A stretch of DNA of 64,000 nucleotides from Modestobacter excelsi (GTDB lineage: Bacteria; Actinomycetota; Actinomycetes; Mycobacteriales; Geodermatophilaceae): the NCBI RefSeq assembly GCF_005930495.1, contig NZ_SJEX01000018.1, positions 1 through 64,000 on the forward strand, in the 5' to 3' direction. The notes under the pieces are model-generated. The model had not been told where the DNA came from. It made no database searches and worked only from the letters and a program-made list of their open reading frames with translations. The number at the start of each line of letters is the position of its first letter. Positions within the stretch are counted from its first letter, which is position 1. The translations under genes were made by a program, and so were the position numbers. Shown in pieces: positions 1 through 64,000 of the stretch.

Positions 1-630
1 CTGCTGGACGGGCGGGCGGTCCGGCTGCGGGCGCTGCCCGACGTCGCGGCGGTGCTCGCCGTGCCGGACCTGTCGGTGGTCGCCATCGACATGCCGATCG
101 GGTTGTCCGAGGACGGCGTCCGGGCCTGCGACGTCGAGGCACGGGACCTGCTCCGCCGGACGGGCGCGGCGAGCTCGGTGTTCCCCTCTCCCGTGCGCGC
201 CGTCCTCGAGGCCCGCGACTACGCCCACGCCCGCGAGCTCAGCCGGGCGGCCACCGTGCCGCCGAGGGCGCCGTCCGCGCAGACCTACATGCTGGTCACG
301 GCGATCCGCGCGCTCGACGAGGCGCTCGGGTCGCCGCCCACCGGGCGGGTCGTCGAGGTGCACCCCGAGCTGGCGTTCCGCTGCGGCCTGGGCGGCGTCA
401 CCGACCGCAAGGGGACCGCGCGCGGCACCGTCCAGCGGCTGGCGGCGCTGCGCGCGGTGATGGACGTGGAGGAGGCGCTGGCCGACGCCCCGGCCGGCGT
501 CCCGGTGGTCGACGCGCTGGACGCCTGCGCCGCCGCCTGGTCGGCCCGGCGGCTGGCCGACGGCACCGCGCGGTGCGTGGGCGACGGGTCGACGGACTCC
601 CGCGGCCGGCCGATGCGGATCTGCTGGTGA
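1..630 (+). CDS. DUF429 family protein (predicted RNase H-like nuclease), 5'-truncated by the window edge
   Basis: The reading frame is open from base 1 (Leu-Leu-Asp-Gly) and ends at TGA 628-630, so the true start lies before the window. Visible features are an 'AIDMPIGL' strand near the start, an 'SVFPSPVRAVL' segment and the 'VVEVHPELAFR' and 'DALDACAAAWSA' motifs, all typical of DUF429. The family is predicted to adopt an RNase H-like fold but has no established reaction. Its stop codon overlaps the GTG of the next gene (GTGA), so the two are probably translated together. The family assignment is from motif memory only. Confidence 0.7.
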   Translation: MLDGRAVRLRALPDVAAVLAVPDLSVVAIDMPIGLSEDGVRACDVEARDLLRRTGAASSVFPSPVRAVLEARDYAHARELSRAATVPPRAPSAQTYMLVTAIRALDEALGSPPTGRVVEVHPELAFRCGLGGVTDRKGTARGTVQRLAALRAVMDVEEALADAPAGVPVVDALDACAAAWSARRLADGTARCVGDGSTDSRGRPMRICW

Positions 631-1385
631 CCGCCGGCTGGGTCGAGGTCGGCGACCGGGTGTTCGTCCGCCGTCACCAGGACCTGGACCTCAACTGCGG
701 GCTGGTCGTGGGGGCGGACGGCTGCCTGGTCGTCGACACCCGCTCGCACCTGGGCGAGGGCCGCGCGCTCGCCGAGGCGGTGCGGGCGGTCACGCCGCAC
801 CCGTGGACGGTGGTCAACACCCACGCCCACCACGACCACTGCTTCGGCAACGCCGCGTTCCGCCCGGCCGCCATCTGGGCGCACCGGGACTGCGTCACCG
901 AGCTGCTGAGCACCGCGGAGCAGCAGCGCGCCGCGGTCGTCGCCGCGCTGCTCGCCGACGGCGACCCGGCCGCCGAGCTGGTCGCCGCGGCACCGGTGGA
1001 CCCGCCCGACCACCTCGTCGGCGACGCGGCGGTGCTGGACGTCGGCGGCCGCACGGTGTCGCTGCGGCACCTCGGCCGCGGGCACACCGGCGCCGACCTG
1101 GTGGTCGCGGTGGACGACGTCGTCTTCGCCGGCGACCTGGTCGAGGAGGGTGCGCCGCCGGCCATGGACGACGCCTTCCCGCTGGAGTGGGCGGACACGC
1201 TCACCGAGCTGCTGGCGCAGACGCGGGGCCCCGTCGTCCCCGGGCACGGCGCGGTCGTGGACGCGGCGTTCGTCGCCGCCCAGCGCGACGAGCTCGCGCA
1301 GCTGGCCCGCTGGCTGACCGAACCGGGGTCCGCGCCGGCGTTCGACGAGCAGACCCGGTCGGTCGCCCGCGGGCGGCTCAGGTGA
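627..1385 (+). CDS. MBL-fold metallo-hydrolase
   Basis: A 252-aa metallo-beta-lactamase-fold hydrolase. The zinc-binding signature is visible as 'NTHAHHDHCFG' around residue 68, followed by 'GRGHTGADL', 'FAGDLVEEG' and 'VVPGHGAVV', which supply the other metal ligands in order. The start was placed at GTG 627, which overlaps the upstream TGA (GTGA), rather than the GTG at 573, because homology begins with the 'GWVEVGDRVFVRRH' strand. The substrate cannot be read from the sequence; the family includes hydroxyacylglutathione hydrolases and lactonases. Its 3' end overlaps the convergent SDR gene by 8 bp. Confidence 0.85.
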   Translation: MTAGWVEVGDRVFVRRHQDLDLNCGLVVGADGCLVVDTRSHLGEGRALAEAVRAVTPHPWTVVNTHAHHDHCFGNAAFRPAAIWAHRDCVTELLSTAEQQRAAVVAALLADGDPAAELVAAAPVDPPDHLVGDAAVLDVGGRTVSLRHLGRGHTGADLVVAVDDVVFAGDLVEEGAPPAMDDAFPLEWADTLTELLAQTRGPVVPGHGAVVDAAFVAAQRDELAQLARWLTEPGSAPAFDEQTRSVARGRLR

Positions 1386-2156
1386 GCAGCCGGAGGACCG
1401 GCAGCGGGAGCACGCGGAGCAGCGCGGAGACCGGGCGCCACGGCCACTCGGGCACGTAGGCCCGCACCGGCTCGCGCTCGATCGCAGCGGTCAGCGCCGC
1501 GACGCCGGTCGGCAGGTCGACGGTGAACGGGCCGCGGCGCCCGGTGTTGAGGTCGGTGGCGATGAACCCGGGCAGCACGGTGGTCACCGCGATCGGGCCG
1601 CCGAGCACGTCGGCGCGGATGCTCTCGGCCAGCGAGTTGAGCGCGGCCTTGCTCGCCCCGTAGGCCGAGCGGCTGCCCGTCATGCCGCGCACCGAGGCCA
1701 CCGAGGAGATGACCACCAGGTGGCCGGCGTGCTGGGCGCGGAACAGCTGCATCGCCGCCTCGCAGGTGGCGTGGGTGCCCAGCACGTTGGTGGCGAGCAC
1801 GGCGCGGTTGCGGGCGGCGTGCCCGGTGCCGACCGAGGCGCTCTCGCCGATCCCCGCGTTGGCGATGAACCGGTCGACGCCACCGAGCTTGCCGGCCAGC
1901 CGCGGGACGACCTCGGCGACCGCGTCGGGTCGTCGACGTCCAGCTCACCGACCACGACCCGGATCCCGGGACGGCGGGCGCGCAGCTCCTCGCGCAGCTC
2001 CTCCAGGCGGTCCAGCCGCCGGGCCACCAGCACGAGGTCGCGACCCCGGGCGGCGAACTCGCGGGCCATGCCCGCGCCGAGCCCGGCGCTCGCGCCGGTG
2101 ATGAAGATCCGCTGACGGAGGGGGTGCGGCACCCGGTCAGGATGCCGCACGGCCAT
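1378..2156 (-). pseudogene. SDR-family NAD(P)-dependent oxidoreductase, broken by a one-base deletion
   Basis: The N-terminal half reads 'IFITGASAGLGAGMAREFAARG' (Rossmann TGxxxGxG) up to 'VVVGELDVDDP'. The frame then becomes nonsense. Adding one base near 1926 (expected GAC-GAC-CCG-GAC-GCG) restores 'DAVAEVVPRL' and then the NAG, 'SSVASVRG', 'SAYGASKAAL' (catalytic Tyr-x3-Lys) and 'VLPGFIATDL' motifs down to the stop at 1378. All family motifs survive on both sides of the break, so the damage is recent or is a consensus error in a G/C run. The start is probably ATG 2156; upstream bases belong to a palindromic repeat that supplies spurious in-frame ATGs. Confidence 0.8.
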
Positions 2157-2172
2157 GTTGGCCAACACGGCC
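2151..2172. repeat. ATGTTGGCCAACA palindrome, imperfect copy
   Basis: A 22-bp near-palindrome GGCCATGTTGG/CCAACACGGCC with one arm mismatch. It is followed by a small hairpin, CCCCG-TCA-CGGGG, at 2171-2183. It lies between two genes on the minus strand, and a better copy sits 52 bp away. It is probably a transcription terminator or protein-binding palindrome. Confidence 0.6.
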
Positions 2173-2202
2173 CCGTCACGGGGCAGTCACCCGCCGCCGG
2201 AC

Positions 2203-2224
2203 GGCCATGTTGGCCAACATGGCC
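2203..2224. repeat. ATGTTGGCCAACAT palindrome, perfect copy
   Basis: A perfect 22-bp palindrome whose half-site is GGCCATGTTGG. It lies 6 bp beyond the stop of the minus-strand DsbA-like gene, where a terminator would be expected. Related copies occur at 2151, 40632 and 61452. Confidence 0.65.
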
Positions 2225-2230
2225 GCGGGT

Positions 2231-2893
2231 TCAGCGGCCGCTGAGCTCGAGGGCGTCGGCGGGGACGGAGGACATGTCCGGCCCGGCGGTGCGGGTGCGC
2301 TTGAGCTCCCAGAAGTCCGGCAGGTTGGCCAGCAGCACGGCGCCGTCGAAGGCCTTGCCGGCCTCCTCACCGGTGGGGACCCTGCTGATGACCGGGCCGA
2401 AGAAGGCGACGCCGTCGATGTGCATGACCGGGGTGCCGACGTCGTCGCCCACCGGGTCCATGCCCTCGTGGTGGCTCTTCTCCAGCTCCTCGTCGTACTC
2501 GGTGGAGCCCGCCGCCTCGGCCAGCTCGGCGGGCAGGCCCACCCGCTCGAGCGCCGGGGCGATCAGGTCGGGCAGCTCCACCTTCTCGTGGTGCCGGAGG
2601 GTGCCCATCGCGGTGTACAGGTCGCCCAGCACCCCCTCGCCGTGCTGCTGCGCGGCGGCGATGGCAACGCGGACCGGGCCGATGGCCTGCTCCATCATCG
2701 CCTGGTACTCCGGCGACAGCTCCCGGCCGCGGTTGAGCACCGACAGTGACATGACGTGCCAGTGCAGGTCGATGTCGCGCACCTTGGCGGCCTCCAGCAC
2801 CCAGCGGCTGGTGAGCCAGGCCCACGGGCACAGCGGGTCGAACCAGAAGTCGACGCGGGCCTTCGTGGGCGCGCTCTGCACTGCCTCGGTCAT
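2231..2893 (-). CDS. DsbA-family oxidoreductase of the mycothiol-dependent Rv2466c type
   Basis: A 220-aa thioredoxin-fold protein closely resembling the mycobacterial mycothiol-dependent nitroreductase Rv2466c: '[13 protein letters not shown]' at the N-terminus, '[14 protein letters not shown]', '[16 protein letters not shown]' and '[11 protein letters not shown]'. The active site is CPWA instead of CxxC: the nucleophilic Cys is present (about residue 22) but the resolving Cys is Ala, giving a monothiol enzyme that would need an external thiol such as mycothiol. The start ATG 2893 is preceded by GAGGAGC. The protein is cytoplasmic, with no signal peptide. Confidence 0.85.
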
Positions 2894-3040
2894 GGGTGCT
2901 CCTCAGGTTCTCGGTGGTCCGGCCGGGCAGCGCCCGGGTCGTCTGCGGCCAGCAAGTCCGGACGCCGTCCCGTTGTTCCCGGTCGCCCGGCGGGGCACAC
3001 GGGGAGGAGACCGTCGTCCGGGCATGGGAAGCTCCGTCCC

Positions 3041-5590
<2,550 letters not shown>

Positions 5591-5607
5591 CCCGCACGCC
5601 GGCCGGT

Positions 5608-5624
5608 GATCAGGTCACCTGATC
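5608..5624. terminator. Small palindrome between convergent genes
   Basis: GATCAGGT and ACCTGATC are separated by one base, just after pepN and before the convergent DUF5130 stop. As RNA the loop would be very short, so this is a weak terminator candidate or a DNA-binding palindrome. Confidence 0.3.
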
Positions 5625-5650
5625 CAAGGGCAGGGCGCGGCGTGGCTGGT

Positions 5651-6175
5651 TCAGTGCGAGCGGCGGGAGGGGCGACCGGCGGCGTCGGACATCTGGCGCA
5701 GGCCGTTCACGATCGCACCGACGAGGTCGCCCGAGCCGAGGCGGTTGGTCATCGACAGCACCGCCAGGGCGCAGGCCCGATCGGGCAGCCGGCGGGCGGC
5801 GGCGGTGCCGGTGACGATCTCCAGCACCCGCTGCCCGGGCGAGATCGCCACGAGCACGCTGGTGGAGGTGTCGCCGCCGGAGCGGGCGTGCAGACCCTCG
5901 GCGGTGGTCCGGGTGTCGGTGCCCAGCTCCCCGATGTAGAGGGTGAAGCGCAGCCCGGTCTCCTTCGAGGACATGGTCAGCGCCTCGTCGAGGCGGGACA
6001 GGTCCTGGTAGGAGAACGGGGTGGTGCCGCCGGACTCGTCGACCACCGAGCCGCTGGTGTCCGAGGTCGAGGTGCCGCGGGTGTCGGCGGGCGAGGTGTC
6101 GCGGGTGGCGAGCTGCTGGGACATCGGGGCGGGGTCTCCGGAGGGTGACGGGGCGGCGGAGAAGGCGGTGCTCAT
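5651..6175 (-). CDS. DUF5130 (TPM-like) domain protein
   Basis: A 174-aa protein. The first 60 residues are Ser/Thr/Asp-rich and probably disordered. The rest ('DLSRLDEALTMSSKETGLRFTLYIGELG', 'VLVAISPGQRVLEIVTG', 'LSMTNRLGSGDLVGAI') matches the DUF5130/TPM-like fold known from actinobacteria, for which no activity is established. The start is ATG 6175, seven bases after the ctaJ stop, so it is in an operon with ctaJ. A larger in-frame ORF to 6295 would run back into ctaJ and is rejected. A link to the respiratory chain is suggested only by the neighbour. Confidence 0.7.
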   Translation of the reverse strand: MSTAFSAAPSPSGDPAPMSQQLATRDTSPADTRGTSTSDTSGSVVDESGGTTPFSYQDLSRLDEALTMSSKETGLRFTLYIGELGTDTRTTAEGLHARSGGDTSTSVLVAISPGQRVLEIVTGTAAARRLPDRACALAVLSMTNRLGSGDLVGAIVNGLRQMSDAAGRPSRRSH

Positions 6176-6182
6176 GGCGCGG

Positions 6183-6527
6183 TCACCAGGTCCCGCGGGC
6201 GCCGCCGGCGGCGGTGCGCCGGTGGGCGTCGGGCTCTTGCTGCTCCTGCGGCACGTGCGGGTGCTCGCCGATCGCCAGCGCGGCGGCGGTGGCACCGAGG
6301 CTCGGGGTCACGTGGCCGTCGGCGTGCGCATCCTCCCCGTGGCCACCGCCGGCACCGGAGGCATCGGGGTGCGGCTCGTACCAGATCGGCGCCACGTCCC
6401 ACGGCTGGCCGGGGCGGTACTTGGTCCGGTCCTTGCCCCGCCCGGGCAGGAGGGTCAGCGCCGCCAGCAGCAGGAAGACCGCCAGCGGGATGACGCCGTA
6501 GATGAGCACGGTCTCGGTCACGGGCAT
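6183..6527 (-). CDS. ctaJ: Small membrane protein resembling aa3-type cytochrome oxidase subunit CtaJ
   Basis: A 114-aa protein with one N-terminal membrane helix ('ETVLIYGVIPLAVFLLLAAL'), then a basic 'LPGRGKDRTKYRPGQPWDVAPIWYEPHP' stretch and a His/Asp-rich hydrophilic tail. This layout fits the actinobacterial cytochrome oxidase accessory subunit CtaJ. The assignment rests on length, topology and the RYRPGQPWD-like motif. The start ATG 6527 is preceded by TAGATT (6534-6539 on the other strand) with a 6-nt gap, so the transcript may be leaderless. It is the first gene of a two-gene unit with DUF5130. Confidence 0.6.
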   Translation of the reverse strand: MPVTETVLIYGVIPLAVFLLLAALTLLPGRGKDRTKYRPGQPWDVAPIWYEPHPDASGAGGGHGEDAHADGHVTPSLGATAAALAIGEHPHVPQEQQEPDAHRRTAAGGARGTW

Positions 6528-6568
6528 GGCCGCAATCTACCGGGACACCGGCACCCCGGCCTGGCAGG

Positions 6569-7999
6569 TCACCACAGAGCGGGGTGGCGGTGCGCCCAGG
6601 GCCGGGCCTGCTCCAGCTGGGCGGCGAGCGAGATGAGCGTCGCCTCGTCGGCGGGGCGACCCACCAGCATGGTCCCGATCGGCAGCCCGGCCGCCGTCCA
6701 CCACAGCGGCACGCTGACCGCGGGCTGACCGGTGACGTTGTAGACGGCCGGGAACGCGGCGTAGCGCTTCTGCCGCTCGAAGTCCTCGGGACCGTCGTCG
6801 CCGAACCAGCCCACCGGGCGGGGCGGCATCGTGCAGATCGGCGAGAGCAGGACGTCGTACCGGCTGGTGGCCTCGATGAACCGGCGGGCGAACAGCCGGA
6901 GGACGAACATCGCCTGCATCGCGTCCCGGGCCGACAGCGCCAGGCCCCGCTCGCGCAGGTACCGGGTGAGCGGCCGCAGGTGCGGCACACCTGCCTCGGG
7001 CACCGGCAGGGTGGTGGCCGACAGCGCCCAGACCACCTCGAAGGAGCCGTAGATGTCGGCGGTGGGCGGGCCCGACGGGAGGTCCTCCACGTCGTGGCCG
7101 AGCTCGGCGAGCAGTGTCGAGGCGTCCTCGAAGGCGGCGCGCACCTCCGGGTCCAGCTCGGCGCCGGGCAGCCCGGAGTCCAGGTACCGGCCGATCCGCA
7201 GCCGGCCCGGTGCCCGGTCGGCGTAGCCGAGGAAGCTCTCCCCGGCCGGCGGGGGCGCCGCCCAGAACGGGTCGCCGGGCACCGGGCCGGCCATGGCGTC
7301 GAGCATCGCCGCGGCGTCCCGCACGGTCCGGGCCAGCGGGCCCTGCACGCCCAGGGCGGTGACCTCGGAGTTGTACGGCGCGTTGCTCACCCGGCCGCGG
7401 CTGGGCTTGATGCCGAACAACCCGTTGATGCCGGCCGGGATGCGGATCGAGCCGCCGCCGTCGGACCCCTGGGCGAACGGCAGCAGGCCGGCCGCGACCG
7501 CGGCGGCCGCGCCGCCGCTGGAGCCGCCGGCCAGCAGGGTGGTGTCCCAGGGGCAGCGGGCAGGGCCGGTCAGGTCGTTGTCCGTGTAGCAGGGGAACCC
7601 GAACTCCGGTGTGCTCGTCTTGCCGACCGAGATGGTGCCGGCGGCGGCCAGTGCGGTGACGACGGCGTCGTCGACGTCGGGCACGAACTCGGCGAGCACC
7701 CGCGAGCCCATCGTCGTCCGCACCCCGGCGGTGTTGTTCAGGTCCTTGATCGCCGTCGGCACGCCGTGCAGCGGCGGCAGCTCCGCGCCGTCGACGACGG
7801 CCTGGTCGGCGCGCGCGGCCGCCGCACGGGCCCGGTCGGCGGTGACGGTGATGAAGGCGCCGATCCCCGGGTCGAGGGCGTCGATCCTGGCCAGGGCGTG
7901 CTCGACCAGCTCGGTCGGGCTCACCTCCCGTGCCCGGACGACGGCCGCCTGCTCCAGCGCGGTCAGGTCGTGCAGCTGGGTACCCGTCGACGAGGTCAC
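6569..7999 (-). CDS. Amidase (amidase-signature family)
   Basis: A 476-aa amidase-signature hydrolase. The catalytic Lys is in 'VPTAIKDLNN' (about residue 86) and the Ser-cisSer-Lys triad region is 'LAGGSSGGAAAAVAAG' followed by 'GSDGGGSIRIPA'. The family hydrolyses carboxamides; the substrate is not evident. The start GTG 7999 is preceded by TAGCGT with a 6-nt gap, so it may be leaderless. It is divergent from kynureninase with only 37 bp between starts, but that alone does not make it a kynurenine-pathway enzyme: the arylformamidase families are different. Confidence 0.9.
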   Translation of the reverse strand: MTSSTGTQLHDLTALEQAAVVRAREVSPTELVEHALARIDALDPGIGAFITVTADRARAAAARADQAVVDGAELPPLHGVPTAIKDLNNTAGVRTTMGSRVLAEFVPDVDDAVVTALAAAGTISVGKTSTPEFGFPCYTDNDLTGPARCPWDTTLLAGGSSGGAAAAVAAGLLPFAQGSDGGGSIRIPAGINGLFGIKPSRGRVSNAPYNSEVTALGVQGPLARTVRDAAAMLDAMAGPVPGDPFWAAPPPAGESFLGYADRAPGRLRIGRYLDSGLPGAELDPEVRAAFEDASTLLAELGHDVEDLPSGPPTADIYGSFEVVWALSATTLPVPEAGVPHLRPLTRYLRERGLALSARDAMQAMFVLRLFARRFIEATSRYDVLLSPICTMPPRPVGWFGDDGPEDFERQKRYAAFPAVYNVTGQPAVSVPLWWTAAGLPIGTMLVGRPADEATLISLAAQLEQARPWAHRHPALW

Positions 8000-8005
8000 G
8001 GCCGG

Positions 8006-8011
8006 ACGCTA
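8006..8011 (-). promoter_or_regulatory. Putative -10 box (TAGCGT) of the amidase gene
   Basis: TAGCGT reads on the minus strand and ends 6 nt before GTG 7999, placing the expected transcription start at the initiation codon. The same geometry recurs at many genes in the window. Confidence 0.5.
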
Positions 8012-8036
8012 GCGGGGGCTGCGCCACGATGGGCAG

Positions 8037-9287
8037 GTGGACCTCTCCCGCGCCGCGGCTGCCGCCCTGGACGACGCCGACCCGCTCGCCGCCTTCCGCG
8101 CCCGGTTCACCGGCGTCGACGGCGGCCTCTACATGGACGGCAACTCGCTGGGCCGGCTGCCCGTCGAGACGCCCGCGGCCGTCGCCCGGGTGGTCGAGCA
8201 GGAGTGGGGTCGCGGCCTCGTCGGGTCCTGGAGCAGCTGGGTCGAGCAGTCCCGCCGGATCGGCGACGTGCTGGCCGACGGCGTCCTGGGTGCCCGGCCC
8301 GGGGAGGTGCTGGTCTCGGACACGACCAGTGTCGACCTCTACAAGCTGCTGGTCGCCGGGGTCGACGCCCGCCCGGGGCGCGACGTGCTGGTCTGCTGCG
8401 CCGACGACTTCCCCACCGACCGGTACGTCGTGGCCGGGGTGGCCGCCGCCCGCGGCCTGACCGTCCGCGAGGTCGACGCGCACATCGACACCGGGCTGGA
8501 CCTCGACGTGCTGGCCGCCTCGCTGGACGACCGGGTCGCCGTCCTCGTCCTCTCCCAGGTGGCCTACCGCTCCGGAGCCCTCGTCGACATCGCCGAGGTC
8601 ACCCGGCTGGCCCGGGACGCCGGGGTCATCGTCCTGTGGGACCTCAGCCACGGCGCCGGGGCGGTGCCGGCCGAGCTGACCGCCGCCGGCGCGGACCTCG
8701 CCGTCGGCTGCACCTACAAGTACCTCAACGGCGGCCCGGGGGCGCCGGCGTTCCTCTACGTCCGCCGGGAGCTGCAGGAACAGCTGCGCCAGCCCATCTG
8801 GGGCTGGTTCGGCGCCCGTGACCAGTTCGCCATGGGGCCGGCCTACGAGCCGGCGGACGGCGTCGACCGGTTCGGCGTCGGCACACCGCCGGTGCTGGCC
8901 ATGGCCGCGGTGGAGGTCGGCGCCCGGATCTCCGCCGAGGCGGGCATCGAGCGCCTCACGGCCAAGGGCCGCGCGCTCACCGAGCTGGTGATCGCGCTCG
9001 CGGACGAGTGGCTGGCCGGGCACGGCGTCACCGTCGCCTCGCCCCGGGAGGTGGCCCGCCGGGGCTCGCACGTCAGCCTGGCGCACCCGCAGGCGTGGCA
9101 GCTGACCCAGGCGCTGGTCGACCGCGGCGTCGTCCCGGACTTCCGGACGCCGGACCGGCTGCGGCTGGGCCCGGCACCGCTCTACACCCGGTTCGTCGAC
9201 GTCTGGGACGCGATGGACCGGCTGCGCACCGTGCTCGCCGAGGGCGCGCACGAGAGCTACCCGACCCAGCGGGCCCGCGTCACCTGA
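8037..9287 (+). CDS. kynU: Kynureninase
   Basis: A 416-aa fold-type-I PLP enzyme that cleaves L-kynurenine to anthranilate and alanine in tryptophan catabolism. Visible features: 'YMDGNSLGRLP' at the N-terminus, the 'SDTTSVDLYKLL' phosphate-binding strand, 'LSQVAYRSGALVDI', 'WDLSHGAGAVP' (PLP-ring Asp) and the Schiff-base Lys in 'GCTYKYLNGGPGAP', then 'FGARDQFAM'. Length is normal. No other kynurenine-pathway gene lies nearby. A hairpin repeat follows directly after the TGA. Confidence 0.92.
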   Translation: MDLSRAAAAALDDADPLAAFRARFTGVDGGLYMDGNSLGRLPVETPAAVARVVEQEWGRGLVGSWSSWVEQSRRIGDVLADGVLGARPGEVLVSDTTSVDLYKLLVAGVDARPGRDVLVCCADDFPTDRYVVAGVAAARGLTVREVDAHIDTGLDLDVLAASLDDRVAVLVLSQVAYRSGALVDIAEVTRLARDAGVIVLWDLSHGAGAVPAELTAAGADLAVGCTYKYLNGGPGAPAFLYVRRELQEQLRQPIWGWFGARDQFAMGPAYEPADGVDRFGVGTPPVLAMAAVEVGARISAEAGIERLTAKGRALTELVIALADEWLAGHGVTVASPREVARRGSHVSLAHPQAWQLTQALVDRGVVPDFRTPDRLRLGPAPLYTRFVDVWDAMDRLRTVLAEGAHESYPTQRARVT

Positions 9288-9355
9288 TGGAGGACCCTCG
9301 TGCCCCCCACCACTCGCGAGCTCGCGGCGGGCCCCTGCACGAGGGCCGTTCCAGG
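9288..9355 (+). repeat. Intergenic hairpin repeat, copy R1
   Basis: This starts at the kynU stop codon as ATGGAGGACCCTCGTGC, has the core CCACTCGCGAGCTCG and closes with GCACGAGGGCCGTTCCA. The arms CCTCGTG and CACGAGG pair. It sits between convergent genes and matches copies at 10219, 22832, 33901, 55519 and 63768. The most likely role is a bidirectional transcription terminator. Confidence 0.75.
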
Positions 9356-9372
9356 ACGTCACCCTGGGTCCG

Positions 9373-10218
9373 TCAGATGTCGGTGGGGACGCCGATGGGG
9401 TTGTGCGGCGGCCAGTCGCCGGCGGCCGTGACGGCGCGGCGCACCGGCACGAGCAGCTCGGCCAGCCGGTCGCAGCCGGCCTCGCCGAGCGCGGCCCACG
9501 GGCCCTGCGCCAGCCGGTCGGTGTCCGCCTCCACGGCGGCCCGGAGCGCCAGCCCGTCGGCGGTCAGCTCGCCGTCGGCCAGCCAGCCGCGGGAGGTCAG
9601 CACGACCCCGGCGTCGGTCCACTCGTCGGTCGACCAGCCGCGCGCCTTCTGCAGCCAGTCGGCGGACGTCGTCCCGGCCGCGGCGCTGAGCACGAGCGCG
9701 GGCAGGCCGAGCAGCTCGTGCTGCATCAGCGTGGCCAGGTGCCCGTCACCGCGGTGCTCGCGCAGCGTCGTCAGCGACTGCCACAGCGCGAGGTGCGGCT
9801 GCTCGGGAACGGGCAGCGCGGAGTTCGCCGCGGCCAGCGGGCGGCCCGGGAGGTCGACCGCCTCCGCCGCCCACCGGGCCAGGGTGGCGGCCTCGACGGC
9901 AGCGGTCGAGTCGGCCCAGCCCGGCAGCGCCCGCTGCACGGCGGCGTCGACCCCGGCCAGCCGGGCGGCCAGCGCCCCGGCCGGGGACGTCGTCGACCAC
10001 ACCTCGGGCACCCGTCGCGCCACGAACGCCGGCGCGAAGGAGGCGAAGGTCGCCGTCACCACCTCCGGGCCGACGGCGCCCAGCGGAGCGGCCCGGCCGG
10101 CGAAGTAGCCGGCCCAGAAGGTGCGCAGCCCGGCGGCGGCGAAGGCGGTGCGGGCCTCGTCGGCGAAGTAGGTCAGCGCGTGGAACGGCTCACCCAGCGC
10201 CCACAGGCGCCGCGCCAC
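9373..10218 (-). CDS. SCO6745-family protein
   Basis: A 281-aa actinobacterial protein of unknown function: 'ARRLWALGEPFHALTYFADEAR', 'GYFAGRAAPLGAVGPEVVTATFASFAP', 'HLATLMQHELLGLPALVLSAAAG' and 'SRGWLADGELTADGLALRAAVEADTD'. The start was put at GTG 10218 ('VARRLWALGE'). An upstream ATG at 10284 overlaps the HNH stop (TGATG), but the 66 bp between is a copy of the hairpin repeat, so that extension is probably not native protein. It is cotranscribed with the HNH gene unless the repeat terminates transcription. Confidence 0.7.
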   Translation of the reverse strand: MARRLWALGEPFHALTYFADEARTAFAAAGLRTFWAGYFAGRAAPLGAVGPEVVTATFASFAPAFVARRVPEVWSTTSPAGALAARLAGVDAAVQRALPGWADSTAAVEAATLARWAAEAVDLPGRPLAAANSALPVPEQPHLALWQSLTTLREHRGDGHLATLMQHELLGLPALVLSAAAGTTSADWLQKARGWSTDEWTDAGVVLTSRGWLADGELTADGLALRAAVEADTDRLAQGPWAALGEAGCDRLAELLVPVRRAVTAAGDWPPHNPIGVPTDI

Positions 10219-10284
10219 GGTGTGGCCCTGCTGCAGGGACCCGGCCCGAGCCCGCGAGGGCTGGGCGGCAGGAGGGTCCTCCAT
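10219..10284 (-). repeat. Intergenic hairpin repeat, copy R2, fused to the start of the SCO6745-family gene
   Basis: On the minus strand it reads ATGGAGGACCCTCCTGCC, a core CCCTCGCGGGCTCGG, then GCAGCAGGGCC. It begins exactly at the HNH stop codon, as R1 does at the kynU stop. It is in frame with the SCO6745-family gene and adds about 22 codons to it. Confidence 0.65.
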
Positions 10285-10895
10285 CAGGCACTCACGGAGT
10301 CGGGCATGCCGAGCCACTCCCGCCACCGGGGGTCGACCGTCCGGTGCCCCAGCAACCGCCACGCCGCGCCGCTGGGGGCGCGCGGCGGGTGCGGCAGCGA
10401 CCAGCCCATCTCCGCCAGCGACCGGTCGGCCTTGGTGTGGTTGCACCGCCGGCAGGCGGCGACGACGTTGTCCCAGGTGTGCGTGCCCCCTCGGCTGCGC
10501 GGCACGACGTGGTCGATGCTGGTCGCCGAGCCGCCGCAGTAGACGCAGGTCGACCCGTCACGGGTGAACACGGCGCGGCGGGACAGCGGCACCTGGACCG
10601 GGTAGGGCACCCGCACGTAGCGGGTCAGCCGCACCACGATCGGCACGGCCAGGGTGATCCGCTCGGCGTGCACCTCGTCGTCGGTGACGTCGACGGCCTC
10701 GGCCTTGGCGGCCAGGACGAGCACGACCGCGCGGCGGCTGGAGACCACGCACAACGGCTCGTAGGTGGCGTTGAGCAGGAGCGTCGCACCGGTCATGGAC
10801 GGAGCCGGGGCAGGCGCGTGCGGAGCGAGGGAGCGGTCGTGGCGGGCGCCGGGGTGCCCCGGCGCGGACGACGACCCGAGTGCGGTGATCGACAC
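10284..10895 (-). CDS. HNH endonuclease
   Basis: A 203-aa HNH nuclease of the actinobacterial type. The N-terminal segment 'LLLNATYEPLCVVSSRRAVVLVL' is followed by 'RDGSTCVYCGGSATSIDHVVPRSRGGTHTWDNVVAACRRCNHTKADRSL'. This has two CxxC zinc pairs and the catalytic DH...N...H core. Start GTG 10895 was chosen for its strong GGAGGT Shine-Dalgarno at 10901-10906; an internal ATG at 10796 would give a protein lacking the Gly/Pro-rich N-terminal tail. The target is unknown. The stop overlaps the ATG at 10284. Confidence 0.85.
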   Translation of the reverse strand: MSITALGSSSAPGHPGARHDRSLAPHAPAPAPSMTGATLLLNATYEPLCVVSSRRAVVLVLAAKAEAVDVTDDEVHAERITLAVPIVVRLTRYVRVPYPVQVPLSRRAVFTRDGSTCVYCGGSATSIDHVVPRSRGGTHTWDNVVAACRRCNHTKADRSLAEMGWSLPHPPRAPSGAAWRLLGHRTVDPRWREWLGMPDSVSA

Positions 10896-11005
10896 GGGAC
10901 ACCTCCGAGTGCCCCGGGCCACCGACGGCTTCGACAGCCCACGGGCACGCTCATCCTGCACTGTCCCACCGTGCTGTGAGATGCCGGGCTGTCAGGGGGC
11001 CCGGC

Positions 11006-11011
11006 TACGGT
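11006..11011 (+). promoter_or_regulatory. Putative -10 box (TACGGT) of the prolyl oligopeptidase gene
   Basis: TACGGT ends 6 nt before GTG 11018, the same geometry as at the amidase, CtaJ, DUF885 and accD1 genes, implying a leaderless mRNA. Confidence 0.5.
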
Positions 11012-11017
11012 CGGCGC

Positions 11018-13117
11018 GTGCGCTACCCCGACGCCCCCCGCCTCGACCTGGTGGAGGACCTGCACGGTCACCCGGTCGCCGATCCCTACCGCTGGCTGGA
11101 GGACGACGACGACCCGCGCACCACCGCGTGGGCCGCCGGCCAGGACGAGCTGGCCACCGGCCTGCTGACCGGTCTGCCCACCCGCGCGGCCTTCGCCGAC
11201 CGCCTCACCGAGCTGGTGCACGCCGGCGCGGTCGGCATCCCGGTCCGGCGGCGGGGGCGGGCCTTCTCCACCCGGCGCGACCCCGGTCAGGAGCACGCGG
11301 TCCTGCGGGTCACCGAGCCCGACGGGACGGTCCGGGTGCTCATCGACCCGACCGCGCTCGACCCGGCCGGCACCACCACGCTCGACGCCTGGTCGCCCAG
11401 CTGGGAGGGTGACCGGCTGGCCTACCAGCTCTCGGTGGGCGGCGACGAGGAGTCCCAGCTCTTCGTGCTCGACGTCGGCACCGGCGAGGTGCTCGAGGGC
11501 CCGATCGACCGCTGCCGCTACTCCCCCGTCGCCTGGCTGCCCGGCGGCGAGGAGCTGTTCTACGTCCGCCGGCTGGCTCCCGAGCTGGTGCCCGCCGGTG
11601 AGGAGCAGTTCCACCGGCGGGTGTGGCGGCACCGGGTGGGCAGCGACCCGGACTCCGACGTCCTCGTCCACGGCGAGGGCGCCGACCCGGCCACCTACTT
11701 CGGTGCCCGCACCAGCGCCGACGGCCGCTGGCTGGTGGTTTCCGCCTCGATCGGCACAGCTCCCCGGGACGACGTCTGGCTGGCCGACCTCGCCGGTGAC
11801 GGCGCGCTGCGCGAGCTGCAGGTCGGCGTCGACGCGCAGACCACCGCCTGGGTCGCCCGCGACGGCCGGCTCTGGCTGCACACCGACCGCGACGCGCCGC
11901 GCAACCGCCTGGTGGTCGCCGACCCGGCCGACCCGGCGAGCTGGGCGCCGGCGGCCTGGCGCGAGGTGGTCCCGCAGCAGCCCGACGGCGTGCTGTCCGA
12001 CCTGGCGCTGGTCGACTCCCCGGACGGCGGCCTGCAGGTGCTCGCCGTGCACGCCGTCGACGCCACCGACCGGCTCTCGCTGTGGTCGGCCGACGGGAGC
12101 GGCCGGCTGGCCGAGGTCAGCGACCTGCACCCGGGCAGCGTCTCCGGGGTGAGCGCTCCCCCGGAGGGCGGGACGACGGCCTGGGTGGGCTTCACCGACC
12201 ACTCCACCCCGCCCTCGGTGCTGCGCTGGGACGCTGCCGACCCGACCGCGCTCACCACCTGGGAGCAGGCGCCGGTGGCCGGCCCGGTCCCGGACGTGCG
12301 GGTGGTCGAGACCCACGCGACCTCGGCGGACGGGACGCCGGTGCACCTGTTCGTGCTGTCGCAGACCGGGACGCCGGAGACGCCACGGCCGACCGTCCTG
12401 TACGGCTACGGGGGCTTCAACGTCTCGCTCACCCCGGCCTACAGCGCTCAGGCGCTGGCCTGGGTCGCCGCCGGCGGCGTGTGGGTCGTGGCCAACCTGC
12501 GCGGCGGCTCCGAGCACGGCGAGGACTGGCACCGGGCCGGCATGCGGGAGCGCAAGCAGAACGTGTTCGACGACTTCACCGCCGCGGCCGAGCACCTCAT
12601 CGCCAGCGGCTGGACGACGCCGGCGCAGCTGGCGGTGATGGGCGGCTCCAACGGCGGGCTGCTGGTGGGCGCGATGACCACCCAGCACCCCGACCTGGTC
12701 GCCGCCGTCGTGTGCAGCGCCCCGCTGCTGGACATGGTCCGGTACGAGCTGTTCGGTCTGGGCCGCACCTGGAACGACGAGTACGGCACCGCCTCGGACC
12801 CGGAGGAGCTGGGCTGGCTGCTGGGCTACTCGCCGTACCACCGGGTGGTCGAGGGCACCGCCTACCCCGCGGTGCTGTTCACGACCTTCGAGTCCGACAC
12901 CCGGGTCCATCCGCTGCACGCCCGCAAGCTCGCCGCGGCGCTGCAGCACGCCACCAGCGCGGAGGCGCCGATCGTGCTCCGACGGGAGCTGTCGGTGGGT
13001 CACGGCGCCCGCGCGGTGAGCCGCACGGTGGGTCTGGCCGCCGACCAGCTGGCCTTCCTGGCCGCCTTCACCGGACTGCACCCCGCCGGTCAGCCCTCCC
13101 CCGCGGCAAAGAGCTGA
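11018..13117 (+). CDS. Prolyl oligopeptidase-family serine peptidase (S9A)
   Basis: A 699-aa peptidase with an N-terminal beta-propeller (about residues 1-400) and a C-terminal alpha/beta-hydrolase. The catalytic Ser is in 'VMGGSNGGLLVG' (about residue 545), Asp in 'TFESDTRVHPLHARK' and His in 'SVGHGARAVSRT'. 'LYGYGGFN' and 'WVVANLRGGSEHGEDWH' are typical of S9A. These enzymes cleave short peptides after proline, or basic residues in the oligopeptidase B branch. No signal peptide is visible. Start GTG 11018 fits the leaderless promoter and the 'YPDAPRLDLVEDLHG' family N-terminus. Confidence 0.9.
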   Translation: MRYPDAPRLDLVEDLHGHPVADPYRWLEDDDDPRTTAWAAGQDELATGLLTGLPTRAAFADRLTELVHAGAVGIPVRRRGRAFSTRRDPGQEHAVLRVTEPDGTVRVLIDPTALDPAGTTTLDAWSPSWEGDRLAYQLSVGGDEESQLFVLDVGTGEVLEGPIDRCRYSPVAWLPGGEELFYVRRLAPELVPAGEEQFHRRVWRHRVGSDPDSDVLVHGEGADPATYFGARTSADGRWLVVSASIGTAPRDDVWLADLAGDGALRELQVGVDAQTTAWVARDGRLWLHTDRDAPRNRLVVADPADPASWAPAAWREVVPQQPDGVLSDLALVDSPDGGLQVLAVHAVDATDRLSLWSADGSGRLAEVSDLHPGSVSGVSAPPEGGTTAWVGFTDHSTPPSVLRWDAADPTALTTWEQAPVAGPVPDVRVVETHATSADGTPVHLFVLSQTGTPETPRPTVLYGYGGFNVSLTPAYSAQALAWVAAGGVWVVANLRGGSEHGEDWHRAGMRERKQNVFDDFTAAAEHLIASGWTTPAQLAVMGGSNGGLLVGAMTTQHPDLVAAVVCSAPLLDMVRYELFGLGRTWNDEYGTASDPEELGWLLGYSPYHRVVEGTAYPAVLFTTFESDTRVHPLHARKLAAALQHATSAEAPIVLRRELSVGHGARAVSRTVGLAADQLAFLAAFTGLHPAGQPSPAAKS

Positions 13118-13275
13118 CCGGCGGGTTCTCCGACGACCGCAACGTACCGGAACGACGACGCCCCATATCCGCCGAGATGGTCGACCGCATCGCGCCGACC
13201 TGCAACACTCACCGCCATGAAGCGGGCACGATCGGTGACCCCGATGGACGACTGCGGCGCTGATCCGGGCCGGCT

Positions 13276-14640
13276 GTGCTCACTGCCGAGCCGCGGCGGA
13301 GGGCTCCGCTGAGGCGCCCCCGCCGCGGGCGGGTGGCCGAGGCCAGCCGTCCGGCGACGTACCGGCAGGTCTTCGCCGTGGCCGAGTTCCGCCCGCTGTT
13401 CGGCTCCTACCTGCTGTCCACGATCGGCGACGAACTGGCCCGGGTGGCGCTCACCGTGCTGGTCTACCAGCGCACCGACTCGCCCCTGCTGTCGGCGGTG
13501 ACCTTCGCCATCACCTACCTGCCCTGGCTGCTCGGTGGTCCGGTGCTGGCCGCACTGGCCGACCGCTTCCCCCGCCACCGCGTGCTGGTCAGCAGCGACG
13601 TGGCCCGGGCCGTGCTCGTCGCGTTGATGGCCGTCCCGCACGCGCCGCTGGCGCTGCTCCTCGCCCTGCTGCTGGCGGTGTCGCTCTGCGCGCCGCCCTT
13701 CGAGGCGGCCCGCTCGGCGCTGATGGCCGACGTGCTGCACGGCGACCGGTACGCCGTCGCCACGTCGCTGACCGGGGTCACCGCGCAGGTGTCGCAGCTG
13801 GTCGGCTACCTGCTCGGCGGCGCGCTGCTGGTCGCGTCCTCGCCCGCGACCGCCCTGCTCGTGGACGCCGCGACCTTCGCCGTCTCCGCGGTCTGGCTGT
13901 GGCTCGGCCTGCAACGCCGGCCCGCGCCCGTGCCGGACGGCCCCGACGAGGCGACCCGGTCGATCTGGCAGGACGCCGGCAGCGGGCTGAACCTGGTCGC
14001 GTCGATCCCCCGGCTGCGCGCGATCGTCGGGCTGCTGTGGGTCAGCGCCTTCTTCGTCAACGCGCCGGAGGGGGTCGCGACCCCGCTCGCGCTGCAGCTG
14101 AACGGGGCCACCGCGGCTGCCGGGCTGCTGCTGGCGGCCAACCCGGCCGGGACGGCGATCGGCGGGCTGGTGCTGGGCCGGCTGTGCCCGCCGCAGCTGC
14201 GCGACCGGCTGCTCACCCCGCTGCTCGCGCTGTCGCTCGGTGGGGTGCTGCTGGCCGGGCTGGTGCCGCTCGTGCTGAGCCGTGGGCTCCTCGCCTACGG
14301 CCTCGTCGTCGCACTGTTCTTCGTCGCCGGCCTCGGCGGGGCGTGCAACATCCCGCTCAACGTCGCCTTCGTGCAGGCCGTCCCCAGCGCCTTCCGCGGC
14401 CGGGCGTTCGGCGTCGCGGTGGCCGGTCTGTCCGGCGCGCAGGGGCTGGGCATCGTCCTGGCCGGGGCGGGCGCCGAGCTGCTGCGGCCGACGACCGTGG
14501 TGGCGCTGGCCGGGGGCGTCGGGCTGGTGGCCGTCGTCGTCCCGCTGCTGGCGCTGCGCCGCTCCCCGCCGCCGGACGGCCCGGGAGACGTGGCTCACGT
14601 GGCCTCGGCCAGCGGCGCTGAGGGACGATCGACGTCATGA
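13276..14640 (+). CDS. MFS transporter
   Basis: A 454-aa 12-helix major facilitator protein. Homology begins at '[28 protein letters not shown]'; the A-motif-like loop '[14 protein letters not shown]' follows helix 2 and '[14 protein letters not shown]' lies in the second half. Its type resembles enterobactin-exporter-like actinobacterial MFS proteins, but the cargo cannot be inferred. The first 35 residues are Arg-rich and the start is uncertain. The upstream 158 bp contain a possible 31-codon ORF (13217-13312) without family support. The stop overlaps the next ATG (ATGA). Confidence 0.85.
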
Positions 14641-15035
14641 GCGAGACGAGCCGGTCGCTGCCCTCGGCGCGCACCTTCTACGCCGAGGTCGGCGGTGCCG
14701 AGACCTTCCGCGCCCTCGTCGCGCACTTCTACGCCGGCGTGCGGGAGGACCCCGTCCTGCGGCCGATGTACCCGGCCGACGACTGGGAGGGCGCGGAGAC
14801 CCGGCTGCGGATGTTCCTCGAGCAGTACTGGGGCGGGCCGACCACCTACTCGGAGAACCGGGGTCACCCGCGGCTGCGGATGCGGCACGCGCCCTTCGCC
14901 GTCGACGCGACGGCCCGGGACGCCTGGCTCACCCACATGCGGGCCGCGGTCGACTCCCTCGAGCTGCCCGCCGAGCAGGACGCCACGTTGTGGGGTTACC
15001 TGGAGATGGCCGCCCACAGCATGCAGAACCGCTGA
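14637..15035 (+). CDS. glbO: Group II truncated hemoglobin
   Basis: A 132-aa 2/2 globin of the trHbO type, implicated in O2/NO handling or redox protection. Key features are '[34 protein letters not shown]' (A-B-E helices), '[25 protein letters not shown]' with the proximal F8 His in 'RMRHAPF', and '[12 protein letters not shown]'. The start ATG overlaps the MFS stop (ATGA), implying translational coupling. Why a globin is coupled to an MFS exporter is unclear. Confidence 0.92.
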
Positions 15036-15098
15036 CCCCCCGGGGCCGGCTGCACGCGGGCGCAGACCTCCCGCGACCCACCGCCCCTGGAGCACCCC

Positions 15099-16682
15099 CT
15101 GAGCGAGAGCCCGACCCTGTCCACCGCTGACGCCGACTGGTGGCGGACCGCCGTCTTCTACCAGGTGTACGTGCGCAGCTTCGCCGACGAGACCGGTGAC
15201 GGCGTCGGCGACCTGGCCGGCATCCGCTCACGGCTGCCGTACCTCGCCGAGCTCGGCGTCGACGCGCTGTGGATCACGCCCTTCTACCCCTCCCCGATGG
15301 CTGACCACGGCTACGACGTCGCCGACCCGCGCGACGTCGAGCCGGTGTTCGGCGACCTGCCCGGCTTCGACGCCCTGCTCGCCGACGCCCACGCCCGGGG
15401 CATCCGGGTGACCATCGACCTGGTCCCCAACCACAGCTCGCACGACCACGAGTGGTTCCAGGAGGCGCTGGCGTCCCCGCCGGGCTCGGCGGCGCGTGCC
15501 CGGTACCTGTTCCGCGACGGCCGCGGCCCGGACGGCGGCGAGCCGCCGAACAACTGGCCCTCGGTGTTCGGCGGGCCGGCGTGGACCCGGGTCCCCGACG
15601 GCCAGTGGTACCTGCACCTGTTCGCCCCCGAGCAGCCCGACCTGGACTTCACCGACCCCGAGGTCGTCGAGGACCTCGAGACGACGATGCGGTTCTGGCT
15701 GGACCGGGGCGTCGACGGCTTCCGGATCGACGTCGCGCACGGCATGGCCAAGCCCGACGGGCTCCCGGACATGGTGCCGATGGAGGACACCGGGCTGCTG
15801 GCCGACCACGGCCCCGGTGACCACCGGTTCGACCAGGACGGCGTGCACCTGGTGCACCGCCGGGTCCGCACCGTGCTCGACGGCTACCCGGGCACCATGG
15901 CCGTCGGCGAGGTGTGGGTGTCCGACGACGACCGGCTGGCCGAGTACATCCGGGCCGACGAGCTGCACCTGGCGTTCAACTTCAAGCTGCTGACCTCCGC
16001 CTGGGACCCTGCCGCGCTGCGGACGGCGATCGACCACTCGCTGGCCACCGTGGCAGGCACCCCCGCGCCGGCCTGCTGGGTGCTGTCCAACCACGACCGG
16101 CCCCGGCACGTCAGCCGCTACGGCGACGGCGAGCTGGGCACCCGCCGGGCCCGCGCGGCGGCCCTGCTGCAGCTGGCGCTGCCCGGCGCGGCCTACCTCT
16201 ACAACGGTGACGAGCTCGGCTTGCCCGACGTCGACCTCCCCGACGAGGTGCTGCAGGACCCGATCTGGGAGCGGTCCGGGCACACCGAGCGCGGCCGCGA
16301 CGCCTGCCGTGTGCCGCTGCCGTGGTCGGGCGACCAGCCGCCCTACGGCTTCACGAGCGCCGCCGACACCTGGCTGCCGATGCCCGCGGGCTGGGGCCCG
16401 CTGACCGTGGAGGCGCAGGCCGCCGACCCCGACTCGGTGCTGTCGCTGTACCGCGCCGCGCTCGCGCTGCGGCGCAGCTCCCCCGCCGTCGACGGCGACG
16501 CGCTGGCCTGGCTGCCCGCGCCGGAGGGGGTGCTGGCGTTCCGCCGTCCGGGTGGGTTGGTGTGCCTGGTCAACCTCTCCAGTGGCCCGGTGCCGCTGCC
16601 CGAGGGCCAGCTGCTGCTGGCCAGCGAGCCCGTCGTCGGCGGGCAGCTGCCCGTCGACGGGGCGGTGTGGCTCAGCGCCTGA
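15099..16682 (+). CDS. GH13 alpha-glucosidase-type enzyme with an apparent CTG start
   Basis: A 527-aa alpha-amylase-superfamily glucosidase. The first family block 'DADWWRTAVFYQVYVRSFADETGDGVGDLAGI' starts well upstream of the first GTG (15165). No ATG, GTG or TTG precedes it in frame; CTG 15099 has a GGAG (15089-15092) six bases upstream and is the best start. Catalytic residues are the Asp in 'DGFRIDVAHG' (about 211), Glu in 'AVGEVWV' (about 271) and Asp in 'SNHDRPRH'. It probably releases glucose from maltose or oligo-glucosides in the cytoplasm. A 16-bp perfect hairpin follows. Confidence 0.85.
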   Translation: MSESPTLSTADADWWRTAVFYQVYVRSFADETGDGVGDLAGIRSRLPYLAELGVDALWITPFYPSPMADHGYDVADPRDVEPVFGDLPGFDALLADAHARGIRVTIDLVPNHSSHDHEWFQEALASPPGSAARARYLFRDGRGPDGGEPPNNWPSVFGGPAWTRVPDGQWYLHLFAPEQPDLDFTDPEVVEDLETTMRFWLDRGVDGFRIDVAHGMAKPDGLPDMVPMEDTGLLADHGPGDHRFDQDGVHLVHRRVRTVLDGYPGTMAVGEVWVSDDDRLAEYIRADELHLAFNFKLLTSAWDPAALRTAIDHSLATVAGTPAPACWVLSNHDRPRHVSRYGDGELGTRRARAAALLQLALPGAAYLYNGDELGLPDVDLPDEVLQDPIWERSGHTERGRDACRVPLPWSGDQPPYGFTSAADTWLPMPAGWGPLTVEAQAADPDSVLSLYRAALALRRSSPAVDGDALAWLPAPEGVLAFRRPGGLVCLVNLSSGPVPLPEGQLLLASEPVVGGQLPVDGAVWLSA

Positions 16683-16693
16683 GCACCCCACCG

Positions 16694-16729
16694 GAGCGCC
16701 TCCCGGGACCGGCGTCCCGGGAGGCGCTC
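16694..16729 (+). terminator. Perfect 16-bp hairpin after the GH13 gene
   Basis: GAGCGCCTCCCGGGAC pairs perfectly with the downstream arm across a CGGC loop, 11 bp after the stop. There is no T-tract, which is common for terminators in high-GC actinobacteria. Confidence 0.85.
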
Positions 16730-16836
16730 GCTCCGGTCCCAGGTAGCATGCGGGTGGTCACGCAGCGTCGCCGCCAACGCTGGGACCACCTTCCATCGAC
16801 CTGTGTCGACGACCCTCCCAGGGAGCCCGCCCGCCC

Positions 16837-18366
16837 ATGTCGCTGCTCCAGGTCCAGGGCCTGACGAAGTCCTTCGGCGCCCGTCGCGTGCTGCGCGACG
16901 TCTCCTTCGGCGTCGGCGCGGGCGAGATCGTCGGGCTCGTCGGGACCAACGGGGCGGGCAAGTCCACCCTCGGCGACATCCTCGCCGGCATCACCGCCGC
17001 CGACTCCGGCGTCATGACGCTGCAGGGCGTCCCCTACGCGCCGCTGTCCGCGGACGACGCCCGGCACCTTGGGGTCGGCGTGGTCGAGCAGCTGGTCCGC
17101 ATCGACCCGGAGCTCACCATCGCCCAGGCGGTCTTCCGCGGGACGCCGCAGGCGGGGCGGCCACCGGCCGAGCTGCGCCGGCAGGCGCAGGTGCTGCTGT
17201 CCGCGGTCACCCTGGACGTCGACCCGGACACCCTCGTCGGCGAGCTGCCGCACTTCGTGCACGGGCTGGTGGAGATCGCCCGGGTGCTCGCCGAGGACAC
17301 CCGCCTGGTGGTTCTCGACGAGGTGTCGGCGGCGCTGCTGCCCATGGAGGTCACCGGCCTGCACGCCGTGGCCGACCGGCTCAGCCGCCAGGGCCGCGGG
17401 GTGCTCTACATCAGCCACCGGCTGCCCGAGATGCTCGAGGTCGTCGACCGGGTGCTGGTGCTGCGTGAGGGCCGGATCGCGCTGGACAGCCCGGCCGCGG
17501 ACCTGGATCCGGTCCGGCTGGCCGCGGAGACCGTCGGCGAGGCGGTGCCGGCGCCCCGGGTGACGACGGTCGCGCCGCGTGCCGACCGGGAGGCCGCACC
17601 CGTGGCCGGCGCGCCGTGGCCGCTGCCCACCGGCGAGGTCGCCCTGCGGGTCCGCAACCTGCGGGTCCCCGGCGCGGTGGACGGCGTGGACCTGCTGCTC
17701 CGCCGCGGTGAGGTGATCGGGCTGACCGGGCGGCGCTCCTCCGGCGTCCGGGAGATCGCCGGTGCGCTGACCGGTGAGCTGCCCGCCGTGACCGACGAGC
17801 TGCTGCTGCACGGCGAGCCGCGTGAGCTGGGCTCCCGGGCGAACGGCAGTGGGCTGCAGCTGCCCGCCTACCGCCCCGACGAGGACGCTTACGGGGTGGA
17901 CCCCGGCGAGACGATCGCCCGGACGCTCACCCAGGAGGAGTGGGGGGCGCTGACCGACCTGCGCCAGGAGATCGCCACCCTGCGCAGCGTCATCCGCACC
18001 GTCCACCAGATGGACGTGAAGACGCTGAGCATCCGGACGCGGGTGGGTGCGCTGTCCGGCGGCGACCAGCACAAGCTCGCCCTGGCCCGGTGGATGGCCG
18101 CCTCCGCGCACGACGTCCTCGTGCTGCACGAGCCCACCCGCGGCCTGGACGTCCGGGCCCGCCGGCAGGTGCGCCAGCTGCTGGACGACGCGACCGGGAA
18201 CGGCGCGTCGGTCGTCGTCGTCTCGGTCGACCCGGACGAGCTGGCCGAGTGCTGCGACCGCGTCGGCATCGTCTCCGGCGGCCGCGTCGCCCGCTGGATC
18301 GACACCGGCGGACTCGCCGACGGCAGCGTCCGCGCCCGGATCATCGAGGCCTCGACCGCGGCCTGA
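16837..18366 (+). CDS. Orphan two-domain sugar ABC transporter ATPase (RbsA/MglA-like), divergent
   Basis: A 509-aa fusion of two nucleotide-binding domains. NBD1 has an intact Walker A (GTNGAGKST) and Walker B ('LVVLDEVSAAL') but the LSGGQ signature is replaced by 'LPHFVHG'. NBD2 lacks Walker A ('GLTGRRSSGVREI'), as usual in RbsA-type proteins, but keeps 'LSGGDQHKLALARW'. No permease or binding protein is adjacent, so it either serves a remote transporter or has another role. A TAGCAT box at 16743 could promote it with an 80-nt leader. Perfect hairpins flank the gene on both sides, so it is monocistronic. Confidence 0.75.
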   Translation: MSLLQVQGLTKSFGARRVLRDVSFGVGAGEIVGLVGTNGAGKSTLGDILAGITAADSGVMTLQGVPYAPLSADDARHLGVGVVEQLVRIDPELTIAQAVFRGTPQAGRPPAELRRQAQVLLSAVTLDVDPDTLVGELPHFVHGLVEIARVLAEDTRLVVLDEVSAALLPMEVTGLHAVADRLSRQGRGVLYISHRLPEMLEVVDRVLVLREGRIALDSPAADLDPVRLAAETVGEAVPAPRVTTVAPRADREAAPVAGAPWPLPTGEVALRVRNLRVPGAVDGVDLLLRRGEVIGLTGRRSSGVREIAGALTGELPAVTDELLLHGEPRELGSRANGSGLQLPAYRPDEDAYGVDPGETIARTLTQEEWGALTDLRQEIATLRSVIRTVHQMDVKTLSIRTRVGALSGGDQHKLALARWMAASAHDVLVLHEPTRGLDVRARRQVRQLLDDATGNGASVVVVSVDPDELAECCDRVGIVSGGRVARWIDTGGLADGSVRARIIEASTAA

Positions 18367-18374
18367 GGCGGTGC

Positions 18375-18408
18375 GCTGACGCCCTCCCCGTCCGGGGAGG
18401 GCGTCAGC
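18375..18408. terminator. Perfect 15-bp hairpin between convergent genes
   Basis: GCTGACGCCCTCCCC pairs with its complement across a GTCC loop, 9 bp after the ABC ATPase stop and 19 bp before the stop of the convergent Roadblock gene. It probably serves both directions. Confidence 0.8.
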
Positions 18409-18426
18409 GCTGCGCGGGGTCCTCCG

Positions 18427-18795
18427 TCAGACCGCCACGTTGCCGGCGACCGCCCGCAGCTTGTGCCGGGCCAGCGCCAGGTTGGCGCCCACGCGGTTGA
18501 GCACGAGGTAGATGAACAGACCGGTGTTGCCCTCGCCGCGCAGCACGTTGATCAGGTGGTACTGGCTCTGCAGCGTGATCAGGACGTCCTCGATCTCGTC
18601 CTTCAGCTCGAGGTCGGAGATCGTGCGCAGCTTGGCGCGGACCACGTTGGAGTTCCCGGCGGCGGCGACGTTCAGGTCGAAGCCGGGGCTGCCGCCGGCC
18701 GCGAGGGCCATGCCGCTGTCGATGTCCACGATCGCGGCGCCGGTGGCGCCCTCGATCGCGAGCAGGTCGGCGATGACGTTGTCGAGCTGTGCCAC
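18427..18795 (-). CDS. Roadblock/LC7 domain protein
   Basis: A 122-aa single-domain Roadblock/LC7 protein: 'LDNVIADLLAIEGATGAAIVDIDSGMALA', 'NVVRAKLRTISDLELKDEIEDVLITLQSQYHLINVL' and 'LFIYLVLNRVGANLALARHKLRAV'. This fold dimerises and often regulates small Ras-like GTPases (MglB) or sits in actinobacterial conservon operons with a kinase, a DUF742 protein and a GTPase; none of those is nearby. GTG 18795 was chosen for its AGGAG box. The same frame stays open to 19107 with a Pro-rich stretch that I regard as non-coding. Confidence 0.75.
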   Translation of the reverse strand: MAQLDNVIADLLAIEGATGAAIVDIDSGMALAAGGSPGFDLNVAAAGNSNVVRAKLRTISDLELKDEIEDVLITLQSQYHLINVLRGEGNTGLFIYLVLNRVGANLALARHKLRAVAGNVAV

Positions 18796-19361
18796 GGATG
18801 AGGCTCCTGTCGTTCTCGCTGGGGGACGCAGCAGGTCGCTGCGCCCCGGGTCGGGATGGGACCCGGGTCGGCCGGACGGGCCGGACGTCTGGAGGTGCGC
18901 GGGCACCCGGGGCGGCGTCGGTGCCACCCCGGTGTGCATCGCACCGGCCGGAGCGCGGTGCGGAGCCGTCTCGTCGGGGGCGGGCGGGGCATCGGGTCGG
19001 GGACCGTCATCGGGCACCCGGTCGGGGTCCCGCGGGGCCGCCGCTGCGGGCTGCTGCGGTGCGGGGTGCCCCCACGTCCACAGCGACGCCCACCACCCGG
19101 TTGCCATGCTGTTGTTCCGCCTTCGCCGAGGGGCTCAGGACCCCAGACAACACGGCCGCGCCGGGCCGGGCAAACCGGCGGACGTATCTGCAGGTGAGCG
19201 CACCGACACTCACGGCGAGCGGCATCGAGGCCCTCCCAGGGGCTCTGCACGGGGCTCGCGGCCGTGCGGCGCTGCGCCCGGCCCGTCGCCTCCCCGCCGG
19301 ACTCCGGTACCTTCCGCCGGGAACGCGCGGGCTCCCACCCGCTGGCTGTAGAGGAGACGCC
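18796..19361. other. 566-bp divergent intergenic region
   Basis: It separates the Roadblock gene from bioY. It is open in several frames only because of high GC, with Pro/Arg-rich shadow translations and no family match. A GAGGAG ribosome site for bioY lies at 19351-19356. I looked for a BioQ or BirA-like palindrome and saw no convincing one. Confidence 0.5.
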
Positions 19362-19925
19362 GTGAAGACCCGCGACCTCGCTTACATCGCCCTCTTCGCC
19401 GCCATCATCGCGGTGCTGGGGACCCTGCCCGCGATCAACGTCGGCCCGGTGCCCATCACGGCGCAGACGCTCGGCGTGATGCTCGCCGGCAGCGTGCTGG
19501 GCGCCCGCCGGGGCTTCCTCGCCGTGCTGCTGTTCCTCGTCCTGGTGGCGGTCGGGCTGCCGCTGCTGGCCAGCGGCGCCGGTGGTCTGGCGCCCTTCGC
19601 CGGGGCCTCGGCGGGGTACCTGTACAGCTGGCCGGTCGCCGCCGCCGTCATCGGTTGGCTGACCGAGCGCACCTGGGGCCGGTACAACGTCGTCGTCGGC
19701 ACGCTGGTCAACGTGGTCGGCGGGATCATCGTCATCTACGCGGTCGGCGTCCCGGTGCTCAAGGCCGTCGCCGGGCTGTCCTGGCACACCGCGCTGTGGT
19801 CCGGCGCCGCCGTCTTCGTGCCCGGCGACCTCGTCAAGGCGTTCGTCGCCGCGGCCATCGCCGACGTCGTGCGGCGCAGCTACCCGGTGATCGAGCGTCC
19901 CCGACGGGCCGTCGGCGCTCGGTGA
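19362..19925 (+). CDS. bioY: Biotin ECF transporter S component BioY
   Basis: A 187-aa membrane protein with about six helices: 'LAYIALFAAIIAVLGTLPAINVGPVPITAQTLGVMLAGSVLGARRG', 'LPLLASGAGGLAPFAGASAGYL' and 'FVPGDLVKAFVAAAIADVVRR', all classic BioY. It binds biotin and delivers it with the ATPase/T-protein encoded next. GTG 19362 has GAGGAG five bases upstream. Its stop overlaps the following GTG (GTGA); the four-gene run is translationally coupled throughout. Confidence 0.95.
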   Translation: MKTRDLAYIALFAAIIAVLGTLPAINVGPVPITAQTLGVMLAGSVLGARRGFLAVLLFLVLVAVGLPLLASGAGGLAPFAGASAGYLYSWPVAAAVIGWLTERTWGRYNVVVGTLVNVVGGIIVIYAVGVPVLKAVAGLSWHTALWSGAAVFVPGDLVKAFVAAAIADVVRRSYPVIERPRRAVGAR

Positions 19926-20662
19926 GGTTCCGCCGCCCCGGTGCCGTCGCGGCAGGCACCGACACCGCCGACCCCGGCCGCGGCCTCGAACTGCGCGGGG
20001 TCGGGCACCGGTACGGCGACCGGGTGGTGCTGGAGGGCATCGACGTCACGCTGACCGAGCCGCGCGTGGGGGTCATCGGCGCCAACGGATCGGGCAAGAG
20101 CACCTTCGCCCGGCTGCTCAACGGGCTGGTGGTGCCCGACCAGGGACAGGTGCTCGTCGACGGGCTGGACACGCGCACCCAGGTGCGCGCCGTGCGCCGT
20201 CGCGTCGGGTTCGTGTTCCAGGACCCCGACGCGCAGATCGTCCACCCCACGGTGGCCGAGGACGTCGGTTACGGGTTGGAGAACCAGGGGGTGCCGGCCG
20301 ATGAGCGCGCCGCCCGTGTCGCCGAGGTGCTCGCGCGCCACGGACTGGCCGGGCACGCCGACCATCCCGCGCACCTGCTCTCCGGCGGGCAGAAGCAGCT
20401 GCTGGCCATCGCCGGCGTGCTGGTGATGCGCCCGGCCCGGATCGTCTTCGACGAGCCGACGACGCTGCTGGACCTGGTCAACGCCCGCCGGGTCGGCGAC
20501 CTGATCGCGGGGCTCGAACAGCAGGTGGTCGTGGTGACCCACCAGCTGGACCTGCTGCACGACTTCGACCGGGTGCTGGTGGTCGACGGCGGCAGGGTCG
20601 TCGAGGACGCCGGCCCGGGCCCCGCCGTGGCTGCCTACCGCACCCTCATGGCCGACCGGTGA
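19922..20662 (+). CDS. bioM: ECF transporter ATPase (BioM/CbiO-type)
   Basis: A 246-aa ABC ATPase energising BioY: Walker A 'GANGSGKST', Q-loop 'FVFQDPDAQIVHPTV', signature 'LLSGGQKQLLAIAGVL', Walker B 'RIVFDEPTTLLD' and switch His 'VVVTHQLD'. GTG 19922 overlaps the bioY stop. The longer open frame upstream is a shadow of bioY. Only one ATPase is present, as in three-gene BioMNY systems. Confidence 0.92.
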   Translation: MRFRRPGAVAAGTDTADPGRGLELRGVGHRYGDRVVLEGIDVTLTEPRVGVIGANGSGKSTFARLLNGLVVPDQGQVLVDGLDTRTQVRAVRRRVGFVFQDPDAQIVHPTVAEDVGYGLENQGVPADERAARVAEVLARHGLAGHADHPAHLLSGGQKQLLAIAGVLVMRPARIVFDEPTTLLDLVNARRVGDLIAGLEQQVVVVTHQLDLLHDFDRVLVVDGGRVVEDAGPGPAVAAYRTLMADR

Positions 20663-21303
20663 CCCTCGCGCTCTACGTCCCGCGGGCGAGTGCCGTCCAC
20701 CGGCTGCCGGCGGGGCTCAAGCTGCTGTGTCTGGCCGTCCTGGCCGTCGCCCTCTTCGCCCTGCCGACGATCACGGCGGCCGGCGCGGCGCTGGCCGGCG
20801 TGCTGGCCGTGGGGCTGCTCGTCGCGCGGTTGCCCGTCGCCGTCCTCGCCCGGCAGGCACGCGCGGTGCGGTGGTGGCTGCTGGCGCTGCTCGTCGTCCA
20901 CGCGCTGACCACGGACCTGCTGACCGGCGCGCACGTCGCGCTCCGGCTGCTGACCCTGGTGCTGGCCGCGGCGGTGGTCACCGCGACGACCCGGGTGAGC
21001 GAGATGGTCGCGGTGGTCGAGACGGTGTGCGCACCGCTGCGGCTCGTCGGCGTGCGGCCGGCGCGGGTGGGCCTGGCGATCACCCTGGCGCTGCGGTTCA
21101 TCCCCGTGCTGACCGAGCGCGCCGACCGGATCCGGGCCGCGCAGGCGGCACGCGGCGGCTCGCCGCGGGGCGTGCGGGCACTGCGCACGACGATCGCCCC
21201 GCTGCTGGTGCAGGTGCTGCAGATGGCGCACGACGTCAGCGAGGCGCTCGACGCCCGCGGCGCCGACGTCGAGCCACCGCGAGCGGCGTGGCGGCGGTCG
21301 TGA
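20659..21303 (+). CDS. bioN: ECF transporter transmembrane T component BioN
   Basis: A 214-aa membrane protein linking ATPase to BioY. It has four to five helices followed by the coupling-helix motifs of T components, seen here as 'AQAARGG' (about residue 165) and 'ALDARGADVE' near the C-terminus, both Ala-Arg-Gly. GTG 20659 overlaps the bioM stop, and its own stop overlaps the MOSC gene start. Confidence 0.9.
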   Translation: MTLALYVPRASAVHRLPAGLKLLCLAVLAVALFALPTITAAGAALAGVLAVGLLVARLPVAVLARQARAVRWWLLALLVVHALTTDLLTGAHVALRLLTLVLAAAVVTATTRVSEMVAVVETVCAPLRLVGVRPARVGLAITLALRFIPVLTERADRIRAAQAARGGSPRGVRALRTTIAPLLVQVLQMAHDVSEALDARGADVEPPRAAWRRS

Positions 21304-21839
21304 CCGGTCGGGTGCGGGAGATCTGGACGGCACCGGCGGCCGCGGCGCCGATGGTGCGGTCGTCGTCGGTCCAGGCGCTGGCCGGGGTCGGGCTGGTGGG
21401 TGACCGGTACGCGCTGGGCGGGGGGACGTGGGCCGGCTACCCGCTGCAGGAGAAGCAGCTGACGCTGATCGACGCCGACGAGGTGGCGGCCGTGGCGCGG
21501 GAGGTGGGTGTCCCGCTGACCCCCGGCGCGACCCGGCGGAACCTGGTCACCGACGGCGTCGCGCTGCCCTCGCTGGTCGGCCGGTACTTCGCGGTCGGTG
21601 AGGTGCTGGCGTTCGGCACCAAGCGCTGCCCACCGTGCACGCACCTGGAGCGGCTGACCGGCTGGAAGCTGGTCAAGGCCCTGGCCGCCCGCGGTGGGGT
21701 CAACGCCGCGGTGCTCGTCGGCGGGACGGTGGCCGAGGGCGACGTCGTCCGGCTGGTGTCCGACGAGGAGGCCGCCGGCCGCGGGGCGCCCGTCGGCGCC
21801 GACCGCCCGGTCCCCCGCATCGTCGCCCTCCCCGACTGA
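21300..21839 (+). CDS. MOSC domain protein coupled to the biotin transporter
   Basis: A 179-aa MOSC domain (the C-terminal domain of molybdenum-cofactor sulfurases): 'GLVGDRYALGGGTWAGYP', 'LTLIDADEV', 'GATRRNLVTDGVALPSLVG' and 'GTKRCPPCTHLERLTG'; the Cys in the last motif is the conserved putative sulfur carrier. Stand-alone MOSC proteins such as YiiM reduce N-hydroxylated compounds. The start is GTG 21300, overlapping the bioN stop, so expression tracks biotin uptake. No functional link to biotin is known to me. Confidence 0.85.
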   Translation: MTGRVREIWTAPAAAAPMVRSSSVQALAGVGLVGDRYALGGGTWAGYPLQEKQLTLIDADEVAAVAREVGVPLTPGATRRNLVTDGVALPSLVGRYFAVGEVLAFGTKRCPPCTHLERLTGWKLVKALAARGGVNAAVLVGGTVAEGDVVRLVSDEEAAGRGAPVGADRPVPRIVALPD

Positions 21840-21873
21840 CCCTCCCCCGGGCTCCCGGTACCGAGGCCCGGGG

Positions 21874-22296
21874 TCAGAGAGTGGGCTCGTCCAGGTACTT
21901 GTTCAGGAAGACCTTCTCCTCCGGGGTGAGCCGGCGGGGGCGGTTCAGTGCGAAGTCGACCGGCACCAGCAGGGTGCTGCCGGTGACGGCGAGCCGGCCG
22001 TGGTCGAACAGCTCGTAGTGGCAGGTGAAGGCCGCGGCGCGGATGGCGGAGACCCAGATCTGCACCTGCAGCGGCTCGGCGTCGTAGACCACCGAGCGCT
22101 TGTAGGCGATCTCATGGGAGGCGACGACGATGCCGCGGCGCAGGCCGGTCTTCTCGTCGTGCGTGGGCTGGTCGAAGAACAGGTCGACCCGCGCCATCTC
22201 GAAGTAGCCGAGGAAGGCCACGTTGTTGATGTGCTGGTAGGCGTCCATGTCCGACCAGCGCATCGGGACGTCGACGGTGTGCCTCACGGCGGCCAC
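21874..22296 (-). CDS. Acyl-CoA thioesterase (4-hydroxybenzoyl-CoA thioesterase-like hotdog)
   Basis: A 140-aa hotdog-fold thioesterase with the signature 'PMRWSDMDAYQHINNVAFLGYFEMARVDLF', containing the catalytic Asp, then 'SHEIAYKRSVVYDAEPLQVQIWV'. It probably hydrolyses acyl-CoA thioesters in the cytosol; chain specificity is not evident. The start is GTG 22296, divergent from the phosphatase gene. It is convergent with the biotin cluster. Confidence 0.85.
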   Translation of the reverse strand: MAAVRHTVDVPMRWSDMDAYQHINNVAFLGYFEMARVDLFFDQPTHDEKTGLRRGIVVASHEIAYKRSVVYDAEPLQVQIWVSAIRAAAFTCHYELFDHGRLAVTGSTLLVPVDFALNRPRRLTPEEKVFLNKYLDEPTL

Positions 22297-22333
22297 CCTG
22301 CCCTACGTGCTGCTCGAGGCCTGCACGCGGCCC

Positions 22334-22339
22334 TACTCT
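22334..22339 (+). promoter_or_regulatory. Putative -10 box (TACTCT) of the phosphatase gene
   Basis: TACTCT ends 7 nt before ATG 22347, consistent with the leaderless pattern of the window. Confidence 0.4.
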
Positions 22340-22346
22340 CGCCGGC

Positions 22347-22781
22347 ATGAGCGGAGGGTGGGAGCCGGCCGCGCCCGGGGTGCTGACCCTGCCGTCGGGG
22401 CGCCGGGTGCGGGGTCGCGGACGGGGTGCTCCGCTGCTGGAGGGCCCGGTGCCCGACCTCGGGGTCTACCTGCTGGGCCGGCGACCGGAGCCGGTGCCGT
22501 GGGAGGAGCGCTGGGTGCGCTGGCCGGACTTCCGGCTGCCGGGCGACCCGGCGGAGCTGCGCTCGGCCCTGCTGGAGGCGTGGGAGCGCTCGGCGGACGA
22601 GCGGGTCGAGCTGGCCTGCCACGGCGGCACCGGCCGCACCGGGACGGCGCTGGCCTGCCTGGCGGTGCTGGACGGGGTGCCGCCCGCCGAGGCGGTGACC
22701 TTCGTCCGGGCGCACTACCGCCCGCGCGCGGTGGAGACCCCGGGACAGCGCCGCTTCGTCGCCGGCTTCGCGCCCCGCTGA
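22347..22781 (+). CDS. Small protein-tyrosine/dual-specificity phosphatase family protein
   Basis: A 144-aa protein with the Cys-x5-Arg phosphatase P-loop 'ACHGGTGRTGTALACLAVL' (Cys near residue 91) and the following 'AVTFVRAHYRPRAVETPGQRRFV', typical of PTP-family enzymes. The general-acid Asp may be in 'RWPDFRLPGD'. It has no N-terminal domain and no adjacent kinase. It is divergently transcribed from the thioesterase. Confidence 0.8.
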   Translation: MSGGWEPAAPGVLTLPSGRRVRGRGRGAPLLEGPVPDLGVYLLGRRPEPVPWEERWVRWPDFRLPGDPAELRSALLEAWERSADERVELACHGGTGRTGTALACLAVLDGVPPAEAVTFVRAHYRPRAVETPGQRRFVAGFAPR

Positions 22782-22831
22782 GACGCCGACGGCCGGCCGG
22801 CGCAACTGCGCCGACCTGCCGTGGTGACGAG

Positions 22832-22896
22832 CTGGAACGGCCCCCTCGCAGGACCCCGGCACGAGCTCGCGAGTGTTGGGGGGCGAGGGGGTCCTC
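22832..22896 (-). repeat. Intergenic hairpin repeat, copy R3
   Basis: On the minus strand it begins directly after the EttA TAG as GAGGACCCCCTCGC, contains CACTCGCGAGCTCG and ends GCGAGGGGGCCGTTCCAG. The outer arms pair (CCCCCTCGC with GCGAGGGGG). It lies between convergent genes. Confidence 0.75.
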
Positions 22897-24567
<1,671 letters not shown>

Positions 24568-24680
24568 TGGGGGTTCGAGCCTTCCGTCAGGTCGCGAGCG
24601 GGGGCGGGGCAGGGCGGCCGTAGCGCGGCTCCGGCCCCACCCCCTGCGTTCTCGACTCCGATCCTCCCAGTCGGGGAGTC

Positions 24681-25193
24681 TCACGCCAGCGTCGGCACCG
24701 CCTCGCGGTCGCCGCTGACGTCGGAGTCCGTCTCGTGCAACGTCCCTTCCCCCTCGATGTAGTCCGTCGATCGCCCCGAGTACGGGTCCTCGGACGGGGA
24801 GGTGTCCTCCGGTGAGAGGCCGGGCCCGGACTCAGCACGCGCCGGCCGCTTGAACTCCGACCAGCCGCGGGCCAGGTTCAGCCCCACGGCCGTGGCCTTG
24901 ATCCGGTTGGCCTGCCGCCTGCCTGCGTCGCTGTCCCAGGACTCGGTGAGCAGGTTGCCGACGACGACCACCGGGTCGCCCTTGCTGATGCTGCGCACGA
25001 CGTTCCCGCCCAGCTCGCCCCAGCAGGCGACGTCGATGAAGAGGGCGGCGCCGTCGACGAAGCCCTTGGTCTCGTCGTCCCAGCGGCGGGACGTCGACGC
25101 GATGCGGAAGTTGGTGACCGAGCCGTTGGTGGTCCGGTTGTGACGCGGGACGTCGACGACGTTGCCGACGACGTGCAGGGAGGTCTCGTTCAC
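24681..25193 (-). CDS. ssb: Single-stranded DNA-binding protein
   Basis: A 170-aa OB-fold SSB: 'ETSLHVVGNVVDVPRHNRTTNGSVTNFRIAS', 'DGAALFIDVACWGELGGNVVRSISKGDPVVVVGNL', 'RIKATAVGLNLARG'. It is followed by an acidic disordered tail, which lacks the canonical DDDIPF-type tip. It is probably a secondary SSB paralogue (the replicative ssb usually sits between rpsF and rplI). GTG 25193 has GAGGAG upstream. The 113 bp to ettA hold no clear terminator. Confidence 0.88.
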   Translation of the reverse strand: MNETSLHVVGNVVDVPRHNRTTNGSVTNFRIASTSRRWDDETKGFVDGAALFIDVACWGELGGNVVRSISKGDPVVVVGNLLTESWDSDAGRRQANRIKATAVGLNLARGWSEFKRPARAESGPGLSPEDTSPSEDPYSGRSTDYIEGEGTLHETDSDVSGDREAVPTLA

Positions 25194-25340
25194 GGTGCTC
25201 CTCGGTGCGGTGGGGCCGCGGCGACCTGCCGGGCTGCGACCACCGTCCAGCGCGCACCCCCTCCCGGGACAGACAGCCGGCGCAGCTGTGGACGGCCACC
25301 CCGGGTGTGGAGGACGACGCCCGGCCAGCGGCCGGAGACG

Positions 25341-26147
25341 CTAGGGCACCCGGCCGCGGACCGTCGACGCCCGGGCGGTGAGCGCGATCGAGCCGTCGTC
25401 CCGGGTCGGCAGCCCCCGGCGGAGCGCCTCCCGGATCCGGGTCCGGACGTCCTCGTCCCGCGTCGCCAGGTACGCCGGCGCGGGCCCGGTGCCGCCGAGG
25501 AACGGCGTCCAGTAGTCGTCGAAGTCGGCGAACACCGTCGGGACGTCGACCGAGCCGGTGACCACGTCGTCCAGCCCGGCGGCGGAGAACAGCCGGTGGA
25601 GCGGCCCGGGTGCGCAGAGCGGGAACCGGGTGCCCTCGTCGACCTCCGCACCGGCGGGGTCCACCCGCGCGGCGGCGTCCCAGAAGGCCCGCATCAACTG
25701 CATGCCCTCGGCGTGGTCCCACACGTACGCGGCCACGACCGCGCTCCGCACGGCGACCCGTCGGCACTCGCCGACGGCGGCGGGCGCGTCGGGCAGGAAG
25801 TTCAGCACCAGGCCGGAGACGACCGCGTCCGCCGAGGCGTCGCGCAGCGGCAGGGCGAGCGCGTCGCCGACGACGAAGGTGGCCCGCCGGTCGGGGAGGC
25901 GGGCGGCGGCGGATCGCACGAAGGAGGGTGACCGGTCGACCGCGCGCACGGCGGCCGGCTCGGCCAGGTCGAGGACGGTCCCGGTGAGCACGCCGGTGCC
26001 GCAGCCGACGTCCACCCACCGCCCGCCGCCGGGGACGGCGAGGCCGGCGACGAACTGCCTCGCGACCGGCCTGCTCCACCGGCCCACGTACGCCTCGTAC
26101 CGGTCGCCGTCGGCCCATGAACCGGTCTCCGCGGTCGTCCCGCCCAT
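25341..26147 (-). CDS. Class I SAM-dependent methyltransferase
   Basis: A 268-aa methyltransferase. The SAM-binding motif I is 'WVDVGCGTGVLTGTVLD' (about residues 45-60), followed by 'AVDRSPSFVRSAAARLPDR' and motif 'GDALALPLRDASADAVVSGLVLNFLPD'. The substrate is unknown. ATG 26147 gives 'GGTTAETGSWADGDRYEAYVGRWSRPVA', which matches the usual start of this type; upstream in-frame codons are unsupported. It is followed by SSB on the same strand after 147 bp. Confidence 0.85.
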   Translation of the reverse strand: MGGTTAETGSWADGDRYEAYVGRWSRPVARQFVAGLAVPGGGRWVDVGCGTGVLTGTVLDLAEPAAVRAVDRSPSFVRSAAARLPDRRATFVVGDALALPLRDASADAVVSGLVLNFLPDAPAAVGECRRVAVRSAVVAAYVWDHAEGMQLMRAFWDAAARVDPAGAEVDEGTRFPLCAPGPLHRLFSAAGLDDVVTGSVDVPTVFADFDDYWTPFLGGTGPAPAYLATRDEDVRTRIREALRRGLPTRDDGSIALTARASTVRGRVP

Positions 26148-26215
26148 GCCCACCCCTCGACGGAGGTGATGCTGCCCGAGCGGGGTGTGCTGTGGTGCGA
26201 TGATCGGCACCACGA

Positions 26216-26288
26216 GCGCCCGTAGCTCAGTGGACAGAGCAGGTGCCTTCTAAGCACTTGGTCGCAGGTTCGATCCCTGCCGGGCGCG
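26216..26288 (+). tRNA. tRNA-Arg (anticodon UCU)
   Basis: A cloverleaf fits: acceptor GCGCCCG with CGGGCGC, D-arm GCTC...GAGC, anticodon stem GGTGC/GCACT enclosing loop CTTCTAA (anticodon TCT), a 5-nt variable loop, T-arm GCAGG-TTCGATC-CCTGC and discriminator G. CCA is not encoded. It reads rare AGA (and AGG) codons. No integrase or duplicated 3' end nearby suggests its use as an attachment site. Confidence 0.95.
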
Positions 26289-26310
26289 CCGACGCAGGCG
26301 GCGCCCGGCC

Positions 26311-26880
26311 TCACCGATCCGGTGCCGCCGGTCCGTCGAACAGCAGGTCGCCCGCGCGGGCGAGCACGTCGGCCCGGGTGCGGTCGCCGTGGCCGGCGGC
26401 GAGGAAGTGCTCGCCGATCGCCAGGCAGAACGCGAGCAGGCTGCGCGCCTCGACCTCGTCGGGGTCGGCGCAGAAGGAGCCGATCAGCTCGCGGAGCAGG
26501 CCCATCCGCCGGTCGTCGACCCGCCGCAACCGCTCGGCGACCGCCGGGTCGCGCCGGGCCCAGGCGCGGACGGCGAGGTCGATCGGGAGCAGCCGCTCGC
26601 TGGAGAAGGTCAGCGCACCGGCACGGCGGATCCTGGTCGGCGCGTCCCCGCCCGCCCGCTCGACGCGCTCGAGCACCTCGTCGGTGCTCTCCCGTTCCCA
26701 GGTGTCGAGCATCGCCTCGAACAGCGCGTCCCGGTCGGCGAAGGCCCCGTAGAACCCGCCCTTGGTGACGCCGAGGGCCTTGGCCAGCACCTCCACCCGG
26801 ACGGCGTCCGGACCGCCGGCCGCCAGCGCCTGCAACCCCTGCTCGACCCACTGCTCGCGGGACGTCCGGATCGGGGGCAC
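26311..26880 (-). CDS. TetR/AcrR-family regulator of the divergent DUF2867 gene
   Basis: A 189-aa repressor. The N-terminal HTH is 'AVRVEVLAKALGVTKGGFYGAFADRDALFEAMLDTWE', with an all-helical ligand domain after it. GTG 26880 starts 'VPPIRTSREQW'. Two matching 16-bp palindromes lie in the 87-bp gap to the divergent gene, so autoregulation and control of that gene are very likely. The inducer is unknown. Confidence 0.9.
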   Translation of the reverse strand: MPPIRTSREQWVEQGLQALAAGGPDAVRVEVLAKALGVTKGGFYGAFADRDALFEAMLDTWERESTDEVLERVERAGGDAPTRIRRAGALTFSSERLLPIDLAVRAWARRDPAVAERLRRVDDRRMGLLRELIGSFCADPDEVEARSLLAFCLAIGEHFLAAGHGDRTRADVLARAGDLLFDGPAAPDR

Positions 26881-26898
26881 GCGCGATCACCTCATCTG

Positions 26899-26914
26899 TA
26901 TACGGCACCGTATA
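26899..26914. promoter_or_regulatory. TetR operator 1
   Basis: TATACGG-CA-CCGTATA, with perfect 7-bp arms around a two-base centre. It lies 19 bp upstream of the TetR start and shares the TACGGCACCGTA core with operator 2. Confidence 0.8.
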
Positions 26915-26932
26915 AACCGGCTAACTTGAATG

Positions 26933-26948
26933 TGTACGGCACCGTACA
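26933..26948. promoter_or_regulatory. TetR operator 2
   Basis: TGTACGG-CA-CCGTACA, with perfect 7-bp arms, 34 bp centre-to-centre from operator 1 and 19 bp upstream of ATG 26968. Its position just before the AGGAGG box would block the DUF2867 promoter. Confidence 0.8.
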
Positions 26949-26967
26949 TGGATCAGGAGGCCGGACC

Positions 26968-27477
26968 ATGGAACCCATCTCCACCGACGTGACCCGCGAC
27001 GTCCCCGACACCGCGCGCAAGCTCAGCTCGCTGCCCCGCATCGACTACGCCGACCGGTGCACGCTCCGCACGGAGGTGGTCGCGACGCCGGAGCAGTGGG
27101 CCAGGGCGATGTTCGGCGACGTCCCCAGCCCGGCCGAGCAGTTGATCTGGCGCGGCGTGCTCGGGTTCCGGCTCAGCCGGGGGCGGTCACCGGCCACGGT
27201 CGGCGGCTGGCGGATCGGCGGACGCGGCACCGACTGGATCCGGCTGGAGACCGCGTCCTGGTTCCTCAGCGCGACCATGCTGGTCCAGACCGGCGACGAC
27301 GCGGTGACGTGGACGACCTGCCTGCGGTTCGACCGCCTGCTGGGCCGCGCGGTCTGGGCCCCGGCGTCCGCCGTCCACCGGCGGCTCGTGCCGGGCGTGC
27401 TCCGCGCCGCCGCCGCGCGGCTCGACACCGCACCGCGGCCGGTCACGGTGGCCCGACGGCCAGCCGCGCGTCGGTGA
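26968..27477 (+). CDS. DUF2867-like protein, TetR-controlled
   Basis: A 169-aa protein: 'LPRIDYADRCTLRTEVVATPEQWARAMFGD', 'GWRIGGRGTDWIRLETASWFLSATMLVQT' and 'WTTCLRFDRLLGRAVWAPASAVHRRLVPGVLRAAAARL' resemble the DUF2867 family (SRPBCC-like fold, function unknown). ATG 26968 has AGGAGG at 26955-26960. It is divergent from TetR with two operators between, so it is probably the main regulated gene. Its last 35 bp overlap a small ORF on the other strand. Confidence 0.7.
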   Translation: MEPISTDVTRDVPDTARKLSSLPRIDYADRCTLRTEVVATPEQWARAMFGDVPSPAEQLIWRGVLGFRLSRGRSPATVGGWRIGGRGTDWIRLETASWFLSATMLVQTGDDAVTWTTCLRFDRLLGRAVWAPASAVHRRLVPGVLRAAAARLDTAPRPVTVARRPAARR

Positions 27478-27577
27478 CGTCGTCGAACCGCGGGTCCCCG
27501 CCGCGGATGAGCACGTGGTGCTGCCGGACGGTCGCCTCGTAGACGCTGTCGCACCGGTCCGACAGAGCGCGGGTCAC
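27443..27577 (-). CDS. Small ORF, 44 aa, overlapping the DUF2867 3' end
   Basis: GTG 27577 overlaps the stop of the small ORF before it (GTGA). The peptide contains 'DRCDSVYEATVRQHHVLIRGG' and ends 'DVTDARLAVGPP'. About 42 of 44 third codon positions are G or C, matching native genes. There is no family I recognise. It could be a soluble partner of the membrane peptide, or a chance open frame. Confidence 0.4.
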   Translation of the reverse strand: MTRALSDRCDSVYEATVRQHHVLIRGGDPRFDDVTDARLAVGPP

Positions 27578-27720
27578 CCGAGCTCGCGCCGATCGGCCGA
27601 CCGGTGGCGGACGACCCACACTGCGGCGACCGCCACCAGGCACCCGGTCACGACCGCCGACCAGGCCCAGACCTCCAACAAGCCCTCCAGGCCGGCGAAC
27701 GGCCCCTGCCACTCCTGCAC
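27574..27720 (-). CDS. Small membrane protein candidate, 48 aa
   Basis: Reading from GTG 27720, it has a hydrophobic helix 'VWAWSAVVTGCLVAVAAVWVV' followed by a basic 'RHRSADRRELG' tail, a type-I-like single-pass layout. Only two third codon positions are A or T. The start is doubtful: the GGGGGA box is only 3 nt from GTG. Removing one G near 27750 would join it to an ATG at 27802 giving a longer N-terminus, so a frameshift is possible. It is coupled to the 44-aa ORF by a GTGA overlap. Confidence 0.45.
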   Translation of the reverse strand: MQEWQGPFAGLEGLLEVWAWSAVVTGCLVAVAAVWVVRHRSADRRELG

Positions 27721-27914
27721 GGCTCCCCCGATCCACCCGTTGACTGAGCCCTCCCATCGGCGCGCGGGCGGGACCGCCGGAGGGGCCGGGCGCCGTGGTC
27801 ATCCGGAAGGGGCGGTCCCGCGTGCAGCGACATCGCAGCGCACGCGCAGCTCGTTCATCGCCGGCAGGCCTTCCCTGGGGTCGTGAGCGAGACAGAGCAG
27901 GCCCCGGTCCCCCG

Positions 27915-28718
27915 ATGAACCGCCGGCGCACCCGCGCGGTGGCGATCAGCACGCTCGCCGCGCCGGGCACCGACCCGACCGTCGTGTTCGGCGGCCGCGG
28001 TGGGTACGGCTGGGACCCCGGGGCGCTCCGCGGCGGGACCTCGACCCCCGGGACGGCGGGCAGCTCGGCGAGCACCGTCGCGGCGGCCACCCAGGTGACC
28101 GCGGACCAGCTGGTCGGCGTCGTCGACATCACCACGGTGCTCGGCTACGACAACGGCGAGGCGGCCGGCACCGGCATGGTGCTCACCCCCGACGGCGAGG
28201 TGCTGACCAACCACCACGTGGTCGAGGGCACCACCAGCATCACCGTCACGGTGCTCAGCACCGGCGAGACCCACACCGCGACCGTCGTCGGCACCGACCC
28301 GACCGCCGACGTCGCCCTCCTGCAGCTCGCCGACGCCTCCGGCCTGGACACCGTGCGGGTCGACGACGGCACCGTGGCGGTCGGCGACGACGTCATGGCC
28401 GTCGGCAACGCCGGTGACGCGGCGGGCACGGCGGCCGCCGCGGGCACGGTCACCGCCCTGGACCAGTCGATCACCGCGACCGACGAGAGCGGGCAGGACG
28501 CCGAGCAGCTCACCGGGCTCATCGGCATCGCGGCCGACGTGGAGGCCGGTGACTCCGGCGGCCCGCTGGTCGACGACGAGGGCGTAGTTGTCGGCATGGA
28601 CACCGCGGCGTCGAGCACCGGCGGCCAGGCGTTCGCGATCCCGATCGACACCGCGCTGTCGGTCGCGCAGCAGATCGTCGCCGCCCCGGTCGTGCTGGGC
28701 ACCGGCCCCGTGGACTGA
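27915..28718 (+). CDS. Trypsin-like (S1C) serine protease, N-terminus doubtful
   Basis: A 267-aa HtrA-like protease domain with all three catalytic residues: His in 'VLTNHHVV', Asp in 'PTADVALLQL' and Ser in 'EAGDSGGPLV'. There is no PDZ domain. ATG 27915 gives 'NRRRTRAVAISTLAAPGTDP', where an export helix would be expected but is too short. A GTG at 27883 opens 'VSETEQAPVP' in another frame; one extra C in the run before 27914 would join the two. So the N-terminus may be frameshifted. It is probably an extracytoplasmic or membrane-anchored protease. Confidence 0.75.
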   Translation: MNRRRTRAVAISTLAAPGTDPTVVFGGRGGYGWDPGALRGGTSTPGTAGSSASTVAAATQVTADQLVGVVDITTVLGYDNGEAAGTGMVLTPDGEVLTNHHVVEGTTSITVTVLSTGETHTATVVGTDPTADVALLQLADASGLDTVRVDDGTVAVGDDVMAVGNAGDAAGTAAAAGTVTALDQSITATDESGQDAEQLTGLIGIAADVEAGDSGGPLVDDEGVVVGMDTAASSTGGQAFAIPIDTALSVAQQIVAAPVVLGTGPVD

Positions 28719-28731
28719 GCCGGGCAGCGGC

Positions 28732-28950
28732 ATGGCCGGGGCCGGGATGGGTACCGCGCCGCGCATGGCTCCCGACACGGTCGTCTACCACCCCGGCCAG
28801 GTCGTCCCGGCGAGCGGCATCTACCGCTGTGACGACGGGTGCGGCTCCACCTACGAGTCCACCGACGTGAGGGGCCACCGCTTCCCGCCGCTGCCGCACG
28901 GGTGCAGCGGCACGGGCTGGGTGCTGGAGAAGGCGGCCGCGCACCGCTGA
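28732..28950 (+). CDS. Small Cys-containing protein, YjzC-like
   Basis: A 72-aa protein 13 bp after the protease. The part 'VVYHPGQVVPASGIYRCDDGCGSTYES' followed by 'FPPLPHGCSGTGWVLEKAA' has three Cys and a His that could form a small zinc-binding or YjzC-like fold. The start is ATG 28732, though the internal ATG before 'APDTVVYHPGQ' is equally possible. Function is unknown. It ends 4 bp before the convergent LLM gene stop. Confidence 0.55.
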   Translation: MAGAGMGTAPRMAPDTVVYHPGQVVPASGIYRCDDGCGSTYESTDVRGHRFPPLPHGCSGTGWVLEKAAAHR

Positions 28951-28954
28951 GAGC

Positions 28955-29998
28955 TCAGCCGGCGGCGCGCTCCCCCGGCGGTACCCAGCCGATGGCCGGG
29001 GCGACGTGCCGGGTGACCGTCTCCAGCAGGCGGGCGTTGTACTCCACGCCCAGCATGTTGGGCACGGTCAGCAGCAGGGTGTCGGCGTCCCGGACGGCGG
29101 CGTCCTTGGCCAGCTCCTCGGCGAGCTGGTCGGGCTCGCCGACGTAGCTCTTACCGAACCGCGCCCGCACCCCCTCGAGGATGCCGACCTGGTCACCGCC
29201 GCCGCGCTCGGAGCCGAAGTACTGCCGGTCCAGGTCGCTGGTGATCGGCATGACGCTGCGGCTCACCGAGACCCGCGGCTCGTGCTCCCAGCCGGTCTCC
29301 GCCCAGGCGGCGCGGTAGAGGGCGATCTGCTCGGCCTGCAGCTCGTCGAAGGGCACCCCGGTGTCCTCGCTCAGCAGCGTGGAGCTCATCAGGTTCATCC
29401 CCTGCTGCGCCGTCCAGACCGCGGTGCCGCGGGTGCCCGACCCCCACCAGATGCGCTCCCGCAGGCCCGGCGACTGCGGCTGCACGGCGAGCCGGCCGGA
29501 TGCCCCACCGGTCATCCGCGGATCGGCGTCCACGACGGTCGCGCCGCTGATCGCGGCCAGGAACAGACCGGTCTTCTCCCGGGCCAGCCCGGCGTCGTCG
29601 CCGTCCCCCGGGGGGACATAGCCGAACGCCTCGGAACCGCGGAGCGCAGTCTCCGGTGAGCCCCGGCTGATCCCGAGCTGCAGCCGTCCGGCACTGAGCA
29701 GGTCGGCGGCCGCCGCCTCCTCGGCCATGTACAGCGGGTTCTCGTAGCGCATGTCGATGACGCCGGTCCCCAGCTCGATCCGGGAGGTGCGCACGGCCAT
29801 CGCGGTCAGCAGCGGGAAGGGCGAGGCCAGCTGCCGCGCGAAGTGGTGCACGCGCACGTACGCCCCGTCGAGACCGAGCTCCTCGGCCGCGACGGCCAGC
29901 TCGACGCTCTGCACCAGCGCGTCCCGCCCGGTCCGCACCTGCGAGCCCGGGATGGGCTGCCAGTGCCCGAAGGACAGGAAACCGATCCGCTTGTCCAC
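28955..29998 (-). CDS. LLM-class flavin-dependent oxidoreductase
   Basis: A 347-aa luciferase-like monooxygenase-fold protein: 'RIGFLSFGHWQPIPGSQ', 'AVAAEELGLDGAYVRVHHFARQLASPFPLLTAMAVRTSRIELGTGVID' and 'AGRLQLGISRGSPETALRG'. It uses FMN or F420; an F420 synthase gene is present at 40.7 kb, so F420 is plausible. GTG 29998 was chosen because AGGTGA lies upstream; the frame continues to 30325 without support. The substrate is unknown. Confidence 0.85.
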   Translation of the reverse strand: MDKRIGFLSFGHWQPIPGSQVRTGRDALVQSVELAVAAEELGLDGAYVRVHHFARQLASPFPLLTAMAVRTSRIELGTGVIDMRYENPLYMAEEAAAADLLSAGRLQLGISRGSPETALRGSEAFGYVPPGDGDDAGLAREKTGLFLAAISGATVVDADPRMTGGASGRLAVQPQSPGLRERIWWGSGTRGTAVWTAQQGMNLMSSTLLSEDTGVPFDELQAEQIALYRAAWAETGWEHEPRVSVSRSVMPITSDLDRQYFGSERGGGDQVGILEGVRARFGKSYVGEPDQLAEELAKDAAVRDADTLLLTVPNMLGVEYNARLLETVTRHVAPAIGWVPPGERAAG

Positions 29999-30137
29999 CG
30001 CACTCACCTCTCGTCGTCCTCGCCGCCTTGAGCGTCGGCGGGACCGGTGGTGTTCCCGCACCGGTCGGCGGGATGGAACCGGGCGGCGCGCGCGTTCGTG
30101 CGCTGTGTCGCCCGACACGTCAACCGAGGAGCAGCCC

Positions 30138-30443
30138 ATGCGCGCCACCGTCGACGGGACCGTCATCGCCGAGGCCCCGGAGTCCGAGCTCGTCCGGATC
30201 GAGGGCAACTGGTACTTCCCGCCGTCCGCGGTGGTGCCGGGTGCGCTGAGCGAGAGCCCGACGCCGTACACCTGCCCGTGGAAGGGGCCGGCCCAGTACT
30301 GGCACGTCGTCACGCCGGACGGCACGACGCAGGACGGCGCCTGGAGCTACCCCGACCTCAAGCCGTCCGCGGTCGAGCGGGTGGGCACCGACTTCGCCGG
30401 CTACGTCGCCTTCTCCCCCGGTGTGACGGTCAGCGAGGACTGA
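30138..30443 (+). CDS. DUF427 domain protein
   Basis: A 101-aa DUF427 protein: 'AEAPESELVRIEGNWYFPPSAV', 'PYTCPWKGPAQYWHVVTPDG', 'DGAWSYPDLKPSAVERVGTDFAGYVAFSP'. The Tyr-Cys-Pro-Trp-Lys-Gly motif is diagnostic. Function is unestablished. ATG 30138 has GAGGAGC upstream. It is divergent from the LLM gene with 139 bp between. Confidence 0.88.
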   Translation: MRATVDGTVIAEAPESELVRIEGNWYFPPSAVVPGALSESPTPYTCPWKGPAQYWHVVTPDGTTQDGAWSYPDLKPSAVERVGTDFAGYVAFSPGVTVSED

Positions 30444-30488
30444 GACCGGCACCCGGACGCGGGCTGTACGGGAGCCGAGGGACAGGCG

Positions 30489-30494
30489 TACGGT
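30489..30494 (+). promoter_or_regulatory. Putative -10 box of the first STAS gene
   Basis: TACGGT inside TACGGTCGGT, 107 bp before the first STAS start. The identical 10-mer occurs 99 bp before the second STAS start (31012-31021), so the promoter appears to have been duplicated with the gene. Confidence 0.45.
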
Positions 30495-30595
30495 CGGTGC
30501 TGGTCGAAGCTCCGGCCGAACGCACGCCTGCGGAGGCGTCCGCGTCCCGGAGCTCCCGGGTCGCCGACCCTGCGCCGCACCGTGGGGAGACCACC

Positions 30596-30946
30596 GTGCT
30601 CGCACTGTCCGACACCCGACGCCCGCTCGACGAGCCGGCGCTCCTGACCGTCTCCGTCCAGTGGTCCCGCGCCACCGTGGTCCTCTCCGGTGAACTCGAC
30701 CGCGACTGCGCCCACCACCTCCTCGACGGCCTCGCCGCACTGGTCGACATCGACCAGCCGTGCTGGGTGGTCGACGCTGCCGCCGTCACCTGGTGCGATG
30801 CCGGTGGCCTCCGGGCGCTGGCCGCTGCGCACGCGCTGGCCGTCGCACACGGCCGCCGGCTCCGGCTGGTGCACGCCAGCCGGTGCGTCGAGCGACTGGT
30901 CCGGCTCAGCGGACTGGACGTGCGGATGGCCGACACACGGGTGTGA
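30596..30946 (+). CDS. STAS domain protein 1 (anti-sigma-factor-antagonist-like) lacking the phospho-serine
   Basis: A 116-aa single STAS domain: 'VVLSGELDRDCAHHLLDGLAALV', 'CWVVDAAAVTWCDAGGLRALAAAHALA', 'RLRLVHASRCVERLVRLSGL'. In canonical antagonists the loop is D-S-S-G, with the second Ser phosphorylated by an anti-sigma kinase; here it reads D-A-G-G, so phospho-switching in the usual way is impossible. GTG 30596 has GGGGAGA upstream. It is paralogous to the next STAS gene. Confidence 0.8.
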   Translation: MLALSDTRRPLDEPALLTVSVQWSRATVVLSGELDRDCAHHLLDGLAALVDIDQPCWVVDAAAVTWCDAGGLRALAAAHALAVAHGRRLRLVHASRCVERLVRLSGLDVRMADTRV

Positions 30947-30951
30947 GGGCC

Positions 30952-30997
30952 CGACACGCCGGACCCGCGGTACGCGTGGTGCGGGTCTGGCGTGTCG
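30952..30997 (+). terminator. Strong hairpin between the tandem STAS genes
   Basis: CGACACGCCGGACCCGC pairs with GCGGGTCTGGCGTGTCG (one G-T pair in 17) around a 12-nt loop, 5 bp after the STAS1 stop. It should separate the two transcripts. Confidence 0.8.
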
Positions 30998-31110
30998 CAC
31001 CGACTTCCGAATACGGTCGGTTCCCGAGCTGAGCGCGACGCTCCCTGCACGTCCGTCTGCGCGGACAGCACCCGCCGCGAGACACGCCGCCCCCTGCCAC
31101 TGGGAGAACC

Positions 31111-31515
31111 GTGGTCACCCCTTCCTCCTCGACCGGCACCCAGCCGGTCAACCCGTCGTCCATCGCCGTCTCGGTCGACCTGCCCCACGCCCGGGTGCGG
31201 GTGGCCGGCGAGCTGGACCGGGACTCCGCCCACCACCTGCTCGAGGCGGTGGAGATCCTCGCCACCCGCCCGAGCCGGCAGTGGTCGCTGGATGCGGCCG
31301 ACGTCACCTTCTGCGACGCCAGCGGTCTCCGTGCACTGACCAGTGCGCACGCGATCGCCGCCTCGCACGGCCGGAGCCTGCGGCTGGTGCGCCGCAGCCG
31401 CCCGGTCGCCCGGCTGGTGTCGCTCCTCGGCGAGGACGAGGTCTTCCCGCCTGCTCCGACGTCGGACCGCTCCCGCTCGGCGCGCGCACTGTGTGGCGCG
31501 ACGCGCACTGCGTGA
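31111..31515 (+). CDS. STAS domain protein 2
   Basis: A 134-aa paralogue of the preceding gene: 'VRVAGELDRDSAHHLLEAVEIL', 'WSLDAADVTFCDASGLRALTSAHAIAASHGRSLRLVRRSRPVARLV'. Its loop is D-A-S-G, retaining the Ser equivalent to the phosphorylated position of SpoIIAA-type proteins. A Ser/Arg-rich C-terminal tail is extra. GTG 31111 has GGGAGA upstream. The pair may have divided into a switchable and a locked antagonist. Confidence 0.8.
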   Translation: MVTPSSSTGTQPVNPSSIAVSVDLPHARVRVAGELDRDSAHHLLEAVEILATRPSRQWSLDAADVTFCDASGLRALTSAHAIAASHGRSLRLVRRSRPVARLVSLLGEDEVFPPAPTSDRSRSARALCGATRTA

Positions 31516-31593
31516 CCGGAGGGACCGTTCGTCACACCGGGTGACGGCACGAACACTCGACTTCGGCTCGGGTTCCCGGGTTGACGTCACCGG

Positions 31594-33900
31594 ATGAGCC
31601 ACCCTGTCCCCGTGACCATCCCCGCCCCCGAGTCGTCCGGCGCCTCCGTGCCCACCGGCGCTGCCGGGCAGCGGCTGCGTGCAGCCGACGTGCTGCTCGC
31701 CGACCGCGGTCAGCTGTTCCGCGCCCTGTTCCTCGCCGCGCCCATCGCCAAGGCGGTGGTGTCCCCCGACGGGCACCTCCTCGTGGCGAACCGGGCCATG
31801 TGCGAGCTCACCGGCCGCACCTCCGGCGCGCTGGTCGGCCGGCACCTGGACCTGCTGACCCACCCGGACGACGTGCCCGTCGGTGACCGCGCGACCGAGC
31901 ACGTGCCCGGCACCCCGCTGCTCGACCCGCAGCTCGAGGTCGTCGGTGAGCGCCGGCTGCGGCGGGCCGACGGCGAGAGCATCTGGGTGCACCAGTCCCA
32001 GGAGCTGGTCCACCGCAGCAACGGCGAGCCGCAGTTCGTGGTGGTCACGATGGTCGACGTCACCGACCGCCGGCGCGTCGAGGAGGACCTGGTCCGCCGC
32101 GCCTACACCGACGCCCTGACCGGGCTGCCCAACCGCCGCGCGCTGACCGAGCGGCTGCAGCGCGCCCTCGCCGTCTCCCGCCGCCGCGGCACCTCGGTCG
32201 GCCTGCTCCACCTGGACCTGGACCGCTTCACCGCGGTCAACGACTCCCTCGGCCACGAGGGCGGTGACCAGCTGCTGTGCCAGGTCGCCGACCGGCTGCG
32301 CTGGAGCACCCGGGTCGAGGACACCGCGGTCCGCTTCGGCGCCGACGAGTTCCTCGTGCTGGCCGAGGAGGTCGAGGACGTCGAGGCGCTGCGCACGCTC
32401 GCCGACCGCCTGCTCAGCGTCCTGGACGAGCCGTTCCAGGTGCTCGACCGGGAGATCGTCCTGTCGGCCAGCGTCGGCATGACGCTCGGCTCGGACATCG
32501 CCCCGGAGGCGCTGCTCCGCCAGGCGCACAGCGCCCTCGCCCGGGCCAAGGCCAGCGGTGGTCGCGGCCGCGTCGAGGTGCACGACGGCGCGGTCGGTGA
32601 GGGCTACGTCGACCAGCTCCAGCTGGAGACCGACCTGCGGCACGCGCTCGAGGCCGGTGAGCTGCGGCTGTTCTACCAACCGATCGTGGCGCTGTCCGAC
32701 GAGCACCTGCTCGGCTACGAGGCCCTCATCCGCTGGCAGCACCCCACCCGGGGGCTGCTGCCGCCCGGTGCGTTCCTGTCCGCGGCCGAGGACAACCGGC
32801 TCACCTCCCGGCTGGGCGCCTGGGTGCTGCACCAGGCCTGCTGGGACGCCGCCGGCTGGGACGCCGACCTCCGCGTGCACGTCAACATCTCCGCCCGGCA
32901 CCTGGCCGAGCCCGGCTTCAGCGAGCTCGTCGCCGACGCCCTGGCCGAGTCCGGGCTGGCCCCGGAGCGGCTGGAGCTGGAGATCACCGAGTCGACGGCG
33001 CTGTTCGCCGCCGACGCGACGCTGCACGCCGTGGACACGGTCACCGAGACCGGCGTGACGCTCGCCCTGGACGACTTCGGCACCGGCTACTCGGCGATCA
33101 CCGCGCTGCACCGGCTGCCCATCCACACGCTCAAGATCGACCGGTCGTTCGTCGCCGACGTCGTCGCCGAGCCCGCCACCGCCGCCCTGGTCCAGGGCCT
33201 GCTCCAGCTGGGGCAGGGCATGGGCCTGCAGGTCATCGCGGAGGGCATCGAGGACGGCGAGCAGGCCCGGTGGCTGCGCGAGCACGGCTGCTCGATGGCC
33301 CAGGGCTACGCCTTCGGCCGCCCGGCTCCCCTGCCGGCGCGGGAGCTGGAGGAGCTGCCCGACCTCGCGGACGCCGACCTGTCGGCCGGGGCCGGCGTGG
33401 ACGCCGGCGCGCAGCTGGTCCCGCCGACCGAGCTGCACGACCCGACCGAGGACGAGTGGGGCCCCGAGGCGGACACCGGCCCGAGCCTCCGCTCGGCCGC
33501 CGTCCCCCAGCTGGACGCCTTCGTCCTGCCGGCCACCGGCGTGCTCGCCGCGCCGCCGGCGGGGACCGACGAGCTGCCCGCAGCCGAGGCCGAGGTCACG
33601 GACGTGCCCGTCGAGCCGGCGGTGGACGGGGCAGCGGACGTCGTTCCGGAGCCCGGTTTCGACCCCGGGGTCTTCCGGCCCTCCCGGGCCTTCCTCGAGC
33701 TGCGCGAGCTGCTGGCAGCCAACGGGGCCGCGGACATCGCCGGCGTCCCGGAGCCGCGGGAACCCGTCGCGTTCGGCGACCTGCGGTCGCTGACCGACGA
33801 CCCGACCGACTTCTCCGGGCTGCGGCCCTGGCTGGAGTCCTTCCAGCAGCGGCTCGGCCCGCGCACCGGCGACGTGCCGCAGGTCGGCGACCGGGCCTGA
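31594..33900 (+). CDS. PAS-GGDEF-EAL protein with a degenerate GADEF motif
   Basis: A 768-aa c-di-GMP turnover protein. Residues about 40-165 form a PAS sensor ('FRALFLAAPIAKAVVSPDGHLLVANRAMCELTG'), 170-330 a GGDEF domain and 345-590 an EAL domain. The cyclase motif is 'RFGADEF' (Gly to Ala at the second position), so cyclase activity is doubtful. EAL residues look intact: 'YEALIRW', 'ITESTALF', 'DDFGTGYS', 'KIDRSF', 'EGIEDGEQ'. A 170-residue acidic tail follows. No membrane helices. It is probably a phosphodiesterase, with the GADEF domain perhaps binding GTP. Confidence 0.85.
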   Translation: MSHPVPVTIPAPESSGASVPTGAAGQRLRAADVLLADRGQLFRALFLAAPIAKAVVSPDGHLLVANRAMCELTGRTSGALVGRHLDLLTHPDDVPVGDRATEHVPGTPLLDPQLEVVGERRLRRADGESIWVHQSQELVHRSNGEPQFVVVTMVDVTDRRRVEEDLVRRAYTDALTGLPNRRALTERLQRALAVSRRRGTSVGLLHLDLDRFTAVNDSLGHEGGDQLLCQVADRLRWSTRVEDTAVRFGADEFLVLAEEVEDVEALRTLADRLLSVLDEPFQVLDREIVLSASVGMTLGSDIAPEALLRQAHSALARAKASGGRGRVEVHDGAVGEGYVDQLQLETDLRHALEAGELRLFYQPIVALSDEHLLGYEALIRWQHPTRGLLPPGAFLSAAEDNRLTSRLGAWVLHQACWDAAGWDADLRVHVNISARHLAEPGFSELVADALAESGLAPERLELEITESTALFAADATLHAVDTVTETGVTLALDDFGTGYSAITALHRLPIHTLKIDRSFVADVVAEPATAALVQGLLQLGQGMGLQVIAEGIEDGEQARWLREHGCSMAQGYAFGRPAPLPARELEELPDLADADLSAGAGVDAGAQLVPPTELHDPTEDEWGPEADTGPSLRSAAVPQLDAFVLPATGVLAAPPAGTDELPAAEAEVTDVPVEPAVDGAADVVPEPGFDPGVFRPSRAFLELRELLAANGAADIAGVPEPREPVAFGDLRSLTDDPTDFSGLRPWLESFQQRLGPRTGDVPQVGDRA

Positions 33901-33952
33901 GGACCCCGTCCTCCCCACCCCTGACAAGCTCGGGACGGGGCCGGACGGGGTC
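33901..33952 (+). repeat. Intergenic hairpin repeat, divergent copy R6
   Basis: It starts right after the EAL-protein TGA. GGACCCCGTCC pairs perfectly with GGACGGGGTCC 30 bp on. It shares the AGGACCCC start and CCCCACCCCTGAC spacing with the other copies but has lost the CTCGCGAGC core. It lies between convergent genes. Confidence 0.6.
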
Positions 33953-33959
33953 CCTCCCG

Positions 33960-34651
33960 TCAGGAGGTGTGGACGGTGATCGTCGAGGTGCCGATGACCA
34001 GGCCGCCGGCGAGCGCGTCGGTCGAGAAGGTCGAGTTCAGCAGCGCGGCGGCCTCGTCCGAGAGCTTGACGGTGGTGCCGTCGAGCACGGCGGAGCCGTC
34101 AGCGTCCGTCGTCGGCGCGGACAGCGTGCTGCCGTCGAGGTCGAACAGCGGCGCGTTGCTGGCGGCCGGCTGGCCGTTGACGGTCACGTCGCCGAAGAGC
34201 CGGGCCGGCTTGCCCGGGTCGATGACGAAGTTGCTCAGCTCGACGGTGGTGCCGGCGGCAGCCAGGGTCAGGCCGCTGCCGTTGTGGAAGACGACGCCCT
34301 GGACCCACGGGCGGTATCCGGTCTCGCGGTCGTAGAGGGTCACGGTGCCGCCGGTGATCGGAAGTCGACGACGCCGGTCGTCCCGTCGAGGGTGGCCGTG
34401 CCGGTGACGCCCGGGGTCAGGCCCAGCGTGCCGAGCGCGCTGACGAAGCCCGGGTCGAGGGTGACGGAGGTGTCCCCGCCCGGGATGGCGCGGACGACCG
34501 CGGCGGGCTTGGGCACGGAGACCGAGCTGCTCGACGAGTCGGCGGCCTGGGCGGTGTCGACGTCGGTGCTGCCGCAGGCGGACAGCCCGATGACGGCGCT
34601 GAGTGCGGCGGCGGCGACGAAGGCCTGGCGAGTGGCGCTCTTGCGGGACAT
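33960..34651 (-). pseudogene. Secreted lipoprotein (HtaA-like), interrupted by a one-base deletion
   Basis: ATG 34651 opens a lipoprotein signal ending in the lipobox L-S-A-C ('AALSAVIGLSACGS'). The first frame runs to 'TATLDGTTGVVDF' and then stops at about 34340. Adding one base at 34360 restores 'PITGGTVTLYDRETGYRPWVQG' and continues 'AAGTTVELSNFVIDPGKPARLFGDVTVNG' to the stop at 33960. The beta-rich C-terminal part resembles HtaA-type surface domains, a tentative match. Because both halves are well preserved, a consensus error in a G run is as likely as a true pseudogene. Confidence 0.7.
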
Positions 34652-34895
34652 GAGTGACTCCAAGTCGTGAGCGAGTGAGGCAACGACGGGAGTTCGAGGT
34701 CGGCACGTGGACCGGATGGGTCCTCAGGTCACGAATCAGTCACGGGCCAGAAAGTAACGGGCAACTGTTCGGGTGCCACGCCCCTCGCCGAGGCGCCGAC
34801 GACCGACGCGCGGGGACTGGAGCACCTCGGCGGGTGGCCGACCGCTCATCCCACCGTCATCCGCCCGACACGGGGGAGGACGAGGATCGGCGGTC

Positions 34896-35681
34896 ATGCG
34901 CATCGATGTCGCCTGCTCCCTCACCGTCTCCTCCCCCGTGCCGGCGACCGCGCTGCTGCAGGTCGCCGTCGCCGCCCCGGCCGGCGAGCAGCTGACCGTC
35001 CTGACCGACGGACGACCGGTGCCCGTCGAGGAGGTCGCCGTCCCCGGCGCGCGGGTGCACCGGCTGCAGCTCGGCGCCGGCGGGTCGACCATCGCCTACA
35101 CCGCGCACGTCGACCCCGGCGGCGGCCCCCGCCGGGTGACCCCGGCGGAGTGGGCGGAGTTCCTGCGGCCCAGCCGGTACTGCCCCTCCGACCAGCTCGA
35201 GGGCTACGCCGGCACCGAGTTCGACCGGACGACCCCGCGGGCCCGGTTGGTCACCGACGTCGCGGCCTGGGTGGGCCGTCGGCTGGTCTACACCTCGGGC
35301 TCCAGCCGGCCGGTGGACACCGCCGTCGACACCCTGCTGCTCGGCCAGGGGGTCTGCCGGGACTACGCACACCTGACCATCACCCTGCTCCGGGCCTTGG
35401 AGGTGCCGGCCCGGCTGGTCGCCGTCTACGCCCCCGGGTTGTCCCCGATGGACTTCCACGCGGTCGTCGAGGCCGACGTGGACGGCGTGTGGAGGACCGT
35501 CGACGCCACCCGGCTGGCGCCGACGTCGTCCCTGGTCCGGATCTGCTCCGGCCGGGACGCCGCCGACACCGCGTTCCTCTCCCTCTTCGGCGGCCGGGCC
35601 ACGCTGGATGCGATGACCGTCACCGCCACGGTCGACGGCGAGCTCCCCGCACCGGACGACGAGCCGTTCCCGTTGCCCTGA
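34896..35681 (+). CDS. Transglutaminase-like family protein
   Basis: A 261-aa cytoplasmic protein with a beta-rich N-terminal part and a transglutaminase-like core. The triad is visible as Cys in 'GQGVCRDYAHLTITLLRALEVPARLVAVYAPG', His in 'DFHAVVEADVDG' and Asp in 'VDATRLAP'. These proteins are probably cysteine peptidases or amidases; the substrate is unknown. ATG 34896 follows GAGGA. It is divergent from the lipoprotein gene with 244 bp between, in which I see no clear promoter. Confidence 0.85.
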   Translation: MRIDVACSLTVSSPVPATALLQVAVAAPAGEQLTVLTDGRPVPVEEVAVPGARVHRLQLGAGGSTIAYTAHVDPGGGPRRVTPAEWAEFLRPSRYCPSDQLEGYAGTEFDRTTPRARLVTDVAAWVGRRLVYTSGSSRPVDTAVDTLLLGQGVCRDYAHLTITLLRALEVPARLVAVYAPGLSPMDFHAVVEADVDGVWRTVDATRLAPTSSLVRICSGRDAADTAFLSLFGGRATLDAMTVTATVDGELPAPDDEPFPLP

Positions 35682-35700
35682 GCCCGGGTGGGGTCCTGCG

Positions 35701-35970
35701 TCAGCTCCCGGTCGGGGTGACGCCGAACAGGAGCACGCGCCGCTCGACGTCGTAGTGCACCGTGCTCGTGTTGGTGAGCAGGTCCTGGAGGTTGTCGGCG
35801 TCGTCCGGGTCCAGCGTCAGCACCTCCTCCCACGCCCCCTGGTCGAGGACGAGCTGCAGGGTGTAGGTCCCCGGCTGGCCCGCTTCCCCGGCTGTCCAGC
35901 TGAACTGGTAATGGGTCAGCTGGCGCACCTTGATGCTGTTGTCGGTGACGGGCTGCGGTACCTCCGGCAT
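35701..35970 (-). CDS. Hypothetical protein, 89 aa
   Basis: Unrecognised. It has 'KVRQLTHYQFSWTAGEAGQPGTYTLQLVLDQGAWEEVLTL', 'DADNLQDLLTNTSTVHYDVERRVLLFGV', which looks like a small beta-sandwich. There is no signal peptide. ATG 35970 has GAGGAGC upstream, supporting a real gene. It is convergent with the transglutaminase-like gene. Confidence 0.6.
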   Translation of the reverse strand: MPEVPQPVTDNSIKVRQLTHYQFSWTAGEAGQPGTYTLQLVLDQGAWEEVLTLDPDDADNLQDLLTNTSTVHYDVERRVLLFGVTPTGS

Positions 35971-36062
35971 GGTTGCTCCTCGAGTCCGTGGTCACCATGA
36001 CGTGACCTGCGCCACATCCTGCCCCTGGTCGGCACCGTCGGGACCGACCCGGCGCACGGGCG

Positions 36063-37292
36063 TCAGCCGGGCAGCCTGAGCTCGGTCACCCGACGCTCCA
36101 AGAAGGACCGCTCCGCGTCGTTGCCGCCGCGCTCGAGAGCCGCGGCGTAGGCCTGCGCCGCCTCGGCCCGCCGGTCCAGCCGGCGCAGCAGGTCGGCGCG
36201 GACGGCGTGGACCAGGTGCCCGGGCAGGTCGAGCTGGTCGACGAGCGCCAGCCCGGCCGCCGGCCCCTCCACCTCCGCGACCGCCACGGCCCGGTGCAGC
36301 GCGACGACCGGGGTCGGCGCCAGCGCGAGCAGCAGGTCGTAGAGCTGCACGATCTGCCGCCAGTCCGTGTCGGCCGCCGTCGGTGCGTCGCTGTGCACCG
36401 CGCTGACCGCCGCCTGCACCTGGTACGGCCCGGGCTCCCCACGGCGCAGGCACTCCCGGACCAGCGCCTGGCCCTCGGCGACCAGCGCGGAGTCCCAGCG
36501 CCGGCGATCCTGGTCGGCCAGCAGCACCAGCTCGCCGCCCTCGGTCGCGCGGGCCGGCCGGCGGGACTCGGTGAGCAGCATCAGCGCCAGCAGGCCGGTC
36601 ACCTCCGGCTCGTCCGGGAGCAGCTCGTGCAGCAGCCGGCCGAGCCGGATGCCCTCGGCACAGAGGTCGGGGCGGGCCAGCTCGTCCCCGGCGCTGGCGG
36701 TGTGGCCCTCGGTGAAGACGAGGTAGACCACCGCCAGCACCGGGCCGAGCCGCGCCGGCAGGTCCTGCTCGCCGGGCACCCGGTACGGGATGCGGGCGTC
36801 GCGGATCTTCGCCTTCGCCCGCACCAGCCGCTGCGCCATGGTCGGCTCGGGCACCAGGAAGGCCCGGGCGATCGCGCCGGTGCTCAGCCCGCCGACGAGC
36901 CGCAGCGTCAGGGCCACCTGGGCCGCCGGTGCCAGCGCCGGGTGGCAGCAGGTGAACACCAGCCGCAGCCGGTCGTCGGACACCGCGCCCACGTCCAGCG
37001 GCTCGTCGCGGGCGTGCAGCAGCGCGGCCTGGGCGTGCCGGTCGTCGCGGGAGGCCTCCCGCCGCAGTCGGTCGATGGCCCGGTTGCGGGCCGTGGTGAT
37101 GATCCAGCCGGCCGGGCTGGGCGGGACGCCGTCCTCCGGCCAGCGCTGCACCGCCGTGGTGAACGCGTCGGCGACCGCCTCCTCGGCGACGTCGACGTCC
37201 CCGAAGACCCGCACCAGGACGGCGACCGCGCGCGCGTACTGCTCGCGGAACACCTGCTCGACCGGCTGCTCGACCGGCACGCCCGAGCTCAC
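36063..37292 (-). CDS. ECF sigma factor with C-terminal extension (ECF42-like)
   Basis: A 409-aa sigma-70 family factor. Sigma2 is 'VFREQYARAVAVLVRVFGDVDVAEEAVADAFTTAVQRWPEDG', sigma4 is 'LRLVGGLSTGAIARAFLVPEPTMAQRLVRAKAKI'. A helical, TPR-like extension of about 200 residues follows ('LVFTEGHTAS', 'LLTESRRPARATEGGELVLLADQDRRRWD', 'PYQVQAAVSAVHS'). This architecture and the YCII partner define the ECF42 type, which lacks a classical anti-sigma factor and is controlled through its C-terminal domain. The start GTG 37292 overlaps the YCII stop (GTGA). Confidence 0.9.
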   Translation of the reverse strand: MSSGVPVEQPVEQVFREQYARAVAVLVRVFGDVDVAEEAVADAFTTAVQRWPEDGVPPSPAGWIITTARNRAIDRLRREASRDDRHAQAALLHARDEPLDVGAVSDDRLRLVFTCCHPALAPAAQVALTLRLVGGLSTGAIARAFLVPEPTMAQRLVRAKAKIRDARIPYRVPGEQDLPARLGPVLAVVYLVFTEGHTASAGDELARPDLCAEGIRLGRLLHELLPDEPEVTGLLALMLLTESRRPARATEGGELVLLADQDRRRWDSALVAEGQALVRECLRRGEPGPYQVQAAVSAVHSDAPTAADTDWRQIVQLYDLLLALAPTPVVALHRAVAVAEVEGPAAGLALVDQLDLPGHLVHAVRADLLRRLDRRAEAAQAYAAALERGGNDAERSFLERRVTELRLPG

Positions 37293-37636
37293 TCCCCGCC
37301 CTGGAAGGGGCGCACCTCGATCGGCAGCCGCGTCGCCCGGGCCAGCCGGGTGCCCCAGTCGAGCGCCGCGTCCAGGTCCGGCGCCTCGATGATGGAGAAG
37401 CCGCCCAGGTGCTCCTTGCCCTCGGCATAGGGCCCGTCGGTGGTGAGCACCTCGCCGTCGGCCACCCGGACGACGGTCGCCGTCTTCGGGGAGTGCAGGC
37501 CACCGGCGAACACCCACACGCCGGCCTCGTGCATCTGCCGGTCCACCTCGCCGACGTCGGCCATGATCTGGTCCAGGTCCGGCGGCAGCGTGCCGTCCCC
37601 GCTGGGCTCGACGACGCTGAGCAGGTACTGGGTCAT
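37289..37636 (-). CDS. YCII-related (DGPF-type) protein
   Basis: A 115-aa YCII-domain protein: 'MTQYLLSVVEPSGDG', 'VWVFAGGLHSPKTATVVRVADGEVLTTDGPYAEGKEHLGGFSIIEAPDLD'. 'DGPYAEGKE' is the DGPF-type motif typical of partners and targets of ECF42 sigma factors. It is translationally coupled to the sigma gene. Biochemical function is unknown. Confidence 0.9.
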   Translation of the reverse strand: MTQYLLSVVEPSGDGTLPPDLDQIMADVGEVDRQMHEAGVWVFAGGLHSPKTATVVRVADGEVLTTDGPYAEGKEHLGGFSIIEAPDLDAALDWGTRLARATRLPIEVRPFQGGE

Positions 37637-37720
37637 GGGGTGCTCCTCCCGGTCGGAGCCGGCCCGTCGCCGGCTCTCACCCTCTGTACGAACGGCACCC
37701 GCCCGGATCGACAGCGCCGG

Positions 37721-38647
37721 TCAGCCGGGCGGCGTGGGTTGCGGCGCGTGCGGCGGCCGCAGGTCGTCGGGGACCAGCTCGACCAGCTCGTCGGGCAGCA
37801 GCGGCAGGTCCAGCAGGGAGAGCTTGACCCGGCTCCGCTCGGCGGCCCGCGAGTCGGTGATCCGGACCAGCAGCCCCGCGTCCGGGCGGGTCGTCACCTC
37901 CACCACGTCACCGACCGCGCACTCGCCGGACCAGACGCCGTCGATCTCCATGGCCGGCCGCCCACCGGTGATCTCCAGGGACAACGGCTCGGACGGCCCG
38001 ACCACGACCGTGCGGCTGATCCCGCTCATCGGCGCCGACGGGGTGACCAGCACACCCGCCGCGCCCGGGCTCATCACCGGCCCGCCGGCGGCGTAGTTGT
38101 AGGCCGTCGAGCCCATCGGGCTGGAGGCGATGAGGCTGTCGCAGCGGTACCGGCCGTACCGCCGTCCGGACACCGACAGCACGCCCTCCACCTGCCCCTG
38201 GCCCGGCACCCGGGCGAGGACGACGTCGTTGAAGGCGACCGCCTCCCAGCCCGGCCCCCGGACGACGAGGCAGCTGCGCGGCTCGATCGTCGAGCGCCCC
38301 TCGGCCATCGCGGTCAGCGCCCCGTCCAGCTCACGCGCCTCCACCTCGGTGAGGAAGCCCAGCCGGCCGAAGTTCACGCCCAGCACCGGCACCGGCCTGG
38401 CCGCCACCAGCCGCATCGCCCCGAGCAGGGTGCCGTCACCGCCGAGCGCGATCAGCCCGTCGACGGTGGTGGCGAGCTCCTCGACGTCGACCGGGGTCAC
38501 GCCCTGCAGCCCGAGCCGCTCCACGTCGGCGGCGCCGGCGACCAGCTCGACGCCGTGGGTCGACGTCCACGCCGCCACCTGGCCGACGGCTCCGCCGCAG
38601 TTGCGGACGGGGTGCAGGACCAGCCCGATCCGGCTCCCGTCGTGCAC
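37721..38647 (-). CDS. nadK: NAD(+)/NADH kinase
   Basis: A 308-aa NAD kinase that makes NADP from NAD and ATP. Signature 'GLIALGGDGTLLGAMRLV' (GGDGT), 'VLGVNFGRLGFLTEVEARELDGAL', the 'AFNDVVLAR' motif and 'SSPMGSTAYNYAAGGPVMSPGAAGVLVTP'. GTG 38647 lies 3 bp after the stop of the disulfide reductase gene, so they form an operon. It is probably one of two NADK copies; the housekeeping actinobacterial ppnK usually sits beside recN. Confidence 0.88.
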   Translation of the reverse strand: MHDGSRIGLVLHPVRNCGGAVGQVAAWTSTHGVELVAGAADVERLGLQGVTPVDVEELATTVDGLIALGGDGTLLGAMRLVAARPVPVLGVNFGRLGFLTEVEARELDGALTAMAEGRSTIEPRSCLVVRGPGWEAVAFNDVVLARVPGQGQVEGVLSVSGRRYGRYRCDSLIASSPMGSTAYNYAAGGPVMSPGAAGVLVTPSAPMSGISRTVVVGPSEPLSLEITGGRPAMEIDGVWSGECAVGDVVEVTTRPDAGLLVRITDSRAAERSRVKLSLLDLPLLPDELVELVPDDLRPPHAPQPTPPG

Positions 38648-38650
38648 CGG

Positions 38651-40072
38651 TCAGCCCCGCCAGGTCTCGAGCAGGCGCAGCCACACCTCGCTGATCGTGG
38701 GGTAGGCGGGGACGGCGTGCCAGAGCCGGCTGATCGGCACCTCGCCGACCACGGCGATCGTCGCCGAGTGCAGCAGCTCGGCCACGCCCGGGCCGATGAA
38801 GGTGGCCCCGAGCAGCACCTCCCGGTCGGGATCGACCACCGCGATCGCCGTCCCGGTGTAGTCGTCGGCGAACACGCCGGCGCCGGCGACGCTGCCGATC
38901 GGGTACTCGACCACGCGATGCGGCAGCCCCTGCTCCTCCGCCTGCGCGGCGGTCAGCCCGACCGCCGCCACCTGCGGGTCGGTGAAGACGACGCTGGGCG
39001 TGGCGCGGCGGTCGGCGGTGGCGACCGACGGCGACCAGTCGCCGAGGTCCACCTGCTCGCCGCAGGCACGCGTCACGATGGCGTGACCGGCCTGCCTGGC
39101 CTGGTACTTGCCCATGTGGGTGAGCAGCGCCCGGCCGTTGACGTCGCCTGCGCCGTAGAGCCACGGCACGCCCGGCACCTGCAGCGACTCGTCGACCTCC
39201 AGGAACCCGCCCGGCTCCAGGCCGATCGTCTCCAGGCCGATCGCGTCGGAGTTCGGCGTCCGGCCGACCGCGACCAGCACCTCGTCGCCGCGCACCTCCT
39301 CCTCGCCGCAGCCGAGCACCACCTCGCCGCCCTCCCGCCGGGCGGAGTCGACCTGGGTGCCGAGCCGGACGTCGACGCCGAGCGCACGCAGCGAGGCGGC
39401 GACCGCCTCACCGGCGGCGGGCTCGAGGTCGGGCAGCACCCGGTCGCCGTGCTGGAGCAGCGTCACCGAGGCGCCCAGCTGCTGCCAGGCGGTGGCCATC
39501 TCGCAGCCGACGTAGCCGCCGCCGAGCACCAGCAGCCGGCCGGGCGCCTCCTTGGCGCTGGTGGCCTCCCGCGGCGTCCAGGGCTGCACCTCGGCGAGAC
39601 CGGCGACCGGGGGGACGGCGGCCCGGGAACCGGTGCAGACCGCGACCGCGTGCCGCGCCACCAGCACGAGCTCCGTGCCGTCGGGCTGGGCGACCACGAC
39701 CCGCTTCTCCCCCGCCAGCCGGCCGTGCCCCCGGACCAGCGCGATGCCCGCCCCGTCGACCCAGCGGGCCTGGCCGGCGTCGTCCCAGTGGCTGGTGAAG
39801 TCGTCCCGGCGGGCCAGCGTCGCGGCGACGTCCTGCTCGCCGGTGACCGCCGCCGCGGCACCGCGCACGGCACGTGCCGCGGCGATCGCCTCGCTGCCCC
39901 GCAGCAGCGTCTTGCTGGGCATGCACGCCCAGTAGGAGCACTCTCCGCCGACCAGTTCGCTCTCCACGAGGACGGCGGTCAGGCCGCCCCGGACGGCGAT
40001 GTCGGCGATGTTCTCCCCGGTCGAACCGGCGCCAAGAACAATGACGTCGTACGTCTGCTCCGCGTCTGCCAC
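38651..40072 (-). CDS. FAD-dependent disulfide oxidoreductase (dihydrolipoamide dehydrogenase-like)
   Basis: A 473-aa class I pyridine nucleotide-disulfide oxidoreductase. FAD motif '[22 protein letters not shown]', redox pair Cys-x4-Cys in '[13 protein letters not shown]', NAD(P) motif '[17 protein letters not shown]', second FAD motif '[10 protein letters not shown]' and dimerisation domain '[13 protein letters not shown]'. The terminal His is offset from the usual H-PT motif, so the disulfide substrate is uncertain. GTG 40072 is preferred over ATG 40099, which would leave 8 bp to the divergent gene. It is cotranscribed with NAD kinase. Confidence 0.85.
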
Positions 40073-40107
40073 CCGGCCATCCTGTCTGTTGTGCTCCACT
40101 GACCGCC

Positions 40108-40620
40108 ATGCCGGTCGATCCGGGCGAGTACGCCGCCGCCCTGCGCCAGTACGCCGCCGGGGTGGTGCTGCTGACCGTGCGCGACGACATCGACGACGTC
40201 GGGACGACGGTGACCTCGCTGATGAGCGTCTCCGCCGACCCGCCGCTGGTCGCGATCGGCCTGGCCGCCGATGGCTACCCGGCCGAGGTGCTGCAGTCCG
40301 TCGGGGCCGGCGTGGTCAACGTGCTGGCGGCCGGTCAGGCGATCCTGGCCAGCCGGTTCTCCTCCGCGGGGCGCCCCTCGGCCCGGCACCTGCTGGAGTC
40401 GGTGCCCTGGCGGCGGGCACCGGTCAGCGACGCCATCGCCCTCGACGGGGCGCTCGCGACCCTGGACTGCCGGGTCTCCTCGGTGGTCGAGGCGGGCAGC
40501 CACGTGCTGGTGCTGCTGTCGGTCGAGGCGGTCCCGGTGGTCGCCGCCGAGGGCGACCCGCTGCTGCGGCTGCGCGGCCGCTGGACCGACGCCGCCGGCC
40601 GGCCGCTCCGCCGTCCCTGA
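40108..40620 (+). CDS. Flavin reductase family protein (FMN-binding split barrel)
   Basis: A 170-aa flavin reductase-like domain: '[19 protein letters not shown]', '[24 protein letters not shown]', '[18 protein letters not shown]', '[28 protein letters not shown]'. It reduces or binds flavin, usually as the partner of a two-component monooxygenase; none is adjacent. It is followed by a palindromic repeat. Confidence 0.88.
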
Positions 40621-40627
40621 AGAAGGA

Positions 40628-40659
40628 CCCCGGGCCATGTCGCCAACATGGCCCCGGGG
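40628..40659 (+). repeat. ATGT-loop-ACAT palindrome copy with extended GC stem
   Basis: CCCCGGGCCATGT, a CGCCA loop, then ACATGGCCCCGGGG; the arms pair with a single bulge. It is 8 bp after the flavin reductase stop and preceded by AAGGACCCC. It is probably a terminator related to the copies at 2203 and 61452. Confidence 0.65.
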
Positions 40660-40683
40660 AACGCGGGCGACATGTGCCGGGGT

Positions 40684-40689
40684 TAGCGT
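40684..40689 (+). promoter_or_regulatory. Putative -10 box (TAGCGT) of fbiC
   Basis: TAGCGT ends 8 nt before ATG 40698, so the mRNA would have almost no leader. Confidence 0.45.
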
Positions 40690-40697
40690 CGGAGCCG

Positions 40698-43313
40698 ATG
40701 CCCGCCATGCCCGCTCCGTCCGAGTCCGCCCTGCGCCGCGCCCTGGTCCGCGCCGAACGCGGGGTGACGCTGGACGCCACCGAGGCCGAGACGCTGCTGC
40801 ACGCCCGCGGGCTGGCCGAGGGCGAGCCGCTGGACCGGCTGCTCACCGCCGCCTCCCGGGTGCGCGACGCCGGGCTGGCCTCGGCCGGGCGGCCGGGCGT
40901 GGTGACCTACAGCCGCAAGGTGTTCATCCCGCTCACCCACCTGTGCCGCGACCGCTGCCACTACTGCACCTTCGTGACGACGCCGGGCCGGCTGCGCGCC
41001 GAGGGCAAGGCCCCGTTCCTCTCCCCCGACGAGGTGCTGGAGATCGCCCGCGCCGGCGCGGCGCTGGGCTGCAAGGAGGCGCTGTTCACCCTCGGCGACC
41101 GGCCGGAGGACCGCTGGCCGGTCGCCGCGGAGTGGCTGGAGGCACACGGTTTCGACTCCACGCTGGGTTACCTGCGGGCGATGGCGATCCGGGTGCTGGA
41201 GGAGACCGGGCTGCTCCCCCACCTGAACCCCGGCGTGCTGAGCTGGGAGGAGGTCCAGCGGCTGAAGCCGGTCGCCGCCTCGATGGGGATGATGCTGGAG
41301 ACGACCGCCACCCGGCTGTGGTCGGAGCGCGGCGGCCCGCACTTCGGCAGCAAAGACAAGGAGCCCGCCGTGCGCCTGCGGGTGCTCGAGGACGCCGGCC
41401 GCTCCGCCGTCCCGTTCACCACCGGGGTGCTGCTGGGCATCGGCGAGGACTACGCCGAACGGGTCGAGGCGATCGCCGCGATCCGCGCCTCGGCCCGCCG
41501 GCACCAGCACGTGCAGGAGGTGATCGTGCAGAACTTCCGGGCCAAGCCGCGCACCGCGATGGCCGCCCACGACGACCTCGGCCTGCAGGAGTACGTCGCC
41601 GCCGTCGCCGTCACCCGGCTGCTGCTCGGGCCCGCGGCCCGGGTGCAGGCCCCGCCGAACCTGTCGGACACCACCGAGCTGGGGCTGCTGCTGCGCGCCG
41701 GCGTCGACGACTGGGGCGGGGTCAGCCCGCTGACCCCCGACCACGTCAACCCCGAGCGGCCCTGGCCGAACATCGACGAGCTCACCGCGCTCACCGCCGA
41801 GGCCGGCTTCACCCTCCGCGAGCGGCTGGCCGCCCAGCCCGGCTACGTGACCTCCCCCGAGCCGTGGCTCGACCCGAGGGTCCGCCCGCACGTCGCCGCC
41901 CTCGCCGGGCCCGACGGGCTCGCGGTGGAGGGACGGATCCCGGTCGGGCTGCCGTGGCAGGAGCCGGACGAGGCCTGGACAGTGCTGGGAACGGGGACCG
42001 GCCGCACGGAGCTGCACGTCGAGGTGGACACGGTCGGGCGCACCGGTGACCGGCGCAGCGACTTCGACGCCGTCTACGGCGACTGGTCCGAGCTCCGCGA
42101 GGCGACCGTCGCCGCCCGAGACGGGCACTCCACTGCGCTCAGCGCCGGCGACCCGGAGGTGCACGCCGCCCTGGCCCACGCCGAGACCGACCCCGCCGGG
42201 CTGTCCGACGCCGAGTACCTGGCGCTGCTGGGCGCCGACGGCCCGGACCTGGAGGCCCTCGCCGCGCTGGCCGACGCCGTCCGCCGCGACGTCAATGGCG
42301 ACGACGTCACCTACGTGGTGAACCGGAACATCAACTTCACCAACGTCTGCTACACCGGCTGCCGGTTCTGCGCGTTCGCCCAGCGGCGCACCGACGCCGA
42401 CGCCTACACCCTGTCGATGCAGCAGGTCGGCGACCGGGTCGACGAGGCGTGGGCCGGCGGGGCGACCGAGATCTGCATGCAGGGCGGCATCCACCCCGAC
42501 CTGCCCGGCACCGCCTACCTCGACCTGGCCCGCGAGGTGAAGGCCCGCCGTCCCGACATCCACCTGCACGCCTTCTCCCCGATGGAGGTCGTCAACGGGG
42601 CCGCGCGCACGGGGCTGTCCTTCGCCGACTTCCTCACCGCGGCGAAGGAGGCCGGCGTCGACTCGCTGCCCGGCACCGCCGCGGAGATCCTCGACGACGA
42701 CGTCCGCTGGGTGCTCACCAAGGGCAAGCTGCCGGCCGCGACCTGGCTGGAGATCGTCAAGACGGCGCACACCGTCGGGCTGCCGACGACCTCGACGATG
42801 ATGTACGGGCACGTCGACACCCCGGCCCACTGGGTGGCGCACCTGCGCACGCTCAGCCGCCTGCAGGACGAGACCGGTGGCTTCCGCGAGTTCGTGCTGC
42901 TGCCCTTCGTGCACCACAACGCCCCGATCTACCTGGCCGGGGTCGCCCGGCCCGGGCCCACGAACCGGGAGAACCGGGCCGTGCACGCCGTCGCCCGGCT
43001 GCTGCTGCACGGGCGGATCGACAACGTCCAGACCTCCTGGGTCAAGCTCGGCGACGCCGGCACCCAGGCGATGCTGGGCGGCGGCGCCAACGACCTGGGC
43101 GGCACGTTGATGGAGGAGACGATCAGCCGGATGGCCGGCTCGGGCAACGGCTCGCTGAAGACCATCGCCGAGCTCGAGGCGATGGCCGCCGGCATCGGCC
43201 GGCCGGCCCGGCAGCGGACGACGGAGTACGGGACGCCCAGCGCCGAGCGGATGGCCACCGCCCGCTCGGACGAGGGCCGGCGGGCGCTCACGCTCTCGAT
43301 CACCCCGGCCTGA
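40698..43313 (+). CDS. fbiC: Bifunctional FO synthase FbiC (CofG + CofH)
   Basis: An 871-aa fusion of two radical-SAM enzymes that make the F0 chromophore of coenzyme F420 from tyrosine and the flavin precursor 5-amino-6-ribitylaminouracil. The CofG half carries Cys83, Cys87 and Cys90 in 'CRDRCHYC'. The CofH half has Cys551, Cys555 and Cys558 in 'CYTGCRFC'. 'LGDRPEDRW' and '[19 protein letters not shown]' are family motifs. It supports F420-dependent enzymes such as the LLM protein at 29 kb. Full length. Confidence 0.97.
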
Positions 43314-43477
43314 GCGGGACGAGGTCGGGGGCGCCGGACCTGCGACGGGTCGCCCCACCCGGTGCCCGTCTGCGCGTCGGCCGGTGTGCCCCGCGCGGAC
43401 TCCTCGGGTGCATGGATACAGTGCGACGATGTGAGGCGCGCCACTGCGCCTCCCTCTGACGCAACGGGCGGGTCCGC

Positions 43478-44719
43478 ATGCTCTACGCCGCGTACGAACT
43501 GCAACGCCGCTTGACCTCACCGGCGGTGGCGGTCTCCGCGAGGACGGCGCGGGTGCTGAACGCGCTGCCTGCGCCCATGACCGCCCCCGGCGTCCGGCAC
43601 CTCCGGGCAGCCTGCGACATCGTCGCCCATGCCCGCCCGACGCACGACCGGCCGGCGTTCGGCATCGACTCCGTGCTGGTCGACGACCGGCCGGCAGAGG
43701 TGTCCGAGCACCCGGAGACGAGCACGCCCTTCGCCACGCTCCTGCACTTCCGGAAGCCGTCGGTCACCGGCCAGCCCCGGGTGCTCGTCGTCGGACCGAT
43801 GTCCGGGCACTTCACGACGCTGATCCGGCCGGCCATCCGGACACTGCTGTCCGACCACGACGTGTACGTCCTGGACTGGCACAACGCCCGGGACGTCCCC
43901 GTCGAGGACGGCCGCTTCGGGCTGGACGAGTACATCGAGCACGTCATGGACGCGCTCCGCCACCTCGGCCCCGGCAGCCACGTCGTCGCCGTCTGCCAGC
44001 CCGCCGTCCCGGTGCTCGCGGCCGTCGCACTGCTGGCCGCCGCCGACGACGAGGCCCAGCCCCGCAGCCTGACCCTGATGGCCGGACCGGTCGACACCCG
44101 GGTGAACCCGAACCGGATCAACACGATGGCCGCGACCAAGCCGCTGTCGTCCTTCGAACGCCGGGTCATCGACACGGTGCCCGCCCGGTACGCCGGCGCC
44201 GGGCGCCGGGTGTACCCCGGCGTCGTCCAGCTGACCGCGTTCATGTCGATGAACCCCAAGCGGCACCTGAGCGCGCACGCGCGTCTCTACCGGGACCTGG
44301 TGGCCGGTGAGACCGCCCGAGCGGCCAGCACCCGCGCCTTCTACGACGAGTACGGCGCCGTGATGGACGTCCCGGCGGAGTTCTACCTCGAGACGGTCGG
44401 CCGGATCTTCCAGGACAACGCCCTCGCCACCGGGGCGTTCACCTGGCGCGGTGCCCCGGTCGATCCCGGGGCCATCTCCGGCACGGACCTGCTCACCGTC
44501 GAGGGTGCCAACGACGACATCTGCTCCCCGGGGCAGACCGAGGCCGCGCACGACCTCTGCACCGGCATCCCGGCCGACCGCAAGCACCACCACCTGCAGC
44601 CGGGGGTGGGCCACTACGGCGTGTTCAGCGGCTCCCGCTGGGACACGGAGGTCTACCCCGTGGTGCGCGACTTCATCGCCGGGGCCGGAGCAGCCCAGCC
44701 GATGGCCTCGCCGGCCTGA
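43478..44719 (+). CDS. phaZ: Polyhydroxyalkanoate depolymerase (intracellular, PhaZ-type)
   Basis: A 413-aa alpha/beta hydrolase that mobilises stored poly-3-hydroxybutyrate. It begins 'LYAAYELQRRLTSPA' like known PhaZ proteins. The nucleophile is Cys in 'VVAVCQPAVPVLAAVAL' (the Cys-type lipase box of intracellular depolymerases), Asp is in 'VEGANDDICSPGQTEAA' and His in 'PGVGHYGVFSG'. There is no signal peptide, consistent with an intracellular role. A TACAGT box near 43415 may be the promoter. Confidence 0.9.
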   Translation: MLYAAYELQRRLTSPAVAVSARTARVLNALPAPMTAPGVRHLRAACDIVAHARPTHDRPAFGIDSVLVDDRPAEVSEHPETSTPFATLLHFRKPSVTGQPRVLVVGPMSGHFTTLIRPAIRTLLSDHDVYVLDWHNARDVPVEDGRFGLDEYIEHVMDALRHLGPGSHVVAVCQPAVPVLAAVALLAAADDEAQPRSLTLMAGPVDTRVNPNRINTMAATKPLSSFERRVIDTVPARYAGAGRRVYPGVVQLTAFMSMNPKRHLSAHARLYRDLVAGETARAASTRAFYDEYGAVMDVPAEFYLETVGRIFQDNALATGAFTWRGAPVDPGAISGTDLLTVEGANDDICSPGQTEAAHDLCTGIPADRKHHHLQPGVGHYGVFSGSRWDTEVYPVVRDFIAGAGAAQPMASPA

Positions 44720-44776
44720 CCGCCCGATGCCCGGGAGAGGGCGCACCGGGGGTCGGGAACGGCCGGGAACGCGTCG

Positions 44777-46756
44777 GTGACCGCGCCGGCCCCGGGCGGC
44801 CCCCGCGCCGCCGAGCAGGCCTGGCGACGGTTGCGGCCGCAGCTGGCCGAGGAGGCGGTGGCCGCGCTGGGGCCGGCGGAGGCCGACGCGTTCCTGACCC
44901 GGGTCGAGGTCGCGCTGGTCGACGTGCACGCCCCGCTGGTCGCGCTCTACGGGCAGCGCGCCGACCCGGAGGAGCTGCTGGCCCGTGGCCTGCGGCTGGT
45001 CCTCGCGGCTGCCGCGGAGCGGCCGGCGGAGCTGCGGGTGCTGGACCGGCGCCGGGAGATCGACCCGCACTGGTTCCAGCGCGAGCGCATGCAGGGCTAC
45101 GTCTGCTACGTCGACCGGTTCTGCGGCACGCTCGGCCAGCTGCCCGCGCGGCTGGACCACCTCGCCGAGCTGGGCACCACCTACCTGCACCTGATGCCGC
45201 TGCTGCGGCCGCGCGAGGGCGAGAACGACGGCGGCTACGCGGTCGCGGACTACCGCGAGGTCGACCCGCGGCTGGGCACGATGGCCGAGCTGGAGGCGGT
45301 CGCCGCGGCGCTGCGCCGGCACGACATGAGCCTGTGCATCGACCTGGTGCTCAACCACACCGCCGCCGAGCACCCGTGGGCGAGGGCCTGGCTGGCCGGT
45401 GACCCGGCGTACGCCGACTTCTACACGGCCTTCCCCGACCGCCGGCTGCCCGACGCCTACGAGGCGACCATCCCGGAGGTCTTCCCCGACCGGGCGCCCG
45501 GCTCGTTCAGCTGGGTGCCGGAGGCCTGCGGCGGGGCCGGCGGCTGGGTGTGGACCACCTTCTGGAGCTACCAGTGGGACCTGGACTACGCCAACCCCGA
45601 GGTCACGCTGGCGATGCTCGGTGAGATCACCTGGCTGGCCAACCGCGGGGTCGAGGTGTTCCGGATGGACGCCATCCCGTTCATGTGGAAGCGGCTGGGC
45701 ACCAACTGCCAGAACCAGCCCGAGGTCCACGACCTGGTGCAGCTGCTGCACGCGCTGGCCCGGATCGCCGCCCCGGCGGTCGTGTTCAAGGCCGAGGCGA
45801 TCGTCGCACCGGAGGACCTGGTGCCCTACCTGGGCGCGCACGCCCGGGAGCGGCCCGAGTGCGAGCTGGCGTACCACAACCAGTTGATGGTGCTGCTGTG
45901 GAGCAGCGTGGCGGCGCAGGACGCCCGGCTGGCGATCGCTGCGCTGCGCCGGATGCGGCCGATCCCCACCGGTGCGACCTGGGTGACCTACGTGCGGGGT
46001 CACGACGACATCGGCTGGGCGGTCAGCGACACCGACGCCGCCGCCGTCGGCGCCGACGGTGATGCGCACCGGCGGTTCCTCAACGACTTCTTCTCCGGCC
46101 GCTTCCCGCACTCCCCGGCCCGCGGAGCGCTGTTCCAGGAGAACCCGCTCACCGGGGACGCCCGGATCTCGGGGACGGCGGCGTCGCTGTGCGGCATCGA
46201 GTCGGCCCTGGAGAAGGAGGACGGCGCAGCCCTGCACCGCGGGATCCGCCGGCTGCTGCTGATGTACTCGGTCGTCTTCTCCTTCGGCGGCATCCCGCTG
46301 CTCTACATGGGCGACGAGATCGGCATGCGCAACGACGCCGGCTACCTGACCGACCCCGAGCGCGCCCCGGACAACCGGTGGATGCACCGCCCGCCGATGG
46401 ACTGGACCGCGGTCGGGCGCCGGCACGACCCGGCGACGCTGGAGGGCCGGGTGTTCACCGGGCTGCGGGAGATGGGCGAGGTGCGGCGCTCGCTGCCGGC
46501 GCTGCGCGGCGGGGCGGAGCCCACCGTCCTGACCGCGGGCAGCGACCGGGTGCTCGTCTGGCGACGGAGGCACCCGCGCAGCGGTTCCTTCGTCGGCGTG
46601 GCGAACTTCTCCTCGATGCCGGCGGTCGTCGACGCCGACACCGTCACCGGCTTCGGCACCTACGAGCCGGCGCTGAGCAGTGACGGCCCGCTCGAGGTGC
46701 AGGGCCGTGGCCTCGTCGTCCCGGGTCTCGGGTTCGCCTGGTACGCCGAACCCTGA
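44777..46756 (+). CDS. Amylosucrase-type GH13 enzyme
   Basis: A 659-aa GH13 (subfamily 4-like) transglucosidase. An N-terminal helical domain (about 1-90) precedes the (beta/alpha)8 barrel starting 'MQGYVCYVDRFCGTLGQLPARLDHLAELGTTYLHLMPLL'. The nucleophile is Asp in 'EVFRMDAIPF', the acid Glu in 'VFKAEAIV' and the third Asp in 'VRGHDDIGWA'. Amylosucrases build alpha-1,4-glucan from sucrose, though sucrose-hydrolase activity is possible. The start is GTG 44777. A perfect 17-bp hairpin follows. Confidence 0.9.
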   Translation: MTAPAPGGPRAAEQAWRRLRPQLAEEAVAALGPAEADAFLTRVEVALVDVHAPLVALYGQRADPEELLARGLRLVLAAAAERPAELRVLDRRREIDPHWFQRERMQGYVCYVDRFCGTLGQLPARLDHLAELGTTYLHLMPLLRPREGENDGGYAVADYREVDPRLGTMAELEAVAAALRRHDMSLCIDLVLNHTAAEHPWARAWLAGDPAYADFYTAFPDRRLPDAYEATIPEVFPDRAPGSFSWVPEACGGAGGWVWTTFWSYQWDLDYANPEVTLAMLGEITWLANRGVEVFRMDAIPFMWKRLGTNCQNQPEVHDLVQLLHALARIAAPAVVFKAEAIVAPEDLVPYLGAHARERPECELAYHNQLMVLLWSSVAAQDARLAIAALRRMRPIPTGATWVTYVRGHDDIGWAVSDTDAAAVGADGDAHRRFLNDFFSGRFPHSPARGALFQENPLTGDARISGTAASLCGIESALEKEDGAALHRGIRRLLLMYSVVFSFGGIPLLYMGDEIGMRNDAGYLTDPERAPDNRWMHRPPMDWTAVGRRHDPATLEGRVFTGLREMGEVRRSLPALRGGAEPTVLTAGSDRVLVWRRRHPRSGSFVGVANFSSMPAVVDADTVTGFGTYEPALSSDGPLEVQGRGLVVPGLGFAWYAEP

Positions 46757-46780
46757 CGCGGACGCCGACCCGGCCCGGAC

Positions 46781-46819
46781 CGGCCGGTGGAGGCGGCGCG
46801 CAGCCGCCTCCACCGGCCG
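46781..46819. terminator. Perfect 17-bp hairpin between convergent genes
   Basis: CGGCCGGTGGAGGCGGC pairs with its complement across a GCGCA loop. It lies between the amylosucrase stop and the convergent SRPBCC stop and probably terminates both. Confidence 0.85.
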
Positions 46820-46825
46820 TCGTGC

Positions 46826-47656
46826 TCAGCGGCTGCCGCCGCCGATCATCGGGTCGTCCCCGTCGCCGCGCACCGTGGACTCGACGCCCTCGGTGGAGGA
46901 CGGCGCGGTGTAGCCCCCGGCCTCGTGCTCCTCGATCAGCACGCCGTCCCGCACCGAGTCCGCCGGGGGCTGGTCCACGACGGTCACCGGCTGGGTCGTG
47001 GCCGGCTGCGGCGGGGCGGCCTCGGTCGGCTGCGGCTGCGGCTGCTCGGTCCCCGAGCCGCTCTTCGTCGCGGCCACCGCGGCGGCGGCGACGCCGGCGA
47101 CCGCCGCAGCACCGGCGACGACCTTCGCCGACACCCCCGCCTTGCCGCTGTCCCCGCGCGACAGCGCGGCGTCCTCGACGCCGGGCGTCCCGGCGCTGAC
47201 GCCGTGCTGGACGGTGCCGCGCCACGCCCCGCTCTCGTAGCCCGCGTCCTCGATGAGGGCCTTGAACCTCTGCAGGTCCGACCGGGCCTGGCGGCCGACG
47301 ATGCCGAGCTTGTCCCCGGCCTGCTCCACGAGCCCCTCCGGCTCGTACTCCAGCGTCAGGTGCACCATCGTGGCGGCCGGGCCGGCCGGGGTGAACCGGA
47401 CGGCGCCGGCGTTGGTCGCGCCGCTCGTGGCCGCCCAGGCGATCTTCTGGTCGGGCACCTGCTCGAGGACGGCGGCGTCCCACTCGCGCCGGACGCCGGC
47501 GATCTCGGCCACCCAGTGCAACCGCTGGTCGCCGAGCTGGTGGACCTCCTTGACGCCTCCCATGAAGTGGGGGAAGTCCTCGAACTGGGTCCACTGGTTG
47601 TAGGCGGTGCTGACCGGTACGTCGACCTGGATCGACTCCTCGACCTTGGTGGTCAT
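46826..47656 (-). CDS. SRPBCC family protein with C-terminal hydrophobic and Pro-rich tail
   Basis: A 276-aa protein. Residues 1-145 are a START/SRPBCC ligand-binding domain: 'VEESIQVDVPVSTAYNQWTQFEDFPHFMGGVKEVHQLGDQRLHWVAEIAG', 'VPDQKIAWAATSG', 'VHLTLEYEPEG'. An Ala/Val-rich segment 'VVAGAAAVAGVAAAAVAA' follows and could insert in the membrane, then a Pro/Gln/Thr-rich tail. The ligand is unknown. ATG 47656 has GGAGGAA upstream; the frame to 47725 is unsupported. Confidence 0.8.
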   Translation of the reverse strand: MTTKVEESIQVDVPVSTAYNQWTQFEDFPHFMGGVKEVHQLGDQRLHWVAEIAGVRREWDAAVLEQVPDQKIAWAATSGATNAGAVRFTPAGPAATMVHLTLEYEPEGLVEQAGDKLGIVGRQARSDLQRFKALIEDAGYESGAWRGTVQHGVSAGTPGVEDAALSRGDSGKAGVSAKVVAGAAAVAGVAAAAVAATKSGSGTEQPQPQPTEAAPPQPATTQPVTVVDQPPADSVRDGVLIEEHEAGGYTAPSSTEGVESTVRGDGDDPMIGGGSR

Positions 47657-47729
47657 CGCTGTTCCTCCTTCGTCGCAGGACACTCGCTGAGCTGCGACGT
47701 ACCCCGTCAGCCCCCGGTGATGCACGAGG

Positions 47730-48840
47730 TCAGGTGGCCTGTGGCGGCCGGCACCAGAGGGCCTCGACGTCCCCGTCCAGCACCAGTGCGCCCGCCTCGT
47801 GGGGCACGAGGAGGGTCATGCCGGCCCGGACGGTCGCCGTCCAGTCCCCTCCCGCCGCCCGGAGCCCGCCCTGCCCGCTGGTCACCATGACGACCCCGAA
47901 GGAGGCGCCAAACGAGTCCCTCCCCGCACCCGGTCCACCCGGAAGAACTCCGCTGCGCGTCCCGGCAGCACCGGGCCCCGGCCGCGGTCGCGGACGACGA
48001 GCTCGGCGATGCGCTCGGGCGACCAGACGCTGAGGTCGGCGGCCTCCAGCGCGAGGTCGCAGCCGAGACCGAGGTGCCCGTCGCGCTCACCGTCGAGCGC
48101 GAAGCCCCGCCACTCCATCAGGACGGACAGGTCCTCGGGCTCCTGGACCTCCACCAGGAAGACCCCGGCCCCGATGGCGTGCGGGAGACCGGCCGGCACC
48201 AGCACGGCATCGCCGGGGGCCACGTCGAGGGGGTGCAGCGCGGCGAGGAGCGCCTCGACGTGCTGCTCCCGGACCAGCCGGCGCGCCTCGGCGCGGTCCA
48301 TGCCCTGCCGCAGACCCAGGTGCACCTCCCCGCCCGGCAGGACGACCCACGCCTCGGTCTTGCCGTGCGCGCGCTGCAGGTGCTCGGCGGCGAACGCGCC
48401 GTCCGGGTGCAGGTGGACCGGCAGCCGTTGCCCGGCGTCGAGCAGCTCGGTCAGCAGCTTGGTGTCGGGTCCGTACCGGGCCAGGTGCTCCGGCCCGAGC
48501 CAGGCGAGCGGGTCGGCGGCGACCGCGTCCCGCAGCAGGCGCCCGTCGGGCAGCCGGGTCAACCCGGTCGCATGCTCCCCGAAGAGGGTCGTGGTGCTGC
48601 CGACCCAGTCCTCGGGCAGGTTGCCGCCGGCCCAGGGGGTGCCGCGGAAGCCGGCGATCCGCTGACCGCCGGCGTAGAAGCGGTCGACGGGCTGGTTGGG
48701 CGGAGGAGTGGGCGCAGGCCCGGGGGTGAGGACGCCCTGCGGGCCGGCGGCCCGTCCTCGTCGGCCCCGTCGGCCCCGTCGGCCCCGTCGGCCCCGTCGG
48801 CACAGCTGACCTCTGCGACACAGGACGCGACCTGCGTCAC
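47730..48840 (-). pseudogene. manA: Mannose-6-phosphate isomerase, class I, frameshifted near its C-terminus
   Basis: Clear ManA cupin homology runs from 'VDRFYAGGQRIAGFRGTPWAGGNLPEDWVGSTT' through 'KLLTELLDAGQRLPVHLHPDGAFAAEHL', 'KTEAWVVLPGG' and 'LVPAGLPHAIGAGVFLVEVQEPEDLSVLMEW'. At about 47918 the frame breaks; one more G (GGAGGG to GGAGGGG) restores 'DSFGASFGVVMVTSGQGG', ending at 47730. The start is unclear: GTG 48840 has a strong AGGAG but is in another frame, so a second indel in the Pro-rich N-terminus is possible. It interconverts mannose-6-P and fructose-6-P. It is divergent from a sugar ABC operon. Confidence 0.75.
48761..48796. repeat. Four tandem copies of a 9-bp unit near the manA start
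   Basis: TCGGCCCCG is repeated four times in a row. Being a multiple of three, expansion would not shift frames. On the minus strand it encodes Ala-Asp-Gly repeats in the frame of GTG 48840. Confidence 0.8.
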
Positions 48841-48958
48841 CCCCGCTCCTGGCCGGGGCTAATGTTGCCGCGCTGTACCGGCTCCAGGGGCGCCCTGAGC
48901 CCACGGACCGGCCCCGCGCACCCACCCCCGAGTGCTCGTCCCCACGGAGGAAACCACG

Positions 48959-49927
48959 ATGCTGTCCCACTTCCGGGCCCGGAAGACGTCCGCGGCCCTG
49001 GTCCTGCTCAGCGCGGTGGCGCTGAGCGCCTGCAGCAACGGCGACGACGCCGGCAGCAGTGGTGGCGGAGGCGGCGACGGCGAGGTGGACAAGGTCGGGC
49101 TGATGCTCCAGGACATCTCCAACCCGTTCTTCGCCTCGATGCAGAAGAGCATGGAGCAGGCCGCGGAGGACCAGGGCTTCGACCTCAACGTCCAGGACGG
49201 TCGGCAGGACCTCGGCACCCAGAACGACCAGATCGACACCTTCATCCAGCAGGGGATGGACCTGATCCTGCTCAACGCCGTCGACAGCAGCGGCATCGCC
49301 TCGGCCGTGGCCCGGGCGCAGGCCGCCGGCATCACCGTGGTGGCCGTCGACGTCGACGCCGAGGGCGCCGACGCGGCCGTCACCACCGACAACGTGGAGG
49401 CCGGCCGGCAGTCCTGCCAGGCGCTGGTCGACGCCCTGGGCGGCAACGGGAACATCCTCGTCGTCGAGGGCACCCCGACCACGGCGCCGCAGGACCGGGT
49501 GAAGGGCTGCGAGGAGGTGCTCGCGGCCAACACCGGCATCAAGGTGGTCGCCCGCCAGGCCGGCAAGAACGACCGGGCCAGCGGGCTCTCGCTGACCACC
49601 GACATGCTCACCGCCAACCAGGACGTGACGGGCATCTTCGCCATCAACGACCCGGAGGCCCTGGGCGCCGACCTCGCCGTCCAGCAGGCCGGTCGCACCG
49701 GCGTGACGATCGTCGGCGTCGACGGCTCGCCCGAGGCGGTCACCGCGCTGGAGGACCCGTCGTCCAACTTCGTCGCGAGCGCGGCGCAGGACCCGGGCGG
49801 GATGGCCCTCAAGGCGCTGGAGGTCGGCCAGGGCATCGTCGCCGGCGACGACCCGGCCGAGCGCGTGACGCTGCTGGCGCCCTCCCTGGTCACCAAGGAC
49901 AACGTGGCCGACTACCAGGGCTGGTGA
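48959..49927 (+). CDS. Sugar ABC transporter substrate-binding lipoprotein (RbsB-like)
   Basis: A 322-aa periplasmic-binding-protein type 1. The signal peptide ends in the lipobox L-S-A-C ('LVLLSAVALSACSNG'), then a Gly/Ser linker and the mature domain 'VGLMLQDISNPFFASMQKSMEQAAEDQGFDL', 'IDTFIQQGMDLILLNAVDSSGIASAVARAQAAGITVVAVDVDA' and 'GIFAINDPEALGADLAVQQAG'. Ligand sugar is uncertain (ribose, xylose or similar). ATG 48959 has GGAGGAA. TAATGT at 48860 may be the promoter, leaving a leader of about 87 nt shared with the manA divergent region. Confidence 0.9.
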   Translation: MLSHFRARKTSAALVLLSAVALSACSNGDDAGSSGGGGGDGEVDKVGLMLQDISNPFFASMQKSMEQAAEDQGFDLNVQDGRQDLGTQNDQIDTFIQQGMDLILLNAVDSSGIASAVARAQAAGITVVAVDVDAEGADAAVTTDNVEAGRQSCQALVDALGGNGNILVVEGTPTTAPQDRVKGCEEVLAANTGIKVVARQAGKNDRASGLSLTTDMLTANQDVTGIFAINDPEALGADLAVQQAGRTGVTIVGVDGSPEAVTALEDPSSNFVASAAQDPGGMALKALEVGQGIVAGDDPAERVTLLAPSLVTKDNVADYQGW

Positions 49928-49954
49928 CCCGGTGACGGCTGGCAGGAGGAACTC

Positions 49955-51508
49955 GTGAACGAGACCGCGACTCCGCTGCTCGAGGTCGAGGGCATCAGCA
50001 AGCGCTTCGGCGCGACGCTCGCCCTGTCCGACGTCAGCTTCGACGTCCGAGCCGGTGAGGTGCACGCCCTGATGGGCGAGAACGGCGCCGGCAAGTCGAC
50101 GCTGATGAAGATCATCTCGGGCAACTACCAGCCGGACACGGGCACCATCCAGATCTCCGGGACCCCTGCCGTCATGGCGTCGCCGCGCGACGCCATGACG
50201 GCGGGGGTCGCGATCATCCACCAGGAGCTGAACACCATCCCGGACATGACGGTGGCCGAGAACCTGGCCACCGGCAGCGAGCCGGCGAGGTTCGGCGTCC
50301 TGGACCGCCGGACGATGGTCGCCCAGGCCCGGGAGAAGCTCGCCCGGGTCGGCGCCCAGATCGACCCCACCCGCCCGATCGGCCGGCTCAGCGTCGGCAT
50401 GCAGCAGATGGTCGAGATCGCCCGGGCCGTGGCGGAGAACGCCAGGGTGCTGGTGCTCGACGAGCCGACGGCGTCGCTGTCCCGGACGGAGTCCGAGCAG
50501 CTCTTCGCGCTGATCCGGTCGATGCGCGACCAGGGCATGGGGCTGATCTACATCAGCCACCGCATGGAGGAGGTGTGGGAGCTCGCCGACCGGGTGACCG
50601 TCTTCCGCGACGGGAAGCTCATCGGCACCCGGGACATGCGCGCCGACGGCCCGGACCGGACCACCCCGGGCGACATCGTGCGGATGATGGTCGGCCGCGA
50701 GATCAGCGACCTCTACGTCCGCACCCAGCACCCGGCCGGTGAGGTCCGGCTCTCGGTGCGCGACCTGACCGGGCCCGGCGGGATCGGACCGGTGTCCTTC
50801 GACGTCCGTGGCGGCCAGGTGGTCGGGATGGTCGGCCTCATCGGTGCCGGCCGCACCGAGGTGGCACGGCTCATCTACGGCGCGGACCGGGCCACCGGTG
50901 GCACCGTCTCCCTCGACGGGAGCCCGCTCAGGGTGCGCAACCCGATCGAGGGGCTGCGCGCCGGGGTGGGCCTGCTCCCGGAGAGCCGCAAGGACCAGGC
51001 GCTGTTCCTGGACCTGACGGTCAAGGACAACATCTCCATGTCCACGCTCAAGCAGCACAGCGTCGCCGGGGTGCTGCGCGGCGGACCGCTGGTGCGAGCC
51101 GTGCGCGGGGTCATGGACCAGCTCAAGGTGCGCTCCAACGCGCTGGGGCTGGAGTCCCGGGCGCTGTCCGGCGGGAACCAGCAGAAGCTGGTCCTCGGCC
51201 GGCTGCTGCTGCAGCGGCCCAAGCTGCTGATCCTCGACGAGCCGACCCGCGGCGTCGACATCGGCGCGAAGAGCGAGATCTACCGCCTGATCAACGAGAT
51301 CGCCGGGACCGGCGCCGCCGTCCTGGTGATCTCCTCCGACCTGCCCGAGGCCCTCGGCATCAGCGATGAGCTGCTGGTGATGCGCGCCGGGCAGATCGTG
51401 GCCACCCTCGACGCCCGCCGGGCGACGGAGGAGACCGTCATGCAACACGCCACCGGCGTCTCCGCAGACGACGCCGCCCCGACCGAGACCGCTGGGACCG
51501 CCCGATGA
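49955..51508 (+). CDS. Sugar ABC transporter ATP-binding protein (RbsA-like)
   Basis: A 517-aa two-NBD ATPase. NBD1: 'GENGAGKSTLMKIISG', Q-loop 'AIIHQELNTIPDMTVAENL', 'LSVGMQQMVEIARAVAENARVLVLDEPTASL', 'YISHRMEEVWELADRVTVFRDG'. NBD2: non-canonical Walker A 'GLIGAGRTEVARLIYG' (normal for this family), 'LSGGNQQKLVLGRLLLQRPKLLILDEPTRGVDIGAK'. Unlike the orphan at 16.8 kb, its motifs are intact. It starts 27 bp after the binding protein and overlaps the permease start by 4 bp. Confidence 0.95.
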   Translation: MNETATPLLEVEGISKRFGATLALSDVSFDVRAGEVHALMGENGAGKSTLMKIISGNYQPDTGTIQISGTPAVMASPRDAMTAGVAIIHQELNTIPDMTVAENLATGSEPARFGVLDRRTMVAQAREKLARVGAQIDPTRPIGRLSVGMQQMVEIARAVAENARVLVLDEPTASLSRTESEQLFALIRSMRDQGMGLIYISHRMEEVWELADRVTVFRDGKLIGTRDMRADGPDRTTPGDIVRMMVGREISDLYVRTQHPAGEVRLSVRDLTGPGGIGPVSFDVRGGQVVGMVGLIGAGRTEVARLIYGADRATGGTVSLDGSPLRVRNPIEGLRAGVGLLPESRKDQALFLDLTVKDNISMSTLKQHSVAGVLRGGPLVRAVRGVMDQLKVRSNALGLESRALSGGNQQKLVLGRLLLQRPKLLILDEPTRGVDIGAKSEIYRLINEIAGTGAAVLVISSDLPEALGISDELLVMRAGQIVATLDARRATEETVMQHATGVSADDAAPTETAGTAR

Positions 51509-52506
51509 GCACGAGCACCGCCCCGACCACCGACCCGACCGTCCAGCCGCCGGAGAATCGCGGGTTCCCCGTCGCCTACTGGTGGGACAGGGTCGGCATC
51601 TTCCTGGTCCTGCTGCTGCTCATCGCGCTCATGTCGGCCATCGCGCCGAACTTCCTGTCGGTCGACAACGCGGTCAACGTCGCGCGCTCGGTGTCGATCA
51701 ACGCGATCCTCGCGGCCGGGATGACCGTGGTCATCCTCACCGCGGGCATCGACCTGTCGGTCGGCTCGATCCTCGCCGTGGCCGGGGTCGGCGGCGTCCT
51801 GCTGGCCACCAACGGCGTCCCCACGCCCCTGGCCCTCCTCGGCGGCATCGCGATCGGCGCGCTCTGCGGCGCGGTCAACGGTGCCCTGATCGCCTGGCTG
51901 GCGCTGCCGGCGTTCATCGTGACGCTGGGCTCGCTGACCTACCTGCGCGGCCTGGCGTACTCGATGCTCGACGGTCAGCCGCTGGTCGCCACCGACCTCG
52001 GCTTCCGCGGCATCGGCAACGGCAGCGTCGCCGGCATCCCGCAGCCGGTGATCGTGATGCTGGTCGTCTACGTGGTGTTCTGGTTCCTGCTGGAGCGGAC
52101 CCGGTTCGGGCGGCACGTCTACGCCGTGGGCGGCAACATCGAGGCGGCGCGGCTGGCCGGCATCAACGTCAAGCGGGTCCTGCTGTCGACCTACATGCTC
52201 TCCGGCGCGGCCGCCGGCGTGGCCGGGCTCATCTTCTCCGCGCGGGTCCTGTCGGCGCAGCCGACGGCCGGGAACGGGTACGAGCTGGACGCGATCGCGG
52301 CGGTGGTGCTGGGCGGCACCTCGCTGGCCGGAGGCCGCGGGCGGATCTTCGGCACGCTGGTGGGTGCGGTGATCATCGGGGTGCTGTCCAACGGCCTCGT
52401 GCTGCTGGACGTGCCGTTCTTCTACCAGCTCATCATCAAGGGCGTCGTGATCATCATCGCCATCGCGCTGGACAGCCTGAAGCGGTTCGCCCGGTCGACC
52501 AGTTGA
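51505..52506 (+). CDS. Sugar ABC transporter permease (RbsC-like)
   Basis: A 333-aa membrane permease with about ten helices, first at 'GIFLVLLLLIALMSAIAPNF'. Family motifs: 'SVSINAILAAGMTVVILTAGIDLSVGSILA', 'NGALIAWLALPAFIVTLGSLTYLRG', 'VYAVGGNIEAARLAGINVKRVLLSTYMLSG' and 'VVLGGTSLAGGRGRIFGTLVGA'. ATG 51505 overlaps the ATPase stop (ATGA). It is the last gene of the three-gene uptake operon, ended by a perfect hairpin. Confidence 0.95.
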   Translation: MSTSTAPTTDPTVQPPENRGFPVAYWWDRVGIFLVLLLLIALMSAIAPNFLSVDNAVNVARSVSINAILAAGMTVVILTAGIDLSVGSILAVAGVGGVLLATNGVPTPLALLGGIAIGALCGAVNGALIAWLALPAFIVTLGSLTYLRGLAYSMLDGQPLVATDLGFRGIGNGSVAGIPQPVIVMLVVYVVFWFLLERTRFGRHVYAVGGNIEAARLAGINVKRVLLSTYMLSGAAAGVAGLIFSARVLSAQPTAGNGYELDAIAAVVLGGTSLAGGRGRIFGTLVGAVIIGVLSNGLVLLDVPFFYQLIIKGVVIIIAIALDSLKRFARSTS

Positions 52507-52529
52507 CCGCGCCGACCTGACCACCCCTC

Positions 52530-52565
52530 CGACACCCCGCACGGTCCCGGCCGTGCGGGGTGTCG
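52530..52565 (+). terminator. Perfect 15-bp hairpin ending the sugar ABC operon
   Basis: CGACACCCCGCACGG pairs with CCGTGCGGGGTGTCG across a six-base loop, 23 bp after the permease stop. Confidence 0.85.
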
Positions 52566-52661
52566 TGCGTCGGGACCCCGGCCGGCTCCCCCTGGCGTCG
52601 TCCCGCGGGGGTCGGGATCATGACGAGGCACCCTGACACCGACCCTCCCGGAGGACCGCAC

Positions 52662-53111
52662 GTGGCCGGACCGCAGCAGGACCTCCCCGACGACTGGCAC
52701 CAGCCGCTGCGGCACGTCCGCGCCGACCAGCTCTCCGCGGACACCGGGCAGACCGCCGGCATGACCCGCCGGGAGGCGGTGTCCGCGCAGACCGTCGGCG
52801 CCCAGCGGCTGTGGATGGGCCAGACGCACGTGGCACCGCACACCGGCTCCGGGGACCACCACCACGGCGACTCCGAGACCGCCATCCACGTGCTGCGCGG
52901 CCACCCGGTGTTCGTCTTCGCCGAGGGCGGGGAGGAGGTCCGGCTGACCACCGGGCCCGGTGACTACGTCTTCGTGCCGCCGTTCACGCCGCACCGCGAG
53001 GAGAACCCGCACGACGACGAGGCGGTGGTCGTGATCGCCCGCAGCAGCCAGGAGGCGATCGTGGTCAACCTCCCGGGCCTGCTCCCCGAGGGCCCCGGCG
53101 CCGACGACTGA
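52662..53111 (+). CDS. Cupin domain protein
   Basis: A 149-aa single cupin: 'RLWMGQTHVAPHTGSGDHHHGDSETAIHVLRGHPVFVF' supplies the first His cluster and Glu, and 'TTGPGDYVFVPPFTPHREENP' the second motif with its His. It probably binds a divalent metal; the substrate is unknown. GTG 52662 is preferred over ATG 52620 because GGAGGA lies 7 nt upstream. Confidence 0.82.
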   Translation: MAGPQQDLPDDWHQPLRHVRADQLSADTGQTAGMTRREAVSAQTVGAQRLWMGQTHVAPHTGSGDHHHGDSETAIHVLRGHPVFVFAEGGEEVRLTTGPGDYVFVPPFTPHREENPHDDEAVVVIARSSQEAIVVNLPGLLPEGPGADD

Positions 53112-53138
53112 ACGGGGGCGGCAGGCCGACCCCGGGGC

Positions 53139-53144
53139 TAGCGT
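53139..53144 (+). promoter_or_regulatory. Putative -10 box (TAGCGT) of the DUF885 gene
   Basis: TAGCGT ends 7 nt before GTG 53152, and no Shine-Dalgarno is present, fitting a leaderless mRNA. Confidence 0.5.
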
Positions 53145-53151
53145 GACCGGC

Positions 53152-54834
53152 GTGACCGAGCCCGTGCGCCCGCCGTCCGAACTCGACCAGCTCGCCGACC
53201 GCTTCGTCGAGGACTACGCCGCCTCGCAGCCGACGGTGGCCACCTACATCGGCGTGCCCGGGCACGACGACCGCTGGCCCGACCTCACCCCCGACGGGCA
53301 CGGCGCGCACGCCCAGCTGCTGACGGCGGCGATCGGCATGGCGGGGCGGATCGAGCCGGTCGACCGCCGCGACGAGGTCGCCCGGAGCGCGCTGCTGGAG
53401 CGGCTGGGTGCCGAGCTCGCCCGCTACCAGGCGGGCTGGGCACAGGCCGACCTGAACACCATCGACAGCCCCCTGCAGGGCTTCCGCTCGTCGTTCGACC
53501 TGATGCCCGCGGCGACCGAGCAGGACTGGGCGACGATCGCCCGCCGGCTCGCCGCCCTGCCGGCCGCGCTGGACGGCTATGCGGTCGGCCTGGAGTCCGC
53601 GGCCGGCAACGGCCGCACCTCCGCCGCCCGGCAGGTGCGGCTCGGCGCGCAGATCGCCCGCCGCTGGGCCGGCACCCCCGACCGCCCCGGCTTCTTCACC
53701 CAGCTGGTGACCGGCGCGCCCGCCGGGTCCGCAGGCCTGACCCGGGACCTGGAGCGGGCCGCGCAGCAGACCTCGGGCGCGCTGCTCGGCTTCGCCGACC
53801 GGGTCGAGCAGAGCCTGCTGCCCGCAGCACCCCAGGCCGACGGGGTCGGCCGGGAGCGCTACGCCCTGGAGTCGCGGTACCACGCCGGGGTCGACCTGGA
53901 CCTCGAGGAGACCTACGCCTGGGGCTGGGAGGAGCTGGCCCGGATCGTCGCCGAGAAGGAGGCCGTGGCCGACTCGATCGCCCCCGGCCAGGGTCCCGCC
54001 GGCGCCGTCGCCGCGCTGGACGCCGACCCGGCCCGCCAGGTCCGCGGCCGGGAGGCGCTGCAGACCTGGCTGCAGGAGACCGCCGACCGGGCGATCGCGG
54101 CGCTGGACGGCGTCCACTTCGACATCCCCGGGCCGGTCAAGCGGATCGAGGGCCGGCTGACGCCGACCTCGGGGGAGGGCGTGTACTACACGGCCCCCAG
54201 CGAGGACTTCAGCCGGCCCGGCCGGATGTGGTGGTCGCTGCCCGAGGGCGTCACCGACATGACCACCTGGCGGGAGACGACGACGGTCTTCCACGAGGGC
54301 GTCCCCGGCCACCACCTGCAGATCGCCGAGACGGTGCACAACGCCGCGCTGCTCAACCGCTGGCAGCGGCTGCTCTGCGCCTGCTCCGGGCACGCCGAGG
54401 GCTGGGCGCTGTACTCCGAGCGGCTGATGGCCGAGCTGGGGTTCCTCGACGACCCCGGTGACCGGCTGGGCATGCTGGACGCCCAGGAGCTGCGCGCGGC
54501 CCGGGTGGTGCTGGACATCGGCGTGCACCTGGACCTGCCCATCCCGGCCGGGCGGGCGGCCGGCGAGCGGTGGACCTACGACGTCGCCCTGGCCTTCCTC
54601 CGCACCCACGTGGACATGGAGGACGCGATGCGCGTCGACGAGCTGCACCGCTATCTGGGCTGGCCGGGCCAGGCGCCGGTCTACAAGGTGGGTGAGCGGG
54701 TCTTCCTGACCTGCCGGGAGCAGGCCCAGCTGCGCGCCGGTGCGGACTTCGACCTCAAGGCCTGGCACCGCGCCGTCCTCGACCTCGGCCCGCTGGGCCT
54801 CGCCCCGCTCGCCGCGGAGCTCGCCCGGATGTGA
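53152..54834 (+). CDS. DUF885 family protein (predicted zinc metallopeptidase-like)
   Basis: A 560-aa DUF885 protein. The HExxH-like zinc motif is 'TTTVFHEGVPGHHLQIAETVHN' (HEGVPGHH), followed by 'CSGHAEGWALYSERLMAELGFLDDPGDRLGMLDAQELRAARVVLDIGVHLD' with a third Glu. These features resemble gluzincin peptidases, but activity is not proven for most members. There is no signal peptide. GTG 53152 fits the leaderless promoter; GTG 53143 is an alternative inside the -10 box. Confidence 0.85.
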   Translation: MTEPVRPPSELDQLADRFVEDYAASQPTVATYIGVPGHDDRWPDLTPDGHGAHAQLLTAAIGMAGRIEPVDRRDEVARSALLERLGAELARYQAGWAQADLNTIDSPLQGFRSSFDLMPAATEQDWATIARRLAALPAALDGYAVGLESAAGNGRTSAARQVRLGAQIARRWAGTPDRPGFFTQLVTGAPAGSAGLTRDLERAAQQTSGALLGFADRVEQSLLPAAPQADGVGRERYALESRYHAGVDLDLEETYAWGWEELARIVAEKEAVADSIAPGQGPAGAVAALDADPARQVRGREALQTWLQETADRAIAALDGVHFDIPGPVKRIEGRLTPTSGEGVYYTAPSEDFSRPGRMWWSLPEGVTDMTTWRETTTVFHEGVPGHHLQIAETVHNAALLNRWQRLLCACSGHAEGWALYSERLMAELGFLDDPGDRLGMLDAQELRAARVVLDIGVHLDLPIPAGRAAGERWTYDVALAFLRTHVDMEDAMRVDELHRYLGWPGQAPVYKVGERVFLTCREQAQLRAGADFDLKAWHRAVLDLGPLGLAPLAAELARM

Positions 54835-55055
54835 CGGCCCGGCCGTCCACCGGGTGCGGGATCGATTGCACCGGCGGTCGGAGCGCCCCGGAGCTGCCCG
54901 GGAGGCCCGTCGAGCCGAAGTCGAACTGGACGAACCGACCCGTCACCGTCGGCAGAACCTGACGCCTGACGCGGCGCGTCGAGCCACCTCTGCGGCACTC
55001 CTGAGGTGTCTGCGGCGAGTGTGACGGATGGGACCGGGCGTAACACGGACGACAT

Positions 55056-55084
55056 TTGACCCACCTGGAGGACACCCGTGTAAT
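55056..55084 (+). promoter_or_regulatory. Near-consensus promoter of whiB
   Basis: -35 TTGACC at 55056-55061 and -10 TGTAAT at 55079-55084 with a 17-bp spacer, the best housekeeping-type promoter seen in the window. The predicted transcription start is near 55091, giving a leader of about 75 nt. Confidence 0.65.
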
Positions 55085-55095
55085 TCACCCCAACA

Positions 55096-55112
55096 GGTCA
55101 CCGACGGTGACC
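55096..55112 (+). promoter_or_regulatory. Palindrome in the whiB 5' leader
   Basis: GGTCACC-GAC-GGTGACC, perfect 7-bp arms. It lies just after the predicted transcription start. It could be a dimeric regulator site or a small RNA hairpin. Confidence 0.5.
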
Positions 55113-55164
55113 CGCGGCAGTCGTCGAGTGACGAAGGCCGAACCGAGACGCAGGGGGACGCATC

Positions 55165-55518
55165 GTGACCATCGCCGACGTGACGTGGATGGACGACTAC
55201 CGGGCTGCTGCCGTGGAGGCCACGCCGGTCACCTACGGGACCGACGTGCTGGGCCTGGCCACGGTGTTCGACGCCGGCTTCGCCGGCATGGAGGCCGAGG
55301 AGCAGGGCTGGCAGGAGCAGGCGCTGTGCGCCGAGACCGACCCCGAGGCCTTCTTCCCCGAGAAGGGCGGCTCGACCCGCGAGGCGAAGAAGATCTGCAC
55401 CGGCTGCCAGGTCCGCACCGAGTGCCTGGAGTACGCGCTGGCCAACGACGAGCGCTTCGGCATCTGGGGCGGCCTGTCCGAGCGTGAGCGCCGCCGGCTC
55501 CGTCGCCGCGCCAGCTGA
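55165..55518 (+). CDS. whiB: WhiB-family iron-sulfur transcriptional regulator (WhiB2-like)
   Basis: A 117-aa Wbl protein. The four cluster ligands are Cys55 ('EQALCAETDPEAFFPEKGG'), Cys78 and Cys81 ('KKICTGCQVR') and Cys87 ('TECLEYAL'), followed by the 'GIWGGLSERERRRL' turn and a basic DNA-contacting tail. The acidic N-terminal extension and the EKGGS insert match WhiB2/WhmD, which controls cell division and septation in actinobacteria. GTG 55165 has AGGGGGA upstream. A hairpin repeat follows the stop. Confidence 0.93.
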   Translation: MTIADVTWMDDYRAAAVEATPVTYGTDVLGLATVFDAGFAGMEAEEQGWQEQALCAETDPEAFFPEKGGSTREAKKICTGCQVRTECLEYALANDERFGIWGGLSERERRRLRRRAS

Positions 55519-55592
55519 CAAAGGACCCCCTTGCCCCCCACCACTCGCGAGCTCGCGGCGGGGCCCTGCAAGGGGGCCGTTCCAGCAGGTCG
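55519..55592 (+). repeat. Intergenic hairpin repeat, copy R4
   Basis: It begins one base after the whiB TGA: AAAGGACCCCCTTGC, core CCACTCGCGAGCTCGCGG, then GCAAGGGGGCCGTTCCAG. The arms CCCCCTTGC and GCAAGGGGG pair perfectly. Unlike most copies it lies between two genes on the same strand. Confidence 0.75.
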
Positions 55593-55612
55593 CCCAGGGG
55601 TAGGAAGGGCTC

Positions 55613-56626
55613 GTGCTAGCCATCTCCTACAGCCAGCCCGGTGGTCCCGACGTCCTGCAGCTCGGGGACCGCCCCACTCCCGAACCCGGTCCCGGTGAGG
55701 TCCGGGTGCGCCTGGCCTTCTCCGGCGTGAACCCCACCGACTGGAAGTCCCGCAGCAAGGCCCAGCCCGGCCTCGGTGGGCAGGTCCCGAACCAGGACGG
55801 TTCCGGCACCGTCGAGGCCGTCGGCGAGGGCGTCGACCCGGTGCTCGTCGGCGAGCGCGTGTGGATCTGGGAGGCCGCCTACCAGCGGCCGCACGGCACG
55901 GCGGCCGAGCTCACCGTCGTCCCGGCCCGCCAGACGGTGCTGCTGGGCCCGGACCCGTCGTTCGAGCTCGGCGCCAGCCTCGGCATCCCGTTCCTGACCG
56001 CGCACCGCTGCCTCACCGTCGCCGAGTCACTGCCCGACCGGATCGGGCCCGGCACCCTCACCGGCCGCACCGTGCTGGTCCAGGGCGGCGCCGGCGCCGT
56101 CGGCAACGCCGCCGTCCAGCTCGCCCGCTGGGCCGATGCCACCGTCATCGCCACGGTCAGCGGCCCGGACAAGGCGCAGCTGGCCGCCAAGGCCGGCGCC
56201 GACCACGTGGTCGACTACCGGCAGCAGGACGTCGTCGGCGAGGTCCGGAAGATCGCCCCGCACGGCGTCGATGCCATCGTCGAGGTCTCCGCCGCCGCCA
56301 ACGCCGCCGTCGACGCGCAGGTCGTCGGGATGTACGGCTCGGTCGCGATGTACGCCGACGACGGCGGCGCCGAGGTGACCATCCCGGTGCGCGCCCAGAT
56401 GAACGCCAACGCGCGGTGGCAGTTCGTGCTGGTCTACACCGAGCCGCGGCGGGCCAAGGAGCTCGGCGTCGAGGACGTCAACGCGGCCGTGCTGGACGGC
56501 GCCGTCCGCGTCGGTGAGGACGCCGGGCTGCCGTTGCACGTCTTCCCGCTGGCCGAGACCGCCGCCGCCCACCAGGCCGTGCAGGACGGCGCCGTCGGCA
56601 AGGTCCTCATCGACGTCACCGCCTAG
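55613..56626 (+). CDS. NADPH:quinone reductase-like zinc-independent oxidoreductase
   Basis: A 337-aa MDR-superfamily enzyme: 'GPGEVRVRLAFSGVNPTDWKSR', 'VPNQDGSGTVEAVGEGVD', the NADPH motif 'VLVQGGAGAVGNAAVQLARW' and 'AHQAVQDGAVGKVLIDV'. The Cys ligands of zinc alcohol dehydrogenases are absent, placing it with quinone reductases. The start is GTG 55613. Its 3' end overlaps the convergent PAP2 gene by 11 bp. Confidence 0.88.
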   Translation: MLAISYSQPGGPDVLQLGDRPTPEPGPGEVRVRLAFSGVNPTDWKSRSKAQPGLGGQVPNQDGSGTVEAVGEGVDPVLVGERVWIWEAAYQRPHGTAAELTVVPARQTVLLGPDPSFELGASLGIPFLTAHRCLTVAESLPDRIGPGTLTGRTVLVQGGAGAVGNAAVQLARWADATVIATVSGPDKAQLAAKAGADHVVDYRQQDVVGEVRKIAPHGVDAIVEVSAAANAAVDAQVVGMYGSVAMYADDGGAEVTIPVRAQMNANARWQFVLVYTEPRRAKELGVEDVNAAVLDGAVRVGEDAGLPLHVFPLAETAAAHQAVQDGAVGKVLIDVTA

Positions 56627-57347
56627 CCGATCCGTTCTCCTCCCCGTCGCCTGCGGGGAGGAGGACGGCGCGCAGCAGGAGCAGCCAGGCCAGCGAGAAC
56701 ACCACGCCGGCCGCGACGTCGGTGGGCCAGTGCATGCCGCGGTAGAGCCGGCTGAGCAGCACGAACAGCGGCACGGCCACGGCCAGCGACCAGCTGAGGA
56801 AGCGCAGCCGGTGACCGGGCCGGGTGCGGGACAGGCCCAGCGCCAGCCCGACCCACAGCGCGACGCTGGCGGCCGTGTGGCCGGACGGGAAGCTGGACGT
56901 CGGTGGCGCGGCGTCCAGGTGCGGGATGGGCGGCCGGAGGCGGTCCAGGACGGCGGCGGCCAGCAGGAACAGCAGCGTCTCGCCGATCACGGCCAGCGCC
57001 AGGAACAGCGGCAGCCGGGGTCCGTGCCGCCGGAGCGCCAGCACCAGGCAGCCGGCGGCGGTGAGGGCGACGACGGTTGAGGTGGCGCCCAGCACCGTGC
57101 CGTAGTGGGTGATGCTGTTCCAGGTCGGGGTGCGGTGGGCCGCCACGGCGTTCTCGAAGTCCACCTCCTCCTGGTCTACCGGGCTCCCGTCGAGGACCCG
57201 GGTGATCAGCAGACCGAGTCCGAGGAGCAGCGCCTCGACCAGGACGAAGGCGCCGACCACCGCGCCGGTGAGCGTGCCGATCGTCGAGGAGCGGGCGCCG
57301 GCCAGCACCCCGGGCTGCGTCCGCCTCCGGGTGTCCGGGTCACTCAT
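56616..57347 (-). CDS. PAP2-family membrane phosphatase
   Basis: A 243-aa integral membrane phosphatase with about six helices. The three PAP2 motifs are 'LDRLRPPIPHLD', 'SSFPSGHTAASVAL' and 'SRLYRGMHWPTDV'. It probably dephosphorylates lipid phosphates such as undecaprenyl-PP or phosphatidic acid. ATG 57347 follows GAGGGCG. It is separated from the acyl-CoA dehydrogenase gene by a strong terminator. Confidence 0.88.
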   Translation of the reverse strand: MSDPDTRRRTQPGVLAGARSSTIGTLTGAVVGAFVLVEALLLGLGLLITRVLDGSPVDQEEVDFENAVAAHRTPTWNSITHYGTVLGATSTVVALTAAGCLVLALRRHGPRLPLFLALAVIGETLLFLLAAAVLDRLRPPIPHLDAAPPTSSFPSGHTAASVALWVGLALGLSRTRPGHRLRFLSWSLAVAVPLFVLLSRLYRGMHWPTDVAAGVVFSLAWLLLLRAVLLPAGDGEENGSARR

Positions 57348-57418
57348 CACGCCCTCCCCGCCCGGCCCCGCTGCGCGGGTGTGCGGAGACCCTGCCATCC
57401 CGGAGCCGCCGAGAGCAG

Positions 57419-57448
57419 CCTCGGGCACACGCCGGCGTGTGCCCGAGG
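57419..57448 (-). terminator. Perfect hairpin ending the leucine-catabolic genes
   Basis: CCTCGGGCACACG, loop CCGG, CGTGTGCCCGAGG: a 13-bp perfect stem, 3 bp beyond the acyl-CoA dehydrogenase stop on the minus strand. Confidence 0.85.
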
Positions 57449-57451
57449 GCC

Positions 57452-58606
57452 TCAGCCCAGGCCGAGCGAGCGGGCGATGAGCATGCGCTGCACCTCGCTG
57501 GTGCCCTCGCCGATCTCCAGGATCTTCGCGTCCCGGTAGAACCGGCCGACCGGGAACTCGTTCATGAACCCGTACCCGCCGTGCACCTGCGCGGCGTAGC
57601 GGGCGTTCTCCATCGCCATCTCCGAGCTGTACAGCTTGGCGATCGAGGCCTCGCGCTTGAACGGCTCGCCGCGCAGCATCTTCTCCGCCGCCCGGTAGTA
57701 GGCCAGCCGCGCGGTGGAGGCCCGCACCTCCATGTCGGCGATCATGAACTGCACCGCCTGGTTCTTCCCGATCGTCTGCCCGAACGCCTCGCGCTCGCCG
57801 GCGTACTTCAGGGACTCGTCCACGCAGCCCTGCGCGAGGCCGACGGCGAGCGCGGAGATGGCGATCCGCCCCTCGTCGAGGATGGAGAGGAACTGCGCGT
57901 ACCCGCGGCCCTGCTCCCCCACCAGGTTCTCCGCCGGCACCCGGACGTCGGTGAACGACAGCTCGCGGGTGTCCGAGGCGTTCCAGCCGACCTTGGAGTA
58001 CCGCTGACCGACGGCGAACCCCGGGGTGCCCGCGGGCACGATGATCGCCGAGATCTCCTTGCCGCCGTCGGGCTTGGTGCCGGTGACCGCGGTGACCGTG
58101 ACCAGGTCGGTGATCTCGGTGCCGGCGTTGGTGATGAACGCCTTGGAGCCGTTGATCACCCACTCGCCGTCCTCGAGCCGGGCGGTGGTCCGGGTGGCGC
58201 CGGCGTCCGAGCCGCCGCCGGGCTCGGTGAGCCCGAAGGCGCCCAGCGCCTCCCCGGCACACAGCCGGGGCAGCCACTGCTGCTTCTGCTCCTCGGTGCC
58301 GAACCGGAAGATCGGCATGGCGCCGAGGGAGACGCCGGCCTCCAGGGTGATCGCCACCGAGCTGTCCACCCGGGCGAGCTCCTCCAGGGCGACGCACAGG
58401 GTGAAGTAGTCCCCGCCCGAGCCGCCGTACTCCTCGGGGAACGGCAGGCCGAACAGCCCGAGCTCCCCCATCTGCCGCACGATGTCGGTCGGGAACTCGT
58501 CGCGCTCGTAGAACCTGCCGATCTGCGGGGCCACGACCTCGAGGGCGAACTCGCGGACGACCTTCCGCAGCGCCTCGGTCTCCTCGTCCAGCCGGTAGTC
58601 CAGCAC
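57452..58606 (-). CDS. Acyl-CoA dehydrogenase (isovaleryl-CoA dehydrogenase-like, FadE19 type)
   Basis: A 384-aa flavoprotein that oxidises acyl-CoA to enoyl-CoA. Motifs: 'GLFGLPFPEEYGGSGGD', 'ALGAFGLTEPGGGSDAGA', 'WVINGSKAFITNAG', 'YAAQVHGGYGFMNEFPVGRFYRDAKILEIGEGTSEVQRMLIAR', the last with a Glu in the EGTSE segment. Its place after accA1/accD1 matches the mycobacterial fadE19-accA1-accD1 order, so isovaleryl-CoA or another branched substrate is likely. GTG 58606 starts 2 bp after the accA1 stop. Confidence 0.9.
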   Translation of the reverse strand: MLDYRLDEETEALRKVVREFALEVVAPQIGRFYERDEFPTDIVRQMGELGLFGLPFPEEYGGSGGDYFTLCVALEELARVDSSVAITLEAGVSLGAMPIFRFGTEEQKQQWLPRLCAGEALGAFGLTEPGGGSDAGATRTTARLEDGEWVINGSKAFITNAGTEITDLVTVTAVTGTKPDGGKEISAIIVPAGTPGFAVGQRYSKVGWNASDTRELSFTDVRVPAENLVGEQGRGYAQFLSILDEGRIAISALAVGLAQGCVDESLKYAGEREAFGQTIGKNQAVQFMIADMEVRASTARLAYYRAAEKMLRGEPFKREASIAKLYSSEMAMENARYAAQVHGGYGFMNEFPVGRFYRDAKILEIGEGTSEVQRMLIARSLGLG

Positions 58607-58608
58607 GT

Positions 58609-60600
58609 CTACTCCTCCCCGCCGGGCGCCGGTGGGGTCACCACGGCCACCCGCTCGTCCAGCCGGACCTGGTGGCCGGCCGTCACCGGGAGCTCGGTGA
58701 CCGTCCCCGCGACCGGGGCGGTCAGCACGTGCTCCATCTTCATCGCCTCGACGACGAGCAGCGGGGTCCCCGCTGCCACCTCGTCGCCGAGGGACACCCG
58801 CACCACGGTCACCGTTCCCGGCATCGGGGCGGTCACCGTGCCGTCGGACCCGGCAGCGGCGTCCAGGGGCGCTAGCCGCTCGTGCTCACGCAGCGCCGCG
58901 ACGTGGCCGTCGACGGCCAGCCAGACGGTGCCCGCGGCGTGCACCGCGGTGACGTGGGTGGTCACGTCGTCCAGGGTCACGGCGAGCAGGTCGTCGTCCC
59001 GGCGGACCCGGGCGGCCATCGGGGCGCCGTCCGCGACCTGGACCTCGGCCGCAGCGGCCCGGCCGCGCACCCGGACGGTCACCGGCTCTCCGCCGGTCGC
59101 CTGCAGCCGCCGGACGGTCCAGGCCGGCTCCCCCAGCCGCCAGCCGGAGGTGTCGTCCCACGGGTCGGCGGCCCGGGCCGGCTCGGCCTCGAGCAGCAGG
59201 GCCAGCGCCGCGGCCGCGTAGACGTGCGGCGGGGGCGGGTCGGCGCGGGTCAGCGCCTCACCCCGCCGCTCGATCAGCCCGGTGTCCAGCCGGCCCGCGA
59301 CGACGTCGGGGTCGCTCAGCAGGTCGCGCAGGAACGTGGTGTTGGTGGCCACGCCGAGGACGGCGGTGTCGCCGAGGGCGGAGACCAGCCGCGCCCGGGC
59401 GGTCTCCCGGTCCGGCCCCCAGGCGATGACCTTGGCCAGCATCGGGTCGTAGTCGGTGCCGACGACCCCGCCCACCCGCAGCGAGCTGTCGACCCGGATC
59501 CCCGGGCCGGACGGCTCGAGCAGCCCGACGACGTCCCCGGCCTGCGGCAGGAACCCGCGGACCGGGTCCTCGGCGTAGACCCGGGCCTCGACGGCGTGCC
59601 CGTCCAGGACGACGTCGCTCTGCCCGATCGGCAGCCGCTCCCCCGCCGCGACCCGGACCTGCAGCTCCACCAGGTCCAGCCCGGTGACGCACTCGGTGAC
59701 CGGGTGCTCGACCTGCAGCCGGGTGTTCATCTCCAGGAAGAAGAAGTCGCTCGGGTTGCCGGCGTCGACGATGAACTCCACCGTGCCCGCGCCGGTGTAG
59801 CCGACCGCCCGGGCCGCCTCGACCGCCGCGCCGCCCATCCGGGCCCGCATGCCGGTGGTCAGCAGCGGCGAGGGCGCCTCCTCGATGACCTTCTGGTGCC
59901 GGCGCTGCAGGCTGCACTCGCGTTCCCCGAGGTGGACGACGGTGCCGTGCGTGTCGCCGAAGACCTGCACCTCGATGTGCCGGGAGTTCCCGAGGTAGCG
60001 CTCGACCAGGAGGGTGTCGTCGCCGAAGGAGCCGCGGGCCTCCCGGCGGGCACCGGCGATCTGCTCGGCGAGCTCGTCGGGGCCGCGCACCACCCGCATG
60101 CCCTTGCCGCCGCCGCCCGCGCTGGGCTTGAGCAGGACCGGGAAGCCGACCTCGATCGCGGCCTTCGCGACCTCGTCGTCGTCCATGCCGGGTTCGGTCC
60201 GCCCGGGGACGACGGGCACGCCGGCCGCCGCGACGGTCTGCTTGGCCCGGATCTTGTCGCCCATCGCCTCGATCGCGTCGACCGGGGGCCCGATGAACAC
60301 GATGCCGGCGGCGGCGCAGGCCCGGGCGAAGTCGACGTTCTCGGAGAGGAAGCCGTAGCCGGGGTGCACGGCCTGCGCGCCGGTGCGCCGGGCGGCGTCC
60401 AGCACCCGCTCGATGGACAGGTAGCTCTGCGCGGCCGGGGCCGGGCCGATCGGCACGGCGACGTCGGCCAGCCGGGTGTGCAGCGCGCCGGTGTCGGCGT
60501 CGCTGTGCACGGCCACCGAGCGGATGCCCATCCGCCGCAGGGTGCGGATCACCCGGACGGCGATCTCGCCACGGTTGGCGACCAGGACGGTCTCGAACAC
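58609..60600 (-). CDS. accA1: Acyl-CoA carboxylase biotin-carboxylase/BCCP subunit (AccA1-like)
   Basis: A 663-aa alpha subunit carboxylating its own biotin. The biotin carboxylase domain is at about 1-445 ('FETVLVANRGEIAVRVIRT', 'KPSAGGGGKGMRVV', 'FFFLEMNTRLQVEHPVTECVTGLDL'). A linker follows, then the biotinyl domain at the C-terminus with Lys in 'VVEAMKMEHVL'. It partners AccD1 as 3-methylcrotonyl-CoA carboxylase in leucine degradation (inferred from similarity and neighbours). GTG 60600 gives the canonical 'FETVLVANRGE' start; the frame continues upstream only as shadow. A biotin uptake operon lies at 19 kb. Confidence 0.92.
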   Translation of the reverse strand: MFETVLVANRGEIAVRVIRTLRRMGIRSVAVHSDADTGALHTRLADVAVPIGPAPAAQSYLSIERVLDAARRTGAQAVHPGYGFLSENVDFARACAAAGIVFIGPPVDAIEAMGDKIRAKQTVAAAGVPVVPGRTEPGMDDDEVAKAAIEVGFPVLLKPSAGGGGKGMRVVRGPDELAEQIAGARREARGSFGDDTLLVERYLGNSRHIEVQVFGDTHGTVVHLGERECSLQRRHQKVIEEAPSPLLTTGMRARMGGAAVEAARAVGYTGAGTVEFIVDAGNPSDFFFLEMNTRLQVEHPVTECVTGLDLVELQVRVAAGERLPIGQSDVVLDGHAVEARVYAEDPVRGFLPQAGDVVGLLEPSGPGIRVDSSLRVGGVVGTDYDPMLAKVIAWGPDRETARARLVSALGDTAVLGVATNTTFLRDLLSDPDVVAGRLDTGLIERRGEALTRADPPPPHVYAAAALALLLEAEPARAADPWDDTSGWRLGEPAWTVRRLQATGGEPVTVRVRGRAAAAEVQVADGAPMAARVRRDDDLLAVTLDDVTTHVTAVHAAGTVWLAVDGHVAALREHERLAPLDAAAGSDGTVTAPMPGTVTVVRVSLGDEVAAGTPLLVVEAMKMEHVLTAPVAGTVTELPVTAGHQVRLDERVAVVTPPAPGGEE

Positions 60601-60638
60601 CTCAGGCCCCACCTTCCGCGCGGGAAGCGGACCGGCCG

Positions 60639-60821
60639 TCAGGCCTGGCGGGTGCTCTTCGCGAGGACGAGGTCGGCCTTGCCGACCTTGACCAGCCGGC
60701 GCTTCTTGACGGTGTACCCGGGCGGCAGGTTGCCCTCGGCGAGCGCGCGCAGCGGGCACCGGCCGCAGCGCGGCTTGTCCTGGCAGCACTTCTTCTTGGG
60801 CATCTTGGCCGACTTCCCCAC
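60639..60821 (-). CDS. Small Cys-rich conserved protein, 60 aa
   Basis: It has 'MPKKKCCQDKPRCGRCPL' with four Cys (CC-x4-C-x2-C) followed by 'PPGYTVKKRRLVKVGKADLVLAK'. The Cys set could hold zinc or an Fe-S cluster. GTG 60821 sits 6 nt after TAACCT, the leaderless pattern; ATG 60803 is an alternative. It lies between accA1 and the divergent ferritin gene. I recall similar short proteins in actinobacteria without known function. Confidence 0.65.
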   Translation of the reverse strand: MGKSAKMPKKKCCQDKPRCGRCPLRALAEGNLPPGYTVKKRRLVKVGKADLVLAKSTRQA

Positions 60822-60919
60822 GCAGTGAGGTTAGCCATGCCTTCCCTACCCGTCGAGGCGTCGGGCGTGTCGCCCGCTACGGTCAGCAGGACGTCGTCCC
60901 ACCGCACCGAGGAGCAGCC

Positions 60920-61444
60920 ATGGCCGCCGACGCCTTCGTCGAGAAGCTGAACGAGCAGATCGGCCACGAGTTCGCCGCGCACCACCAGTACATCGCCATC
61001 GCCGTGTACTTCGACGAGCTGACCATGCCGCAGATGGCGCAGCTGTTCTTCGACCAGGCGCTCGAGGAGCGCAACCACGCGATGATGATGGTGCGCTACC
61101 TGCTCGACGCCGACGCGCCGGTGGCCATCCCCGGCGTCGTCGGTCCGGTCACCTCGTTCGAGGACGTCGTGGGCCCGGTCTCGCTCGCCCTGGAGCAGGA
61201 GAAGCGGGTCACCCAGCAGATCAACGAGCTCATCGGCATCGCGCGGCGCGAGAACGACTTCTCCTCCGACCAGTTCATGCAGTGGTTCATCAAGGAGCAG
61301 GTCGAGGAGGTCAGCAAGATGAGCGACCTGCTGGCCGTCGTCCGCCGGTCCGCCCACGACGTCGAGCAGATCGAGGACTACGTCAAGCGGGAGACCGCCC
61401 CCGAGGGCGTCGACCCGACCGCGCCGCGCATCGCCGGCGTCTGA
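60920..61444 (+). CDS. Ferritin (non-heme, BfrB/Ftn type)
   Basis: A 174-aa ferritin storing iron in a 24-mer shell. Ferroxidase-centre residues are visible: Glu in 'NEQIGHEFAAHHQYIAIAVYFD', Glu-Glu and His in 'FDQALEERNHAMMMV', then Glu in 'LALEQEKRVTQQINEL' and Gln in 'WFIKEQVEEVSKM'. ATG 60920 has GAGGAGC. TACGGT at 60878 could be its -10, giving a leader of about 30 nt. It is inserted between accA1 and accD1 on the opposite strand. Confidence 0.93.
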   Translation: MAADAFVEKLNEQIGHEFAAHHQYIAIAVYFDELTMPQMAQLFFDQALEERNHAMMMVRYLLDADAPVAIPGVVGPVTSFEDVVGPVSLALEQEKRVTQQINELIGIARRENDFSSDQFMQWFIKEQVEEVSKMSDLLAVVRRSAHDVEQIEDYVKRETAPEGVDPTAPRIAGV

Positions 61445-61451
61445 TGCCTGA

Positions 61452-61475
61452 GGGCCGTGTTGGCCGACATGGCCC
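61452..61475. repeat. ATGTTGGCCAACAT-type palindrome copy
   Basis: GGGCCGTGT, TGGCCG, ACATGGCCC between the convergent ferritin and accD1 stops. The arms pair with one G-T. It is a probable bidirectional terminator of the same family as 2203 and 40628. Confidence 0.65.
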
Positions 61476-61487
61476 TCCGGGACGACG

Positions 61488-63101
61488 TCACATCCGGAAG
61501 ACGCCATAGCCGACCTCCTCCAACGGGGCGTTGGCGCACGCGGACAGCGCGAGCCCGAGCACGGTCCGGGTCTGGGCGGGGTCGATGACCCCGTCGTCCC
61601 AGAGCCGGGCCGTGGCGTGGAACGGGTGACCCTGGTCCTCGTACTGGTCGCGGATCGGCGCCTTGAACGCCTCCTCGTCCTCCGCCGACCACTCCTGCCC
61701 GCGGGCCTCGAACCCGTCGCGGCGGACGGTGGCCAGCACGCTGGCCGCCTGCTCGCCGCCCATCACGGAGATGCGCGAGTTGGGCCAGGTGAACAGGAAC
61801 CGCGGCGAGTACGCCCGCCCGCACATCGAGTAGTTGCCGGCGCCGAACGAGCCGCCGATGACGACGGTCAGCTTGGGCACCCGGGCGGTGGCGACCGCGG
61901 TGACCATCTTGGCGCCGTGCTTGGCGATGCCGCCGGCCTCGTAGTCGCGGCCGACCATGAACCCGGAGATGTTCTGCAGGAACAGCAGCGGGATCTTCCG
62001 GCGGTCGCACAGCTCGATGAAGTGCGCGCCCTTGAGCGCGGACTCGCTGAAGAGCACGCCGTTGTTGGCGATGATCCCCACCGGGTGGCCGTGCAGCCGG
62101 GCGAAGCCGGTGACCAGCGTCTGCCCGTAGAGCGGCTTGAACTCGGCGAACCGGCTGCCGTCGACCAGCCGGGCGATGACCTCGCGGACGTCGTAGGGCG
62201 TGCGGGTGTCGACCGGGACGACGTCGTACAGGCTCTCCGCCGGGTACACCGGCTCCTCGACCGGCTCGACGTCCCACGGGCGGTGCTCGCGCGGGCCGAG
62301 GGTGCCGACGATCTGCCGGACGATCTGCAGCGCGTGCGCGTCGTCCTCGGCCAGGTGGTCGGTCACCCCGCTGACCCGGGAGTGCAGCTCACCGCCACCG
62401 AGGTCCTCGGCGGTGACCTCCTCCCCCGTCGCGGCCTTCACCAGCGGCGGGCCGCCGAGGAAGATCGTCCCCTGGTTGCGGACGATGACCGCCTCGTCGC
62501 TCATCGCCGGCACGTAGGCACCGCCGGCGGTGCACGAGCCCAGGACGGCGGCGATCTGCGCGATCCCGGCCTTGGACAGGTTGGCCTGGTTGAAGAAGAT
62601 CCGGCCGAAGTGGTCGCGGTCGGGGAAGACCTCGTCCTGGAGCGGCAGGAACGCACCGCCGGAGTCGACCAGGTAGACGCAGGGCAGCCGGTTCTGGAGG
62701 GCCACCTCCTGGGCGCGGAGGTGCTTCTTCACCGTCATCGGGTAGTAGGTGCCGCCCTTGACGGTGGCGTCGTTGGCGACGACGACGACCTCGCGCCCGG
62801 ACACCCGGCCGATGCCGGTGATGATGCCGGCGGCCGGCGCGTCGCCGTCGTAGAGACCGTGCGCGGCCAGCGGGGACAGCTCGAGGAACGGGCTGCCCGG
62901 GTCGAGCAGGGCGTCGACCCGCTCCCGGGGCAGCAGCTTGCCGCGCGCGGCGTGCCGCTCACGGGCCCGCTCACCGCCGCCGAGCGCCACCCGGGCCAGC
63001 TCGTCGGCCAGCCCGGTGGCCAGCGCAGCGTGGTGCGCGGCATTGCGCGCGGCCGCCGCCGGGTCCGCCGGCGGGGCACTGGAGAGCACCGGTGCGTCCA
63101 C
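61488..63101 (-). CDS. accD1: Acyl-CoA carboxylase carboxyltransferase subunit (AccD1-like, methylcrotonyl-CoA carboxylase beta)
   Basis: A 537-aa crotonase-fold carboxyltransferase. '[36 protein letters not shown]', '[28 protein letters not shown]', '[21 protein letters not shown]', '[17 protein letters not shown]' and '[28 protein letters not shown]' match MCC-beta rather than propionyl-CoA carboxylases. GTG 63101 lies 6 nt after TAACCT at the edge of a large operator palindrome, so it is leaderless and under TetR control. It works with AccA1. Confidence 0.92.
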
Positions 63102-63106
63102 GGGCA

Positions 63107-63158
63107 GAGGTTAACCACCGTTCACACTGTCGGTCCAGTGTGAACCGCGGTTAACCTC
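63107..63158. promoter_or_regulatory. 52-bp operator palindrome with mirror-image leaderless promoters
   Basis: GAGGTTAACC-ACC-GTTCACACTG (63107-63129) is repeated inverted as CAGTGTGAAC-CGC-GGTTAACCTC (63136-63158), 21 of 23 positions matching, around a 6-bp centre. Each half is itself a TetR-like site (GTTAACC-N3-GTTCAC). The outer edges form TAACCT -10 boxes 6 nt from GTG 63101 (minus) and GTG 63164 (plus). Confidence 0.85.
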
Positions 63159-63163
63159 TTCGC

Positions 63164-63763
63164 GTGACCTCCCAGCCGGACAGCGCGCTGCACAGCGACG
63201 CGGCGAACCCCTCGCGGCGGGAGCAGATCCTGCGCGCGGCGGCCCAGCTGTTCGCCGAGCGCGGGTCCCGCGCGGTGGGGGTGGACGACGTCGGCGCGGC
63301 CGTCGGCGTCACCGGCCCGGCGATCTACCGGCACTTCGCGAGCAAGGACGCGATGCTCGCGGAGATGCTGCTGCGGATCAGCGAGCGGCTGCTGGCCGGC
63401 GGCACCGAGCGGATCGCCGCGGCCGGCGGCTCACCCGCCGCCCAGCTGCGTGCGCTGGTCGACTTCCACGTCGACTTCGCGCTGGACAACCCCGCGCTGA
63501 TCACCGTGCAGGACCGGGACCTGGGGGCGTTGAGCGACCCCGACGCCCGCCGGGTGCGCCAGCTGCAGCGCAGCTACGTCGAGGAGTGGGTCGCCGTCCT
63601 CACCCGGCTGCACCCGGACGCGTCGACGGCCGCCTGCCGGGCGCGCGCGCACGCGGTGTTCGGCCTGATCAACTCCACGCCGCACAGCGCCGGCCGGCTG
63701 GCCCGCCCCGCGATGGCCGCCCTGCTCGCCGACATGGCAGTCGCCGCCGCGACTGCCAGGTGA
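63164..63763 (+). CDS. TetR-family regulator of the accD1 leucine-catabolic genes
   Basis: A 199-aa TetR protein: 'RREQILRAAAQLFAERGSRAVGVDDVGAAVGVTGPAIYRHFASKDAMLAEMLLRI' is the HTH, with a helical ligand domain after it. It is divergent from accD1 across a 62-bp gap filled by the large palindrome, so it probably represses both genes and responds to an acyl-CoA. GTG 63164 is 6 nt from its -10 box. Confidence 0.9.
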   Translation: MTSQPDSALHSDAANPSRREQILRAAAQLFAERGSRAVGVDDVGAAVGVTGPAIYRHFASKDAMLAEMLLRISERLLAGGTERIAAAGGSPAAQLRALVDFHVDFALDNPALITVQDRDLGALSDPDARRVRQLQRSYVEEWVAVLTRLHPDASTAACRARAHAVFGLINSTPHSAGRLARPAMAALLADMAVAAATAR

Positions 63764-63767
63764 CGGG

Positions 63768-63833
63768 CTGGAACGGCCCCGTCCAGAGGCTCGCCCCGAG
63801 CGTGCGAGGGGGTGAGGAGGACGGGGTCCTCCC
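63768..63833 (-). repeat. Intergenic hairpin repeat, copy R5
   Basis: On the minus strand it starts just after the stop of the last gene: GGGAGGACCCCGTCC, a diverged core CCCTCGCACGCTCGGGG, then GGACGGGGCCGTTCCAG. The arms CCCCGTCC and GGACGGGG pair. It lies between convergent genes. Confidence 0.7.
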
Positions 63834-64000
63834 TCAGTCCGTCGGCAGGGACAGCGCCGAGCTGGCCAGGGCGTCCAACGCCGAGGACGTGCCGGCCCCG
63901 TCGGTCCAGGACGTCTCCACGATCGTCACCGTGGTGCCCTGCTGGGCACTGGCGTACTGGGCCCCCGACAGCTTCGACGGGCCGCCGTCGTAGCTGACGC
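63834..64000 (-). CDS. Unknown protein, only the C-terminal 54 residues in the window
   Basis: The frame ends in TGA at 63834-63836 and is open to the window edge. It includes 'VSYDGGPSKLSGAQYASAQ' and ends 'LDALASSALSLPTD'. Codon third positions are GC-saturated and the hairpin repeat follows the stop as it does after other genes, supporting a real gene. No family recognised; the Ser/Thr-rich composition suggests an exported protein. Confidence 0.5.
   Translation of the reverse strand, partial: VSYDGGPSKLSGAQYASAQQGTTVTIVETSWTDGAGTSSALDALASSALSLPTD

What the first reader, a model, noticed from the sequence alone, without database searches (positions are those of the whole stretch)
9288..63833. 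Dispersed intergenic hairpin family with compensatory stem changes
Six elements (9288, 10219, 22832, 33901, 55519, 63768) begin within a few bases of a stop codon with GGAGGACCC or AGGACCCC; five end in a GGGCC block, and four of those run on into GGGCCGTTCCA. A central CACTCGCGAGCTCG is identical in three. The outer arms differ yet stay complementary: CCTCGTG/CACGAGG, CCCCCTCGC/GCGAGGGGG, CCCCCTTGC/GCAAGGGGG, CCCCGTCC/GGACGGGG. Such covariation implies selection on the RNA or DNA fold. Four of six lie between convergent genes. A lineage-specific terminator is the simplest reading; the conserved core suggests something also binds it.
Basis: seen in the sequence. Interest (0 to 1): 0.8.

Follow-up and report, generated by a model that had tools for sequence, protein, structure and literature searches.

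The report
REP-like hairpin repeat abutting stop codons
A small hairpin-forming DNA repeat, present in a few hundred copies per genome in one family of soil and rock bacteria, sits almost exactly against gene stop codons and comes and goes between sister species, so it looks like a spreading element rather than the genes' own terminator.

Summary
A covariance model found all six (two of them held out) and 150 in the genome (a cap); a 464 kb sample not picked by score gives about 60 per Mb, roughly 300 per genome. It was found only in Geodermatophilaceae (host genus probably Modestobacter). Stem covariation is very strong. Of 156 copies, 134 start 0-12 nt (130 of them 0-6 nt) after the stop codon of a called sense gene; in 11 of 66 convergent cases the 3' end also lands exactly on the neighbour's stop codon. 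Copies are patchy between related species: 39 of 46 compared copies have at least one unfilled ortholog. Some lie between the stop and a native hairpin, nest inside one another, or leave tandem 3'-half fossils. Convergent gene pairs are not favoured. G.U pairs are no commoner than A.C mismatches, so no RNA-strand constraint is visible. "Lineage-specific" is therefore right, and "terminator" is at most a secondary role. Best reading: a new REP-like palindrome family (no GTAG tag, no RAYT transposase found) that spreads by an unknown route and is kept, or targeted, at stop codons. Termination or 3'-end protection is plausible but unshown.

The parts
9288..9363 (+). Element E1, directly after TGA 9285-9287 of gene 8037..9287(+); full element with tail CCAGGACGTCACC
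   Evidence: R1 95.4 bits, E=2.5e-18 (copy used in the model); stop-adjacent; unfilled in relatives G008 and G014
10209..10283 (-). Element E2, after the stop (10284-10286) of gene 10284..10796(-); diverged copy without the GTTCCAG tail
   Evidence: held-out copy, R1 53.1 bits, E=2.5e-9; G014 empty, G008 degenerate by eye
22821..22896 (-). Element E3, after TAG 22897-22899 of the ABC-F (EttA-like, named from recall) gene 22897..24567(-)
   Evidence: R1 92.2 bits (copy used in the model); filled with different but paired arms in G006, G007, G008 and G018
22796..22815 (.). Residual hairpin between E3 and the convergent gene, at the place of the terminator-like hairpin that several E3-less orthologs have (by eye)
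   Evidence: sequence; ortholog comparison
33901..33953 (+). Element E4, directly after TGA 33898-33900 of gene 31594..33900(+); diverged copy, 3' end GGGGTCC
   Evidence: held-out copy, R1 37 bits, E=7e-6; G007 and G014 orthologs lack it on this strand and have another hairpin
55519..55596 (+). Element E5, after TGA 55516-55518 of a WhiB-like gene (named from recall) 55165..55518(+)
   Evidence: R1 92.3 bits (copy used in the model); G007 ortholog reads TGACGAGGGGGTAGG at 97% flank identity without it
63757..63833 (-). Element E6, after TGA 63836-63834 (minus) of the gene running in from the right; its tail TCA, read on the plus strand as TGA 63761-63763, is the stop codon of the convergent gene 63164..63763(+)
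   Evidence: R1 78.3 bits (copy used in the model); stop-to-stop fit listed
18412..18426 (-). Probable 5'-half fossil: after the stop of gene 18427..18795(-), CGGAGGACCCCGCGC ahead of an ordinary hairpin (18373-18410)
   Evidence: listing (window minus, 45578) and hairpin list; by eye

Best explanation
A Geodermatophilaceae-specific REP-like element of about 65-80 bp: a bulged double hairpin with variable but complementary arms, a constant loop TCGC-NN-GCTC in most copies, a constant 5' end NGAAGGACC and, in a subset, a 3' tail GTTCCAGCACGTCACC. Shown: high copy number, sense orientation, one end (sometimes both) fitted against stop codons of any type, presence/absence turnover, nesting and fossil 3' halves. 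Inferred: copies spread by transposition or by ectopic recombination/template switching through the DNA hairpin, driven by an enzyme not identified; copies persist at stop codons because elsewhere they harm genes or have no use; once there, the transcribed hairpin may end or protect the mRNA 3' end next to the gene's older terminator.
For: Copy number: 29 exact-pattern copies vs 0 control; all 150 candidates scored were hits; 28 in 464 kb not picked by score. Location: 134 of 156 copies follow a called sense gene's stop within 12 nt, about 5% expected; stops TGA/TAG/TAA 101/23/10 vs 998/123/20 in all called genes, so the TGA sequence is not the target; in convergent gaps 58 of 64 copies sit at gene stops and the other 6 have no stop triplet near, although 210 free CTGA were available against 357 at stops. 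Junction CTGA-N-GAAGGACC with N uniform, unlike plain stops (p=4e-17). The other end: convergent stop exactly 11 nt past GGGGCC in 11 of 66 convergent cases. Turnover: 39 of 46 compared copies have an unfilled ortholog with both flanks matched; pairs 66 filled, 69 unfilled, 19 unclear. Insertion ahead of a kept hairpin. Nested copies L126, L118, L295 and tandem 3' halves. G.U 24 vs A.C 33 in stems.
Against: No transposase or recombinase was found; the RAYT family is absent from 20 of 20 genus genomes searched, other enzyme families were not searched. Filled/unfilled length difference is not constant (median 39 nt, range -316 to 109), and no target duplication was noticed, so a textbook clean insertion is not shown; stop-to-stop replacement or gene conversion fits as well. 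Unfilled sites include remnants below the model threshold, so some are losses. At E3 the element is at the same place in most congeners compared, as a functional part would be. At two loci the native hairpin is gone or halved (E4; L213:18951), which a replacement terminator would also give. Of 156 copies, 12 have no stop triplet within 12 nt and 10 follow one that is not a called gene stop; in co-directional gaps 5 of 80 are of the latter kind, in divergent ones 3 of 4. They may be uncalled genes or free sites.
Confidence: 0.62

Rival explanations
1. A lineage-specific intrinsic terminator family: each copy is its gene's transcription terminator, with a conserved loop bound by a termination factor.
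For: Sense orientation directly after stop codons; strong GC-rich hairpin; in E4 and, less clearly, L213:18951 it stands where related species have another hairpin; 3' hairpins without a U-tract occur at other gene ends of this window too.
Against: Placed ahead of a retained terminator-like hairpin (E3; the pair L215:16765 and 16863 flanking one shared hairpin); a hairpin of -30 kcal/mol or stronger follows the element in 6 of 17 cases, not obviously fewer than after plain stops (lowest quarter of 242 at -31 or below); no convergent preference; in a short co-directional gap (E5); nested and tandem copies; only 20 of 366 gene ends of the own sample were scored as carrying one.
Confidence: 0.2
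2. A structure-specific DNA recombination site, attC-like: a folded single strand with conserved extrahelical bases and free arms is cut at the loop dinucleotide NN or in the tail, and 3' halves behave as tiny cassettes.
For: Conserved bulged A and G, variable arms, constant loop with free NN (in one search part of the constancy is due to the search pattern); tandem 3'-half units joined as TCACC-N(1-2)-GCTC in about ten loci; no G.U excess.
Against: No integrase identified or searched for; no attC core GTTRRRY (recalled); the arrays may come from plain tandem duplication and deletion.
Confidence: 0.08
3. A 3'-UTR RNA element bound by a protein or small RNA, spread by selection.
For: Constant loop and bulges, sense strand, narrow range of distances to the stop codon.
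Against: No wobble-pair excess on the sense strand; patchy between related species; no Rfam match.
Confidence: 0.07

Closest known systems
GTAG-tagged REP elements with RAYT transposases
   Same: Many dispersed intergenic palindromes close to ORF 3' ends (most convergent ones less than 20 bp away in the two species diagrammed), between convergent or co-directional genes; their termini often provide the TAG stop codon (PMC3733652, section 15); uneven, lineage-bound families.
   Different: 65-80 bp bulged double hairpin instead of 20-40 bp; no unpaired GTAG end; no Y1 transposase in 20 of 20 genus genomes; two ends that can fit stop codons. Dimer arrangement was not counted.
CGTC-tagged REP elements
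   Same: No dedicated transposase known; a CGTC occurs in the 3' tail of part of our copies.
   Different: CGTC REPs have 8-9 bp stems, 4-5 nt loops and a CCA-like tail; here the stem has about 21 pairs, the loop is about 10-12 nt, and CGTC lies in a 3' tail, only in a subset.
Intrinsic transcription terminators
   Same: GC-rich hairpin downstream of a stop codon on the sense strand.
   Different: Family sequence shared by hundreds of loci, no U-tract, in places ahead of another hairpin, nested and turning over.
MIRU repeats of mycobacteria (recalled only; not found)
   Same: Actinobacterial dispersed repeats recalled as sitting at stop-codon (TGA) overlaps.
   Different: MIRUs are recalled as tandem direct repeats inside operons, not palindromes at gene ends.
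Integron attC sites (recalled)
   Same: Folded hairpin with variable arms and conserved extrahelical bases right after a stop codon.
   Different: No core site; flanking genes in the window compared here are collinear chromosomal genes, not cassettes.

Membership tests
REP (GTAG) | Unpaired GTAG tetranucleotide at one end | tested here: not met
   5' end is N-GAAGGACC, 3' tail GTTCCAGCACGTCACC in a subset
REP (GTAG) | RAYT (Y1, PF01797) transposase in the genome | tested here: not met
   0 of 20 genus genomes including the own one; control genomes ring in 5 of 14
REP (general) | High-copy palindromes, extragenic, near ORF 3' ends | tested here: met
   3 of 156 copies lie inside a called gene
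REP (CGTC) | CGTC end tag, 8-9 bp stem, 4-5 nt loop, CCA tail | tested here: not met
   stem and loop sizes differ from the published definition
MITE | Constant-length insertion with target-site duplication | tested here: inconclusive
   filled/unfilled pairs differ by a variable length, median 39 nt; no duplication noticed by eye
MITE | Parent transposase with the same ends | tested here: inconclusive
   no long version with separated halves seen in 1.76 Mb; whole genomes not scanned for it
Intrinsic terminator | RNA 3' ends map to the hairpin | not testable with these tools
   no transcript data
Intrinsic terminator | U-tract after the stem | tested here: not met
   GTTCCAG or unrelated sequence follows the stem
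Rfam families | Match to a curated covariance model | tested here: not met
   only a tRNA in the window at gathering scores; 0 matches up to E=1 in five loci
attC-like recombination site | Integron core site and integrase | not tested
   no integrase search run

The most novel reading that the evidence does not exclude
A mobile DNA hairpin whose placement is specified by translation stop codons as such (TGA, TAG or TAA) and not by a target sequence, with both ends able to fit a stop codon, so that between convergent genes it can replace the whole gap from stop to stop and each new arrival displaces the 5' half of the old hairpin; to my knowledge (recall, and the searches named in the report) it would be the first repeat shown to be coupled to translation termination or to 3'-end structure.
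Probability: 0.2. Interest if true: 0.8.

Novelty: new variant of a known kind. Interest (0 to 1): 0.55.

Why it matters
It adds a REP-like family in Actinobacteria, without the known tags and without the known transposase in the genomes searched, whose copies meet stop codons almost to the base. It makes two open questions testable: what spreads REP-like palindromes that lack a RAYT, and why such elements collect at gene ends (targeting or selection). It also warns that strong covariation among genomic copies of a hairpin need not mean RNA selection.

Tried and rejected
Chance hairpins: rejected. Rfam family: none. Phage or plasmid vehicle: no match for E5 in either collection. RAYT-driven REP: PF01797 absent from the 20 genus genomes searched. 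Plain TGA target: rejected because TAG and TAA stops are enriched and free CTGA sites in convergent gaps are unused. Convergent-gene preference: rejected. Search for an autonomous version with separated halves: none seen in 1.76 Mb. A structure typed for one search was partly one column off on the 3' side; the correct one is that. One search found no useful synteny and was dropped. Literature: listings showed no description of this family; the library holds open papers only. Papers seen: PMC3733652 (abstract, sections 6 and 15, first part of section 17, passages), PMC2817692 and PMC2229807 (passages), PMC13323073 (passages, not used); others only as listings. MIRU and attC features, and the gene names EttA and WhiB, are from recall. 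Genes were called by a script of my own, not by a published caller.

Rows dropped: L013 and L024 (odd lengths) before alignment A2; five hits above E=0.01 of the 33; one of the 21 hits (the antisense of another); 7 of 53 hits without a usable upstream flank or ortholog. In the set of 156, 82 of the 108 copies from named species were fetched by the two-ended pattern (no stop codon in it); the other 74 were not chosen by pattern. In one search orthologous copies in different genomes are counted apart.
Full report
Observation. The six elements are present as described. The consensus, sense strand, is stop codon - N - GAAGGACCCC-arm-CC-CCCACCxC-TCGCNNGCTC-GxGGCGGG-xCCCT-arm-GGGGCCGTTC, in part of the copies followed by CAGCACGTCACC. 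A pattern of the two ends has 29 exact copies in the genome and none in the reversed control. From 27 of these (two of odd length dropped) RNAalifold draws an outer helix with a bulged A and G and an inner helix, 23 pairs, 9 with changes on both sides. The ends of these 27 are constant by choice of pattern.

Extent. The model R1 finds the six elements well above background; E2 and E4, not used for the model, score 53 and 37 bits. It finds 150 matches in the genome, the cap. In 464 kb of own sequence not chosen by score (400 kb of three large contigs plus the window) there are 28 at E below 0.01, 60 per Mb, so about 300 per genome. All 23 genus genomes and 9 of 12 others of the family have matches; 0 of 24 from other families of the order. 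A class-wide draw with a second model gave 0 of 196 other genomes, with only the best 23 candidates per genome scored. Two handles of the genus match Modestobacter contigs by length, so the window's genus is taken to be Modestobacter. The three family genomes without a match are one each of g6, g8 and g10; g8 and g10 are the most distant by the E3 gene's protein identity (80-82% against 89% or more), g6 was not in that draw.

Covariation. On 61 Modestobacter copies not chosen by pattern, 15 of 21 pairs change on both sides, 94.5% of cells pair, covariation score 0.347 against 0.102 in shuffles. The nine highest mutual-information column pairs are all stem pairs; in a structure-blind alignment eight of the first nine are. 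Outer arms take 61 forms in 136 copies. Yet one-sided states are rare and G.U (24) is not commoner than A.C (33, p=0.29; five outermost pairs and one frequently A.C pair left out; with that pair A.C leads further). Mutation should supply both equally and RNA pairing should keep G.U (general knowledge), so there is no sign of constraint on the sense RNA; DNA-level pairing or joint replacement of both arms fits better. Numbers are small, and in one of the two sets 82 of 108 copies were fetched by pattern.

Position. Of 156 distinct copies, 134 begin 0-12 nt (130 of them 0-6 nt, counted to GGACC) after the stop of a called sense gene, 144 after any stop triplet, 12 after none; about 5% is expected for a random intergenic position. 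The commonest junction is C-TGA-N-GAAGGACC (73 of 74 with that spacing are TGA); with TAG it is mostly TAGAAGGACC or TAGGAGGACC (14 of 21 with that spacing are TAG). The base N is uniform (21 A, 19 G, 17 C, 16 T), whereas plain TGA stops are followed by C or G in 86% (p=4e-17), and C precedes TGA in 67 of 73 against 61%, so N and perhaps the C belong to the arriving sequence. In convergent gaps 58 of 64 copies are at gene stops; the other 6 have no stop triplet within 12 nt, so none is at one of the 210 free CTGA sites. In co-directional gaps 71 of 80 are at called stops, 5 at a stop triplet that is not a called gene end, 4 at none; in divergent gaps 3 and 1 of 4. The 3' tail repeats the rule on the other strand: in 11 of 66 convergent cases the neighbour's stop (TCA in 9, TTA in 2, as read on the sense strand) lies exactly 11 nt past GGGGCC, E6 among them; 10 of the 11 have a stop at both ends. 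TCA is at that place in 29 of 81 co-directional copies too, where no stop is needed.

Turnover. At the E3 gene the 30 orthologs looked at end at the same residue; by eye 9 have a full element, 5 a remnant or collapsed copy and 16 none, and a terminator-like hairpin further down occurs in several with and several without it. At E5 the related G007, 97% identical in the flank, has TGACGAGGGGGTAGG and no element. In one pair of convergent genes each gene has its own element and both flank a shared hairpin of which the relative G008 has a similar version. At L213:18951 the element seems to have taken the place of the 5' half of a hairpin-like stretch (by eye). By script, 39 of 46 compared copies have at least one unfilled ortholog with both flanks matched; pairs were 66 filled, 69 unfilled, 19 unclear; the length difference varies (median 39 nt). 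For the own genome it is 14 of 15, and 8 of 15 have a filled ortholog. Unfilled includes remnants and orthologous copies are counted apart.

Nesting and fossils. L126, L295 and L118 hold a copy inside a copy. About ten loci have an element followed by one or more 3' halves joined as TCACC-N(1-2)-GCTC, the later ones mostly without a matching 5' arm; L004 has a 24-bp tandem version. The joint resembles the loop TCGC-NN-GCTC. One reading is that a newcomer at the stop codon displaces the old 5' half.

Function. No convergent preference (7 of 132 vs 13 of 234; 20 of the 28 copies of the sample could be assigned there). After the element a hairpin of -30 kcal/mol or stronger follows in 6 of 17 cases; median -23.4 against -26.1 after 242 plain stops, so loss of native terminators is neither shown nor excluded. 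Termination or 3' protection is inferred from place and fold only.

Comparison. REPs of the GTAG kind also sit close to ORF 3' ends and often supply the stop codon (PMC3733652 section 15); that paper takes the frequency of G-T pairs as a sign of RNA function, which is not seen here. The tag, size and transposase tests fail, so this works like a REP but is not filed as a GTAG or CGTC REP.

Mechanism and confidence. Shown: structure, numbers, lineage, stop-codon fit, turnover, nesting. Inferred: spread through the DNA hairpin by an unknown enzyme or by template switching; retention at stop codons by selection or targeting; a 3'-end role.

Noticed in passing
L271, L272, L277, L263, L273, L285, L286, L288, L289, L293, L294 (just after gene stops): Other genera of the family carry different palindromes that recur at the same gene ends, e.g. 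GTGCTCTGCCC..GGGCAGAGCAC, GTGCACTTCCGCGGAAGTGCAC, TAGGAAGCGATCCCCACG; they may be further families of the same habit.
   Followed up: no
G000 lines (site G008 L337:1554) and (site G014 9055): A palindrome GATCAGGT(C/G)ACCTGATC recurs at element-free gene ends of the own genome.
   Followed up: no
window 2156-2219 and 40636-40674: Two hairpins both hold a CCAACA-CGG/CCAACATGG-like stretch, possibly another small repeat; weak.
   Followed up: no
L222 (G074), L297 (G065), L208:1871-1947, L331:18513-18592: A second loop type (ACGCGCTCCGCG-like) on the same arms and bulges, in genus g4 and in some Modestobacter copies; R1 may undercount g4 for this reason.
   Followed up: partly
alignment A5 columns 21, 48, 52: Three columns change together (C-G-C to T-A-T), i.e. 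the base 3' of the inner helix follows the pair 21-48; may mark a subfamily or alternative pairing.
   Followed up: no
L004: Short tandem array of a 24-bp unit GGGGCCGTTCCAGCACGTCACCCC made of the element's 3' end.
   Followed up: partly
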